Below are positions 1-64,000 of a stretch of DNA of 64,000 nucleotides, piece after piece. Origin of the DNA: Bryum argenteum. Taxonomy: Eukaryota > Streptophyta > Bryopsida > Bryales > Bryaceae. The notes under the pieces were generated by a model. The model was not told where the DNA came from. It made no database searches and saw only the letters and a list, made by a program, of their open reading frames with translations. The stretch is from the NCBI GenBank assembly GCA_037043015.1, contig CM073321.1, positions 36,916,420 through 36,980,419 of the forward strand. Direction: 5' to 3'. Position 1 is the stretch's first letter. Each line of letters starts with the position of its first letter. The position numbers were made by a program, and so were the translations under genes.

Positions 1-2833
1 GTCCCTCGGAACCCTCACAGGTCTGTGCGTTGGAGGATCCTATCCAAGGATCCAAATGCAGGGTCCAAATCAAAACTTAAAACCTCCGACGACGAGGTTC
101 GAAAGGCTAGTTCTCAAAAATGCTGTAAGGATAGATGCTGTCAGACATTCCCCTGGGAGTCCACGAGGACCCTCCGCCGCAAATTCTATGCTTGTTTTTT
201 TGAAGCTAGAAGGGAGATCGCTTATGCAGTTCAGAAGCAGCTTAATGTTCGCACCCTCGGGGTAGGAGGTTTATTACTCTCGAATGCCTTGATGTCTGCG
301 AGAATGCCTGGTACATCATTCACGGTGTCTCTCGATCTGCTTACCACGTCTACAAAGGAGTCGCTATCTCAGGGTCTGTAAGCGGTTCTCATAGTAATGC
401 AAGAACGCTTCGACCGCGGCCCCGAACCATTCAAGCTCGTGCCACATTGAAGAAGATTATTGACAAGAACACTGACCAGATGCCGAATGAGTTTAGACTC
501 GTGGAGAACAAGCGTGTCGTTAACCTCAAAGTTGTCCCTTCCACGATGAGCTGGGACCACATGCGCGGCCAGGTCAACGATGTAATCTCCCTCACTCTCA
601 CTTTCCTTCTCCCCTTTTACTTCATCAGATCCCGAATTTTGTTCCTGGATTCCACTATGTGTGTGCAATATGCTCGAGTTCTGTGTATCGGCCGCCGGCC
701 GACACACTCAGTAGTCGGTGCTACATGCGTTCTCATACCTGTCATCCTCTATGCCTATCGGCTGCCGGCCGATATCTTATCCTTGGTCATGTTCTAACAA
801 TATCTTTGCTTTATTATTTGTAGGTTAATCTTAAGTGTAACATGGCTATTGTCTCTCAGTCCATGATTAGTCAGCTTCGGAAATCTCACTTCAAGAATGT
901 TGAGGTCAAGGTCGTTGGATCTAGCTTCTCCAAGTGCACCGAGTGTGACTTTCTTGTGGAGTGCATAGCAAAATATTCAAGAGGCTGCGATGAGTGGCAG
1001 TCTCTTGTCGACGACAGGGAGCGTCATCTTAATTATCAACGTGCTTGCCGGAATATCTACGCAGGTTGGAGTACGCAGTCTGTTCAGAATCCATCTCAGT
1101 TTTTGTCCATTATTCATGACAAGATGGACACGACGAAGACCGCCATTCCGAGGATGTAGAGGATCACGAAGGCTACCGCAGGCCTTGGTCAGATACCTAT
1201 TTCCGTCACGGGGATGCTAACTCACGGCCACGGTGACGGTGCCTATGCCCACTATTCCACTGCTCTCTGGCCTGGTGATTCTAATTTCACTATATCCTCG
1301 CTCTGTTGGGTTCTCCGCGCCCTCGAACGACCACATGTTCGCGATTTGAAGGTGCTCTTTCCAACCCCTCCGCAGAATAGCTTCTTCGAGGTGCTGCTCG
1401 ATGGCAAATCAAGATGTTTCTCTTCGATTCCGCCCTCCACCGGTGTCGCCATGGACCCTCCGCTCCATGGTCGCCCTGCGGTTCCTCTTCCTAGGAAGCT
1501 TTTCTTGCAGCTTGATAACTCCGCCAAATACAGCAAGAAGATATTCGTTACGGCTTTCTGTTCCTTGCTTACTGCGAGGCGCATATTCAAAGAAGTCACT
1601 GTTGGATTCCTAATAGTTGGACATACCTACGAGGACATTGATGCTCATTTCAGCTACTTGTCTAAGCTTATCAAGAGGAAGAACACTTACGTTGTTGCAG
1701 ATCTCATGAAGGCTTTTATAGACTCCCAAAAGACCGTGGCTTTTATTCCTGAATTCGTCCAAGAGGTGGCAGATTTCAAATCCTATGTCAAGGACTTCCA
1801 TCACGATGGTGTCAACAAGATTGTTGGACTCAGTGATATGCATTTCTTCAAGTTCTTTGTTGAGGAGGAGGGAGAGGATCGTGGTTGGCCGGTCATGAGG
1901 TACAATAAGCAATCCATTGATTCGTCTTGGCTCCCTCCCGGTCCTCCTATCAAGATGTGGACTCAGGACTCTCACGGCAAACCCTAGGTTCCTTCTGGTG
2001 ATCCACGTCTTGGTACCATTCAAGCCCTTGTGGGGGTTACGGACGTTAAACCCCGGAAGCTGAATTAAGAGAAGGAGCACGCTCGCGCTTCAGAGTGCAA
2101 GGAGAAGCAGGGTTTCATCAGAAACGGTATTTCGAAGTTCATTGAGTTCTGGAAGATGGGCATGGCTCGAAATAGAAGATACTGTGAGGAGATGGCTGGA
2201 TCCGTTGGGTACTGGGAGCAAATCAACGCGGAGATCAACTCACCACTTTCGCTTGCGTCCGCGTCCCTCGTCGAGGGATTCTGGCCACTCTCTGACTGGT
2301 CCCGTGATCATGCTCGTCTGGACTCACAATCTGGTTCTCCTCAATCAGCTTCGCAGGATGTTACACCTGAGGATGATGCCGACCCTTATCCATACTGTGG
2401 TCCAACAAAATGCAGATCACGGATGAATTTTAATCCATTCAGGGACGTTCTCCTTGGTGACTTTGTTCTCTGTCGTCCTTGCGATAACCATTACCTTCCT
2501 GTATGGCTTGGTCGTGTTCTAGAATGTGTCGACATCTCTTCGGGAATTAACTACGGGAACTTTAAGGTGGAATGGTGGACTCCTATGCGATCAAAGAAGG
2601 AGGCCAAGTCCTTGGTTGCTAGGGAGTGCTGGTCGCGCCGTTGGCACAAGGAGCCCTATCTCCCTCAAGTTGTCAACGTCAGCATCATTTTATTCTCACA
2701 TCAAATGCCCTTCCATGCTAAGAATGGGCCACCTGCTACTCACGTCATTCCTGATGCATCCGCCGCTGCTGCACTTGCAAACCTTAAAGCCGCACGTTCA
2801 GTTATGGAGTGCGAAGATGATGCTGAGAACTGA
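1..2833 (+). pseudogene. DUF7869-family putative transposase, decayed, two exons visible
   Basis: A long coding trace runs from the window edge to the stop at 2833. The N-terminal exon holds a Cys-rich motif (KCCKDRCCQTFPW) and a helix region (GVSRSAYHVYKG), and ends at a GT donor after position 581. A 242-bp intron (582-823) follows. The second exon starts GTT AAT CTT at 824. It carries DKMDTTKTAIPRM, then KLFLQLDNSAKYSKK and VGFLIVGHTYEDIDAHFS. These three acidic blocks match the conserved D...LQLDN...GHTHEDID pattern known in the DUF7869 family, which I infer to be a DDE/RNase H-like catalytic core. The second exon stays in one frame over about 2 kb but has three in-frame stops, and the first exon is also shifted, so it is a pseudogene here. 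The C-terminal part (2156-2833) is not recognised. The start lies outside the window or is lost. Confidence 0.7.
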
Positions 2834-2852
2834 ACCGCATTGTACTTGGTTC

Positions 2853-3175
2853 TATCGGCTGCCGGCCGACATATATTCGTAGTGCTGCATGGAGATGCTG
2901 GTGATATTTACTGCGACAAGCCAATGGTTATCTGGACTTCAAGGTGCCTTCGCCCGGTATCGGCTACCGGTCGACATATTTTCGTAGTGCTGCATGGAGA
3001 TGCTTGTGATGACTTATAGTATCAAGCCTATGGTGATCTGGCCTTTTAGGTGCCTTCGCCTGGTATCGACTGCCCGCCGACATATGTTCAGTGTTCATCT
3101 TTGGATCCTGTTCCGTAGTCTTGCTACTGCGATATTCTTGTGATGCTCCACAGCTTCGTGGCGATGGAGACGGTG
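2853..3175. repeat. Tandem repeat of about 106 bp, each unit starting with a family A palindrome
   Basis: Palindromes at 2853, 2958 and 3064 are spaced 105-106 bp apart. The DNA between them is repeated (GTAGTGCTGCATGGAGATGC, then TCAAGGTGCCTTCGCC or close variants). The third unit is strongly diverged. It lies directly behind the DUF7869 stop codon, so it is a 3' non-coding array of the element. Confidence 0.7.
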
Positions 3176-3763
3176 ACTTCCAGGTGCCTCCAAGCCGTTT
3201 TCTGCTACTGGCCGTCATTTACTCATTCCCATAATAAGATCGAGAGTTTGCGGGACATTACCGCGCGACAAGGATTACACCTGCATCCGAAAAGAGTTAT
3301 AATACTGGAAGGGAGATGCAGATGATGGTGTGTTACAAAGAGGACATGGAGATGCAGATAAAGATCTTTGATCACTGCTGCCACGCAGCAGTTGTCGGCC
3401 GCCGGCCGACGTAGTCTACACAGGCATTCTTTTAGATCGGTTACTAGCGGGCCACTTCCACATTTTGGCTACCATGACAACTTTCAGAGTAGTTGGCAAG
3501 GCCGACGGTGTATTGGGTTCTTATCGGCTGCCTGCCGATACACCACTCACTTAGCATGCTAGTATCTTTGGTCATATGGAATTTCTCAAACTTGTACGTT
3601 TTTTCTCTATCCTAATTGGGTATGATTACATTCATCATTTTTTTAGGCCACACTCTATTCGATATGCTTTTGTGCACCCCTCGTATTTTCTACTAATCTC
3701 GCTTCTTCATTTTATGGTTTCCTCATATCGGCTGCCCTCCGATACTTTCTATGAGATATCGGT

Positions 3764-4060
3764 CTAGGGTTCAGGGTCTACGGTTTAGGGTCTAGGATTC
3801 AGGGTCTAGGGTTCAGGGTTTAGGGTTTAGGGTCTAGGGTCTAGGGTCTAGGGTTCAGGGTTTAGGATTTAGGGTTTAGGGTCTAGGGTCTAGGGTCTAG
3901 GGTCTAGGGTCTATGGTCTAGGGTCTAGGGTTTAGGGTCTAGGATTTAGGGTCTAGGGTCTAGGGTCCAGGGTTTAGGGTTTAGGGTGTAGGGTATAGGA
4001 TTTAGGGTATAGGGTCTAGGGTATAGGGTTTAGAGTTTAGGGTTTAGGATTTAGGGTGTA
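3764..4060. repeat. Degenerate telomere-like heptamer block (TTTAGGG/TCTAGGG)
   Basis: About forty heptamers of TTTAGGG, TCTAGGG and TTCAGGG type run head to tail on the plus strand. TTTAGGG is the common plant telomere repeat. The variants are mixed, so this is an old interstitial tract rather than a chromosome end. It lies between the last two family A palindromes. Weaker patches occur near 32050-32110, 33900-33975 and 43520-43735. Confidence 0.85.
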
Positions 4061-4346
4061 TTGTTACTTGTGGAGCATGTTTTTGTATCGGCTTGTAGCC
4101 CATATTTCTTTTTTTTTCATGTTTAGTCTCGTTTGTCAATAAGTTTGCAGTGATTTGTTATATTATGAATGCTTTAAAATAATTATGTGTGTACGTTACC
4201 TGTATTTATGTATGTATTAATCTATGTTTTTTTAGTTCTTGCCCAGACCATTTAAAATTCATAAGTATATTGCTTAAATTGTTGCAAATTCAACTTTACT
4301 CGATATTTGTGAACTTTTAGTTTTTTTAGAGTTTTTTTTGGAGATT

Positions 4347-4403
4347 AAATGTCCATAATTCGTCAAAATGTCCATAATTCGTCAAAATGTCCATAATTAG
4401 TTA
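4347..4403. repeat. Three tandem 19-bp units (AAATGTCCATAATTCGTCA)
   Basis: Two near-exact units and a third diverged unit lie head to tail. The surrounding DNA is AT-rich and has no recognisable gene. Confidence 0.8.
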
Positions 4404-7370
4404 AATATCCGTTAAAAGGACCTCCTCGAGAAGTGAGACCACGTCGTCTTACGACTATCAATCTAGCTCTTTTCTTGTTCTGGTATTCTATCAACAACTC
4501 ATCTTTGTTAGTACAGCTGCAAAAGTGGCTTGCTGCATAGCTCCTTATTGAGCTTGGATGACAGTGAAACAAGATTTCAAATGTCTCAGCAATGGTTGGT
4601 GCACTAGTTGGATCTTTGTTAGTGTGGAAGTCACCTGCAAATGCATTTGCTCAGCACAAGAGGAGCACCGTGTCTAGCGATATCATTGAGGATCTTGGTC
4701 AAAGGTACTGCCCAACATTGGGATTGCATCGATGATAATTGGATATATCTTACTATGTACAGTGAAGTTTTAGAGCATGGATTTTTGTACTTTGTTGTTA
4801 TATTGTGCTTGTTGTGGAGTGGCAGCATGGACAAACTTTTCCTCATGTAACTAGCACCCCAAGAATATAAAAGTTGTAAGTTATTGACTTTCTACAAAGC
4901 TCGGTAAGTTTGTCATCCGAAGACTTGACCCTGAATCTTGTCCTGAGAATCTTATATTGTATAGCAAGGAGCCAAGGTGTTGGGGCTTGTCTGTGAGGGA
5001 TTTTTGATCATATTATCTTTCCGTAAATAATAGGGTCTGTAAGTTGATGCTTGCACTTGTGTATTAGAAGATGAAACCTTTTTACGATCTCACACTTCAT
5101 TGTTTTGTCGTGAATGTGGTTTCCTCTTCCGTAGATCCTGTTGATAATGATGTTCTGGAATAATAGAGAGAAAAAGTGGTATTTCTCTCAATGATTTGTA
5201 AGAGCCGATTTCACTTCGATTCAATAGAACTCAAAGTCTTATTATTATATATTTTGTTACGATTCAAGTTTGGTTTATCATCACTACCTATTTAAATATT
5301 TATTTGCTCATTACCTCTTTAAATAATTATCTATAGCCTTGATTTCATCTAGAAACTCTTTGAACATTGTCAATGTTTTTAGTATATTTCGAATTTTTAT
5401 TTTCAAACATTGTCAACGTTTCTGCAGCCCAAACCAAGCTCGACATAATCCGTTTACAATGTGGTCATCAGTTCTTATCCATATTGCAAGTGCAATGCAT
5501 TTAAGATTACAACTCTAATCGCGAAGGGAAGCATTTCGAACCGTGTAAGCATTTGTACTACATTCCCTTAACCGTGTGTGCTCTTGATCTTGACATGAAT
5601 CTGTTTGTTCACGCACCGACCTTCAGCTTCAATGAGATCAAGTTAACATTAGAGTCGGGTATTCTACCACATGTGACTGCCTAAGCTATGGATCTATTAC
5701 TTCTAGGCCAAATTCAAGCATATCATAATATATTACTGTACGTATTACCAATTTATAATCTTTGATAATATAATTTATGTATTATAATATATGCCAATCC
5801 ACTTATTTATTACTATTCTTGTAACTATAATCAGCATGCTCCCTTACTCGTGGATTTATATATGCCAAAGGTTGTGTGGTTGTCAATTTTTGCATGAACT
5901 TGTTAATTACCTTGTTTGTTAGTCGAACGTTTTTCTACTTGGTGAAGTAACGTTTGCACCAAATCAAGCAATGATTGAAATGAAATTAAATAAAATTGTT
6001 GAAGCGCCCCCCCACCTCTCTCCACAGATGGACAATTTTAAACGCATCTCCTTATAGTCATAAGTGTGCTACGTGGAAATTATACATTGTCTCTAAGATT
6101 AAGTTTGATATATCAAAATGTAGAAGGGTTCAAAATGCGTGGTTACAGGTCCAAACATTCATGGTTGTAGGCAAAATATTAGATATTATTTTCAAATATA
6201 AAATATAAAACATCCACGATAATAGGCATTACATTTAATATTCTCAAAATATACTTATAATCTTTCAATTTTGGTCATATTTCTGCTCTCTGGAGTGTCA
6301 TTTTTTCTAATCACCGCTTTCCGCTCACCGCTCTTTGCTCACGCCCTAGCTACCCTTAGAAGGCTAGGAATGCCTTATTTCGTTTACTACACCATTTCTA
6401 GAATCTCCACTACTCCAACTATCCTAGAATATTTTATTGATATTGCAAACTTTGTGGGATTAAGGTCAATCTTGACAATTGGAAGTATTATTCTAATGGA
6501 TAGATAGCTCACTAAAAGAAAATTAATATATGATTTGGTACCACTTGCTTCATTGATCATATAGTTTTGGCACGCAAAACGTTTGGCAGATTTTGACTGA
6601 GCAAGAATCACCTACTCTAAGTTTAGTTGATGATAATGGAAGGTGCGATTGTAGTTAGTGGATAGCACTTACCAAGAGCTTTGTAATGATATGTGATTTA
6701 ATAACATTTGCTATAGTAATTATAGAGTTTTGGCGCGTTAAGGGCAAAACTTGACCTACCAAGAATCACATGTTCCGAGCTGAATTGATGACAACTAAAG
6801 ATGCAATTATAGTCAGAAGATAACTCCTTCCAAGAGCTTTGTAGCGATATGTAATTAGATAACATATGTTGTTGTAATAATAAGGTTTAGATGCACCTAA
6901 GGTTGGGCAAAACTCCTCCAAGCATGTTTATACTATGTATGATGCCTATTGATATTGGGAGTTCTATTTTGTTTCTTCCAGCTGGAAGTTGATCATGCAT
7001 TAACATATGAAGAGTAAAGTCGTACCATGAGGTGATTAACAACTAAATTCAATGTAGTGTGATAATCAAAGTGCTTAATAAGATGTTGTCTTTGTGCTTG
7101 TTTGAAAGCGATCAAATATTTTGGGACCAAATGAAAAGAGCATATCAAGTAGTGATTTTAAAATTAGCGAAGTATTGTAGAAAATTTCATTATATTGATC
7201 TAATTAGCATCAAAGTTTTTAAAAACGTCTTGAGTAGAATTTTAAAATTTTACAAGAGGTATGGATTACACATATTATAATGCACCTAAGTTTTTCTCCA
7301 AACCTCTTGAGCCTTTGAAGAGCTAAAAATAATAGTGAAAAATTAAGTTGAGGAAGCGCCACACTCGAGA
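4404..7370. other. AT-rich stretch without a recognised gene
   Basis: Only short unrelated open frames are present. A small cluster of CCGCTC-type motifs (ACCGCTTTCCGCTCACCGCTC) lies near 6312-6335 and resembles clusters near 40815-40850 and 50849-51060. A diverged tandem repeat is listed separately at 6490-6930. I see nothing else. Confidence 0.6.
6490..6930. repeat. Diverged tandem repeat, period about 160 bp, nearly three copies
   Basis: The block CAAGAGCTTTGTA(A/G)CGATATG or TGATATG, followed by an AT-rich segment ending in GTTTTGGC, recurs near 6670 and 6830. A more diverged unit containing TAGTTTTGGCACGCAAAACG lies at 6490-6600. No coding signal is seen. Confidence 0.6.
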
Positions 7371-7371
7371 A

Positions 7372-8318
7372 TCTTGGGGATCCAAGCCTCTCTGGTTCGC
7401 TTTAGGGTTATGGCTTCGTGTTTGTCTGGAAGGTTGATCTCAGCGATTTATGTTAGCGGTCGATCCCTGTGAGCGACCCCCGCGTGTAAGGTTATGTCTC
7501 CGGGAGGCACGCACACACCGGCTTATGAGGTGGTGCATCAAATCAAGTCCATTTTGACGCAAAACCTCCCTGATTCTTGTAGTGGTGTTAATTGTCAGAA
7601 CGGGTCACCTCTAGCTCCTAGTACTTTATATCTTCTTAGCGAAGATGCACGCAAGCATGTACCATCCGCTCTTTAAATTTATCTCATCCATACGATTGTA
7701 ATGCGTGTAGTTCATCTAGGTCATTGTTAGTGTTACTCTGTGGATCAACAATACTTGCATGATTTCTAGGCTTGAAGGTACTAGCAGTAAGTGCTCTTGT
7801 GCGTGAGGAGATTTTACAATGGTTTTGCAGACGGGAACAAGGACTGATAAAGCAGTACATGTTTCGCCAGTGGCCTATACCAAAGTTGATGTTCGACCCG
7901 TCTGATTTATGCCTATCCTCTCGATCTCATTACAGAGGTGTCCGATCTTCACCTTCCTGCTAGCTGACGTAACCAATTGAACTATATTGTGTAGGATTCA
8001 TCAGCTGTATGGAGTAGAAAGTATTTTCATGTGTCGAGTTTGGACTACTTCACATGTTCTGAATATGAACCTATCATCATCGATCCCGACTATGAATTGT
8101 AGGGATTAGAAGACCGCATCAGCATTGATCCCGACTATCTTAATTGATCCGACTATCCAATTAAGATAGACATGGTATGTGTTCACAAGAAGGTGGTGGT
8201 AGTGCAAAAAATCGTCTCCTGATGATCACAGAGGTGTTGCTGTTTATCCATGATTGTATCGGTGTCAAAGTACTACATGCGTTGACTACATGGAACACTG
8301 AGCGAGGACTTCACGGAC
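7372..8318 (+). other. Probable upstream/5' leader region of the P4-ATPase gene
   Basis: Base composition rises from AT-rich to mixed just before 7400 and the flippase start codon follows at 8319. A 60-codon open frame (MSPGGTHTPAYEVVHQ..., 7494-7676) matches no family I know and could be an upstream ORF or chance. No clear TATA box was found. Promoter and leader extent are inferred from position only. Confidence 0.35.
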
Positions 8319-11300
8319 ATGGAAAATTTAGGCAACGGGCCACCCGTTACAGGAAGACCCAGTCGGAATCGTGGCGAATTCCAAAGGGTTGTGTACATCA
8401 ATAACCCCGATCGATCGAATAAGACTTTCAACATGGCAGGAAATATAGTGCGTACGAGCAAGTACACACTCATATCATTTTTACCGAAGAATCTATTTGA
8501 GCAGTTTCATCGCTTTGCTTATATATACTTTCTGTTTATCGTCATTCTGAACCAAATTCCACAGCTTGCAGTCTTTGGAAGAACTGCTTCTCTGTTTCCT
8601 CTTCTGCTAGTGCTTGTAGTTACAGCTGTCAAAGATGGCTACGAAGATTTTGGTAGACGTCTGTCGGACATGAAGGAAAACAATCGGACATGTTTAGTAT
8701 TTCATGATGGCAAGTACCAGGACAAGAAGTGGAAGAAGATTCGGGTAGGGGAAACGGTGAAAATTCTGGCCAATGAGACTGTTCCTTGTGATGTAGTTCT
8801 GCTAGCCTCAAGCGACCCCTCTGGAGTTTGTTACATAGAAACTTTAAATCTGGACGGGGAGTCGAATTTGAAGAGCAGGTATGCTAGACACGAGTCAGTT
8901 AGTGGTCATCCGGAAAGGAGGCCTCTGAAGGGGACAATTGTGTGTGAACTGCCCAACAGAAACATTTACGAGTTCCAAGCTTACATGGACTTGGGATCCG
9001 GCCCCATCATACCATTGGCCGCTAACAATATCATTCTGCGGGGTTGTGAACTGAAAAATACCTCGTGGGTGATCGGCGTTGTTGTTTATGCCGGAAGAGA
9101 GACGAAAGTCATGCTGAATAGTGCCGGAGCTCAGTCAAAAAGAAGTCGATTAGAGCACTACATGAATAGAGAAACAGGTTGGCTTGCTGTTTTCTTGATC
9201 ATTATTTGTTTTGTGGGTGGATTGGGAATGGGGCTTTGGATAAACTCCAATTACGATATTCTGCCATCTGTACCGTATTATGGAAGGAAGCAATTGAGTG
9301 GACAGGACTACCGTTTCTATGGCATATGGGGTGAGGGTGTCATCGGTTTTTTGAGTTGTATAATCAGGTTCCAGATAATGATTCCGTTATCTTTGTATAT
9401 TTCAATGGAGTTAGTACGACTTGGTCAATCGTATTCTATGACACACGATTTAGAAATGTATCATGAAGATGCGGGTTCAAAATTTCAATGCCGAGCGTTG
9501 AACATCAATGAAGATTTGGGTCAAGTGAAGTTTCTCTTCTCTGACAAAACGGGGACCTTAACCGAGAACAAGATGGAATTTGCCTCAGCATGCATTGGTG
9601 GTGTAAATTTCAGCAACACAAAAGGTAGTGTCGATCGAGAGGCACATCCAGCTGAGTGCCCCACTGTGGTGGAGGATAGTCAGGGTGTGCAACGTGGTAA
9701 CTCTAATCCGGAACTTCTTCGCCTTTTGGCAAGTCCAACCCCTTCAGTGGCTCGGGATGTGGTGTTGGATTATTTTCTTGTACTAGCCGCATGTAATACA
9801 GTCGTGCCCACAAATTTGACGAAATCTGCTTCTGGTCAGTTAGATATGGAGGCAGTGAGTAGTAACGAAGAAAGCACGGGCACTCTGGAGTATCAAGGGG
9901 AGTCTCCTGATGAGTTAGCTCTAGTCGCAGCAGCTGCGACTTATGGCTTTACCCTCGTAGAGAGGACCTCTGCAAGCATTGTCCTTGATATTCGTGGTGA
10001 TAGGCGAAGGCAAGTTCACAGCTGAAGTTTTTCTGATCCGTCACTTCTAGCCCTTCCGAAAATGTCTCAGTTCGGCAATTCTTTTCCAAGAATTCGGATC
10101 TCGATTCCGATCCTGCAATCTGATACTGGGAAGCACAATAAATCTTCTTGCTTTTTCATTCTTGCAGGTATTCGATATTGGGGATTCACGAGTTCGACAG
10201 TGTCCGGAAACGTATGTCAATTCTGCTGGAGTGTCCAAACAAATCCATCAAACTTTTAATGAAGGGCGCTGATTCTTCAGTATTGAATATTATTGATCGA
10301 TGCGGGAATATCAATTCGAGAAGCGATGCGGATGAAGTGGCATCTTGTGCTAAGACATTGAGTGCAACCTTAGAACACTTGGATAACTATGCCCGTGAAG
10401 GTTTGCGGACGCTTGTGGTAGCTTCAAGGGACCTATCGCAGAAGGAGGTACTTTATACACCAAGTTGGCCGTTGTTCAGTGTATATTCAAGGTGTTGTGA
10501 TTACGAGTTACGACAAGTAGAATTAGCCGCTTGATTTCGAGTGAAGGTTCTTCAGGTTTTGAATATGTCTTGCAACCAGACCTACAATAAGACTTGAAAG
10601 CATCTGTTATATAGAGTTCGCGAATTTTAAGTACTTGATGAGATCGTGCTTGAGCATTTGCTGTTGTGACCGTGATATCAGAAAAGAGCGCGTGTTAAAA
10701 GTTCGAAGTCACTTATACCAGTTTTGGGAGTGGCCTCAGGTTGAAGATTGGCATTTTCACTACATGAAGGCAAGTAGTGCTCTGAATGATAGAGTTGGCA
10801 TGCTACGCTATGCAGCAGAACTGGTGGAAAAAAATTGTAAGCTTCTAGGAGCCACAGGAATTGAAGACAAACTTCAGGTAAATACGACTATTCTATCTTT
10901 CCTCACTAGTATTTGTCACGTCTAAATCTGGAAGTCGTTGAAATGGTTGCTGTCGCTTTAGTTGATATGTAAGGTTCAGAACTATATGAGGGTGTTCATG
11001 ATAGTTGAACTGGGACGTCCGTAGCAGTGCCAGTGTATTCTGATGCACGTCAGTCAATGCTCACCTTGGTCACCAAGGAAGATCAGTTTGACATTTGAGT
11101 TTCATCTTCACAGGGTGGAGTTCCTGAAGTTATACAGTCGCTTAGAGAGGCAGGAATCAAAGTATGGGTCTTGACTGGTGATAAGCAAGAAACGGCTATC
11201 TCCATAGGGTTCTCTTGTCAACTTCTTACTCGCGACATGCAACAAATTATCATCAATGAAAATACATCCGATGGTTGCCGCGCTAAAATAATTGGCGCTA

Positions 11301-13426
11301 AAGCTAGGTATGGCATAAAGCCATCATCAGAAATTACTTGTTGTTCACGAAGATGTGGAAACGGCGTAGATGCTGCTGTATCTGAAGATGATTTGAGCAC
11401 CTTCTCAAATAGGTCATCCGGAGATTTGGCTGGAGACTGTGGCACATACATCCAGTCTTTAGCCCTTATTATCGATGGCAACAGTTTGGTACACGCTTTA
11501 AATCCCGCGTTGGAGAAGGATGTAAGTGCTCTGTGACTAATTGAGATGATTTCAAATTTGGAGAGGATCACTGACTCAGATGTCAACATCATTCTCATCT
11601 TTTCAAATTACCAATGTTTCGAGTAGTAGGGCAAATAATTGTTGAAGCTCACTTAGCTGACTTTCCGCGTTATTCTGCACCCACGCTTACTTCGTTCTCT
11701 GAACAGCTTTATGAGCTAGCAACGGCGTGTGAAGTGGTGGTCTGCTGCCGTGTTGCACCATTACAGAAGGCAGGCGTTGTCTCCCTTGTCAAACGGAGAT
11801 CTGGACAGATGACTCTGGCAGTTGGTGATGGTGTGTAGTACAATCTATGAAATATTTTGTCACTATTAATTGAACTTACTAATGCCTGATTGAGTTCACA
11901 AATGTCCGGAACGATTCTGTAAACGCAATTACCGAACTTCTCACTACACCTACGCTCATTTGGTCGAGGTTAAGGAAACCCGCTGTGGATGTCTGATCCT
12001 CCAAGTTTGTTATGTTACCCATACAGGTGCAAACGATGTATCGATGATACAAATGGCGGATGTTGGAGTGGGCGTCAGCGGCCAGGAGGGGAGGCAGGCT
12101 GTCATGGCCTCTGATTTTGCAATTGGACAATTTCAGTTCCTCAAGAAGTTGCTGCTTGTACATGGTCACTGGAACTACAATCGCCTGGGCTATATGGTTC
12201 TTTATAATTTCTATCGCAACGCTGTCTTTGTCCTGATGCTGTTCTGGTAAATACTCACTTTCTATTTGTTTGCTCACGCCAGAGGGTCTGTTTTCATGAC
12301 TGCCAGAGGACATAGAATTTGCGAATCTTGCATGAGTGTGTCGCTACTCTAAAACTGGTTCGATTCACGTCTAATTTTCTCTGATTCCGTGCACATGCAG
12401 GTTTGTATTTTACACAGCATTTTCAGCACAGTCGGCCCTTACCGACTGGAATTTAGTGTTCTTTTCCCTTCTGTATACTTCTATTCCAACGATAGTGGTT
12501 GGCACACTAGACCAAAATGTGAGCCAGAAGACACTATACGAATTTCCTCTCCTCTATGGGTCTGGCCAGCAAGACGAGGGTTACAATCAACGTCTTTTCT
12601 GGATTACTATGTTAGACACTCTCTGGCAGAGTGTGGTTCTCTTCTATGTCCCGTATTTCATCTATGAGACCTCGGATGTGGACTTGTACGGTTTGGGCTT
12701 AGTGTGGACAATGGCAGTTGTCATTTTGGTCAATGTGCATCTGGCGATGGATATCAAGCAGTGGACATGGATGATCCACCTTGCGATTTGGGCTTCAATA
12801 CTTGTGGCTTACTCATGCCAACTAGTGATGGATACTATTTCATCTGCTCCGGTCCTTCTCTCGAATCACTGGTACTTCTAGTAAATTGCTCGTTATTTGG
12901 TGTTGGTGGAAATTTACTTGTGTATGCAGGTGCTGATTTGCTGACTTTCGTCTTAGACATGAGTCTTCGTCGAATTTTATTTAGATAATTATACTCTTTC
13001 AGAAGGTTATGGGCATCAACCCAGCAAGTACTTGTGATCATCCTCCGTAGTGATGGTTGGTGACTTTTGAGTCATATTCTTCGTCGTTTAACGTGCATCA
13101 GTAGAATACGTGCATGCAGACTGCCTGAATGGTTGATTTTCCTCTCTATAATGGTAATCTTCTGTTCTCTTTTGTGCAGGGTTGTTTTTCATATGAGCGG
13201 GTCCAGTAGGTTCTGGTGCACTCTTCTATTGACAGTAACACTGGCGTTGTTGCCGCGATTCTGTGCAAAATCATTGAAGTCATGGTTGTGGCCCTCCAAT
13301 CTTCACATTGCAAGGGAGGCTGAGATCCTTCACTGTGACGATCATGAAATCACAAACATGGAGCTGAGAGAAGTTACGCAATCTGGATCAAACTCGGTGT
13401 CATCCACTGCACCCGCAGCTGTATGA
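8319..13426 (+). CDS. P4-type ATPase, phospholipid flippase (ALA1-like), eight exons, intact
   Basis: Exons: 8319-10009, 10168-10447, 10740-10877, 11114-11521, 11707-11830, 12027-12246, 12401-12871, 13180-13426. Phases join cleanly to give 1192 residues, the usual length for plant aminophospholipid ATPases. M1-M2 lie near residues 66-105, the actuator-loop DGES at 179-182, a PLSL form of the M4 PISL motif before the phosphorylation site, DKTGT with Asp409, KGAD at 596-599, TGDK at 724-727 and the hinge GDGAND at 879-884; the last membrane segments fill exons 7-8. P4-ATPases use ATP to move phospholipids to the cytosolic leaflet, usually with a CDC50/ALIS partner. The first intron is GC-AG (AG|GCAAGT); the others are GT-AG. 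The start is the first ATG of the long frame, just ahead of the conserved RVVYIN segment; a 5' non-coding exon is possible. Similarity is closest to Arabidopsis ALA1. Confidence 0.93.
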
Positions 13427-13800
13427 GGTATACGTTTTCGATGGGATTATACTGTCATCTTGATCGCAGTGAAAGGTTATGTATCACTGTTTGAGCACAT
13501 CGGCTGTTGTTGCAGCTCAAAACTGAGCTTAGCACTGCTTGGACTTCGGAGTTAGACCAGGAGTGTTATCTGGAGAATTTCCCAGAGCTGATTACTTTAC
13601 GTACAGGACTTGAGCCAATTCTATCCAAGGTAGCAAACGAATTTGTCTTTTCGTGGATACCCCTAAACAAGACTTTTGCTGTTAGACCTATGGGAAGACC
13701 AGCTTCTTTCATGATTTGTTGCATGATCTTTTATTACCTGTTACTAAAGATCTTATTTCTGACCTGATATTTCTTTAGTATTCATATTTTCTCATCGGCA
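13427..13800 (+). other. Probable 3' UTR of the flippase gene with a UTR intron
   Basis: Just after the TGA at 13424-13426 a GAG|GTATAC donor is followed by a TTGTTGCAG acceptor before 13516, which would give a small intron in the 3' UTR. The following DNA is not recognised as coding. The polyadenylation site is not identified. Confidence 0.35.
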
Positions 13801-14735
13801 CACCTGATTGACCTTTCTAATTATTCTGTCGTACTGATGATTTTCATACCATTGGATAGAAAGGTCCTAGATTAAATTTTCTTCAATGCTACAGTCAAAT
13901 ATAAGAACATGCTGAAATTCATGGTCGATCCCGAATTTTGAGGAGCTACTGAACTAAAAAAGTAAGTTTTTGAGACTTTTTTTCTCTCAGAAGTTTGGTT
14001 GGTTGAGATCCACATTCAGCTTTTATCGAATTTAAAAGTTCAGTCTCATTTATTTTATTACAAAACAGATAGTTACAAACCTAAGAATCTAAACAATAAG
14101 CAACTATATTCTTATATTATTACATTATAATCGTGCACTACACCATATTGAACTATGTTCTTATAGTAATTCATTACATTCGCACATTACACCATATTGT
14201 AGGTTCGGAAAGAGTTGCAGTTGAAATAGATCATTGCCACAAGTCAATTTATATGCTGAGGAGGCAAAGGACCGGTTCAATAAAGCAACCGTGTTGAATG
14301 TAAATGTGCAGTGAAGCTTAATGCCGACATGAACGTTGTTGGAGTGTGGTTTCGACCAGTTGCTCATAGACTTCAAATTGCACTTCCAAGTATTAATTCA
14401 TCAATATCGGGTTAGATATCAAGCTGTGAAATGCGAGGGATGCTTGCTTAAAGATTATTTACCAGCCGGATACATTCACACAAAATTCGGGCTACAAAAT
14501 CTGTCATGATTTTTACGAGGTTGTTCTTTCATTCCTAAGTTAATGATGCAGTGTATCTACTGCATCCGGAGGAAGGACGTAGTGAGAGGGTCAAAGACGG
14601 GCTTGCAGTCAAAGGACAGACACTCTCATACCTGCTACCGCTAATGTACCTGATCTTAGTATAAGATGCAGGGATAACATTTAAATGTGAGATGTTGGTG
14701 CATAGTGCATAGTGACATTCACTTAGTTTTACATT
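13801..14735. other. Gene-free stretch
   Basis: Only short chance frames are visible and no repeat or RNA gene was recognised. Confidence 0.6.
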
Positions 14736-14739
14736 AATT

Positions 14740-14990
14740 AATGTTGGGCCTTTTCTGCCCAATGAACCCCTTAAGAGGGTGCTAGATGGACCTCATGAGT
14801 GCACTTAATATTGAAATTTTAATCTTCAAGTGAAGCCCCCACCCTCTTGTACTTTCTCAAGGGAGGATGCAGCTACAACCGATATGGGGTAAATCCGCTC
14901 CCACAAGACCCCTCACCCAAGACCCCGCCCCCAAGACCCCTACAGCTGGACCCCTCCCATACCCCTCTTCTCCGCATTTTCAGGAGTGCT
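14740..14990 (+). repeat. Dispersed C-rich repeat H, copy 1
   Basis: The order of blocks (TGTTGGGCCTTTTCTGCC, 'CCCTTAAGAGGGTGC', 'CACCCTCTTGTACTTT', then runs of CAAGACCCC) is the same as in copy 2 at 22337-22610. This copy stops after the CAAGACCCC runs, whereas copy 2 runs into an integrase-core coding trace. Copy 1 may therefore be a truncated or nonautonomous relative of that element. Confidence 0.7.
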
Positions 14991-17329
14991 TTGCTGCCTG
15001 CATTCTAGGGGCGTTAATGAGATTTTGGGAGATATTATAAGATCAGGTATCTATTGATGGAATTGACTTGATATTAATGAGTATACCGGTATGTACTCTT
15101 GCTCAAACAAGATTTGTTGGTCTCATGCTTTGCAATCTGGATCTGTCCTAAATCAAGTTATTTTTGCGGAGTAAAAGAACACCAAAACCAATACTCTTAT
15201 TTGCATTATAGTATTGGAAGAGAGAGACATTATGGATGAGATCTTGAGCAGTTAAGGAAGAGCAGTCAAGGAAGTGTTTTACATTAACATACAACATTTT
15301 GATACATATACAATATACTAAAATTATAACATTTGTATCAATATTTATTAATTTTTTAATATATATATATATATATATATAGTACATTCTGTTTATAATT
15401 TTTTTATATACATGAAAGATTGCTGTTGTATGTAGACCGTACTATATATTAGTTATGTTTGTGTACAAAAGAAGTAATAATTCTGTTCCCTTTACATACG
15501 AAATTTGTACTCCGTGATATATGTACATAATATTGTAGATTTGCAGTATTGTAAAAGTATGAAATTTGTCTTCTACTGTTAAGTGGCTCCACGAGCATTG
15601 ATGCAGTACTGAAAATGTATTGAATTAGGTTGTCTTATTTCCGTGATATTGGTCTAGAAACCGTGATTTTTCATTCGAGCAAATGCATGCTTTTCCTGTT
15701 CATATGTTCTCTCAACAATAGTGGTCGTGAGCTGAAGTGTGATTCCTAACCACACTGAAGCAAGATGTAGTCACAATAAACACCACATATAATCATTTGG
15801 AAGTATAGCCAGTGATTCATTTGACAGATTTCATTAATGCCTCTGCTTACTACCAAAAAGTTTCAGTGTTTTTCTTATCTTGCAAACTTGACTCTGTCTC
15901 ATTGGCACTCATGTGCTCAATACTCTATTTGTATTCTTGAAATTTTAGTGTGGCTTTAGTGAGGCATACTGGACTACAATCACTGTCGAATGTGAGAGTG
16001 ACGATAAATGAACTTACGTCAATAATAATGTTTTATCAGTGCTTCTTTTTATGCTCGCTATGTCTTTTCATTTTGTCCTACATGTTTTCTACAATGAAAA
16101 AAACCTTTGGGTGCGTAGTTGTTCAACTACATCTTTGAAAAAATCTAGTACCAATGTTGAATATCAAAATACTTGTAGCCTTGCAATTGTGAGTTGTACC
16201 TCAAATTTTATTAAGAAAAGAAAAGGTCTAAAAGTAAAGCTTTTGCAATAAAGTAAATCCTTTGCCATCACCAGTTCTTGAATTGAGCAACTAGCCTTTG
16301 GGGCTGTAGGGGGACTCTCACTTTGGTGGCACATTGGGATTTGAGGTTGTATGCAATGGTAGAAAATCAAAACATTCTCACAATGAAATAACAGCGATTT
16401 ATACAAGCATTGCGAACTAATATATGTATATCATTACTTAAGACTTGATTTTTTGACAACAAATTTCTGCAAATATATATTACATGCAGGGCAATGGTAA
16501 GCTTGGGGTATCACTTTTTGGACACATTAATTAGGTTATTTTTATTGAAAGCCTCCAAAGTTTGTCTAATTTAGTCATTTTAATCAAGTAAAAAGACCCT
16601 AAAATAGAAAATAAAATATCATGCACCACACTGAAATCAAAGTATATATGCCTATAGATTTTCTTTTAGATTTTTTATTTTTTTTGGATCCATTCATAGA
16701 TGAGGGAAAAAGTGCTGAATTTGGGGATTTGCAGGCATTATAGTGCACAATGAATTAATTTTTTTATTATTAAATAAATTATTTTGTATTCTATACAAGA
16801 AGATGTAGGTCATATTCAAAAATTATATTAAAATAAAAATGGTTGATATTCCATTTGCTTGATTCAATGGATTTTAGATTATTGGGACATGACTTACTTT
16901 TTCAACTAAAAAATCAAATAAAATTACTTCAATTTTTTTTTTTTTAATTTTTAATTTTTTTTCTTGATACATTATAAGTATAGACAACTAAAACCACATC
17001 TAATGAAGTCTTATTGTATTACAGTTTAAAAATGGATATGTTTGTCACACCAGCATAGAGTGCAATTGTTCATGGGACAACCTTTTTGGGTACCCCAACC
17101 AGACTATCACCCTGCACTGTTGTGCAGATTCCACTAAAAAAGTTCTATGAGATTTCTGATTCTATAATATCATTTTCAACTTTTAGATTCTTTTGTCCAC
17201 CACAAATGTGTGCAGGCCGCAACAATAAAATTTAGCGTCAAATCTTTACATATGGTATGGTTACTCCTCTTCGAAGACGAGCGTCGAGCGTGTAAATTGT
17301 ATCTATTCGTCTCACATGAATTCTAGAGT
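14991..17329. other. AT-rich stretch without a recognised gene
   Basis: Contains an (AT)n microsatellite at about 15359-15381 and A/T homopolymer runs near 16930-16970. No matching left LTR for the adjacent copia element was found in 16900-17330. Confidence 0.6.
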
Positions 17330-20300
17330 TTATAATTTGGACAACGCCATGGCTTGTCCAAGACTCATCACTCCTATTCTATGCCTGAAGCTTTGAAATT
17401 TGACTTTTCCTAGCGGTTCTGTGAAAATATCAGCTAGCTGGTTTGTAGTGGTAACATGGTGAATGTCAATTTCTCCAGAAATGATCTTCTCTCTTACAAA
17501 CTGATAATGAACTTCTATGTGTTTAGTCCGTGTGTGATACACTGGATTTCGTACAATCTTCATGCAACTTTCATTGTCTACAAAAATAGAAGTTCTTATC
17601 TGATCAGATGGCTTTATTTCCTTGAACAATTGTTGCACCCATACTGCTTCCTTGGCACCTTCACATAATGATCGGTACTCGGCTTTTGTAGACGAGAGAG
17701 CAACAGTCGGTTGTTTCTTTGAACTCCATGTAATTGGTCCTGACCCGAGTTGAAACAAAAAACCAGAAGTTGATTTTCTGCTTTCACAATCTCCCGCCCA
17801 GTCCGCATCGGTCCAACCACTTATCACGGATGATTCTCCTTTTCGGTACAAAATACCAAAATCTCTTGTGCCCTTGAGGTAACGCAGCACATGACGTGTA
17901 GCATCCATGTGTATCTTGCGTGGGTTACTTATGAAGCGGCTCAAAATGCCCGTGGCGTAGACAATGTCTGGTCGAGTTGTTGTGAGATACAATTGCTTGC
18001 CAATGATATGGCGGTACAATGTAACATCAGCAGGTTCCGATTCAAGTTCAACACCCAACTTGAACCCTTCTAATAGTGGCGTCAAAGTTGTTGCACAATC
18101 ACTCATGCCGAATTCGTCCAACATGTCTGATACATATTGGCGTTGACTGAGGAAGATGCCTCTTTCAAGATGCAAGAATTCCACTCCTAGATAGAATCTA
18201 AGAGGCCTTAGATCTCTCATTTCAAATCTATTTCGTAACTGATCTTTTAGCCATGACATCTTCTCACTATCGTTACCGGTTATGAGAAGATCATCTACAT
18301 AGAGTATGAGAATAACAATTTTTGTTCCATTTTTCAGAAAGTACAAGTTGTAATCGGCATCGTTACGGTACAAACCTTGACTCTGAAGGTAGGTGTCAAT
18401 TTTCTCGTACCACGCTCGCGGTGCTTGGCGAAGTCCGTATAATGCGCGAATTAATTTGCATACTTTGCTCTCTTGTCCAGGAACGTGAAATTCCTCTGGC
18501 TGCTCCATGAACACCTCCTCTCGTAAGTCTCTGTTCAAGAAGGGGGTTTTCACGTCTAAGTGGAGTATCTTCCATCCACTTTGGGCAGCCAATGCCACGA
18601 GCGATCGCATAGTACTCCACTTTACCACGGGTGCAAATGTTTCCTCAAAATCCACCCCAACTTTCTGCTCAAAACCACGTGCCACTAATCGTGCTTTCAG
18701 CTTGTCCGGCTTTCCATCCAATGCTGGTTTTATCTTATAGACCCATCGTGCAGAGATACTTCGCTTGCCAATTGGGAGATCCACTAGCCAAGTCCCATTT
18801 ATATTAATGGAGTCAATTTCACTTTGCATAGCGTTCATCCAACCATCATGCATTGATGCGTCCCGAAAGTTGTTGGGTTCACTTGTATTGGTGACAGCCA
18901 AGACAAAGTCGTGTGACCCTTCAGCTCATGCATCGCCACTAGTAACAGAAGCTCCCCAATAATCGCGAAGCCATGTGGGTGGCCGCCTTTCTCGAACCGG
19001 TCTTGATTGTATCCTTGGCACAACATGAGTGGATGTTGATGTAGCATTGGATGAGGTAGTAGATGGTGGTGAACTACTCATAAGTGATGACGAGTTGTTG
19101 CTATTTGGAAATGAGTGCTCATCTTCACTTGCCAGTCATGTTGTGGAGCAGAAATTGAATCACTACTATCAAGGTGAGGAACAGGTGGCAACTCAATGCT
19201 CGGTACTCTAGAGAGGTCGGTCGAAGACTCTTCAACATTCTCTGGGTTGGAGTGATGAACTAGTGGCAAAGTACTTTCTTCATGCCTCGGTGGTTCGGAT
19301 GACTCATAACTAGGAAAACTTAGAGGGAGTGGACCAACATCTAGTTTTGCTTCGGTAACAAAAGACGTCTCATCAAACTTAACATCCCGTGTGACTATAA
19401 TATTTCCACGTCTTTGACTGTAACATCTAAAGGCTTTGGAATGTTGATCATAACCTACAAAAACTCCTTCTGATGCTCGCGCATCTAGTTTTCCTCGTTC
19501 TTCTTTGGTCACGTGCATAAACACTTTGCATCCAAACACTCTTAAGTGTGATAGATCCGGCTTGACTGTACTAAATTTTTGCTCAGGGGTGATTTTCCCA
19601 TTTGCTCGAGTTGGACATCTATTTAACAGATAAGCTGCTGTACTAACTGCTTCAGCCCATATAAAATTAAGAGCTTTACAATCTAGCATCATAGACCGAG
19701 CTTTATCAAGAAGAGACCTATTCATCCGCTCAGACACTCCGTTCTGTTGAGGTGTTCTCGCTTGAGTATACTGTCTAAGAATACCATTATCTTTGCAATG
19801 TTGTATAAATTCACCAGACAGGTATTCCCCCCCACGGTCCGAACAGATGATTTTGATGGACTGTCTCGTCTGCATTTCTACTTTCCTCTGAAATTCTACA
19901 AATCTAGAGAAAGCTTCACTCTAACGTTGAAGAAAATACACAAAGACTTTGCGTGAATAGTCATCGACAAATGTCATAAAATAATAGGAGCCGGCTAGTG
20001 ATCTTACAGGTAGAGGTCCACAAAGATCAGAGTGTACGAGCTCGAGTACTCTGCTGCTTTGTGTATGACTCTTGGGAAAACGCTCCCTCGTTTGTTTGCC
20101 GAGTTGACAACCGAGACGTAGATCGGTGCAAGCAGATAATTTTGGAATGCCGGTAACCATGTCATGATCAGTAAGAAACTTGATCCCTCGAAAGTTGAGG
20201 TGTGGCAAACGTCTATGCCTCAGTTGTACTTCAGAAAAATTAGATGGTACATCTTCGAGAATGTTGACTTGTGCATGTAACACGGGCTTGATGTGGAGTC

Positions 20301-21714
20301 TGTAAAGGCCGTTTGATGAGTCAAGTGAGCCTGTACTCACAACGGACCGGTCACTCTTACGAAGAACTGCACAACCTCTATCGTCAAACATGACTACAAA
20401 CCCCTTCTTGGCTATTTGTCCGACCGATAGCAAACTTTTGGTCATACCTGGTACATAGAGAACATTTTCCAAACTCTTTATTTCACCGGTAGATGTCTCA
20501 ACTACAACATTGTCCAATCCACCAACAGGGTGAATTTGGCCACCAGCTGTACGAACATATGAACTACCTGAAGGCCTTTTGAGTGTATCAAAAAGTTCAC
20601 TCCTCCCTGTGATGTGCGTTGAGGCTCCCGAATCTATGTACCATTTTTGGTCATGATTGTTATCTAGTGTAGCCGTAGCAACGTCAAATAACTCATGAGT
20701 GTCATGACTTTCCTGTTCTAGAGTCTCAGATGGAGAATCTTCTGCCATATTAACAAAATGTTTGAGGAACTTTGAACGCCTATCATCATCTAACTTCGAT
20801 GTCAGATTCTCTCTCACGACACTGATTGAGATAGTGGCCTCGTTTGCCACAATAGTGACAGATTACTACTGAGCTACGATTCTCTGAGAGTGGTTAAGAG
20901 AATCGTTTGGTTCGAACAAAAAGAGCTTCTTCAGTACCTTTGTTGCCGTACTTGAGTGCCCGTCGACTCTCCATGTGTTGGATTCTTCCCACGAGTACGT
21001 CAAGTGGTGGTAACTCGCCAGTACCATTGAGCGCAGTGATGAATGATTCGTATGAGTCTGGAAGTGCATTCAACACAATCTCCACTACATCTTCTTCAGG
21101 TAGTTGTTGGCCAATCGAGATCAGTTGTGAGCAGATCATTTTGAACTCACGAAGGTATTGTTCAATGCCGCCATCTTCTGAGACTCGAAGACTCATGAGC
21201 CGACTCTTGAGATGGAGTTTTCTAGTAACGTCACAAACTTCGTACGACTTCTGCAAGTGATTCCAAGCATCTCTAGGATCCTCAAACTCACTCATCTCAC
21301 TTACCAAGTCATCCTTAACCGATACAATGAGGATCCACATTGCCTTATCACGACGATAAGATAAATTAGGGTCGTTCACCGTAGTCTCAGGCTCTCCAGT
21401 GATGCCTGTTGAGCTTCCAGTGACTTGATTGTCGATAAGTCCTTCTTCATTGGTCGCCGCAGCACGTACAAATGATGCTCTGTCCGTTGGTTGACGTATT
21501 GTGAGTGAAGACAGTTGAAGCGATGATGCTCCTAGAGGAGCGACTACATCCCACACACGCTCCTTCTTTAGATGACTAGTCACACGAATTTTCCAGTTGT
21601 GATAGTTGATAGACCCCACAAGCTTGCTGGAGTCTGGGAATGAAGCATGGAATGCTGACATTGGCAAGGCCATCTATAAGTATGGAAAGAAAAGAGAAAA
21701 GAAAATTGGAGCTA

Positions 21715-21950
21715 CGCTTCACAACTAGGTGCAAAAAGGTTTGAGTACTAGCACTGGAGCAATGCTCACAATTTCTAACGACCAAGAAAAAACAAACTGT
21801 AAATGTGTAAATGTATGGAGCTGAGCTCATACACTAAGCTCTAAAAGGTTTGAGCACTAGAGCAATGCTCACAGTTTCTAACGACCAAGAAAATAAACTC
21901 TGAATGTGTGGAGCTCAGCTCACACACTAAGCTCTAAGGCTTAAATCGAG
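21715..21950 (-). repeat. Tandem duplication in the leader between LTR and gag
   Basis: Two units of roughly 110-120 bp share AAAAGGTTTGAG(T/C)ACTAG, GCAATGCTCACA, TTTCTAACGACCAAGAAAA and GAGCTCA(T/C)ACACTAAGCTCT. They lie between the primer-binding site and gag. Confidence 0.75.
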
Positions 21951-21972
21951 AAAGAGCCTAGCTCTGATACCA

Positions 21973-22201
21973 TAAAGATTCGAGAGTGAAAAGAATACAA
22001 GGAATATGAGCTCTAAAGATAGGCTCATATAAATACTATCAATACACACTAATATTAGTGAGGAGCAAACTAAAGGCCCAATGTAGATGTCCCTTCGATA
22101 CTCGAAGCAACAACTAAAAGATAAACGCTTACCCTACTACTTAAGCTGTTCTCTACATGTAAAAGCTACCCTACTACTTAGGCTGGTGCACTACATCAAC
22201 A
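21973..22201 (-). repeat. 5' LTR of the copia element
   Basis: Read on the minus strand it begins TGTTGATGTAGTGCACC and ends just before TGGTATCAGAGC, the standard copia primer-binding site. The inner end lacks a clear CA, so that boundary may be off by a few bases. Confidence 0.65.
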
Positions 22202-22336
22202 AACAAGAGAGGGAAGCTAAATATACATCCAAATCTTGTAGTGTAATATAGAGGTAGTGTAATATAGTATGTAATAGGCACTTAAGGTGTATAGTGTCAC
22301 TGGCTATATTTATGAATTAATTAATTAGCAAGATGA

Positions 22337-22610
22337 AGCTTGTGGGGGCCTTTTTTGCCACATGGACCTCCTTGAGAGGGTGCCACATGGACCCCCTTGA
22401 GGGGGTGCGACATGGACCTGGAATACATTTAAAATTAAAATATCATTCCGTCTGGCCGTGCCCCAACCCTCTTATACTTTTTAGGGAGAAGAAGCCGCTC
22501 CAAACAGTATGGAATAAATCCCTCCAAGACTCGCTCCCCCAAGACCATGTCCCCAAGACTCCCCTCACCGGCAAGACCCCCAAAACTCCCCCATATCATC
22601 ACCATGCCAT
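22337..22610 (+). repeat. Dispersed C-rich repeat H, copy 2
   Basis: Carries the same block order as 14740-14990 (GGGGCCTTTTTTGCC, CCTTGAGAGGGTGCC, CAACCCTCTTATACTTT, CAAGACC runs). It leads directly into the integrase-core trace, so it is probably the left part of that element. Confidence 0.7.
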
Positions 22611-22639
22611 ACCATCACTATGACCCAGGACCCCAGGAC

Positions 22640-23500
22640 CCCATGACAAATTGGTCATGTTTGGGATTTGCATACACAGTTGCATTGATGGGGCTTCCCA
22701 TTACGTCCTATATGCAAAAGTTGCATCAAACAAGCACCAAGAAACCCTCTTTGAACCATATTCTGAAGCGGTTCAGAAATTTGGCCCTCCACTGCGAGTG
22801 CGGTCTGACTTTGCTGCAGAGCACGCTTTGACCCGGAGATATATGCTAGAAGTACGCTCTGGAACTCGGATTCCGTTCTTTGTTGGTTTGTCTGTTCACA
22901 ATCAACGAATCGAGCACTGGTAGAGGTTGCTGTAGGAGAAAGTAATTTGGTTTTAGAAGAATGCTATTGAGGATATGGTTCAACAAGGACATTTCATACC
23001 GGACGATCCATATCAGAGGGCTTCTTTTCAGGCTGTCTACATCCCAATTTTACAAGAGATTGTAAACGAGTGGATCGGCACTTAGAACCTACACTGAGAC
23101 CGTCTCATCAATGGACAAAGAAGGTTTTGTCCCTCTCATGTACCAGCAAGATACTTTTAAGAATTGGAGCGTCTTCATGGGTAAGCTCAAGCAGATCACA
23201 AAACACCATTTATTTTCCTTTTACAAATTATATCTTTGTAGTTGTGTGACTGAAGTTTGGCTTCTCAATTGTGGTTCAGCAGGTGGACATCAAAGATTGA
23301 AGACAGACATGTCCTAGAGAATCAAGAACTCATTGGCTTGCAAGATTTGGGTTTGCAAGGTCTACGAACTTGGGTAGCTCGTAGAACTGCTCCGAATCCC
23401 ACTCTATTTGACATCCCAGATTTGTCACCAGTACTCGTCGCTCTTCGGGATTCAGCATACAACATAGGCAAGGTTGGAAAGGACGTTCTCTAATGTTTCC
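22640..23500 (+). pseudogene. Integrase-core (DDE-type) domain remnant
   Basis: The plus strand reads YVLYAKVASNKHQ, then FGPPLRVRSDFAAEHA and VGLSVHNQRIEHWWR. The order 'RVRSD..(G)E' then 'GRSVHNQRIERLWR' is the signature of the integrase-core family known from animal and protist genomic elements. Downstream text fits the family's C-terminal part weakly. The frame is broken in several places, so this is a fossil. Family placement beyond integrase-core is uncertain. Confidence 0.6.
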
Positions 23501-24101
23501 ATTTACACTATTTCATGTCGCACTTCTGCTATCCATCACAAGATAGTGGCATTTCAGTAGGCCACCTTGTCCCACTAGAACATTCTGCTGAAAGTTTAGA
23601 GGCCTTTCTCTTACTGGTCTCTTTACAGATTCATCAATGCTCTTACTATTGAGCTTGCGGGAGCAAGACATGGAGCTACACCAGTTGACTCACAAAACAA
23701 GGTGCAGTTGTTTAGTCAACATGCTCTGAAATTTTTCCTCTCGGTGCTGTACCGCAATTTCATGATTATATGCTTTGACTTGTTTTTCAACGAAAAACTA
23801 ACTGAATCCAAATGAGAGTGGCCATGTAATCTTCATGGCATTCTTCCAGAAGAGAAGGTCTTCATGGTTGAATTTGGATGTCCTTTCAAGCTCAACAGAT
23901 CAAAGGGACGACACAGGTCCAGAAGGCGGATATTAATCTATTTCCCTCTACAATTACATAGCACGGCGTGTAGAAGCAATGTTCAATGCCAAAACAGAAT
24001 GAGATTTCAATTTTCATTGAAAGATTTTTTTTAATACAGTTTTCCCAGTTATTTCTATGAAGAGGAGTAATACCCAACAACGGCTCAACTTGATCTTAAT
24101 G
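23501..24101. other. Gene-free stretch after the integrase remnant
   Basis: A faint reading (RFINALTIELAGARHG near 23625-23675) may be further remnant coding sequence. Nothing else is recognised. Confidence 0.4.
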
Positions 24102-25875
24102 CACTAGAGGAAAACAGGGTCCTCGGACACTGTTTTTAACACTGTTTTTAACGCGGTTTAACGTGGTTTAACGAGGACAGAAAAAGTGACGCAAATAAAT
24201 CGAAAATGTCACGGACGTCTTTTGAGTTTAATGTGTAGTGTTAAAAAATGTTAACCGGGACAAATGATTTAACATGCGATGTTAAAATGACATCTTTTCA
24301 CTTGGAGAAGTTACCTAGGGTTAGTAACTTGGTAAGTAAATTACTTTCCACGTCAGCTTTTCCCGCGTTTGTACATGCCACGTGGGACAAGTTTTCATCC
24401 TTGTGATGGATGAAATCTGATCTGATGTGGTATCGGAAATCCGACATGGCATTTGAATTTCGGTGGCTGAGATCGTAACACGTGGCCACATCCTGGAATG
24501 TGAAAGAAGTTCGGAGTTTGTGTCAAAAGAAACAAGAGATAGTGTCTACATTGACGTTGAGGAACAATTGTGTCCTCTGTTTTAACGCGATTTCCAAAAC
24601 ATCCTTAGACGTTGTTTAATATTGTTAAACACAAATGTTGTTTGTTTTAACGCGCTTCGGATGTGTCTTTAGACGTAGGGTGACATTCACGTTATCAAGT
24701 TATGTGTCAAAAGAAACAGTGCCTCGTGTCAAAGTTGACGCACTTAAACACGAATCTCACGTGTTTTAGCGTGTTTCGTGTAAAGTGACAAGACGTAGGA
24801 TGACGTTCGCCACGTCATCCATTCGTCGCAATTCGATGGCAGACATGTGTCAAAAGAAACACAACATGACACAGTATGACGGAAATGAAAACGTTAAAAG
24901 TGACGTTATATGACACATTCGATAATGTAAATGCAACGTCAAACATAACACACTCTGACAGAAACCTACACGAAATGGAGTACAACAGTAAGCTGGTGAG
25001 TGCTTTTGCTGTATTAGATGGAAAATTAGCCACTAATACAAAGTCGCAAGTATTGAGTAGCATAAAGCATAAAGGCTACATGTATGTGCATGTGATAGGG
25101 TACTCCTTGCGTTAAAAGTATACTATATACTACGTCGAAAGTGATGCGCTGGCGTTAAACCTGCGTCAATAGTTACGCATTCACGTACCCTATATGATGA
25201 TTCTCTAAAAGCAGTGTTTAGCACAACCTATATCACTTTTGACGGGTTCGTCATTTTTGACGCGCGCATCACTTTTGATGCAGAAACCCTAGCCGCTGTA
25301 GAGTGACTTTCTGGGTTTCCTTATGCTCGATTTTTCTTGATCTGCACAGCACACATTACCACGGACACGCTGAGTTTAATAAGGCACGTCATGCAATCAA
25401 ACTGCGATGGAGATCATCACGATGCAACTCTTGAACAACCTAAGAAACAACCTAAGAAAGAAGAAAAACTTGTGAAACTCCAACACCTCTATAACTCATA
25501 CTTTAACAATCTAACATGTTAATCTCTAAAACTGTAGAACTCTAACATGAAATGTGTAGAAATGAAAGCAAGAGTGAGATTCTAGCTTATATCTCCCCTA
25601 AAAGTACCATGACCTAACTATGACGGCTAACCCCAGCCGCCTCTGTTCATCCACCCCGATGAAAGTCATCCCTTGAGATGGACTAGAGTACGTTATTCTA
25701 GACGTCATAGTAGACGTCTTTCTTCACATGCTTGTGTTAATGTGATCATGTCAAAAGTGACAACGCTCACGTTATACAAGTAACACGACGTCAGTAATGA
25801 CTCGCTGGCGTTAACCATGCATCAATAGAAACGTTCACACTTTTGACCACCCTAGACTCCAGACTACCTCAAGAG
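24102..25875. mobile_element. CACTA-like nonautonomous element with TTTAACG/TGACGT subterminal motifs
   Basis: It begins CACTAGAGGAAAACAGGG, the CACTA-type terminus. Copies of TTTAACG, AACGTGG and TGACGT in both orientations fill roughly 24130-25300 and 25690-25850. The core near 25600-25690 (ATGACCTAACTATG, then CAGCCGCCTCTGTTCATCCA) matches the core of the CACTA element at 56058-59024. The right terminus was not securely found; a weak candidate (CTACCTCAAGAGTG) lies near 25862-25875. No transposase is encoded. Confidence 0.6.
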
Positions 25876-26039
25876 TGGTCAAATTCCTCCTTCCATCTTT
25901 TACTGTATTCTTGGCTCTAAGTCTTTGCAGTTATTTGATGCTTCAATCACTGTTTTGAACTTTAGGTTTGAAGCGTATAGAACAATTCAGATGCGGGTAT
26001 TAGTTCTACTACTCTTAAGACTTTAATCATGTAACATTT

Positions 26040-26575
26040 AACCTTTTAACTCTAACATGTAGGGTTCCAAATTACATGTCCAAACACATTAAAACTCCGA
26101 GTGTAATTTATGGGTTCTTTAAATTCAAGTACATAGTTTGAAACTTGATTTCTATATGTTCATTTGCATGTGCCATTTAGTTTCATAATACATAATCCTT
26201 TTACATGTAACCTTTCGGGTTCCAAATTACACATTAAAATTTGCAAATCCAATTTTTGGGTTATTTGAAAGACTAGGAGCAACTGTAGTTTGACAATTAA
26301 TATCCATATGTCCATTCATGTGTTCGTTGTGACATTTGGTATAGTCCTTTTATATATAACTTTTAGGGTTCCAAATTATGAGTCCAATTAATGTTGGAAT
26401 TGCAAATCTAATTTATGGATTGTTTAAAGAATAAAAAGCAATGTAGATGTATGCATTTAGATATGAATTTCACATTCCTTCATGTATATCCAAATTACAT
26501 GGCGAAGTCAAAAAAGACTTGCAAATCCAATTTTATGAGTTTTATTCAAAGATAATGTGCAATTTTTGTATGTGG
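26040..26575. repeat. Diverged tandem repeat, period about 150 bp, four units
   Basis: The phrase GGGTTCCAAATTA recurs near 26062, 26218 and 26367, with a shorter form near 26488. It is followed each time by a similar AT-rich stretch (TTGCAAATCCAATTT, TTATGGGTT). No coding signal. Confidence 0.7.
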
Positions 26576-26583
26576 TTGAAAAT

Positions 26584-27180
26584 CAGGGATGTCAATCCGG
26601 ACGTCTTTTGGGTTTTTTTGGTCGGACGGACGTCCGTCCGTCCAGGACCGTCCGGACGTCCGTCCGGGGGTTAAATCGGAATTACTATGCATGTAGTAAA
26701 TTTTTTAACCGTCAGGTCGTATTAAAAGTCGCATCGTAGCCGTTCAAATAGTGTTGTGAGTGTAGGTGATTACCATTGAATTGTAAAGGGCGGCCTAGGA
26801 CCGTTCGATTGGCCCGGGCCGACCGACCGGTCGACGGCGTTGGATCGGTCGCAGCCGACGGATCAATCGCTTGATCGGCCGCAGGCCGTCCGATCGGTCG
26901 CGGTTTCGGTCGGCCGTCGGTTGGGGCGCGGTCGGCGTCGGCCGTCTGATCGGTCGCGGTCTCCGTCGGCCGTCTGATCGGTCGCGGTCTCTGTCGGCCG
27001 TCTGATCGGTCGCGGTCTCCGTCGGCCGTCCGATCAGTCGCGACCGGCCGGTCGGCGCCGGCCGTCCGATCGGTCGGCCGCCGGTGATCGGTTGGGTCGG
27101 CCGGGCCGATCGGCCATCGGCCGTCCGATTTAGGTCGTCGGTCGGCCATGCGACCGCGGCCTATATAAGGCCGACCGGTC
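26584..27180. repeat. Left hAT-type terminus and GC-rich subterminal array
   Basis: CAGGGATGTCAATCC at 26584 resembles hAT termini, which commonly begin CAGGG. It is followed by GTCCGGACG/GGACGTCC repeats (26605-26670). A dense array of CGGTCGG, GGCCGTC(T/C)GATCGG and ACCGGTCGG motifs then fills about 26800-27150. The same motif sets recur at 29335-29660 and 39780-40062. Subterminal motif arrays are typical of transposase-binding ends. No matching target-site duplication was found. Confidence 0.55.
27162..27170 (+). promoter_or_regulatory. TATA box (TATATAAGG) at the inner edge of the GC-rich array
   Basis: A consensus TATA box lies 175 bp before the ATG at 27337. It sits inside the last ACCGGTCGG-type repeats. 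The same arrangement occurs before the genes at 29126 and 39487 on the minus strand. Confidence 0.6.
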
Positions 27181-27336
27181 CTCCACTCTCCTCACTTCTT
27201 TCCTTCCTTTTCAGGGTGCGGAGTGGCTGTAGGTTGGAATTTTTTTAAATTTTCATCCATTGGCTCCTTATCCTGGGGAGGAAAGAAGTCTTTCCGTTTG
27301 TAAGGGGGGAGATTTTGCTTTTTGTTTTTCACAAAG

Positions 27337-27591
27337 ATGCCCAAACATGGGGCTGGGGGCAGTGGGGGGAATCGAGGCCGGAGACTAAGGCCTGTTAGAC
27401 ATCTTGAGAAGTGGGAGCACCCATCCAACAAGTGCAAGAACTTTCTTCGGGAGAACGTAATCGTGCGATTTTATGAGGCTAACAGTCTTTCACGTTTGTT
27501 CAACAAATACGTGAGATACAAAGAGGAAGCTCAGGCCAAATTCAAGGACGACATGATGGACCTTCTTAATTACATCAACCTCGCGTATTAA
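27337..27591 (+). CDS. Small basic hypothetical protein of the hAT-type element, 84 residues
   Basis: The ATG at 27337 is chosen because it is the first ATG downstream of the TATA box at 27162. The protein starts MPKHGAGGSGGNRGRR, a basic Gly/Arg-rich tail, followed by a charged, probably helical part (NSLSRLFNKYVRYKEEAQAK). I do not recognise a family. It points towards the gene at 27978-29126, which is on the opposite strand. This convergent layout is repeated by the RING and transposase genes further right. It may be a single-exon gene or the first exon of a longer one. Confidence 0.4.
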   Translation: MPKHGAGGSGGNRGRRLRPVRHLEKWEHPSNKCKNFLRENVIVRFYEANSLSRLFNKYVRYKEEAQAKFKDDMMDLLNYINLAY

Positions 27592-27977
27592 TGGTTTGTC
27601 CGAAGTCAAGTCAAGCATAATATGACTTTTCTTACATATGCCTTTATTTGTATGAATTGAATAACATATCATATGTTAGGTGAGAGTGTGAATAGTGAAA
27701 AAAAGCTTAAAGCAATACAAAAGAAATTATTACCACCAAGTGAACTCATAGTAAAAATACAAGACATCGCGATAAAATCCTTGAAATAACAAATTGCATA
27801 GTATATTAATATATAACGATATAGTCGGATATCGGATAATCCATTCATAAACAAAATATGGATTTCAGTATCCTCAAAATTGGCTCCTAGCAAGGCGATA
27901 ATAGTGTAGACATTATCCGTTGCAAAAACCTACATAACCTTTACTATAATGACACTATGCATGATGATTTGTCATTC
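27592..27977. other. AT-rich spacer between convergent genes
   Basis: No coding or repeat signal was recognised. Confidence 0.5.
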
Positions 27978-29126
27978 TTAATCCGAGTCTTCATCATCAA
28001 GTTTACGACTTGGCGCGGCGCCGTAAGAAGGTGGTCCTCGAGAGGATTCTCCAAAAAAGTACGTTTGCCTAAAGTTTCTTTCGGCTTCAAGCTGTTCAAT
28101 GTATTCCTGCTGACTTAGAAGTGTGGCTTGTTGCAGATCTCGTTGGTACCTCGCCTCTTCGTCCTCAAGAGAAAGTAAAAGTGCTGAAGGCATGTCGTTA
28201 CTTCCGTATGCATTCTGACCATATCCATAATTTGTGTAGCCAACAATGTCTGATCTTCTATTATATTGATCTCCATACTCGTATGTTTCCTTCGGGTGTG
28301 ATGGCCTACGGTACTCGGGACTTCCGAATGTTGTACCGTATTGGTTCCCACGATTGTATGGGTTTATAGGATGAGTTGGGCTTGAGTTGCATTGAGCATT
28401 GGATCCGCTACCCTGCTCACCTTTTAAACCATGTGTACCTCCTGTATACATTGGAGATGGGTAGTTCGAACTAGATCCACCTCTACCGTACTCGCGTTCG
28501 GCTCTGTACGTGTTTTGCTGATGGAGTGGCATATAACTCACCGGAGTACTGAATTGGTGGTTTCCATGGTAATACCCCTCACTGCCTGTGCCAAAGGATA
28601 CTGGTGCTTGACGATCGTCATGGTTTGAGTCTTGGTTAGTGCCCCCATATGCCCTTGGAGTTCCATGTTGTTGAAGTTGGGCATCCATATCAGCTGAACG
28701 TTCTGAATAAGTAGTATAACAATCGCTTGGTCCCATCCAATTTATGGGAATGAATCGGTTGTTGCGATCCAATAAATGCACGTTCAAACCTATCACAGTG
28801 GTCCAGTCAATGTCCTTGTGCAAGACTATTTCAGCCCACACCATGGCCATGGTAGAATACAACATCAATTCTGGCCTTGTGTTCTTGATTCCAACCGCAA
28901 TTGTGACTTCATGATATCTGTACGCAAAATGGTTGCCCTTGCAACTCTTCACAGGGCCTTCGCAACGAGGACCATATTTCTCTACTTCGTGCCGCGGCCA
29001 TAACTTCATTATGTGATACATCTTCACGTACTTCTTGCACATGGTGCAATTCCAAATGTCTGCCCTCTCCTCTCGCCAACTCCGCTCTGCAACACACTTT
29101 GGGTCACTCCATGCTTCCCAATCCAT
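27978..29126 (-). CDS. Hypothetical protein with N-terminal Cys/His cluster and Gly/Tyr/Asn-rich middle, 382 residues
   Basis: The uninterrupted frame reaches up to 29303, but a TATA box lies only about 30 bp before that ATG. The next in-frame ATG at 29126 (MDWEAWSDPKC) is therefore preferred. Near the N-terminus C27-x2-C30, H38, H46, C55 and C62 could form a zinc-binding fold of BED-like size. The middle is low complexity, rich in Tyr, Gly, Asn and Ser, with a prion-like look. The C-terminal part (LSLEDEEARYQRDLQQATLL) is charged and likely a coiled coil, and the end is acidic. I do not recognise the family. It takes the place in this element that the hAT transposase takes in the neighbouring one. 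Being open over 1.1 kb suggests recent activity or selection. Confidence 0.6.
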   Translation of the reverse strand: MDWEAWSDPKCVAERSWREERADIWNCTMCKKYVKMYHIMKLWPRHEVEKYGPRCEGPVKSCKGNHFAYRYHEVTIAVGIKNTRPELMLYSTMAMVWAEIVLHKDIDWTTVIGLNVHLLDRNNRFIPINWMGPSDCYTTYSERSADMDAQLQQHGTPRAYGGTNQDSNHDDRQAPVSFGTGSEGYYHGNHQFSTPVSYMPLHQQNTYRAEREYGRGGSSSNYPSPMYTGGTHGLKGEQGSGSNAQCNSSPTHPINPYNRGNQYGTTFGSPEYRRPSHPKETYEYGDQYNRRSDIVGYTNYGYGQNAYGSNDMPSALLLSLEDEEARYQRDLQQATLLSQQEYIEQLEAERNFRQTYFFGESSRGPPSYGAAPSRKLDDEDSD

Positions 29127-29332
29127 TTTTGGAAGGTCGCCCTTTGGTCGTGGAGACTTGGCCTCGCCCCTCGAACGTGAAAACTTCGGCGCTATTCCTA
29201 GCAGCGACAAGTATGCACAGTGTGGGCGTGGGTGACCCACGCGGACTCTGAGTAACGCAGTCGATGCAGCTTTAAAGAAAGCCGCAACGTACAGCCCGTT
29301 CACCAGAGTGAGGGACGATGAGCCCCTCCCCT

Positions 29333-29342
29333 CCTATTTATG
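29333..29342 (-). promoter_or_regulatory. TATA-like box (CATAAATAGG on the minus strand)
   Basis: It lies at the inner edge of the GC-rich array, about 209 bp before the ATG at 29126. Confidence 0.55.
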
Positions 29343-29660
29343 CCGACCGGGATTGGTCGCCATTGGCCAGCTGGCACTGGCCGTCCGATCCCGGCCGGCA
29401 GCCGTCAAATCGGCGATCCAACGGCCGGCGACCGGCCAGTACAACCGATCGGAGTCGCACGATCGATCGGTCGATCGGGGCCGCCGATCACGGCCGACCG
29501 GCCACCGGTCCGCCGATCGGCCTGGCGACCGGCGACCGGTCCGCCGACCGACCTGGCGACCGGCAACCGGTCGGCCGACCAGCGACCGGCCTGGCGACCG
29601 GCGACCGGGTCGGCGACCGGGCTGGCGACCGACCACGTCCCCCGGGCGACCAGTCCGTCG
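29335..29660. repeat. GC-rich ACCGGTCGG-type array, right side of the first convergent gene pair
   Basis: Dense units such as GGCGACCGGCGACCGG, GGTCGGCCGACC and CGATCGGTCGATCGG. The long overlapping open frames read from it on both strands are by-products of the repeats. Confidence 0.75.
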
Positions 29661-30210
29661 CTCGTTCCGCGTCCCCCCTTCCCCCTCCTCCTCTTGCCTC
29701 TCCCCAACACCCCCCGTTTGCACAACTTTGATCACTTCCTCGCGTTGCATACCTGCAATTTCAAAATTACTATATTTAGCATGTTTGGTCCACGTGGCGT
29801 CTAAATATGGACAGGGAATGTTCTGACAAGGGAATGTCGGGAATATCTTTTCGTCATAAACGGGAATGTTTTATGACAAAGATACTATCGGCTTTAAATA
29901 AATCTATGATAAGGGACTCTTTGCAAGAGGAGTGAAGGCCAACAAATCTCCAAGCCAATTCACTCACTTTTTGAGTTATGTTGCCCAATTAGCTTTAATT
30001 GGACAGTACATTTAACAATCAATTTAGTGGGGCCAATTTTCCAAGTTGTGAAGTCCTTTGGATTTGAAGCCCATGTCTAGAAGGAGAGCTTAGGCCATGG
30101 GGCCAATTCTTATTATTAACTGGAGTCCATGTTTTTTATTTGTACACATTTATTTTTTATTTTTTATTTTTTTGAATTATTCTTCTCTAACACCTTAACA
30201 ACCATGGCCA
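29620..30210 (+). repeat. Repeat block A, copy 1
   Basis: This stretch (GACCGACCACGTCCC, CTCTCCCCAACAC, TTTAGCATGT, CACGTGGCGTCTAAATATGG, GGGAATGTTCTGACAAG and onward) is repeated in the same orientation at 32870-33452. The copies differ by scattered substitutions and small indels. It is non-coding. Confidence 0.85.
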
Positions 30211-31119
30211 CCATTTCGTCTGTTATCGTCACGGCCAAAAAATGTTTCATATTCAACTTCAAATGTTATGATCTCGCATCTAGTGATGATCCAACGGTTG
30301 AAGATTTCACACTACTACATATGGTAGTCTACTCAAGATCCTATGGTTGAAATTATAAAATATATCCAAAAATATTGGACATAGCCCCTTTATAGTGAAA
30401 CCACCTATTCTCGTGCACTTAAGGAAAATTGAGGGAATCTATATACTTGGTGTGAGAAAGGAGTGGGTTACTATTTTTCACGGATAGGGAATCGAAAAAG
30501 ACAAGCTAACCCTATATATGTGCTTTTTCAAAGCCCACACATAATGAAATACAAATTTTAGAAGGAGAAGCCTAAAGGCGGGCACCCTAAATATGTACGC
30601 ATGAGGTACATGCAAGGGAGGTGAGATCTTTATAAAGGCAAGAATCTTTGCCTCCTGCCTTTAGGTGGTTTCACCATAGTTCATAGTGGTGAGTGCTAGT
30701 ATTGCAAGCTCCCATGGATTCACATTCATTTCTTCTATCTCCCAACTTTTGTCAAAAGTTATCCATTCTCACTAGGAGATTTTGCCATGTTTTGGCCCCC
30801 ATTCATGACTTGCCCCCTACTGTGTACACTGAGGTGGCCCTAAATCCTCTTTGATTACATTCCATAAAATTTAACTATTCCTTAGTGAGAGTATATTGAT
30901 GTCTAACATTGGAGAGATCCAAGTATATATGAAATGTAGGTGACCATGTGTGAGCATTTACTTTTCATAACTTTAGTCTTACTGAGTTTGTCAATATTTA
31001 GACTTTCTATTTGGGCCTTAACATTTCCACATTGTATGGTCTATATTAATTGATGGGTATTTGGAAATTACTCCATCGTTGTGTATCTAATTAGTAGTAC
31101 TTATTATAAAAAACATTGT
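30211..31119. other. Non-coding stretch inside the duplicated block
   Basis: No gene or further repeat was recognised. Confidence 0.5.
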
Positions 31120-31553
31120 AACCTCAATTCCGTTAATTTGGCAATATGCTGGTAAAATGGCACGATTTAAGGTGGAAAAAATGAAAAAACAACACTCGTT
31201 TTTGTCATTTTTTTGACATAATAGAGCAAATTTTTCTGAGCGGCCGCTCAAAACCAGAGATATTTCTGAGCGGCCGTTGAGAAAAAACTGCCCTTCGACA
31301 GAATTTGAAGGTCAAAATTCATCAAATAGTGTGATATTATGGAATTTTTGATGATATTACAAAAATTTGTTGATATAATGGAAGATGTGGGTGATATTAA
31401 AAAACGTGCCATTTTGCAAGCATAAATCTTTGAGATTTTGAGTTCAAAAATATGCCGGTAAAATGGCACGTTTCAGAAACGCGACCAAATTGGCACAACA
31501 TGGCTTTGGCAATATGGCACAAGGAATTGTGCCGTTTTAACGGAATTGAGGTT
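31120..31553. mobile_element. MITE-like element with inverted ends (AACCTCAATTCCGTTAA)
   Basis: The 17-bp left end AACCTCAATTCCGTTAA has its exact reverse complement at 31537-31553. The next bases (GGCA-type) also correspond. An internal near-repeat (CCGGTAAAATGGCACG / CTGGTAAAATGGCACG) and a palindromic CTGAGCGGCCGCTCA lie inside. The flanks show a possible 4-bp TTGT duplication. The 434-bp length and lack of coding fit a MITE; the superfamily is unclear. Confidence 0.7.
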
Positions 31554-31959
31554 TTGTGCTTAAACAATTAATTCTATCATTCGCTATTTTTTGTCGGACA
31601 ACCTTCAACTAACCTAGGAGTATATATATAATCTAGTACATATAATTAATTGTAGCATTATTCTTATTGTATGGATATGAATAGTTACTTATTTCCCGCT
31701 TACAAAGGTAATCGAAATAAGTTTTCATTGTTACTATTTTTGCAATCATAAAATAAGAGAAATAAATAGGGAGACAAATAAATTTTAAAAAATATCCCAC
31801 CCTATAAGTGTTTAACATATGGCAATAATGGCATCAACTTCTAAAGTTTTAAGCATATTTGATATTGTACACGTATAGTACATTAGTACTAAGATTAGAT
31901 GTTATATAAAATTGATTATTCGTATACTATGATTGATTGATTTGGGAATATTTTGAAGA

Positions 31960-32780
31960 GCCATCACTTCTTAATTTACAGTATGTAATGGATACAATCT
32001 CTTGTGGATAAAATTTAAGTTCTTGGTTTAAGATGTATGAATTACTATGTAGGCCTCTAGGGTATACGGTTTAGGGTATAGGGTTTAGGGTTTTGGATTT
32101 AGGGTTTATGGTCTTGAGGATTTGGGGTGGATTTCATTTTAATCCTAGTTTTTGTGTTGCAAAGCTTTGCAAACACAATTGTGTGTGGATGTAAAATAAT
32201 GGATTAATGTATGTATGGTGTAGTTCTCAATTATATTTTAAATGGATACAAGTTGCAATTCTCTACATCGTATAGTTAATGTGTGCAAAATAATCTATTT
32301 TGTATTTATCATTTTTGATTGAAGATGTTATTGACATGGAATAAATCACACATTTATTGCAAAGAATATATAGGTACAATATTCAACATCAACATAGGAA
32401 TTAAGATTCCAGAGTCTTCAATCTCATAGCCTATTTTTAACCAATATTGGAATAGAGTTACTATTGTAGGTCATGTGGCTCAGAGTTTAATTCATAGAGC
32501 CTCATAGATCATAACGTTTGAGTACTGAAGTAGTATTTGTACGAAACATCTTTGAATTCGTGAAGATCTATACTTTTATGGAGTCCACGCAAAATGGTTA
32601 TGAACTTAGAATTTAAAGTTCAGATGTATCCGTGAAAAATGAATACATAGCATTTCAGAAATCAACATAGGATTCCTTTTTTCATTGTGTAGTAATTACT
32701 GAAAATCGAGTAACAAAAATCTTTGAGGAATAAAAAAAGGATCCTATGCAATTTTATTAGATTTTAGTTATATATTTAAG
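31960..32780 (+). repeat. Repeat block B, copy 1
   Basis: It shares ordered blocks with 33840-34600, e.g. GTTGCAAAGCTTTGCAAACAC, TATTTATCATTTTTGAT and AAAAGGATCCTATGCAATTTT. It holds a short TTTAGGG-like patch near 32050-32110. It is followed by a poly-A run at 32791-32808. Confidence 0.8.
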
Positions 32781-32825
32781 AATAAAAATTAAAAAAAAAA
32801 AAAAAAAATTAAGAAAAAACTGTAC

Positions 32826-32900
32826 AGCGGCCGCCATCGGGCGGGCGTGCGACCGGCCCGGCGTCCGGCGACCGGCGACCGACCACGTCCCTCAGGCGAC
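32826..32900. repeat. Short GC-rich CGACCGG array before block A copy 2
   Basis: GGCGGGCGTGCGACCGG and GGCGACCGGCGACC units match the array at 29335-29660. This could be the left end of the second hAT-type element, but no clear terminus was recognised. Confidence 0.5.
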
Positions 32901-33452
32901 CGGTCGGTCGCTCCTTCCGCGTCCCCCCTTCCCCCTTCTCCTCTTACCTCTCCCCAACACTCCCTGTTTGCACAACTTCGATCACTTCCCCGCGTTGCAT
33001 ACCTGCATTTTCAAAATTACTATATTTAGCATGTATGATCCACGTGGCGTCTAAATATGGATAGGGAATGTTCTGACAAGAGAATGTCGGGAATATCTCT
33101 TTGTCCCAAACGAGAATGTTTTATGACAAAGATACTCTCGGCTTTAAATAAATCCATAATAAGGGACTCTCTTCAAGGGGAGTTAAGGCGAGCAAATCTC
33201 CATGCCAATACACTGACTTTTTGAGTTGTTGTGCCCAATTGGCTTGAATCGGAGTAAACATTTAACAATCAATATAGTGTGGTCAATTTTCTCATTTGTG
33301 AAGGCATTGGGAGTTGATGCCCTTGTCTATAAGGAAAGCAAAGGCCATGGGGCCAATTCTTAATATAAGTTAGAGACCATGTTTTTGATTGTACACCTTA
33401 ATTTATTTTTGTTAAAATATTCCTTCTTAACCCCTAAAGATCCATGGACACC
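32870..33452 (+). repeat. Repeat block A, copy 2
   Basis: Matches 29620-30210 in the same orientation. Blocks A and B are 0.4 kb apart here but 1.75 kb apart in the first copy. The two units therefore differ by a large internal insertion or deletion. Confidence 0.85.
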
Positions 33453-33839
33453 AAAGTGGAGGTTTCCTATTTCGGGCAGCTTAGATGAAGAGGTCAAGAG
33501 TAATAATTTTTCATTAAATTTTTACGGGGTGCTCCTTACACCGCAAAGTACATGTGGTAAAATTTGCATATCCAAATTCCAAATTTACAACCTACATCTA
33601 GAATATTTAGGTCTGAAGTCCATTAAGGGCAGTTAAATTTAGTCTTTGTTTAAAATTCTTTTTTGGAAATATGTTCATGAACAATTTAGTACTTGAGTTC
33701 CAATGTGACCCAAGTCCAAAATGTTTGTCAATTTCACAAGGGTAGCCTTGAGAGATTACAAAAATAATCTTCACAATTTCTAGTAATTTCCGAATTAACT
33801 CTTCCTGCGATTGATTGTTTTGAAAATATAATATTTTAA

Positions 33840-34600
33840 AGAGGCATCTCTTCTTCATTTAGAGTATCTAGTGGATAAAGTCACTTGTGGATAGAATTTA
33901 TGGTTTATGGTTTAGGATGTATGAATAACTCTTTAGGCCTCTATGGTACATGGTTTACGGATTACGGTTTAGGGTCTTGGGATTTTGGGATACATTTCAT
34001 TTTAATTCTAGTTTTGGTGTTGCAAAGCTTTGCAAACACCATTGTGTGTGGAAGGGAAATATTGGACTCGTGTATGTATGGTGTAGTTCTGAGTTATATT
34101 TTAAATGGATAACAATTGTAGTACTGTACATCGCATACTTAATATGTGCGCAATAATCTATTTTGTATTTATCATTTTTGATGAAGATGTTATTGACATG
34201 GAATAAATCACACATTTATTGCAATAAATATACTTGATATTCCATGCAATATTGGAATAGAGTTATTGTTGTAGGTCATGTGGTTCAAAGTTTGATTCAT
34301 GAAGCCAATGGTCAATCAATTTACAAAAGGAAAATAGAGAAGAAAGATACTGATTCGAAACCAAATGAATGCCAGATGTTTGAAACATCTATGAATTTGT
34401 GAAGATTTACACTTTAAAGAGTCCACTCAAAAATGGTTATGAACTTAAAATTTAGAGTTAAGATGTATCCGTGAAAACATAGTATATTGCATTTCAGTAA
34501 TCAACATAGGATTCCTTTTTTCAGTGTGTAATATTCACTGAGAATCAAATAACCAAAATCTTTGCGAAATAAAAAAGGATCCTATGCAATTTTGTAAGAT
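33840..34600 (+). repeat. Repeat block B, copy 2
   Basis: Matches 31960-32780. It ends in (TA)n and (TTTTA)n low-complexity DNA (34605-34692), just ahead of the RING gene. Confidence 0.8.
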
Positions 34601-34611
34601 CTCTCAACTAT

Positions 34612-34651
<40 letters not shown>

Positions 34652-34708
34652 TATTTTATTTTATTTTATTTTATTTTTATTTTTTATTTTTTACGGAAAA
34701 CCTTCAAA

Positions 34709-36148
34709 ATGGTAGATTCTACAGAGGCAACAATCCACCTTCACCTACGCATACTACCATGGTTGGGATGGGTTCATCGACTTCAAGATAGGAAGAGCTT
34801 GGTTTCGAGCGCAAAAGAAGATCTCAAATCGATTGCATCTACATCAAAGGAATTACGTGAAGTTGTAGATGCTTCATTGGAGAAGTTCTGTACGAACAGA
34901 TCGAAAAAACGATATGCTCCCATAGAGGTCACTTTTTGGGGGGATATTGAAGAGATGATGGAGCGTACAAACTACTTTAAGATGGGACGAAACAATGTTG
35001 TCGATTGGACTATGGAGATAGAGGAAGGATGGGCGCCGTATAGTAGATTCTCATCGCACCTACAAGAGTCAGCTCGCATTGTAATCAACACATGCGACCC
35101 TCTTCCCGCAATACTTAAAGACAAATGTGCGGTGTGCCTACATAATTTTGGTCCAGAGGGCGCATACACGTTGGGCCAATGTGGCCATAACTTTCATGTT
35201 ACTTGCATATGCCGATATGCGATGACTAAATCGGTATGTCCGGTATGTCGCTCCCCATTTAGCACAAGATTCTACGAGATGATGGGCATACGAGATCTTA
35301 TGCCACCAGGGCACGAGTTCAACCGATGGAATCTTCCATTGGATCAATACCCAAAGAAATTTCTAAACTACTCTGATTGGGGAAATGCACTTAACTGGAG
35401 TACGTCCGAATCAAAACACCAACTAGCCAATCAATTTGGTGGGGATGATGATCAGTTATTTTGGATGACACGAGATTACAAAATAGAGATCAGGGCGAGG
35501 AATATTGAAGGTGATGAGCAACGAGAGTTGTTTTGTCGTAATTTTGGAGGGCATTGGAGCGTCGAACACAACCGTTTCTTTCGATTTCCTCCAAAGAAAG
35601 TGGAAAAGAGAGAAGATGGTTCATGGCACAAAATAACCGATTCAACCAGCTTTGGTGAGGAGTACAAGAAGTACAATCATACTCCAATTGGAAGAGCTGT
35701 GGTACTTGCGAAATTGGAGGAGGCCGCAATATACCGGACTTCGATACCGGAAAATTCTTTTGAAGATGTGGAGGTCTCTTATTGGGATGCGGTGAAGAAG
35801 TTTGATGTGCGTATCGATGACGCCATTTCATTTTGGAGAGAATGTCTTTTAAACCCAAAAGACACACAACTTCTATTATTGGATGAGTTTGGAGGTGTTG
35901 TACAGGATGTCGTTGCAAAGATCGAGAAGGCCATGGAAATCTTACGTAACAAACAAGTGGATCCTAGCAAAAAGCGGAAGAGGCAATCGGGCGAAGATGG
36001 GGAGGATAGTTGGCAGGCGGAGATGAGAGGCGAAATTGCAGCCGTGGATCGAGAGTATGAAGAGGGCGGTCGAATTGCTCGTCCAACCCTAAGACCGCGT
36101 ACTCGTAGTGTAGCTCAGATTGGCCAATCAGATGGATCTTCAGTTTGA
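34709..36148 (+). CDS. RING-H2 finger protein, element-associated, 479 residues
   Basis: A single open frame of 479 codons. The RING-H2 ligands are C140-x2-C143, C158, H160, H163, C166 and C177-x2-C180, which fits the usual eight-ligand order. RING domains commonly act as E3 ubiquitin ligases by binding E2 enzymes. The N-terminal 130 residues hold a charged helical part (SSAKEDLKSIASTSKELRE). The C-terminal third has a basic patch (KKRKR) likely to be a nuclear signal. I recognise no other domain. The gene faces the hAT transposase gene 0.4 kb away on the opposite strand. The element setting suggests cargo or an accessory protein rather than an ordinary host gene. The frame is uninterrupted while the neighbouring transposase is not. 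Confidence 0.75.
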   Translation: MVDSTEATIHLHLRILPWLGWVHRLQDRKSLVSSAKEDLKSIASTSKELREVVDASLEKFCTNRSKKRYAPIEVTFWGDIEEMMERTNYFKMGRNNVVDWTMEIEEGWAPYSRFSSHLQESARIVINTCDPLPAILKDKCAVCLHNFGPEGAYTLGQCGHNFHVTCICRYAMTKSVCPVCRSPFSTRFYEMMGIRDLMPPGHEFNRWNLPLDQYPKKFLNYSDWGNALNWSTSESKHQLANQFGGDDDQLFWMTRDYKIEIRARNIEGDEQRELFCRNFGGHWSVEHNRFFRFPPKKVEKREDGSWHKITDSTSFGEEYKKYNHTPIGRAVVLAKLEEAAIYRTSIPENSFEDVEVSYWDAVKKFDVRIDDAISFWRECLLNPKDTQLLLLDEFGGVVQDVVAKIEKAMEILRNKQVDPSKKRKRQSGEDGEDSWQAEMRGEIAAVDREYEEGGRIARPTLRPRTRSVAQIGQSDGSSV

Positions 36149-36185
36149 CGTTAGAACGGATGTTGGACCTTAAGTTGCACGTATA

Positions 36186-36189
<4 letters not shown>

Positions 36190-36259
<70 letters not shown>
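36190..36259. repeat. (AT)n microsatellite
   Basis: About 35 uninterrupted AT dinucleotides between the convergent RING and transposase genes. Confidence 0.95.
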
Positions 36260-36261
<2 letters not shown>

Positions 36262-36582
36262 TTTAGATTGTGTGGTTGTTGTTTTAAAAATGATGAAAAT
36301 GCCACCATTGATCCATGGGGCCTTATTTTTGAAGTAAAGGGTTACAATCTTTTTGATTTAATGTGCATTTCTTTTGTATGCTTGAGAGTAAAGACTATCG
36401 TACGACAAGTATGTAAAAATATATATAATATTTTTCAAAACATTAAATGTAGTCATGTAGACAATAGAATCTCCAAATGCATTTGGAGTATAACAATAAA
36501 GTACTACAATAAACTAGAGCTACAATTTCCATAATAAGTAGAAGTCCTATGAACCTATACTACATAAAGATGCAAAATTCAA

Positions 36583-39487
36583 CTACTCATCAGGACCAGA
36601 GGATTGCTCATAATCGCTATCTCCCTTCACTTCAGCTCCACTAGACCCCGTAGGATCATATTCATAATCGCTTGGAGCCTCCTCTTTGATCTTGGGTTTA
36701 TTCTCTGGACATTGTATATTCCCATACTTATGCCAAGTATCAAATTCGGGGAGATTAACAGGGATCTTCGGTTTTTTAGGCGGAACAATTAGAACCGTTG
36801 CAGATTTTCGTTTATGCGACTTGGAAGTGCCAAGCATGTGCTGTAACCCCGTGGCAGTACGAGGAACATTGGCATTTTTTAAATACCTGCCCAACGGTAC
36901 ATCACAGTCACTAGAGATGCTCCCATATTTGGCTCTTGAAAGGGATACTAAACCCTTAGAGGATTTCTCCAAGGTTGTCGTAACCCTTGTAGCAGAGGGT
37001 TGAAATAAAGCGCGGGGAGTAGCACATTGATCAGATACTTGATCCTTACTACCGGATGCGATATTCTCCGCGACCGGATCAGAGCTCATAGTGCCCGCAG
37101 TAGTATTGCACGCAGTGGTCTTCACATCTATCGCCTCCTTTTCCAACCGTAAACCACTAGCGATAACAGGTAGGACGTTATTCGATTTGTCCATGCCGCC
37201 TTGTGTCATTAACCGTGCTAACGGCTGCTCATCATCTAGATCATCCGCCGAAACACCATGAGCGATAAAATCACCATTAGCATCATGAACATTTGGAGCA
37301 TCTTCATCATTTGAAGCGGGGAAGAAAGTCATATCATCGTCTTCATCACCAAATTCAAAAATATCATTGTCATCAGTCTCTGATTCGTCCTCGACAGCTT
37401 CCTCATCGTTCTCATGTACTTGGTCTTCCTCTAAATCCAAGTTCTCTCTATACCACCGCCCATCATCACTCAACTTATCATTCGCGAGCAATTTCGAGTT
37501 GGAATATATGTAGACTAAGTCATCAGCTCTGCCCGGTAGTAATCGATTCCGTTTCTTGTCGTGAACATAAGAGTAGCTACTCCAGTTGCGTTCGCAAGCC
37601 GACGAGGGCACGGTCTGTGCTACTATTCGCTTTGCAATTGGAGAGAGGAGCTTAGCACAAGCACCTTCAAACTCCCACCATGCATGTGGAGCTAGTTTTT
37701 GAGTATTAGGCTCCAGCATGTCATGGAATGGTGGACCCCTTACTCGAAACGCAAGAAATTCACTCACCACGTCTGCGTAATCCTCCGCGGGACATAATTT
37801 TTGTAAAACACGCTTGCAAGCTATTGTAAGATCGGGATCGTCAGCTAACTCTTGGTCATGTAGTAAATAAAGATTTAAAAGTGCAGCCGCGCCATGTAAA
37901 TCCGTTGTCATGAGCCGTTTCCGATGGTAAAACTCCTCTTTTGCGGTGGCCACCTCAAGTGGTTCCAATGAGATGGGCGGTGCGTGCAAAGTATGGACAT
38001 GTCTCTCAAGATCACGCATGATATGCCAAGCCTTGCCCGTACTAGGAGCCTTGCCGTCGAATTCTCTCAGAGCGTACACTACGGGGGCAACCATATCCCG
38101 TAGTCTTTTGCATTGCTCCCAAAAGTCATCGCTCAACACCACCTTCTTGACCTTACGGGAGAATATAAGCTTATCTCTAGCAGATATCGTCTTCTTCGAG
38201 GCATAGGCTGTGAACATAGGGTCGACAACAACTTGCTCCAATGATTCCTTAACCTCCAACAAGCGATCTATCATTATGAATTGACTAGCAAATCTTGTTT
38301 TCCCAGGCATCAGTAGGCTGAATTTCGCCTCGTGTTTACGAAACACAGCTAGGGGCATTTGTCGCCTCTTGATAAACTTGACCATTCTCTTCGCCATGAC
38401 CAAAGTATTCGCCATCCATCCAGCCTTTCCCCAATCCTCCAACAACAAGTCCATTGCATGTGTCGCACACCCTTGCATGAAAATGTGCGGATATTTCTCA
38501 AGGACTATTCTTGAGGCATTGAGCATTACAGAAGCATTGTCTGTGCATACTTGAACAATGTTCTCTGGTCCAACTTGTTCTATGTACTTCAACATGAGAG
38601 TTGACATGTACACCATTTGTTTCTTCTATGCCGTAGTATCCACAAAGACCAAGAAAAAGCTCTCACCTTGAGTCACGAGCATCGCATTCACCAAAGGGCG
38701 ACTAGTCACAGATGACCATCCATCCATAGTCAAAGTTCCTCCAAACTTCCGAAGGCTCTCCGAGAGTCTACTATCTAGTTTCTTTTGTAACTCCGTCTTT
38801 ACTTCTCCTAACAACCTTGTCCGAATGTCATGGTAAGATGGTGGAGCATAGGATTTTCGAAATCCGGCCAGTCTTCATCACGGCGACTTTGAACGCATCA
38901 TTCAAGACTCACGAGAATGGTATATTTGCTTCGTAAAAAGAATTTCGCCCGAGTTTATCCAACTCCCGCCTATCCGCTCTCGCAAAAGTAGCTTCAATTG
39001 AAGATTGCTACGTTTGCTTCATAGATCCAAACATCGGGCGAGTATCCTTAATTCCCCCTCATAAGCATGGAAGAAGCAGAGGTTGACCCTACCAAAAGAT
39101 TTGTTGAATTCATGGGGGTGCCTAGCGAGGACCTTACACAAGAGTCACTCCTAGGAGTTTCGGGGAATGTCATGTTTTGAAGCACTGGAACGTTCATGGA
39201 TGGAGTGAGAGAACATTCACCGAGAAATACGTCCAATTCTTCGTTATATGGAGGGAACTCCTTGCCACATCTTAAAAATAACTGCCTAATTTCCCTAGGC
39301 AGCTTTGAGCAAAGGGCGAACTCGAATCCCTATGTCCGGGAATCTTCTCGTACCCATAATGACTCAGATTCCGACTCTTCTTCTTAGAAACTATTACATG
39401 ACATAGTGAGCACTGTAGGAAGGACCCGGACGCTTTGCCTTCCTTCTCGATGTCTCTAAACCAAGGCTCATATGGAGCAGGGCCCAT
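36583..39487 (-). pseudogene. hAT superfamily transposase, near-complete but interrupted
   Basis: The minus-strand start ATG at 39487 opens with a BED-type finger (CSLCHVIVSKKKSRNLSHYG, then IPGHRD). Near 38770-38830 it reads YHDIRTRLL and MDGWSSVTSRPLVNAML, the DUF659-like block with the first catalytic Asp. VQVCTDNASVMLNA follows with the second Asp. The C-terminal hAT dimerisation block is PSSACERNWSSYSYVHDKKR. A long acidic tail ends at 36583. Breaks include an in-frame TAG at about 38626-38628 and at least one frame change plus a stop between 38830 and 39050. From 38616 to the end the frame is open for 677 codons. Known hAT transposases cut and paste with 8-bp target duplications. This copy is probably inactive. 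Confidence 0.85.
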
Positions 39488-39687
39488 TTTGATAAATAGC
39501 ACGCCTCAAAGTCATAAACAGTGGTGGGACCGTGACGGGGAAAAAAATGGCAAGAGTTCCTTACGGAAATCCTCACTTCCGAACTCAATACCTACCAAGC
39601 AATGTACACATAAAATGAATTATGCAGCTCAAAGCCCTTGGAAAGTGTTCAAAATTCGGAAGTGAAATGAGACTCAATGTCTCTTCT

Positions 39688-39697
39688 CTTATATACC
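39688..39697 (-). promoter_or_regulatory. TATA box (TATATAAG on the minus strand) for the hAT transposase
   Basis: It lies about 200 bp before the ATG at 39487 and just inside the GC-rich array. The spacing is like that of the other two element promoters (175 and 209 bp). Confidence 0.6.
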
Positions 39698-39779
39698 ATC
39701 CAACTCTGAATATGATAGTTGCAATTTGAAATTGAAATGCTCCTAAACCGTTGGATGCTAAAAGGGGCCATCTGGCCAT

Positions 39780-40062
39780 AGGCGGTCGCCGGATGCGAGG
39801 GCCGGTCACCCGGGACTGACGCCCGAACCGACGCCCGGACCGGTGGTCCGACGGCCGGTCGCTCCGGCCGACGGCCGGTCGCCCCTCCTGACGACCGGCC
39901 AGGCTGACGGCGAGCTCGGGGACCGGTCGACGGGGTGGTTCGACGAATGAACGCACCCGGATGGTCATTTACCCTTAATAGAAAGACCAGAATCTCTAAG
40001 TCACGGACGGTCCCCGGACCCCAGCCGGACGTCCGGACGTCTGGACGCTGTGACATCCGTGT
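39780..40062. repeat. Right hAT-type GC-rich subterminal array and terminus
   Basis: CCGGTCG, GACGGCCGGTCG and GACGACCGG units (39780-39925) are followed by GTCCGGACGTC repeats (40010-40045) and GTGACATCCGTG. Reversed, the end reads CACGGATGTCA, matching CAGGGATGTCA at 26584 in 10 of 11 bases. The flanking 8 bp do not match those at 26584. The two ends therefore belong to different insertions or a rearranged element. Confidence 0.55.
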
Positions 40063-40852
40063 GCTTGTCTGTAATGGTGACGTCAACCCTAATTTTGATT
40101 TAACTTCTTCAACTCCAATTTCAATGCATCGGTGTATCTAAATGTTTGACTTTTTAAATCAATGCAGACTAAATGTTTCAGTCGGTTTTTTTATTTTCCA
40201 GTGGAGTGATTGAATCTTGCCAATGTTGGTAGGAGCTATAGTCCTGTATTTGTATAGCTCGGGATAGCTGCTTTAGGACGCAGTGCAACGCTCAAACGAG
40301 GCCAAGGAAAATCGAACTCGGACCACTACTATGCCACGTAAATGTCTTTTTGTACACCTTACAAGGAGACAAGGAATGACGCCCTGTAGTTATAAAATTC
40401 AGACTATATAAACCGAAGCATTTACATATAATTCTGACAGGTGTAATAGGAAATTGATGACGTCAGCCCTAATTAGTCTCTAAATTTTAAAATTGGTAAA
40501 ATAAACTTATTGATTACCTAAAGGGCCATCCCAAATTTTAGTTCAGATTTTGTAAATGATTTGAATCGTATTGGTTACACATGATGATGCCAGCCCTAAT
40601 TTAATCAACTTTTATTTAAACTTGCAAATGTGGATTATTTCTGAAATACTGTATGACCTCAATACCATGAAAAGAAATGGATAAAGGACCTATATCCACA
40701 ATTTTGGGTACTTTTATGCCTAAAAATAACCATTTCAAAATTTCAGAACGACACATTCCATGGTAATAGGGCCATTAACTTTTAAATTTTTTTTTTCTTA
40801 CTGCTCAAACTTTACCGCTCATTGCTTACCGCTCAAAGCTTAACGCTCACAC
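40063..40852. other. Gene-free stretch with a CCGCTC-motif cluster
   Basis: No coding signal. The cluster TTACCGCTC...GCTTACCGCTC...TTAACGCTCAC lies at 40813-40850, just inside the intron that follows the DUF7869 exon (minus strand). Confidence 0.5.
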
Positions 40853-41722
40853 CGGTGGTTTCCCCAAGTCGGCCGCATTTTCCACAATAGCCTTGAGGGT
40901 AGCAGTTGCTTCCACTATGTGAAAAGGAGGTTTCTTTGAACCACGATTTCCATGATGATCTGCTTGTGCTCCGTCTCGGTAAAGAGACCTCTCCCGAAAG
41001 AACGTCGCCCTTGAAACACCCATAATCAAGGCCCATGCAATGCAACAGACCTCAATACCCTCCAAGGTTATCATATCGATTCCGTTTGGATTTTCATGGA
41101 CTTGGCCATGAACGTCTAGGAGACGATGTTTTCTAAAGATAACGTCTCCAGTCACAGAGAATTGTGTCCTAAGATCTTTAATCTTTCCTCGAGGGAAGGG
41201 CTGAACACAATTCTCCGAACAACAAGCGTTGGTCGACACATAGTTGATCGACGCAGATGTCAAGTGATATTGTTTTTTTGGTGCTGAATTACGAGGACGC
41301 CTCTAACGGGTACTCTCGTACTGTCGAACGCCATTCCGAGGAGGTCTTCCAAATGACTTCATTGCTGCATTGTATATGGCGCGTTGGTCGTGATCGTAAA
41401 GGGTGGCACCATTGAGAATGACACGTTTGATCGGCCATGCACGCAAGGAGTAAATCCATCCAAACGGAACAACAAATTCCACCAAAGACTCTGCTATTTG
41501 AACACAGACAAAGTCTGTTCCCAGTGGTCTACCATTTGTCTCCGGAACAAGAGTTGAGTCGACGGACTAACACACCGCCTTTGCGACATCGTCTCCACCT
41601 TCATTCAAGAGTGTAACTCGTTTGGACATCCAGGAGGATCGACTGAAACCTTCACATTGAGCAACATCATTTGGAAGCACGGGAGGCCAAAAGTCCACTC
41701 CATTGAAGACAAAGTCACCCAT
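40853..41722 (-). pseudogene. DUF7869-family gene, N-terminal exon only, decayed
   Basis: Minus-strand trace from an ATG at 41722 (MGDFVFNGVDFWPPVLP) to a GT donor before 40853. It contains the Cys-rich motif (ACCSENCVQPFPRGK) and GIEVCCIAWALIMGVSRATFF, then DHHGNRGSKKPP and VEATATLKAIVE. These align in order with the N-terminal exon of the copy at 1-581 (KCCKDRCCQTFPW, GVSRSAYHVYKG, QARATLKKIIDK). The frame is broken in a few places. Following exons with the catalytic blocks were not found downstream, so this is a partial copy. The dense palindrome array lies directly upstream (41865-42790). Confidence 0.65.
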
Positions 41723-41864
41723 TTTGCAAGCATTGACAAATGTGAGTATCATAATCTCAAAGAGGATGTGAAACACCTTTGATGAGAAAGATCCTACGAG
41801 TAATACCCTTAAGAAATGACAACGAAAACAATTAAGGTTCAAAAACGCCTGCAACAATGATTAA

Positions 41865-42790
41865 TTATCCCCCGGGCAGGGATAATTCCACAGTAAGAGC
41901 AGATTTCAATCCAAGCAATTATCTCTGGCCCGGGGATGATTATGATTGGCAAGAGATTGTATATCCTATAGCAGACAATTATTATCCCTGGCTTGGGGTT
42001 AATCACTTATAAATCGATAACAAAATGACGATTTAAGTGAACGAAGATACATACCCACGATCCGGGGATAAATATAACTGACTGTACATATCCCCGACGC
42101 GGGGAAAGTTAATTCACTATTGCATGATAAATTCAACTTTTTGTAGCTAAACTCAAACAGAGAAACAGTCTTCTCCTAGCCAGGCATAAACATTGGTGGG
42201 CATTGTGAACAGGGTCCAGAGATACATAATGACGAATATATATCTCGGGGCTTAGGATAACCTATAATGATATAAGCTAGCAAAATTACCTCCCTCCCCC
42301 GGGAATCAACTTATGCCCGACACGGGGATAAAAATAGCCGGAACTATCTATATCCGAGTCAGAACAAACCAAATATGATTAGGGATCTATATATCCTCGA
42401 TCCGAGGACAAATTACCCCCGGGTTGGGGATAAATACGAACTCTGGCATTATCTTTGGGCCGTGATAATGCGAAAATTATCAAAGATGATTTTATCCTCG
42501 ACTCGGTGATAAAGTCGACGTCTGTATTTATCCTTGACCCGGGGATAAAGTTATCTCCGGGTCGGGGATAAATACAGACGCTGGCTTTAACTTTGGGCAG
42601 GGATAATGTTAAAATTACTAAGGATGATTTTATCCCCGACTCGGTGATAAAGTCAGCGTCTGTATTTATCCCCGACCCGGAGATAACTTCATCCCTAGGT
42701 CGGGGATAAATACAGACGCTGACTTTATCATCGAGTCGGCGATAACGTGAATATTCCTAGGGATGAAAGTATCTTTGATACGGGGATTAT
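41865..42790. repeat. Dense array of palindrome family B (TTATCCCC...GGGGATAA), about 19 copies
   Basis: Copies such as TTATCCCCCGGGCAGGGATA (41865), ATTTATCCTTGACCCGGGG (about 42525), TTATCTCCGGGTCGGGGATA (about 42550) and TTTATCCCCGACCCGGAG (about 42665) recur every 25-80 bp. The centre varies (GACCC, GGTC, GACTC); the outer TTATC and GATAA are conserved. The array lies upstream of, or in a 5' intron of, the minus-strand DUF7869 exon. The same palindrome reappears at 52318-63250. Confidence 0.85.
42636..42739. repeat. Near-perfect 42-bp inverted repeat built from family B palindromes
   Basis: The left arm 42636-42677 and the right arm 42698-42739 are reverse complements with one mismatch, separated by 20 bp that hold half-sites themselves. 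It could form a cruciform or RNA hairpin. Confidence 0.85.
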
Positions 42791-42799
42791 CATATATCT

Positions 42800-44519
42800 T
42801 TGTATTCCATTGGTCTAAACCAACTACGGGATAATAGACTAAGTATAAGTAGTAAGTCATGCGAAAACGATGAAGAAAAAAGAACTTAAGTACAGAATAG
42901 GGTAACCATGCATACCTAGACCGTGCAAATTCGAAGAGGAAGAAGTTCGCCACGAAGCTGAAGAAATAGCAGAATCGACCCGTATCAACGTCCGAACAAT
43001 CTCCTACAAAAGACTCTGACTATGAAGGTACAAAATTGATCATACTAGCTTGAAAATGCTCGCGCATCCTAGAGAACCCAATACTGCCCTCTTTGAGAAA
43101 CAACGACACACACGCGCGCTACACCAACACCATACACACCAAACGGCAACAATTAAACCTAGACGCGAAGGCAACACAAAAAAGCCGCAACTCAGTCGAG
43201 CAAAACAAAGAGAGAGAAAGAGCTTCCCAAAAGTGACGAATAGAACTTAATCCAAGCTCCAAGCTTAACGGCTAGAACGTTGACCTGTCACTACTCGAAA
43301 CGTGGCGCCGCCGTCAAAGGAAAATATTAAAGACTCTACTTTTTTGGCGAGAAACTATTTGGGCGGGAAGCCATTTCTGAAGTTGCCATATTTCAGCGGA
43401 AAATCCATATACAATTGCACAATTTATATTTCTTTTTACTTTTTTGTTATAGATCTTTACAAAATTCTAATCAAAGGGAAATCTTACAATATATATTGAA
43501 CATTATTTAACTTTACTTAAGTAAGGATTTAAGGTTCAAAATCAATGCTTTAGGGTTTAAAGTTCCGGAAAGGATTTTGGATTTAAAGCTAATATATAGG
43601 GTTTAAAATTTAGAATTTACGGTTTGGGGTTTACCGTTAGAATTTGGATCTAGGATTTTTAGACTAAGCTCCAGGGTTTAAGGGTATGTTTAGGGTTTAG
43701 GAAATAGAGCTAAGATTTATGGTTTAGAGTTTACTAATATTTTAGTTATTCACATATAAATATATAAACTATGTATACTTCATGTATTGTTTTCTATGAA
43801 TTGACTTTTGGTTATTTCAATATTGTAATTAATTTAATTCATTTAATAATTTCCTAGTTCAAATTTAGAAGTGTTTATCAATTTATCCAAAAAGAGGTGG
43901 TTCTTATGTAGTCTAAGTAACATTTTGAGTGACCAACATGTAATTTTAGATTCAAAATTTATTATGCAAAGTGTATGACCATTGAATGAGATATTTATAA
44001 CACCAGTAATACTTTTGAAAATATTAAGTTTCTTATATGGATATATCTTCTTTTATAAGCAATTCAACTTGAGAACCAATAAAAGAAAATGCAAATTTTG
44101 CTTGGTTATTACTTACGTAAATCCAATTATGATCACTTTAAATTGTTAAATAGGACAACATTCAACGTCATGAAGAATCTATTACAATCAAAGTCATGAG
44201 GTTGTTCAAACAACAAGATAAACGTAAGAACAACTTAAATTTAAGAGGTATGGTCCAAATACAGACGATGTTCAATATTTAGAGGTTAAGTTTAGGAAAT
44301 TAAGAGCTTTGAAAACATCATACAAGGGAGTTGAAGTTTTAAGATTACTCAATTTATTCATAATTTTGTTTTTTTATAACACATACATAAACATAGGCAT
44401 GCCCTCATCATGACCTGACCTATCATCATGAAGAGGCCAAATGACCTCCTTTGCCATCATTCACCCCCTTGAACACTCAATTCCATTTCCCCGCTTGCAA
44501 TTTTCAATTACTTTGCTCA
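42800..44519. other. AT-rich stretch without a recognised gene
   Basis: The family B motif stops near 42790. A degenerate TTTAGGG-like patch lies at 43520-43735. A short minus-strand frame (42666-42953) is made largely of palindrome-array sequence and is not called. Confidence 0.5.
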
Positions 44520-44680
44520 ATTTTCAAATAACTCAATTCTAATCTTAGAATATTACTTTTAGAATATTTGAGTACTAAACTTAGATTATCATATCAAATT
44601 TAGTAGATAATCAAGTTAGAGTTCCTCACCTTCTTTACTAGATACTAATTTTAGAATATTTCACTTAAAACAAGTCTTGT
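44520..44680. repeat. AT-rich dispersed repeat G, copy 1
   Basis: Shares AACTCAATTCTAATCTTAGA, CTTTTAGAATATTTGAGTAC and ATCAAATTTAGTA... with copies at 48690-48905 and 51060-51190. Confidence 0.75.
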
Positions 44681-45196
44681 GGGACCTCAGATGCAAATGG
44701 ATTTGTTGAACATTCAAATATTAGGTGAAATTCCTCTACTTGAACATTGGAAGCGTTTACCTTGGGACTTTGTTTTTTGAGGATTTGGATACTTGTGAAG
44801 AAGATATTGTTTCACTATAGTTTTTGATCAATTATGGCAATGATTTTCTCTAAGAAATGGTACTAATTAGTACCACTTTTTAGTTTTTAGGTATTTATAT
44901 ATGGTTCCACCAGAATTTCCACCAAAAATGTTTGGTTCCACCAAGCTTAATAGAAATGTTGGTCGAGAGCCAAGTAAAAATTCCACACTTCTCCAGTATT
45001 GAATGGTGATTTTTATATGAGGTGCCACAATTGCTCCACATAAATATGAATTGGCAAGAAATCAGTTATATTTTTGAAAATATTGCATAGAGACTAAACT
45101 TATGAATTTTCATATGATAAAGTGTATGCCTTTGAATGGGCATCTTCCAAGGCTCACCACTACTCCAAAACTTGCGGAGGAATGGAAACTCATCAT

Positions 45197-45388
45197 TTAG
45201 TCTCCAAAAGTCCCACACATGTTGGGCCCCCGCTCTCTTTCTAACATCTCAACAATTTCTATTACCGTACTCATGTCAGCACCTATTATGTCGGCTGGTA
45301 CCTGTCTGTACTGTCCATCATCAAAAAAGAAGGGCAATACTGTATAAAATTGCTTATAACGTAACGTCATATTCCAAGAAACCATCAT
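45197..45388 (-). other. Unrecognised short frame at the edge of the gene-fragment mosaic
   Basis: The minus-strand reading FFFDDGQYRQVPADIIGADM is followed by STVIEIVEMLERERG. It has protein-like composition but matches no family I can name. It lies on the same strand as the PUS1 and GT14 fragments and may be another captured piece. Confidence 0.25.
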
Positions 45389-46189
45389 TGCAAGCGGGAG
45401 CGACGTTCAAGAATTCATTCTAAAATTTTGAGTAGCCAAAATTCAAATTTGAAATACTGCTGTTATTGTTGACCCTCTGCAGGAACCGGTCATAGATCTA
45501 AATTTGGGAAGTACATGGAGGGTTACACAACCAAGAGAAGCAGTCCTATGCATGTACCCTCCTCCATATCGTATAGATTTCAGAATCCCCAATTTTGTGT
45601 TCTCCTACTCTAGGGCTATTTGTAGAAATTACCAAAAAGCATCGAATCTCTGGACAAAGAAATACACGATAGCGGGAACATGTAAAATACAAGTGTTTCA
45701 ATTTCAAGAAACAACATTCCTTCTAGAAAGATCATCTACGTGAAACAAAGACTCCCTTGCAATCAGGGGTCGAAGAATTTGGCAATAGCCATTGAATCCT
45801 ACTTTCTAGCTAAATGAGGTCTTACTCACCCTCATTACACTGATAGCTATGATACAAGGCTTAAAAAGAGCCAAACTGAAGGAGAAAATTGTCAAGCTCT
45901 GCCCCAAATGTTTGAAATTGCAAAAGTCTTGACGGCTCCAGTGCAAACATGGTAGAAATGAAACATAATGTTCACTGCCCTTGTTATGCGGCACTGATTA
46001 GTTCACCGCTCTTGCAAGTGCCGACATGAATGTGTAACACCTTGTTCTTCATATCCAGAACCTTGGCACACTGTCTCCATGGTAACTGCAGATCGTATCC
46101 ACCGTTATGGATAATGGAAAGTTGAGACTAAGGTAATTTTGCAATGAGTGGTTATTGAGCACGCTTTGTAAAGAGAAGAGAGCAAGGGC

Positions 46190-46536
46190 TTACGAGAAAA
46201 ACTTGGTGGACGCTCGTTCGCTTACGACATGGATGCTCTGCACTTTTGATGGACCTAACCCTCTTGGCGAGCAGTAATTCTTCGTCTTCTCCTCGTCCAC
46301 GCTCGCAAGCCTCTTGTACACTGTAGCATCCAAGAACTGCTTGCAACTTGCTGCATCTCCTCCATGTAGAACAAGTACGGCTTCTTGCACATTGATGTTT
46401 CACTTAGTCGCGTGTTGAATGCAAACTCCAATGACTTCACGTCCCTGTTCCATGCTGTAAACATCGTCTCCACCCGAGTCAACAACCGCGGCAAAATAAT
46501 TTCAAGGAACACCTGCACGCACCCATGAAGTAACAT
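46190..46536 (-). other. Unrecognised coding-like trace downstream of the GT14 fragment
   Basis: Overlapping minus-strand frames read VETMFTAWNRDVKSLEFAFN and, in another frame, AVLVLHGGDAASCKQFLDAT then GLGPSKVQSIHVVSERAS. Composition is protein-like. It may continue the GT14 fragment or be a separate gene piece; no family is recognised. Confidence 0.3.
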
Positions 46537-46560
46537 TACAATCAGATGGAAGGCTGGTTA

Positions 46561-46995
46561 CCTGTCCACGAAGCTCTTTTAAGAGGAAATAACATAATCA
46601 TACATGCAGCTGAAGTTGTAAAGCGGTATACAGCTGCAGCAAATAAAAGACCATCAGCGTTAGTCACACATAGAACCCGAAATGCTTGACGTGATGCAAG
46701 TACATGTGATTTTGCTGAGCCTGCCGTTGAAAGCAGGAACCGTCTCATTAACATTGAGAGCAGTCGTCATCATACATTCGGGCAAAGCTGAACATTCAAT
46801 AGTTACTCCCCATGGTGTAATGATTGCCAGTGATCTCGCAACAAAACTTTGCCTAAACCGTCGTAAAACCAAGTGATGAAATTATATACATGTGAGAAAG
46901 AAGGAAGAAGCGCTCATTTAAGGGGTCTTTTAAAGCTTCAATTAACAAGAGCATCTTCGCCTGAATCATGCTCGCCTCTCCCCAAACTACCTGGA
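46561..46995 (-). pseudogene. GT14 (core-2/I-branching type) glycosyltransferase fragment, two exons
   Basis: The first exon, from an AG acceptor near 46992, reads VVWGEASMIQAKMLLLIEAL then KDPLNERFFLLS. The second, after a CTGCAG acceptor near 46633, reads IPLYNFSCMYDYVISS and, after an in-frame stop, KSFVDR. This matches the plant GT14/DUF266 core (SMIEAER...DPLNQRFVLLS, SC.PLYNFSYIY.Y...KSFVD). These Golgi enzymes are thought to transfer sugars onto glycans or glycoproteins. Only this core is present, with a stop inside, so it cannot work. Its intron is kept, which means it came from genomic DNA rather than a retrocopy. Confidence 0.7.
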
Positions 46996-47140
46996 AACAC
47001 AATGTTTAGGACCTTCTTAAATTCACGCAGGCCCAACAACAGCGTCTACTTCTTTACTGAAACGAAACCGGCACAGAAACCTCAGCTTCAACGGCTCATC
47101 AAACAGATAACATCAACAAATCTTTTGAGTAAAAAACAAT

Positions 47141-47640
47141 CATGGAAAGATCTGTCCTATGGTGCTCACTCCCTTGTCCGTTTGAGCTGCTCGCATCCAG
47201 TCCACTTTCCAAATGTCGCCAAAATTGCACTGGGCCATGGCATTTGCTCAAAAGAGAGCTTGCTCTAGCTCACCTTTGATGGTTATTGCTCCGGGGTTTC
47301 TTTGCATACCTTGGTAATTGGGCAGCAATTTTTGAAGGCTTCGAATCATTGCCTGACCTTAGTACAACACATCAATGATGCGACGACGATTGAACGCTCG
47401 CTGGTTGGATCAATCGGCCTCCGGGCGGAAAAGAAGACCCTTAGTTCTAGCTTCAATTTAGGTCTCTACTTCCTCAATTTTGGTTTCTACAGTTTCGGGA
47501 GGCAACACATGCGTATCAAGCTTTGGTTTCTTAGCCTCTACGTCCGCCGGTGCGGCATCAGTGGAAGATTCTGCACCATTCTAAGGGGCCTCAGCTGCAG
47601 CAGCGGCAACCGTTTCTAATCTCGTCCTCTTCTTCGGCTG
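47141..47640 (-). pseudogene. PUS1-like tRNA pseudouridine synthase fragment
   Basis: The minus strand reads NYQGMQRNPGAITIKGELEQ, then ALF, a stop, and NFGDIWKVDWMRAAQTDKGV followed by STIGQIF. This matches the eukaryotic PUS1 core (GYQGMQRNPG.KTIEGELE.AL...RAARTDKGVSA.GQ). The catalytic Asp of RTDKG is kept, but the preceding Arg is Gln here (AQTDKG). PUS1 enzymes make pseudouridine in tRNA and some mRNA. Upstream, a basic/Ala-rich N-terminal part is readable (QPKKRTRLETVAAAAAEA). There are several in-frame stops and the rest of the gene is absent, so it is a decayed partial copy. Confidence 0.75.
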
Positions 47641-48118
47641 TGGCTTGCGCGCAATCTTGCTTGAAAGACTGCTACAAATGCTGCTTTTTCCGAAGCTATT
47701 GAGCAAAAGCCATGAAACTTAAACCCTTTCTTGGATAGCCTCTAAAACCCTTAATCCTTCAAAACTGTGATTCCTGAACAGATATGCTGATTCTTCACTA
47801 GGGTGCCTCTATCAAAAATTTAATCAAAAGATTCCCTAATGGAAAGTGCATTCTCGGAGGATACGTTGAACGCGAATTCTGACCTAGATAGACGAGATAC
47901 AGAATTCGAACCGAAGCTAGATCTTTCTTTCGTTGTAAACAACGAGGTGCAGCTCAAATTGTGAACATAGCCTGTAACCTAAACATGTAAAAAGCAAGAT
48001 TGGAAACCTAAACTAGTGAATTGCAACCGAGTGTAAGCCCTAGAGTGATTGAAGTTCACAAATGTGAACCTAACGAGCTAGAGTGGCCGAATCTTGAGCT
48101 CAGAGTGGAGGATTTGTA

Positions 48119-48445
48119 CTAGGAGAGGTGATCGGTTGCGGGGGAGTCTTCGGCTTTCTTCTTGATGAGCAACGAGTCGCTGAGGATCTTGTCAGCTTTG
48201 AGCAAAAAGCTGCGAGATTCATACAAATTTCCCAAGTCGCTTATGATAGCGGCTAGGGTTAAATTTCAGGAGGCATTCTCCGCGACTGTGAGCTTGGCGA
48301 TGACACCCTCCAGCAGCTTCACGGGACCATCCTCGTCGTCCTTGTCGAGCAGATCCTCCACTCGCATCAACCATCCTTCCAAGCTCACCTCCGCTGCTGG
48401 CGTGCTCAGCGTCCGCTCCTTGAATGCTTGGTTCTCCTCCGCCAT
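48119..48445 (-). pseudogene. Unrecognised gene fragment with ATG and in-frame TGA
   Basis: From ATG at 48445 the minus strand reads MAEENQAFKERTLSTPAAEV then SLEGWLMRVEDLLDKDDEDG and KLLEGVIAKLTVAENAS. A TGA follows, then the same frame goes on (AIISDLGNLYESRSFLLKAD, KILSDSLLIKKKAEDSP) to a TAG at 48119-48121. The second half looks weakly like helical TPR repeats. Codon use is GC-richer than the flanks. It is probably the first exon of a host gene, copied and decayed. Its family is not known to me. Confidence 0.45.
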
Positions 48446-48689
48446 AGCTTACGAGTCTTAAAAAACCAAATTTGGAATTTAAGCTTGGCTTAGGAATCTA
48501 CTGCTTCTACTGCTTCTACTTCTAGCCTTTGGTTTGATCCACGGGCCTTCGTCCCCGTCTCGTCCTCGACGCCATAGCCAGGGATTCTGTTGCAAACTCA
48601 CGCGACCACGTTCTCTTCACGTTCCTCTTGTTCGCAAGTTTTGTTCCCATGTGTTCCCGAAATTGGGAGCGTAGCCGTGTTCTAGAGGT

Positions 48690-48905
48690 CTCATAATAAC
48701 TTAATTCTACTTTTAGAATACTACTTTAAGAATATTTGAGTATCATACTCAGAATACTAAACCTAATTTACTAAATACTAATTTTAGAATATTTCACTTA
48801 AAATAACTCAATTCTAGTCTTAGAATACTACTTTTAGAATATTTGGGTACTATACTTAGAATACCATATCAAATTAAGTAAAAAATCAAGTTAGAGTTAG
48901 TTAGT
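48690..48905. repeat. AT-rich dispersed repeat G, copy 2
   Basis: Contains two partial units of the repeat seen at 44520-44680 (AATTCTA..TTAGAATACTA, TTTAGAATATTTG, ATCAAATTAAGTA). Copies 1 and 2 bracket the host-gene fragments. Confidence 0.75.
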
Positions 48906-49033
48906 CAAAATTGAAACAGGCTAATGAATCTATATATACAAGCTGTCAAAATTATTTTTGTTTTTTAATTGATATAACCAAAAATTTACATGTACATGAT
49001 ATTACAAGCCGCCAAAATTTCCATTACATGATA

Positions 49034-50590
49034 TTACTCATTGCTTTGAGGTGGATGCACTCCTGATTTACTATCTTTCCACTTCATTTTTTCCCCTCTT
49101 TTGAATTGATTTATGGTTCTTGTATGCAATTGCTTTTTGTTCACCATAGCAATACCAACTTTGTAAACTTGGTCACCAAGTGTTTGCTCTTGGAACTTCA
49201 TTGTTCCATGTACATACATTTTACTATGAATAAATAGAGCAGCTCCCTTGTTTGTATTGAACTTGAGACATAATTGAAATACACTAAAGTATTTTCCTTT
49301 TCGATCTCCTCTTGTAAACCATGATATTAGTGATGCTCATATATCCTCTTTGTCAATGTGAGCTTTGATATATGTGTTTTTACTTAGGTGCATCCGGTGT
49401 ACTTTTGTAGGATACTCTTCAACACCTATATATATAGAATTAACAGGTGCATGTTGAACTTCAAAAAAGTTTTCCTTTTCCTTATCAAATTTTGGTAGAT
49501 GGTGCCAAATGTAATAGCCAAGAGCATTACCAAGATCTAAAACTTTCTTGAACAATGTTTGATACCTTTTTTCTATTACTCTTTACTACATCACCTTCTG
49601 AACCTCCATGTGCTAAAAATCCATGACTAGTAAATGTACATGTGCCTCTTTGTGCATTATCATCAGTTTTTTTCCCTCCATATGGAGATGTCTAAAAATA
49701 GGAGTTATCAGTAGCCAAGGTATGTTGATAACTTAGTCTATTATCCCATGTCTTTTGAAAATAAACCAGCATTACATGATTGAATTTTATGTTTTGAGTA
49801 TTTATAACTTTTGTATTTATAATATCATAGCCGTTCAATACTAACACATTTTTCTATTGAATAGGGAATATATTGTCATCCTCATAATTCTCCTCCCAAT
49901 TAGCTTCAAATTGTGGATCTATTAAATATGGTAGTGAGAAATTCTTCTTTTTCGTTTTTTCTGCTGATATGTTTGAATATGAAATCATAACTTCCATCAT
50001 TTTTTTCGATACCAAACTTTTGTAAAGTCTGTTTTTCCTGAATGGAATTTTTTTCAAATCTACAATTTAGAATTCTAAATGGAGATTCATCCTTTGATGT
50101 GTTGGAGTTTGATTTATCTTTCAAAAAAACCACAAGTTCATCATATACATTGTGAAATTCTTCCAAGCTTTTTATTATTATGCCTTGTGTCAAACTGAAA
50201 TTAAAAATCTACTCTGTATTTTTTTCAATCTGTGTATCTTTGTCGGCGTCGCATATAGGACAAATTGGAGGATCATAAAGACATTCTTCACACAATTTGT
50301 GACACAAATGTACATAATATTGTTGCTTTTGCAAAATCTTCAGATTGGTAATTTTGGTTTTATTTACAAAAACCGGCTTGAAATAAGGGTGTCTAATATT
50401 TTAATACATGGTACTATAAATGGTTTGGAAAACTATTTTTCTTGCATGTTTAGGAGTTTTACATCCTTGGGCACTGCCATTATCATAAAACAATTCTATT
50501 ACATTTTCCTTTTTTAGGAACTTTGCTTTAATCACTTCTTGGATTGATTTGTTTGACTTTTTAGGTGTTTGAGCATGTGTTTTGCCATGT
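49034..50590 (-). pseudogene. RING-like finger plus probable 2OG-Fe(II) dioxygenase (TET/JBP-like), decayed
   Basis: The minus-strand trace starts near 50590. It first shows a RING-type half (YYVHLCHKLCEECLYDPPIC, then PIC) and a Lys/Asn-rich linker. The C-terminal part reads KVHRMHLSKNTYIKAHIDKE, then SLISWFTRGDRKGKYFSVF, GAALFIHSKMYVHGT and VYKVGIAMVNKKQLHTRT. HID followed about 60 residues later by VHGT gives the HxD...H iron triad of the double-stranded beta-helix fold. The basic residue after it (YKVGI) could bind 2-oxoglutarate. Such enzymes include TET/JBP and AlkB nucleic-acid oxygenases and protein hydroxylases; I place this one only at fold level. About four breaks interrupt the frame. 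Base composition is strongly AT-rich, unlike the neighbouring fragments. Confidence 0.45.
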
Positions 50591-50848
50591 TATAAATATT
50601 GCAAGCCTACGCTCCAAAAAGGCAACTATATACTATCTCCCAAAATCAAAACATTATAATCTATAATTATAACAACTTTCTATTATATACTTACACCTTT
50701 CTTGAAGGCTTATTAAAATTAGAATTATAACTATAAATACAAAGTAAAAGTATACTAAAACTATGAAAAATTATTAAAACTAATAAAAAATATGTATTTT
50801 TTTAAAAAAATGTAAAAACAAAATCATATTAAAAGTATAAGAATCCCA

Positions 50849-51060
50849 GATGCACCGCTCGGTGGCCCTAGACGCACTGTTGGGGGGTCCTAGACGCACC
50901 GCTGGGGGGCCGCAAACGCACCGCTCCGGGGGCCCAAAAGCACCGCTCATGGGCCCCACACGCATCGCTCGGGGGCCCCACACGCATCGCTCGGGGGCCC
51001 CACACGCATCGCTCGGGGGCCCCACACGCATCGCTCGGGGGCCCCACACGCACCGCTCAA
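50849..51060. repeat. 22-bp minisatellite (GGGGGCCCCACACGCATCGCTC type), about 9-10 units
   Basis: The last five units are almost identical; earlier ones diverge. Each contains GC(A)(C/T)CGCTC and a GGGGGCCCC palindrome. The open frames read through it are repeat by-products. Confidence 0.9.
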
Positions 51061-51190
51061 ATAGAATACTAGACCTAATTTACTAAACACTTATTTTAGA
51101 ATGTTTAACTTAAAATAACTCAATTCTAATATTAGAATACCACTTTGAGAATATTTGAGTATTATACATAGAATTCCATACAAAATTTAG
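51060..51190. repeat. AT-rich dispersed repeat G, copy 3
   Basis: It directly abuts the minisatellite and shares ACTTAAAATAACTCAATTCT, GAATATTTGAGTA and CAAAATTTAGAAC-like blocks with copies 1 and 2. Confidence 0.75.
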
Positions 51191-51319
51191 AACATAGGCG
51201 TTAAATAAAAGTTAGAACATACATATTAAGCCAAATAAGAAACAAAATATTATATACACAAGTTAGAACTTAGAAAAATTATAAAAAAAAAGTAATTAAA
51301 AAAAATAAAAAATAAAAAT

Positions 51320-51373
51320 GCATGCCCATGATGATGTACATGGGCATGCTCATGTACATCATCATGGGCATGC
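51320..51373. repeat. Perfect 23-bp inverted repeat with 8-bp loop
   Basis: The left arm 51320-51342 (GCATGCCCATGATGATGTAC...) and the right arm 51351-51373 are exact reverse complements, separated by GGCATGCT. It could extrude as a cruciform or fold as an RNA hairpin. No T-run follows on the plus strand, so it is not a bacterial-type terminator. Confidence 0.9.
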
Positions 51374-52310
51374 TTTCATTATGACAGGGCCATGATGGCC
51401 GACTGCGCCACCATTTGCGAGCGCAATCCTTTCCTTCACTTCGCGCCCGCACAGTGTCTTCCTCCACGCATTTGTCATCGTCGTTGTTGCAGCGCATCTT
51501 TCCGCCTGCTCTCCGAGCATGTCATCGTTTGCACTTGTCATCGTCTTTGCGCTTATTTTGTCTTCGTTCCTTTGTCGCTAGACTCGTTGCGACGCTTTCC
51601 TGCCTGCTCACGCCTTCGCTTGCCCTAGCACGCACGCATATAGTTACTTTGCTTACCTTGCCGATGCTTCGAATACTTTGCATATGTTAAGAGCTTGCTC
51701 TGTGGTCATTGTCTCCACCTGCTCTCGTGTACACCGTCTGAATAGACTACTTTTTGGAAATACATTTAAGTTTTTGAGAGCTGCGGAAGTGGAGTTTTTG
51801 AGTTTTTGGAGAAGGATGGAGCTAGCAAGAGCTGCGCATAAGGGTTTCGCAAGTTTGTGAATGCTTTTCATTAAATTTGTAGTTTTGCTTTTGTGCTTTA
51901 GTTTTGAATTTGTAGTTTTACTTTTGTGCTTTTGTTCAATGAACAAATGTATTGCAATGTGCTTTAGTTTGCATTGTTTGCTGCAATGTGCTTGTGTGTG
52001 CATGACTTTGCATAGGTTGCATCACTGGTTTTGTATCAGTTTGGATCCAAAGCACTTTACTGAACAGAGGTTACATTTCTTTTTTAATTTGTGTATTCGT
52101 ATACTTTTTGAAGAATCCACAAGCGTTGTCGCTCAGCATTGTTGTCAGGTGATTCATGTCTACCTAATTCCTTGTATTGTGTGAATTGCCAATGCAAATT
52201 ACTTGTCGAATTGAAATCTATAGCACTGTTAGATTTTAGGTTCTAGTGTTAGCACATATTAGCAATTAGGGTTCTATTATCCTCGCACCATCTATAATTT
52301 GCTTCTACTA
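51374..52310. other. Stretch without a recognised gene
   Basis: A minus-strand frame of 116 codons (51653-52003) has lysine-rich repeats caused by a small tandem duplication at 51880-51950. It matches nothing I know. Confidence 0.4.
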
Positions 52311-52317
52311 AATGAAA

Positions 52318-52800
52318 GTTATTCCCGACTAGGGATGATTTGCCTCTAATTCTCAGCAATTATCCTCGGTCCGGGGATAATTTGCTCCATATATCTGAAG
52401 TATTCCCCGGTCCGGAGATAATCCGCTACTATTTATTAGCAATTATCCCTGGTCCAGGGATAATTTGATCTCTATATCAGCAGATATCTCAGTTCCCGAG
52501 ATAATTTTCCTCGAAGTAGTAGAATATATACTCTAGGTATGGAATAAGCCACTTACTTGATACAATTATTCCCGAACCCGAGATAACATGCTCTACACAT
52601 TAGAAAGATACTATCTTGCGAAACTATTTTTCTACAGAAAACACATTTTACTCCCCCTCCAGAAATAAGTGAACATACGCTTTTTAGTCTGTAACAATCT
52701 AAGTGTTGCAAAATAAACCAACAATGGCTACAGTTTAGTGAGATAATGTAGTAAGACTCAGCCAAAAAAACGCGTTATCCCCGGGTCGGAGATGAATAAA
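52318..52800. repeat. Palindrome family B cluster, about seven copies
   Basis: Copies near 52318, 52360, 52400, 52442, 52486, 52567 and 52776 (e.g. TTATCCTCGGTCCGGGGATA, TTATCCCTGGTCCAGGGATA). The cluster sits immediately upstream of the first recognisable exon of the ParB/methyltransferase-like gene, matching the position of the array relative to the DUF7869 exon. Confidence 0.85.
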
Positions 52801-54265
52801 CGTACGTTCCTGCAAATTATTCGTATCGTTGGAATAAACTAATGATTTAATCCTTCATGCTTACAACCTATCGTCTCTGGATTTGCAGAACCAAGATAGC
52901 AGTTGCAGTCACAAATACAAGCCCTATGTTCTTGGTTATGGACCTATTCCAGAATCCATTTGGGGACACTCCTCAAAGAAGACGACATAGAGGCATCCAA
53001 CCTCTTTCAATTCAAGGATGTCGTTGTGAGCTGGACCCTGAAGATTGCAAGGAACACTTTGCTTATCATGCATTGTGAGGAAATGAACGACGTCTACATT
53101 CCTTTGCATCAAAACGTTTGAGTTGTAGCTTTCGAGCCACACCGGTCCAAGTTTGTCCTTATTTGTTGCCACCAGAATTTTTATGAAAAGGACAAGGACA
53201 TCTACGAGTTCGGAATTATTGTGGAAGTTGGAACATATTGTGGTCCCAGTTCGACCCGGATGGTTTTGTCGAGCACCTTCGAAAGGTGCAGCATGGATTC
53301 TTTGATTCATGGGTAAACCTTCTCTTTTCCTGAGGCGAGCCTAAGGCCGATGACCTTACGCGGATACCAAACCGATTGTTGACAAATTTGTCAAAACAAC
53401 CCGCTACATCCAAGAAGAAGGCTTCTCCAGCGAAACCTGTTATGTTAGTTTCGGATCAGAGTGTGCAGACAGATAACCCTGAGTGGTCAACCCCAGCGTG
53501 GTCGACAAGGAAGAGGATGTCGAACGCACAAGAGCAACCAAAGCCTCAGAGGAAGAGAAGATGCAAAGCATCTGAGGCACCGAGCAACGTCTCGGAGATT
53601 CAAAAAACGGAGGCAAGCCCATCGAAGAAGAAGAAGAAGGCAAAGAAGGACAAGGACAATGGCATCGACTAGGCAAAGATGACATTAGCCCAGACCGAGT
53701 TCCAGAGGATTACAATGTTTCCTTTCTCTTCAACAAGGAACCAAAAGCAGTTACATTAGAGCAACTGAGCCGCGGGAAGGCCCAGTGGACGATTCGAGCG
53801 TTTGAGGAAGAAATCAAAGATAGCCTAAAAGTATACCTCGCTACGTTAGGAGACATCTGAGCTCGCGAGACTCTTGTCATCACACCTATCAATGAGAACG
53901 GTGATCTTCTCGATAGAAAGCCTAGGAGTTGGGACGAGATCAAATACAAGAGTTTTGCAATCATTGACGGCCAGCACTCCGTTGAAGCTGCTCGGGAGCT
54001 AATTAACGAGAAGCTCCCAGAAAACCGACGTGTATTCCTTAAGACTTGGGATGCGTACGTTGTCTATGACAAGGACCCGGCTAGACTAACTGCCATATCT
54101 GCGCACTACAACATTACAAATCCCCTTACCCATGCTCAACCGACATGGGGGAACCGAATTCAACCAGGGCGCTCCATCTGGATCGATTGTGGATGTCCTT
54201 CAAATAGGTCAAATGAGTCTGAGCGTTGATCCAACGCAAGCGTCTATAACCCAAAGAAGTACAAG

Positions 54266-54649
54266 GTATTTTTGTCGAACGTTTTCATTACTATCCTTAA
54301 ATCGTAGATATTTTGGTTATGTCGATCGAGTCATTCCTTGTGTATGGCTAACTCATTACCATATTATCTCCGACCCCGGGTTTTGCCAATTCGTCTTCAA
54401 ACGTGTGTTTAGCCTGGATTATCTAATTAGTATGTATTTTCTACCCTCGGAGAACTTTCATTTGTTCCTCGAATATGTATGCTTGCGAAGGAAATCGGAA
54501 TTGGAATTATCTCCAACCCGGGCATAATTTGATTCAATTTGCATTCCAGTCTGTTTTTCCTTTCAAAGTTATCTCTGGTTAGGAGATTTGTTATTCTTAT
54601 GCGTTCGTGTATTCTTTCTCATTATCGGCCGTTGTAATTACTACATTAG
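54266..54649 (+). other. Intron of the ParB/methyltransferase-like gene, with three family B palindromes
   Basis: Donor AAG|GTATTT and acceptor ACATTAG|GAG keep the phase. Palindromes lie near 54363, 54508 and 54568 (TTATCTCCGACCCCGGG, TTATCTCCAACCCGGGCATA, and a diverged one). Confidence 0.55.
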
Positions 54650-56057
54650 GAGTTTGTCAATCTCTTGATCATAAGGTTCAAGAACATTGACACCAACAAA
54701 GAAGGCAAGAAAATCCAGTGCGCCGCAGACCTGAAGTATGAAATCCTCATCATAACGCTTTAGGATGCGTGGTTTGAGAAGTTCAAGGAGTTTCTAGAGA
54801 AGCATGCCGTTGAAAATCTCATCGACCCGGACACGGGAGACTACTACTACAAGAACAGGTCTTGGTTCTCCAATTTCAAGCACCACATCACCCGAGAATT
54901 CTTCCAAAAGCTTGGGAGGCTAACAGACAAGGACATATACGAAATGTCTTGCCTTCTAGTCGATGTGTCCAACAAGCCTGGTAGTTCTTGGTACCCGAAG
55001 TTGTCAAAATCAAAGTGCAAACACTATCACTTTGATCAACGGTCTTGTTTTGAGTGGTGCCTTTGCCGGAAGTCGAAGCGTATAGCCTTTCAAGAAATGA
55101 AGGCTGTAAAGTCTTTGCTTCCATTCTTCAAAGAAGATTCGTATGATATTGAAGAGGAGAAGTAGAAGTTGTGGAAGCTGGCTCATGGATTTACATCCGC
55201 GTCTTGGAATATGCTGCTTAGTCACATTGACAAGGGATTCTACTCGGCCACGCTGCAGAACCAAGGAAAGCTGAAGACAGCGAAATATTTGGAGGACAGG
55301 TATCCTGGCATGGAGAAATTCTTCGAGAAGTTCATTCGCCTCCACAAGAATCCGGTCGAAGAGGTTGAATGGTATTACCTTTGTTCGGTAAAACTTACTA
55401 AAGAAACAACACTGAGCCATCAATGGGCAGTACCATTGGAGAATGGCATCTGCGGGCTTGGTGTGTTTGACCTTCGGGACACCATATACAGCGCCAGCAA
55501 AAGGGTGGACATGAAGATTGTTGCACTTCAGTACGTCATGAAGGCAGCTCAGGGTCTAAAAGACCCGGCGTACACGGCTCCCCCCATTTGGGTCTAGATA
55601 GCCAACGGGCCTTTGAAGGCCCTCGTGACTTTGAGAAATGTGCACCAACACTATTATCCAGGGCACCACATGGAGGTCTCGCAGTATAAGAAAGCTATAA
55701 ACGAGAAGCTTTTCAACGAGACAGTTCCAGAAAAGTCTGCGAATGACATCTGCCTGATATACCTATTCAGGAAGGGAGATCCCCACACCGACAGTTTCAA
55801 GAACACGATCAAACCTGAGTACAAGCCTGCGTCGGTGCCATACTATTCGGAGGCTGGGTTGTTTGCTGAGACAAAATGGATATCAAAACAATCAGAACTC
55901 GAGATGAAGTTCTACATAGACATTGTTCACAAGTATTTCTAGATTGGGGATTCAACATTAGGAATCTTCCCCGGTTCGAAAATCATGGTCGCGTCCGTTG
56001 TAAGTGCCTATCATGTATTATCCTCGGACCGAGGATAATTCTTCACTGTCCTATTTT

Positions 56058-59024
56058 CACTATAAGAAAACCATCGAAATTTAAATGTCTTAAATAAGAC
56101 ATTTAAAGTCGATTAAACGTCTTAAAAATGGCTTTTAGACTAAAAATTGGATTAGTGTTTAAAAAGACATCAAGAAGACATTTGAAATATAGGAGGATGT
56201 CTTGGAGAATATGACGTGTCAAGGTAAACTTGGGAGGGTAAGAAGTGGGTCACGTGGAGGACACATCAGCGCCATGTGGACGGGCAGTGCCACATAACGA
56301 TGAATTTCATCCTAATGTGGAGTTTTCCGTGGTCAATTAAATCGTGACGTGGCGGCACCAAAATCCAATGTGGATTTGGGAAAATCTGACGTGGCATCCG
56401 GGAAAATCCGACGTGGCATGCCACGTCAGCAAAGTTTTGAGTTTTGACTGCTTTTATATTGAAATAATGGTCATAAAAGACATTGAAAGACATCTAAGGA
56501 TGTCGTACGAGACATATAAGGATGTTTAATGAGACCTTTTACAAAGTCTTATGAGACATTTTACAATGTCTACGGTGATGTGTTTAGTAGTCTAAGCACA
56601 TCGTCATAGTCGTCCACTCAGACATTGTATTGATTACTTTTCATATTGCATGATGTCTTAGATGATGCTTTGCAAGATGTGTATATGATGTTTTCTGTGG
56701 TCTTACAAAATGTTTTATAAGATGTCTTATATGATGTTTTAATGATGTCTGCGAGGATGTTTTGGAGGTGTTTTTTGTGATATTTCACAAAATGTTTTTT
56801 AGGATGTCTTCGAAGACGATGTCCCTCCACGATGTCCCTCTACTACTATCGCTTGCGGTCAATACTTCTACGGTCATGTGCATGTCCTACCGCTGCACAT
56901 GTTCAATAAGTTAATATCGACTGCATTTAAACAAGGAGTTTGTAAAGGCAAAAAATTGTGATTTAGTTTCATTTAATTGCACTACCTAGGTTGATATAGT
57001 TTTCATCATGACCTCAAGATATGGACATAGTTAGACATTCTTGCGGACATCTGCTTAGACATTCAGGCAGACATCCTTGAAGACATCCTTGAAGACATCC
57101 TTGAAGACATCCTTGAAGACATCCTTGAAGACATCCTTGAAGACATCCTTGAAGACATCCTTGAAGACATCTTTGAAGACATTCTGGAAGACATCCTTGA
57201 AGACAGCCTTGAAGACATCCTTGAAAACATCCTTGAAGACATCCTTGAAAACATCCTTGAAGACATCCTTGAAAACATAATTGTTGAAGACATCATTGCA
57301 GACAACCTCATAAACATCCATGCAGAAATCTGTTCGCGGCCTCAGATCGTGTTTTGCCGCCTCTATGAAGTTGTGAAAAAACAGCAACTCACTTACTTTG
57401 GCATACTTCTTCTATGTTCATGTGTTCTGTAAGCTTTCCTTACCACTGTACATGGACCCCGACCCCTCATGTCCACCCAATCAACACAATTAGACATACT
57501 TTTAGACATCTTCATAAACATGCTCTAAGGCATCCCTGCAAACATCATCATAGACATCTGATGACATTTTCAGGTTATCAACAACAACTAATTAAGCTTC
57601 AAAGTTCTTTCCACAACAAAGCAGATATTGTAAGTCATAGGGTTTCTTCCATAACAAGTTTTAGGTTTTCTTCTACAAAAAAACAAATACTACAAGTCCT
57701 AGGGTTTCATGTATATGATGCTTTTGAAATCTAGTAACTCTCAAGTTTCATGACTCTCTCTACAACTACTATTCTCTTATTGTACTTAACAATAATTTTA
57801 AACTGAATGGAAACAATTTTGAAATCCTCTACACTTTAAACACTAATTCCTTAGAAAAACTAAGGCAGAAATGAGCTTTGTCCAACCTCTACTTCCACTT
57901 AAAGGTGTCAAGACCTAACTATGGTGGGGGCAACAAACCTTAACAACATGAAGAAGCAAACCCTAACCTCTACACTCTAAACACTAACTCCTTCTAAAAA
58001 TGAAGGCAAAAATGAGCTTCGTGTGGCCTCTACTTCTACTTAAAAGTCTTATGACCTAACTATGGCGGCAACAACAAACCCTAGCCGCCTCTGTTCATCC
58101 ACTGAAGTCAATGAGAATCATCCCAATAATACAATGTGTTCTATGATGTTTTATAAGGCATCTATTTAAATGTCTACAAAGACAGTGCATAGACATTATA
58201 TGACATGTACTCTCGTCCGACGTGGACTTTTGTTTACCATATAGATAAATAGCTGTAAATTATGAAATTAATGAAATATCCACATACAATTTCGTTCATA
58301 AATATGCAAAAATTGCCGTATATATTTAAATAACTATATTTGTTAACTAAATTATTTTACTAATTAAATAATAATTGAATAATAATATTTTAATATTTTA
58401 ATATTAACTAATAAATATTTTTAATTTTTTTATTTTATTAAATTTTTTTATTAATATTTATTATTAAAATATTCTCAAATATTCATATGATATATATTTA
58501 AGATTAAATTATAATATATAAATATTATTATAAAATTTGGACCAATGAAAATATCTGAAATTACAGGATTAATATTATGAAATTCATATTATGAAATTAA
58601 TATTTTGATATTTTTAGTTGTACAAAATAAAATTATAATGCACATATAACAAAAGAGTATTTAAAAGGATGAAGTTCATTTTTTTGTCCTCCTACAAGCC
58701 GCTGCCCATTATCATGTTTTTTTTTACAACCGGACTACTTTCTACCCCCATACCGATAACTTTCAAAAAATTTTACTTGGTGAAACCGAAATCTCTTGCC
58801 AACGTGGCAGTTTCATGTCTAACGCGATAACTTAATAGACAGCTTATAAAACATCCACATATCTTTGGATGTCTTCAAGTCATCCCGCACTCCTTCTAGA
58901 CGACATCTTCAAAACGACAAGTTATCTTCTCATCTTACAAGACATTTTGCAAGACAGTAAGACATCTTAAAAGTGATCTACCCAAATCTTGAGATGTGGA
59001 AAATTCGATGGTTATCTTATAGTG
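56058..59024. mobile_element. CACTA-type nonautonomous element, 2967 bp, complete ends and TSD
   Basis: The left end CACTATAAGAAAACCATCGA and the right end TTCGATGGTTATCTTATAGTG (reverse-complemented) match over about 25 bp with few differences. Both flanks show TTT, the 3-bp target duplication typical of CACTA elements. Subterminal regions are packed with AAGACATC/GATGTCTT in both orientations. At 57058-57290 a 12-bp unit (GACATCCTTGAA) runs in tandem about nineteen times. The core near 58030-58130 (ATGACCTAACTATGGCGGC, AGCCGCCTCTGTTCATCCA) is shared with the element at 24102. No transposase is encoded. It lies inside an intron (56000-59219), which would be about 250 bp without it. Confidence 0.9.
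57058..57290. repeat. 12-bp tandem array (GACATCCTTGAA) inside the CACTA element
   Basis: About nineteen units with a few variants (GACATTCTGGAA, AACATCCTTGAA). The unit length equals the 12-bp TNPA-binding motif of maize En/Spm, which suggests a transposase-binding array. Open frames on both strands are repeat artefacts. Confidence 0.9.
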
Positions 59025-59489
59025 TTTGCATTTATAGCTCTAGGTAAAATAGATTTGTTTTCATATTTGCATTGTTATCCTTGGTTCGGTGATAAATATC
59101 CATTATCGAGAAATATATCTGCGCTTTGCTTGACTTCCTTATCATCTTCATTTATATTATCTCCGACTCGGGGATAATTACTCAAATGCCATTGCTGAGT
59201 ATGCCAATCTCTTTTTCAGATCCGGGGGCATCGATATTACGGTTTGGTTGACTCCCCTCACCTAGACCGACATGTCGCAACGCTTAAGAAAGCAGCAGAG
59301 GCCGACTGGCGCGATTTTGTGCACCATAGTTGCCCGTATGACAGGAGTGCGCAAGAGTTTTCCGAAAAGAGGCGGAGGCCTGCATGCTCACAACCACGAG
59401 TTCAGGGGAGAGCGATCTTGCATTTGGGTCTGCTGCGGCACAATCAAACGATCCTTCGAAGTCTCTTGCCGCAGAGACGACATTGAACC

Positions 59490-61520
59490 TGGCCTATTCA
59501 CAGGTTGATGAAGATGTCGACAAAGGTGACGAGGAGGAGGAGGTGGAGGAGGAGGACAAGGAGGAGGACGAGGACAAAGAGTTGGTTGAGGACATGGCAG
59601 AGGATTACGACAATAGTGGTCAAGGATACAATTCCGTCGATGAGGACTATGTAGATCCCGACTTTTTTTATCCTAATGTGCCATCTTAGTTCGAGGAAAT
59701 TCGAGAGGAGTCCTTGCAGCCTGCTCTTGCAGAAGAGGATGCCCCTACGCCACTTTCGGCTACTGCACCGCCTGCTGCCACTTCGGCTCCTTTGTCTCCG
59801 TCCTGTTGCTCCATTCCTAGAGGAGCGGGATCCTATTGTCGAATCTGAGACCCCAACCATTACGACAGGGTCTATGATGGGTCATGTTATCCCCGGTTTG
59901 GAGATAAATCCTGGACAGCTGACGGAGGGCGTCTCATCCCCCGCGATAGAGATTGGTTCTTCTCGAGGGACGGAGGGCACTTTAGAGATTAGGCAACCAC
60001 TAAAGCGGCGGCTGGAGCTTAGTCCATGTGGCAAGGTTGCACGTGTTACCGGCGATGGAGCATCGTCTGCTATGCCAACATCATCAGTGGCAGATGCAGT
60101 CTTTACTCCTCATAGCAAAAAATTGAATAAGCAGGGGAATCCTATCTTCGCGATAGTTGCCCCGGAACACGCGTAGATTGACCTTGGCAGCGACTCCGAC
60201 GATGACGATGAAGTGATGAATCTTATTGCCACCCCCGCCTTAGAGCTAGATATTGCCACTCCTGCCTCAGAGCTAGATACGACGCCATTGACAGATGTGA
60301 AGGAGGAGATGGTTGCAGTTTCTGCTGCAAGTCCCTTTGTAGGTCCCTCTCCAAGTCCCTCTGCAGATCCCTCTGCAGTCCTAGCTACGGTTCCCCTTGC
60401 AATTCCAACTGCAGTTTCCGCTCAAGATCCCGCTCGATTTTCCGTTGCGATTCCCATAATCTTCAAACCAGCAGGTCCTCTGGAGAATGCGGCTGGGCAA
60501 GCTCCTGATCCATCGTAGCCAGGGAGGAAGGTCGCTAAGCACTACCGAGAGGTGAGCAAGCTCAGAGCAGAACAAGAGAGGGCTTAGGAGGAGAAGAATT
60601 GCCGTCTGGAGGAATCTAATCGCCGATTGGAGGAAAATGAGCGCCTCCTCTAAGAGTAGGCCGAGGCGTTTGCATATCTTGCGAGAACGAATCTCCCTCT
60701 CCCTGACCACCTTCACGAGATTGTCTTGGCATCAACTCAGCTGGATTTAGAGCCAGATAGGCCGACACCTATGACCGCTGCGGTGGAGCCTATTCTAGTG
60801 CAGACTCCTGAGCCTAGTGTTCCATGTGATCCTCTTCTCCAAGATGTCGGAGATATTTATCTTCAACCCGGGGATGTTTTGGCCTCTCTTTTGTCCTCCC
60901 ATCTAGCCTCCCTCAACGTCGGCGTTGCAGCCTCCCCTGCGGAAGCTCCTCGGATTCATCCTCAACTCGGGGATGATTGTATGTCAGCTGCATCCGAGCC
61001 TGTCTCATTGCAGCAGTCAACGCTTAGAGACCCGGATCTCGAGGAATCACAAGACGTCATCATCGGTGGTTTTGGGGCCGCTTTTGAGGGGTGCTCTGGC
61101 ACCGATATGAATGAGTCAATAGGTGTACTGGTTGCTGACACCAAGATTTATCCCCGATCTGGGGATAATCTTCCTCCTCCTTCACCGGTTTGTCTGGCTG
61201 AAGGTACTAGTACGGCTATTGGTGAGGTTGGCGCCAACGTATTTCACGAGTTGTTGACGGAATCTGGGCTCGAGCTCTCCCGGGACGACGTCTTTGTGAA
61301 TCATTCCCAACTGGCGAATGATATTGAGATGACAATGCTCAACAAGACCAGCGTCCAAGAAGACCATGCGGTGGTGAATGACAAGCCTGCGGACAACACT
61401 GCTTGCACTACAGACGCAGAACCTCAGGAAGAAAATGTTATTGCTGGCGATGATGAGGAGCGTTTGGATTACTCAAAGAGCCCGTCATCGAGACAACAAC
61501 GAGAGCACACGACAGAAGTT
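59490..61520 (+). pseudogene. Acidic and Ser/Pro-rich low-complexity coding region with embedded palindromes
   Basis: Starts with a run of Asp/Glu (DKGDEEEEVEEEDKEEDEDK), then Pro/Ser/Ala-rich text, a basic patch (PLKRRLELSP), a coiled-coil-like stretch (CRLEESNRRLEENERLL) and a 272-codon open frame at 60726-61544. A GAAGTT|GTAAGT donor lies at 61520. Several in-frame stops, mainly TAG, break the earlier part. Four family B palindromes lie inside: near 59887, 60856, 60954 and 61144. The last three are read in one frame as I(Y/H)(L/P)(Q/R)xGD. It could be the C-terminal tail of the ParB/methyltransferase-like gene or the front of the HAD-like gene. No domain is recognised. Confidence 0.45.
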
Positions 61521-61879
61521 GTAAGTGCTTCACCTCATGAATAATGTTTTTCACGACTTGCATGTATTTGATTGATTTTTGTTTGGCTGTCTTCAAAAGT
61601 TCGATTCCGTTTGTTTGAATGTGGCTTCTATGACTATTATCTTCTGCAGCAAATGAACAATCCCTTCAAAAGTTGATTTAATTGAAGTTGTTCACCATCC
61701 TCGTGGCGCATCTAGTGTTGTAGATTATTTTCTGACAGATGCAGTCTTTAGGAGTAGGTTATTGACTTTGAATAGCACACATTTACATGTTGTATATCAA
61801 TTTTTTGATGTATAATATACACACACATTTTTCTTGACCTTTGTTATTGTCATTTGATTTTCTTGTATTTGTTTGTCAG
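61521..61879 (+). other. Probable intron
   Basis: GTAAGTGCTTC donor and TTTGTTTGTCAG acceptor bracket a T-rich stretch without coding signal. No palindrome copy was recognised inside. Confidence 0.5.
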
Positions 61880-62705
61880 CCCTCTCTTGTAGAAACTGTT
61901 CTGCGCCCACGGGCCGTGAGATTGCCTATGAATTCCAGCACTATACCCCCAATGGCTCGATAGCAATGCATTCCGTCATTGAGGATTTGTGCGGATCCCA
62001 CCGTCTCTGCATTCAATCAGGTATCCTCAATTTATTGTTTTCTTTGTTTGCCAGGTAGAATCAGTGTCGAACTTCCCATGCCTTTCGCGGCCCATGTCTG
62101 CCGTCCAGTCGGAGCCGGTTAAGTGGCTAAATGTTGTCATTGACATCAAAGGAATCCTTTGTCAGTGTGCGCATATGCAAGCACTGATGAAGATTTCCGC
62201 CATAGCCGATCCTCGCGACCGGCTCTACGGGTTGGGCATCCCAACCATGATACCTCCCAAGTTGGTGTATTGCCGACCGGGGGTTTGGGGCTTCTTGGAG
62301 TTCATGTCCACTCATGTTGCGAGGATTGTGATATGGAGCTCCATGAAGAGGTCCACAGTAGAGGGTGTTGTGGACTTTCTCTTCAGTGGACTCCAAGGCC
62401 CTTTGAAATCCTTGGGCAGGAGTCTTGTACCTCAATCAAGGTTAGCGAAGGCGTCTTCCTGGTTTCCCCAACCAACAGTAGCAAGTTAGAGGATATATTT
62501 GAAAACCTTGTCCTCTGCGGTTTTTCTCCTTTCTTGCGGACCGCCTGTTATCAACGTGGACAACACTCTCCTCAAAGACGACAGTCTTGAGAAGAGTATT
62601 TGCAACCACACAAGCAACTCAATCTTCCTTGAGCCTTGGTTGAGGTCAAACAAGAACAATGATGTCCTATTGACGTTACTCGCACCCTGGCTCCTTGCCC
62701 TCTAG
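61880..62705 (+). pseudogene. FCP1/NIF-type HAD phosphatase-like gene, degenerate
   Basis: A short exon (PSLVETVLRPRAVRLPMN) precedes the HAD region. VKWLNVVIDIKGILCQC stands at the DxDx(T/V) position, with the second Asp replaced by Lys. YCRPGVWGFLEFMSTHVARI and VIWSSMKRSTVEG follow as the usual 'RPG...FL......W(T/S)S' block. NTLLKDDSLEKSICNH and FLEPWLRSNKNNDVL match the final DD and the C-terminal part. The pieces lie in three frames, so the copy is broken. Known members dephosphorylate proteins such as the RNA polymerase II tail; loss of the second Asp suggests this one would not. The proposed 34-bp gap 62021-62054 is too short for a normal intron and is uncertain. Confidence 0.6.
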
Positions 62706-63319
62706 GCCAATTGCAGGCCGAGCAATCTTCAAGCTTATGTGGACTCCAATAGGATAGGTGTCTCGCCCCTTAACGGACATAGCAGCCTCGGAAGTTACAT
62801 TTTGGATGGGATGAACCGGTCTACTAGGAACTTAGGATTAACTTACGAGACGCCAAATTTTCCCCACTTCACCTCCAGATGACTTCCGGACTTTCTTTGT
62901 TTTGTAAATTGGGAGCTGTCTAACAACTTGTACATAGGATCTCACAGTACAGTCTTGATTTTCATAATAAAGTTGATATGATATTTAAAACATTTTTCAT
63001 TGTTCACGAATTCTCACATTATCTTTCTTCTCTTATACATTGTTTATTTGAACCAATTGTATTTTCATGTTATGAGTAGCATAGCTGTCGATTTTGTTTG
63101 GTGTTCACATTTATTTCCTGTTGATATTTGTTACGTAATCGTTGTTCTGCTTTGAAATCGCTCTCAGAATGCCCGGCCCATGGAAATTCATGTTGCTTCC
63201 TCGTTGCTTCTGCATACGTGTGCCCGCATTTTTATCCCCGAACCTTGGATAAATTGTAGTATTTGTTTGATTACCACTCCCTATTTATACTTTGTTGTTG
63301 TGGGTAAATCTTGATCAGG
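62706..63319. other. Spacer with one family B palindrome
   Basis: No gene was recognised. A palindrome (TTTATCCCCGAACCTTGGAT) lies near 63230. Confidence 0.5.
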
Positions 63320-64000
63320 TCACGGCGAGCTTACCCGCCCCAGAGTCTGGTGATGACAGTGACTCGTTATACAGAACTTCGATCAATTGTTCTCTATCAC
63401 TTTCATAACGTTTGGCCATTTCTCTTGCGGCAAGGCATTTTGATATGTACATAGCCACGGATGCCGCGTCGGCGACAATGGATTTTACGATAGAAGGTGT
63501 GGATGAGGATGTTGTGGATAGCCCTCTAAGTAGAGGTCTTGTAAGGACCTCCGTATGCTCTCCGTCTCCTATGAAGCCCATATGTACATCCCCATCTTGT
63601 ACGCGATCTATGTCGCCTACCCTTCCATCTTGCATGACGCCTCAGAGGCAATTGTATTCTCAATTGGAGCGTCCTGATTCACTTCAACCAGTTTCAACTT
63701 CGACACCTACGGTGGTAAATGCAGCAAGAATGATGATTCCCGCTCAACCTCGGAATGAAGCCCTCAACATTTGTTTTACAAGGACTACACGTTCCCTTGG
63801 TTGTGTTCCACGTCCTGCTCTGGCAAGAGGAAACCCCTTGCCTCATCCAAACTCAGTTGGAATGCGTTGCCCTCCCTCGAGGGGAGCATCATGCACCATG
63901 CGTCCGCATCCTGCCCCCTGCGCGTTGGCCTCACCTCTCATTTCTTGTCCCTCGCGTTCTCTTGATTCACTCAGCAAGCCTGAGAGAGAAGGTTTTGACA
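63320..64000 (+). CDS. Ser/Pro/Thr-rich hypothetical coding region, runs off the window
   Basis: After a possible acceptor (CTTGATCAG|GTCACG, near 63320) coding-like text begins (SLPAPESGDDSDSLYRTS). From about 63430 a frame open to the window edge reads FDMYIATDAASATMDFTIEG, VDEDVVDSPLSRGL and then Ser/Pro/Cys-rich sequence. Composition resembles 59490-61520, so it may be a paralogous segment or a later exon of the same gene. No domain is recognised. Confidence 0.35.

Follow-up and report, generated by a model that had tools for sequence, protein, structure and literature searches.

Private palindromes that look like self-recognition tags in two related plant mobile elements

What could read a short palindrome that recurs many times in one region of plant DNA, and does the palindrome belong to a mobile element? 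The earlier note on this 64-kb window (the whole stretch of DNA analysed) had described a 20-bp palindrome class saturating a region that encodes a ParB/DNA-methyltransferase-like protein. The palindrome class is real, whereas its size needs correction: the site, here called class 1, is 21 bp long with an odd centre (TTATCYYCGRNYCGRRGATAA) and contains the 19-bp core TATCYYCGRNYCGRRGATA. The clustering is borne out, as the core with up to 3 mismatches occurs at 35 places in the window, all 35 of them inside 41866-63251, against 0.44 expected by chance. When at least 15 of the 21 consensus positions are required, 39 sites are found, 38 within 41800-42800 or 52300-63300 and one starting at 52277, compared with 1-5 sites in ten Markov shuffles; at 16 positions or more, all 31 sites lie within these two intervals and the shuffles hold 0-2. 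A weight-matrix scan with a threshold of at least 9 bits also returned 39 sites, none of them in 1-41864 (20 order-2 shuffles gave a mean of 3.7), and left of 41865 there are five weaker sites of 5.6-8.1 bits. The palindrome is thus absent from the rest of the window, as had been claimed, at 16 or more of 21 positions, at 9 bits or more and at up to 3 mismatches in the core.

The class-1 sites lie in the genes of one mobile-element region, element 2, whose parts are as follows (intron bounds were placed by eye from the sequence and may be off by a base or two):

40850..41848, minus strand: 5' coding part of a DUF7869-type gene, cut off at 40850 (blastp against the element-1 gene)
41849..42915, minus strand: inferred leader (5' untranslated) intron of the DUF7869-type gene, with 17 class-1 palindromes
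52148..52888, plus strand: leader intron of the ParB/methyltransferase-like gene, with 6 class-1 palindromes at 52361-52776
53576..54265, plus strand: exon with the 'AIIDGQHSVEAAREL' stretch, the earlier ParB signature (from translation), and two in-frame TGA
54266..54674, plus strand: intron with 4 class-1 palindromes
54675..55999, plus strand: exon ending in the glycine motif 'GDSTLGIFPGSKIMVASV' (from translation), with four in-frame TAG
56000..59218, plus strand: intron split by a CACTA insertion, with class-1 palindromes at 56019, 59076 and 59158
59219..61524, plus strand: C-terminal low-complexity/coiled coding region, with in-frame stops and open-frame class-1 copies at 59888, 60858, 60957 and 61149
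62253..62690, plus strand: match to the NIF (FCP1/dullard-like) phosphatase domain (PF03031, E=1.1e-6)
63233..63251, no strand assigned: rightmost class-1 palindrome (core search)

Introns and an open frame had been named as locations of the palindrome, and both stand: inferred introns hold 30 of the 35 copies (17 in the leader of the DUF7869-type gene, 6 in the leader of the 'ParB' gene and 7 in later introns of the latter), inferred noncoding sequence holds 31, and 4 are in open frame. These four copies use two frame registers, so the recurring unit is a DNA word and not a peptide. The word "saturates" fits 41849-42915, with 17 copies in 1067 bp, but fails for the 9232 bp between both element-2 genes (42916-52147) and for the 2967 bp of the nested CACTA insertion (56058-59024), neither of which contains a copy. 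The leader intron of the DUF7869-type gene has the splice contexts AG/GTATG and TTGTTGCAG/G and includes a 138-bp tandem repeat at 42388-42727; in the gene itself, the first ATG in frame is at 41752, some 100 bp after the exon begins, and two TAG stops lie in frame. In the leader intron of the ParB-like gene, the first five copies follow one another at steps of 41, 42, 41 and 82 bp.

The phosphatase match (28.9 bits against a cutoff of 21.8, profile positions 33-149) is read across an in-frame TAG at 62487, reaches only E=0.13 with the NCBIfam dullard-like family, and belongs either to the next gene or to 3' exons. Element 2 may extend past the end of the window. No ends are in view: matching CACTA ends, among the matches listed, occur only at the nested insertion, no hAT ends emerged when 8-bp duplications were sought, and the direct repeats of 42900-52300 included no clear long terminal repeats. 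An Rfam scan of 40000-64000 gave nothing at gathering score.

At the other end of the window, a second DUF7869 element, element 1 (1-3750), bears its own, different private palindrome, which was overlooked earlier. This class-2 palindrome, TATCGGCYGCCGGCCGAYA, occurs at 8 places in the window with up to 3 mismatches, all inside 686-3744, where chance predicts 0.01. The count uses a fixed consensus with mismatches, since a weight-matrix scan drifted into unrelated GC-rich repeats, and it leaves out a degenerate class-2-like site at 4086. The parts of element 1 are:

1..2833, plus strand: DUF7869 gene (PF25273, E=2.5e-36), its 5' end outside the window
581..823, plus strand: inferred intron of this gene, with class-2 palindromes at 686 and 756
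2834..3750, plus strand: 3' noncoding region, with class-2 palindromes at 2853, 2958, 3064, 3393, 3522 and 3726

All 8 class-2 copies are in noncoding sequence, and those at 2853, 2958 and 3064 sit in a 105/106-bp tandem repeat (2853-3089). The PF25273 match scores 125.5 bits against a cutoff of 26. The gene of element 2, a remnant comprising the N-terminal part only, has no PF25273 match itself and is related to that of element 1 by blastp (E=1.6e-9, 31% identity over 89 aa; E=0.002, 26% over 61 aa). By this comparison, DUF7869 is the gene visibly common to both palindrome-bearing elements; the open-licence literature yielded no paper using the term. That each of two DUF7869 elements has a palindrome of its own raises the likelihood of an element-specific recognition system.

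Both classes have the layout TATC-N11-GATA and differ in their inner bases. Exact TATC-N11-GATA occurs 3 times in element 1, 18 times in element 2 and nowhere else in the window (shuffled means of 0.066 and 0.247), and every other spacer from 5 to 17 bp occurs 0 times in element 1 and 0-1 times in element 2. When up to one outer mismatch is allowed and the inside must be largely palindromic, 25 of 28 sites fall in the two elements and 3 elsewhere; with one outer mismatch alone, there are 19 sites elsewhere, no different from other spacers. The outer TATC could be common to both classes by coincidence, at about 1 in 50 by our own rough estimate, which counts four fixed bases in several possible registers for a layout sought after class 2 had been seen. 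The evidence for private palindromes and for their common layout comes from n=2 elements in one window.

Are the palindromes sites on DNA or structures in RNA? The transcript of 42380-42800, within the leader intron of the DUF7869-type gene, folds at -207.3 kcal/mol, far better than 100 shuffles (z -18.1), as would suit small mobile palindromes, RNA hairpins or a long intron hairpin feeding small-RNA silencing. This long hairpin, however, is accounted for by the sequence at 42388-42766, which is duplicated in inverted and in tandem form, and it has no bearing on the dispersed copies. In class 1, the two arms of a copy resemble each other no more than arms taken from different copies do (260 vs 264.6, sd 5.5), in a test that detected 20% templating in 60 of 60 simulations, and the arms vary independently in all three subsets: 39 copies, 29 without ten weak copies, and 21 when the tandem block is also removed. 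The same test on class 2 gave 57 vs 55.7 (sd 1.4), with 8 copies, too few to decide. Independent arms within a copy favour protein-binding sites over hairpins, and we regard the hairpin or mobile-palindrome reading as very improbable. GATA or MYB-related factors recognise GATAA-like cores, and host transcription-factor sites that multiplied as enhancers within introns of the element genes would account for the leader-intron positions and the outer GATAA core; they would not account for the strict 11-bp spacing, the palindromy and the different inner bases in two elements, and some copies fall within an open frame or, for element 1, within the 3' noncoding region, while at up to 3 mismatches the remainder of the 64 kb is free of both classes. 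A host factor is therefore an unlikely reader.

The protein favoured by the earlier note, the ParB/methyltransferase-like one, would itself recognise, mark or cluster the palindromes. Its gene sits in the same element as the class-1 copies, it has an 'AIIDGQHS' stretch, over which PHROG 1033 ('ParB-like partition protein') gives the best ParB lead at E=0.064, and its glycine motif resembles methyltransferase motif I by eye. The link to an element holds, since the palindrome is private in the window to one mobile-element region and lies within its genes, but the ParB/methyltransferase identity is not confirmed: Pfam (to E=1), NCBIfam (to E=5) and PDB yielded neither a ParB nor a DNA-methyltransferase match, in scans of unjoined exons, with the query for NCBIfam and PDB stopping at 55945, short of the glycine motif. 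The best PDB matches, to aldo-keto reductases (E=0.016) and a flagellar motor switch protein (E=0.18), were taken as chance. Inspection of the unaligned exon 54675-55999 by eye showed no DPPY-type catalytic motif; the Pfam scan of the gene returned no HTH family; and a DNA-binding domain was identified neither in this gene nor in DUF7869. ParB binds parS through its helix-turn-helix domain and not through the N-terminal domain with the DGQH-type motif, so the link from DGQH to the palindrome is weak. Bacterial ParB/parS shares with this system dispersed palindromic sites of one sequence and differs in that the present sites are eukaryotic, many-site arrays inside introns. Here no ParB profile was matched significantly, and the matches included no ParA family. 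AlphaFold models of the two exons from single sequences were unusable (mean pLDDT 33.6 and 35.1). As the gene is also not visible in element 1, where the window cuts off the 5' side, we consider this protein an improbable reader.

A bacterial or viral origin of the element-2 proteins found no confirmed relative in genome_contigs or viral_contigs: 194 stretches in the former fitted a pattern of the ParB-like exon, and 1 and 4 stretches in the latter that of the following exon and of the DUF7869 piece, with 0 confirmed in each case. These collections hold prokaryotes and viruses, so missing relatives say little. The strict class-1 pattern was found at one place in one viral contig, read as chance, and a phage tblastn gave matches at E=4 only. 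The open-licence literature provided no account of a ParB domain in plant-genome transposons, including those of Marchantia, and its accessible portions gave nothing on point about eukaryotic transposons with ParB or N6-adenine methyltransferase or, among the matches listed, about self-encoded palindromic sites of this kind.

Two palindrome classes with a common layout, each private in the window and placed in inferred introns, noncoding sequence and tandem repeats, with independent arms in class 1, look like a self-recognition tag read by the element's own protein in two related plant elements. Our leading reading, by analogy and still tentative, is that they are arrays of sites private to each element, bound by a dimeric protein that the element itself encodes and that has an anti-silencing or activating role, most like VANC on VANDAL elements. 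We infer its three steps, namely protein binding, encoding of that protein by the element and the anti-silencing effect. The outer contacts TATC-N11-GATA would be common to both elements and the inner bases element-specific, such that each protein would pick out the DNA of its own element and pass over that of the related one. Through the arrays, which occupy introns and flanks and owe part of their growth to tandem duplication, the protein would be loaded across the element, whose expression it would maintain or restore.

According to PMC5735166, introns and upstream regions harbour the VANC21 motifs, which grow by tandem repetition, and VANC6 targets carry other motifs. The likeness thus consists of a private short motif dense in introns or noncoding sequence, tandem growth and family-specific motifs (PMC5735166; PMC10398659), and both elements here combine a noncoding-enriched motif, private within the window, with tandem-repeat arrays. 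In contrast, the site here is a 19-21-bp palindrome whereas the VANC21 motif is 9 bp long and arrayed in one orientation (PMC5735166); some copies are in open frame, and there is a DUF7869 gene and no VANC-like gene in the frames scanned. Pfam scans (plus strand 1-3400 and 52200-64000, minus strand 38600-52600, and seven single ORFs) returned no MULE or VANC-like family from the two elements, both of which run out of view.

A close rival, which we hold somewhat unlikely, is that the arrays bind a transposase or accessory protein for excision or transposition, in the manner of TNPA, without anti-silencing. According to PMC2613891, CACTA (En/Spm) elements are plant DNA transposons whose subterminal repeats, family-variable motifs with a GC-rich and an AT-rich part, are read by the element protein TNPA; the arrays here are alike in being repeated, family-specific motifs with a GC-rich and an AT-rich part. 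That DUF7869 is the one gene seen in both elements also speaks for this rival. On the other hand, class-1 copies extend over introns of two genes and an open frame to 63251, with no single terminal block as far as seen; the sites are near-palindromic, the frames scanned contain no CACTA transposase family, and the true CACTA insertion nested in element 2 is free of class-1 palindromes. No paper on subterminal demethylation by TnpA of Suppressor-mutator was found in the open-licence literature.

If self-recognition for anti-silencing is correct, sequence-specific transposon self-recognition, known in detail from Arabidopsis VANDALs, would have arisen in another element group, with a code that is longer and symmetric, and swapping sites and proteins between two neighbouring families that keep one frame but vary the inner letters would then test directly how protein-DNA specificity evolves. 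Possibly, yet doubtfully, DUF7869 elements form an undescribed group of eukaryotic mobile elements, in which a fixed 19-bp TATC-N11-GATA frame with family-varying inner bases would be read by a co-evolving element protein (DUF7869 or the ParB/methyltransferase-like one), each family freeing only its own copies from silencing.

Motif CpGs are retained, a point in favour of the leading reading: CpG o/e is 1.21 in the class-1 motif vs 0.87 in the remainder of the same introns, and 1.46 vs 0.69 for class 2, values that are high partly because the sites were chosen by that motif. The sequence of element 2 also bears marks of decay. In element 2, 13 in-frame stops (10 TAG, 1 TAA and 2 TGA) were counted over 53576-54271, 54680-55999, 59655-61541, 40850-41860 and 61983-62486, a tally that excludes two stretches with a shifting frame (52888-53575 and 59219-59654) as well as TAG 62487, just beyond the last segment. 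With these stops in its genes, which count against the leading reading, the copy looks inactive. TAG is in excess (TAG/CAG vs TAA/CAA, Fisher P=0.0016), which fits decay at methylated CHG, and the element-2 copy was thus probably methylated at some time.

The palindrome of the region at 41866-63251 (element 2), here called class 1, has the consensus TTATCYYCGRNYCGRRGATAA. The earlier note had described some 37 copies of a clustered 20-bp palindrome; the class itself stands, at a corrected length of 21 bp with a single central base. We counted it by consensus match, by a symmetrised weight matrix and by a 19-bp core with mismatches. At a consensus match of at least 15/21, the window holds 39 sites, 38 within the two tested stretches and one at 52277, while ten shuffles gave 1-5 sites each. 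The matrix found 39 sites of at least 9 bits and none in 1-41864 (order-2 shuffles, n=20: mean 3.7). With at most 3 mismatches, all 35 core sites in the window lie within 41866-63251, against 0.44 expected, which confirms the clustering noticed earlier.

A main support for our reading is a second DUF7869 element at 1-3750 (element 1), outside the coordinates of the earlier note, together with its own palindrome, class 2. A repeat search around its gene at 1-2833 (Pfam DUF7869, E=2.5e-36) yielded TATCGGCYGCCGGCCGAYA, whose eight sites (686, 756, 2853, 2958, 3064, 3393, 3522 and 3726; at most 3 mismatches) all fall in element 1, with 13 matches over both strands and 0.01 expected. Two lie in a putative intron; the other six are 3' noncoding, and three of these belong to a 105/106-bp tandem repeat. 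Allowing 3 mismatches at most, class 1 is absent from element 1 and class 2 from element 2; the strongest class-1-like site of element 1 reaches 8.1 bits, at 1197. Exact TATC-N11-GATA is found three times in element 1, 18 times in element 2 and nowhere else in the window, while each other spacer of 5-17 gives none in element 1 and 0 or 1 in element 2; with one mismatch the counts are 9, 39 and 19 elsewhere, the last resembling other spacers. If one outer mismatch is allowed and the inner part must be largely palindromic, 28 sites remain; 25 of these fall within the two elements and three outside them, with no third cluster in the window. The two classes therefore have a common length and common outer bases but distinct inner bases. 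The outer-base comparison was chosen after class 2 had been seen, in a small sample of two elements from one window; roughly estimated, chance could produce the outer match, taken by itself, about 1 time in 50.

Introns and frames of element 2 were assigned by eye, from splice contexts and reading frames rather than transcripts.

Placement of the 35 class-1 core copies, and the insertion in element 2
Minus-strand gene, putative leader intron, 1067 bp: 17 of 35
ParB-like gene, plus strand, putative leader intron, 741 bp: 6 of 35
ParB-like gene, plus strand, putative second intron: 4 of 35
ParB-like gene, plus strand, putative third intron: 3 of 35
C-terminal open frame: 4 of 35
Isolated copy at 63233: 1 of 35
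56058-59024, CACTA-type insertion, non-autonomous-looking, ends CACTATAAGAAAACC.../...TATCTTATAGTG, TTT on both sides

The same core search found no copy in the 9232 bp separating the two genes or in the CACTA insertion, which splits the third intron of the ParB-like gene. The four coding copies occupy two different reading-frame registers, so that a DNA word is repeated, not a peptide. The leader intron of the minus-strand gene contains a 138-bp tandem repeat and inverted duplications.

Palindromes kept or copied as hairpins should have arms that agree better within a copy than across copies. Class-1 arms agreed at 260/390 positions in 39 copies versus 264.6 (sd 5.5) with shuffled arms, at 213 versus 214.1 in 29 strong copies, and at 152 versus 151.7 without the tandem block; in simulations the test detected 20% templating in 60/60 runs and 10% in 37/60. 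Maintenance or copying of class 1 as folded hairpins is thus disfavored; its half-sites are probably constrained separately, as would be expected for a dimeric protein. Class 2 gave 57/72 versus 55.7 (sd 1.4), its eight copies being too few to decide. The long hairpin predicted for the minus-strand leader intron (z -18.1) is due to inverted duplication; the duplication at 42492-42745, predicted to fold into a very stable intron hairpin, may be a small-RNA source.

Which protein would read the palindrome? The minus-strand gene, which adjoins the densest class-1 array and is truncated at 40850, has a coding part resembling the N-terminal part of the element-1 DUF7869 gene (blastp E=1.6e-9 and 0.002). 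The plus-strand gene was proposed to encode a ParB/DNA-methyltransferase-like reader, and by eye it has a DGQH stretch and a methyltransferase-motif-I-like stretch; searches of Pfam, PHROGs, NCBIfam and PDB returned no significant ParB or methyltransferase match (top ParB lead PHROG 1033, E=0.064) and so did not bear out that identity. This protein as reader is possible but unproved; the gene visibly common to both elements is DUF7869. As to function, we favor a role in which the arrays would promote anti-silencing or activation of their own element, because they lie in leader introns and gene interiors, not in one block. They are like VANC targets in VANDAL elements in having a private motif, noncoding and intronic placement, tandem growth and another motif in a related element, a pattern described in two reports (PMC5735166; PMC10398659). 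They also resemble the TNPA sites of CACTA elements, as portrayed in another (PMC2613891), and a TNPA-like role in transposition would be a close rival to anti-silencing or activation, since the element ends lie outside view; the same scattered placement argues against it.

Five segments of element 2 carry 13 in-frame stops (10 TAG, 1 TAA and 2 TGA). Set against CAG and CAA, TAG is overrepresented compared with TAA (Fisher P=0.0016; P=0.0007 including a TAG at 62487), with TAG from CAG or TGG pooled. This bias fits decay at methylated CHG sites, and this copy is therefore probably old and formerly silenced. The TAG at 62487 lies within a NIF phosphatase domain match (62253-62690) downstream of the ParB-like stretch, in the next gene or in 3' exons. 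DxDxT is the usual motif of NIF/FCP1-like phosphatases; in the region 61983-62690 its position seems to read DIKGI, the Pfam match beginning past the motif, and judging by these residues the phosphatase is perhaps not catalytic. A DUF604 fragment (46333-46521, minus strand, E=1.8e-9) lies between the two class-1 arrays, and the CACTA insertion has 12-bp AGACATCCTTGA repeats at 57069-57278.

Directly after element 1 are degenerate plant telomere-like repeats (3761-4057; similar ones at 32058-32128), and at 4086 stands a palindrome resembling a degenerate class 2. The TTTAGGG-like repeats of the window, together with its plant-type and Copia-like genes, suggest a land plant. The truncated DUF7869 gene has downstream of it a minus-strand hAT transposase gene (36586-38841; DUF659 and Dimer_Tnp_hAT), for which a search for element ends found none; upstream of the hAT gene is a RING-finger open frame (34598-36145; zf-RING_2, E=2.4e-9). 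By eye, the window also contains plant-type genes and a fragmented Copia-type polyprotein (17330-21673, minus strand).
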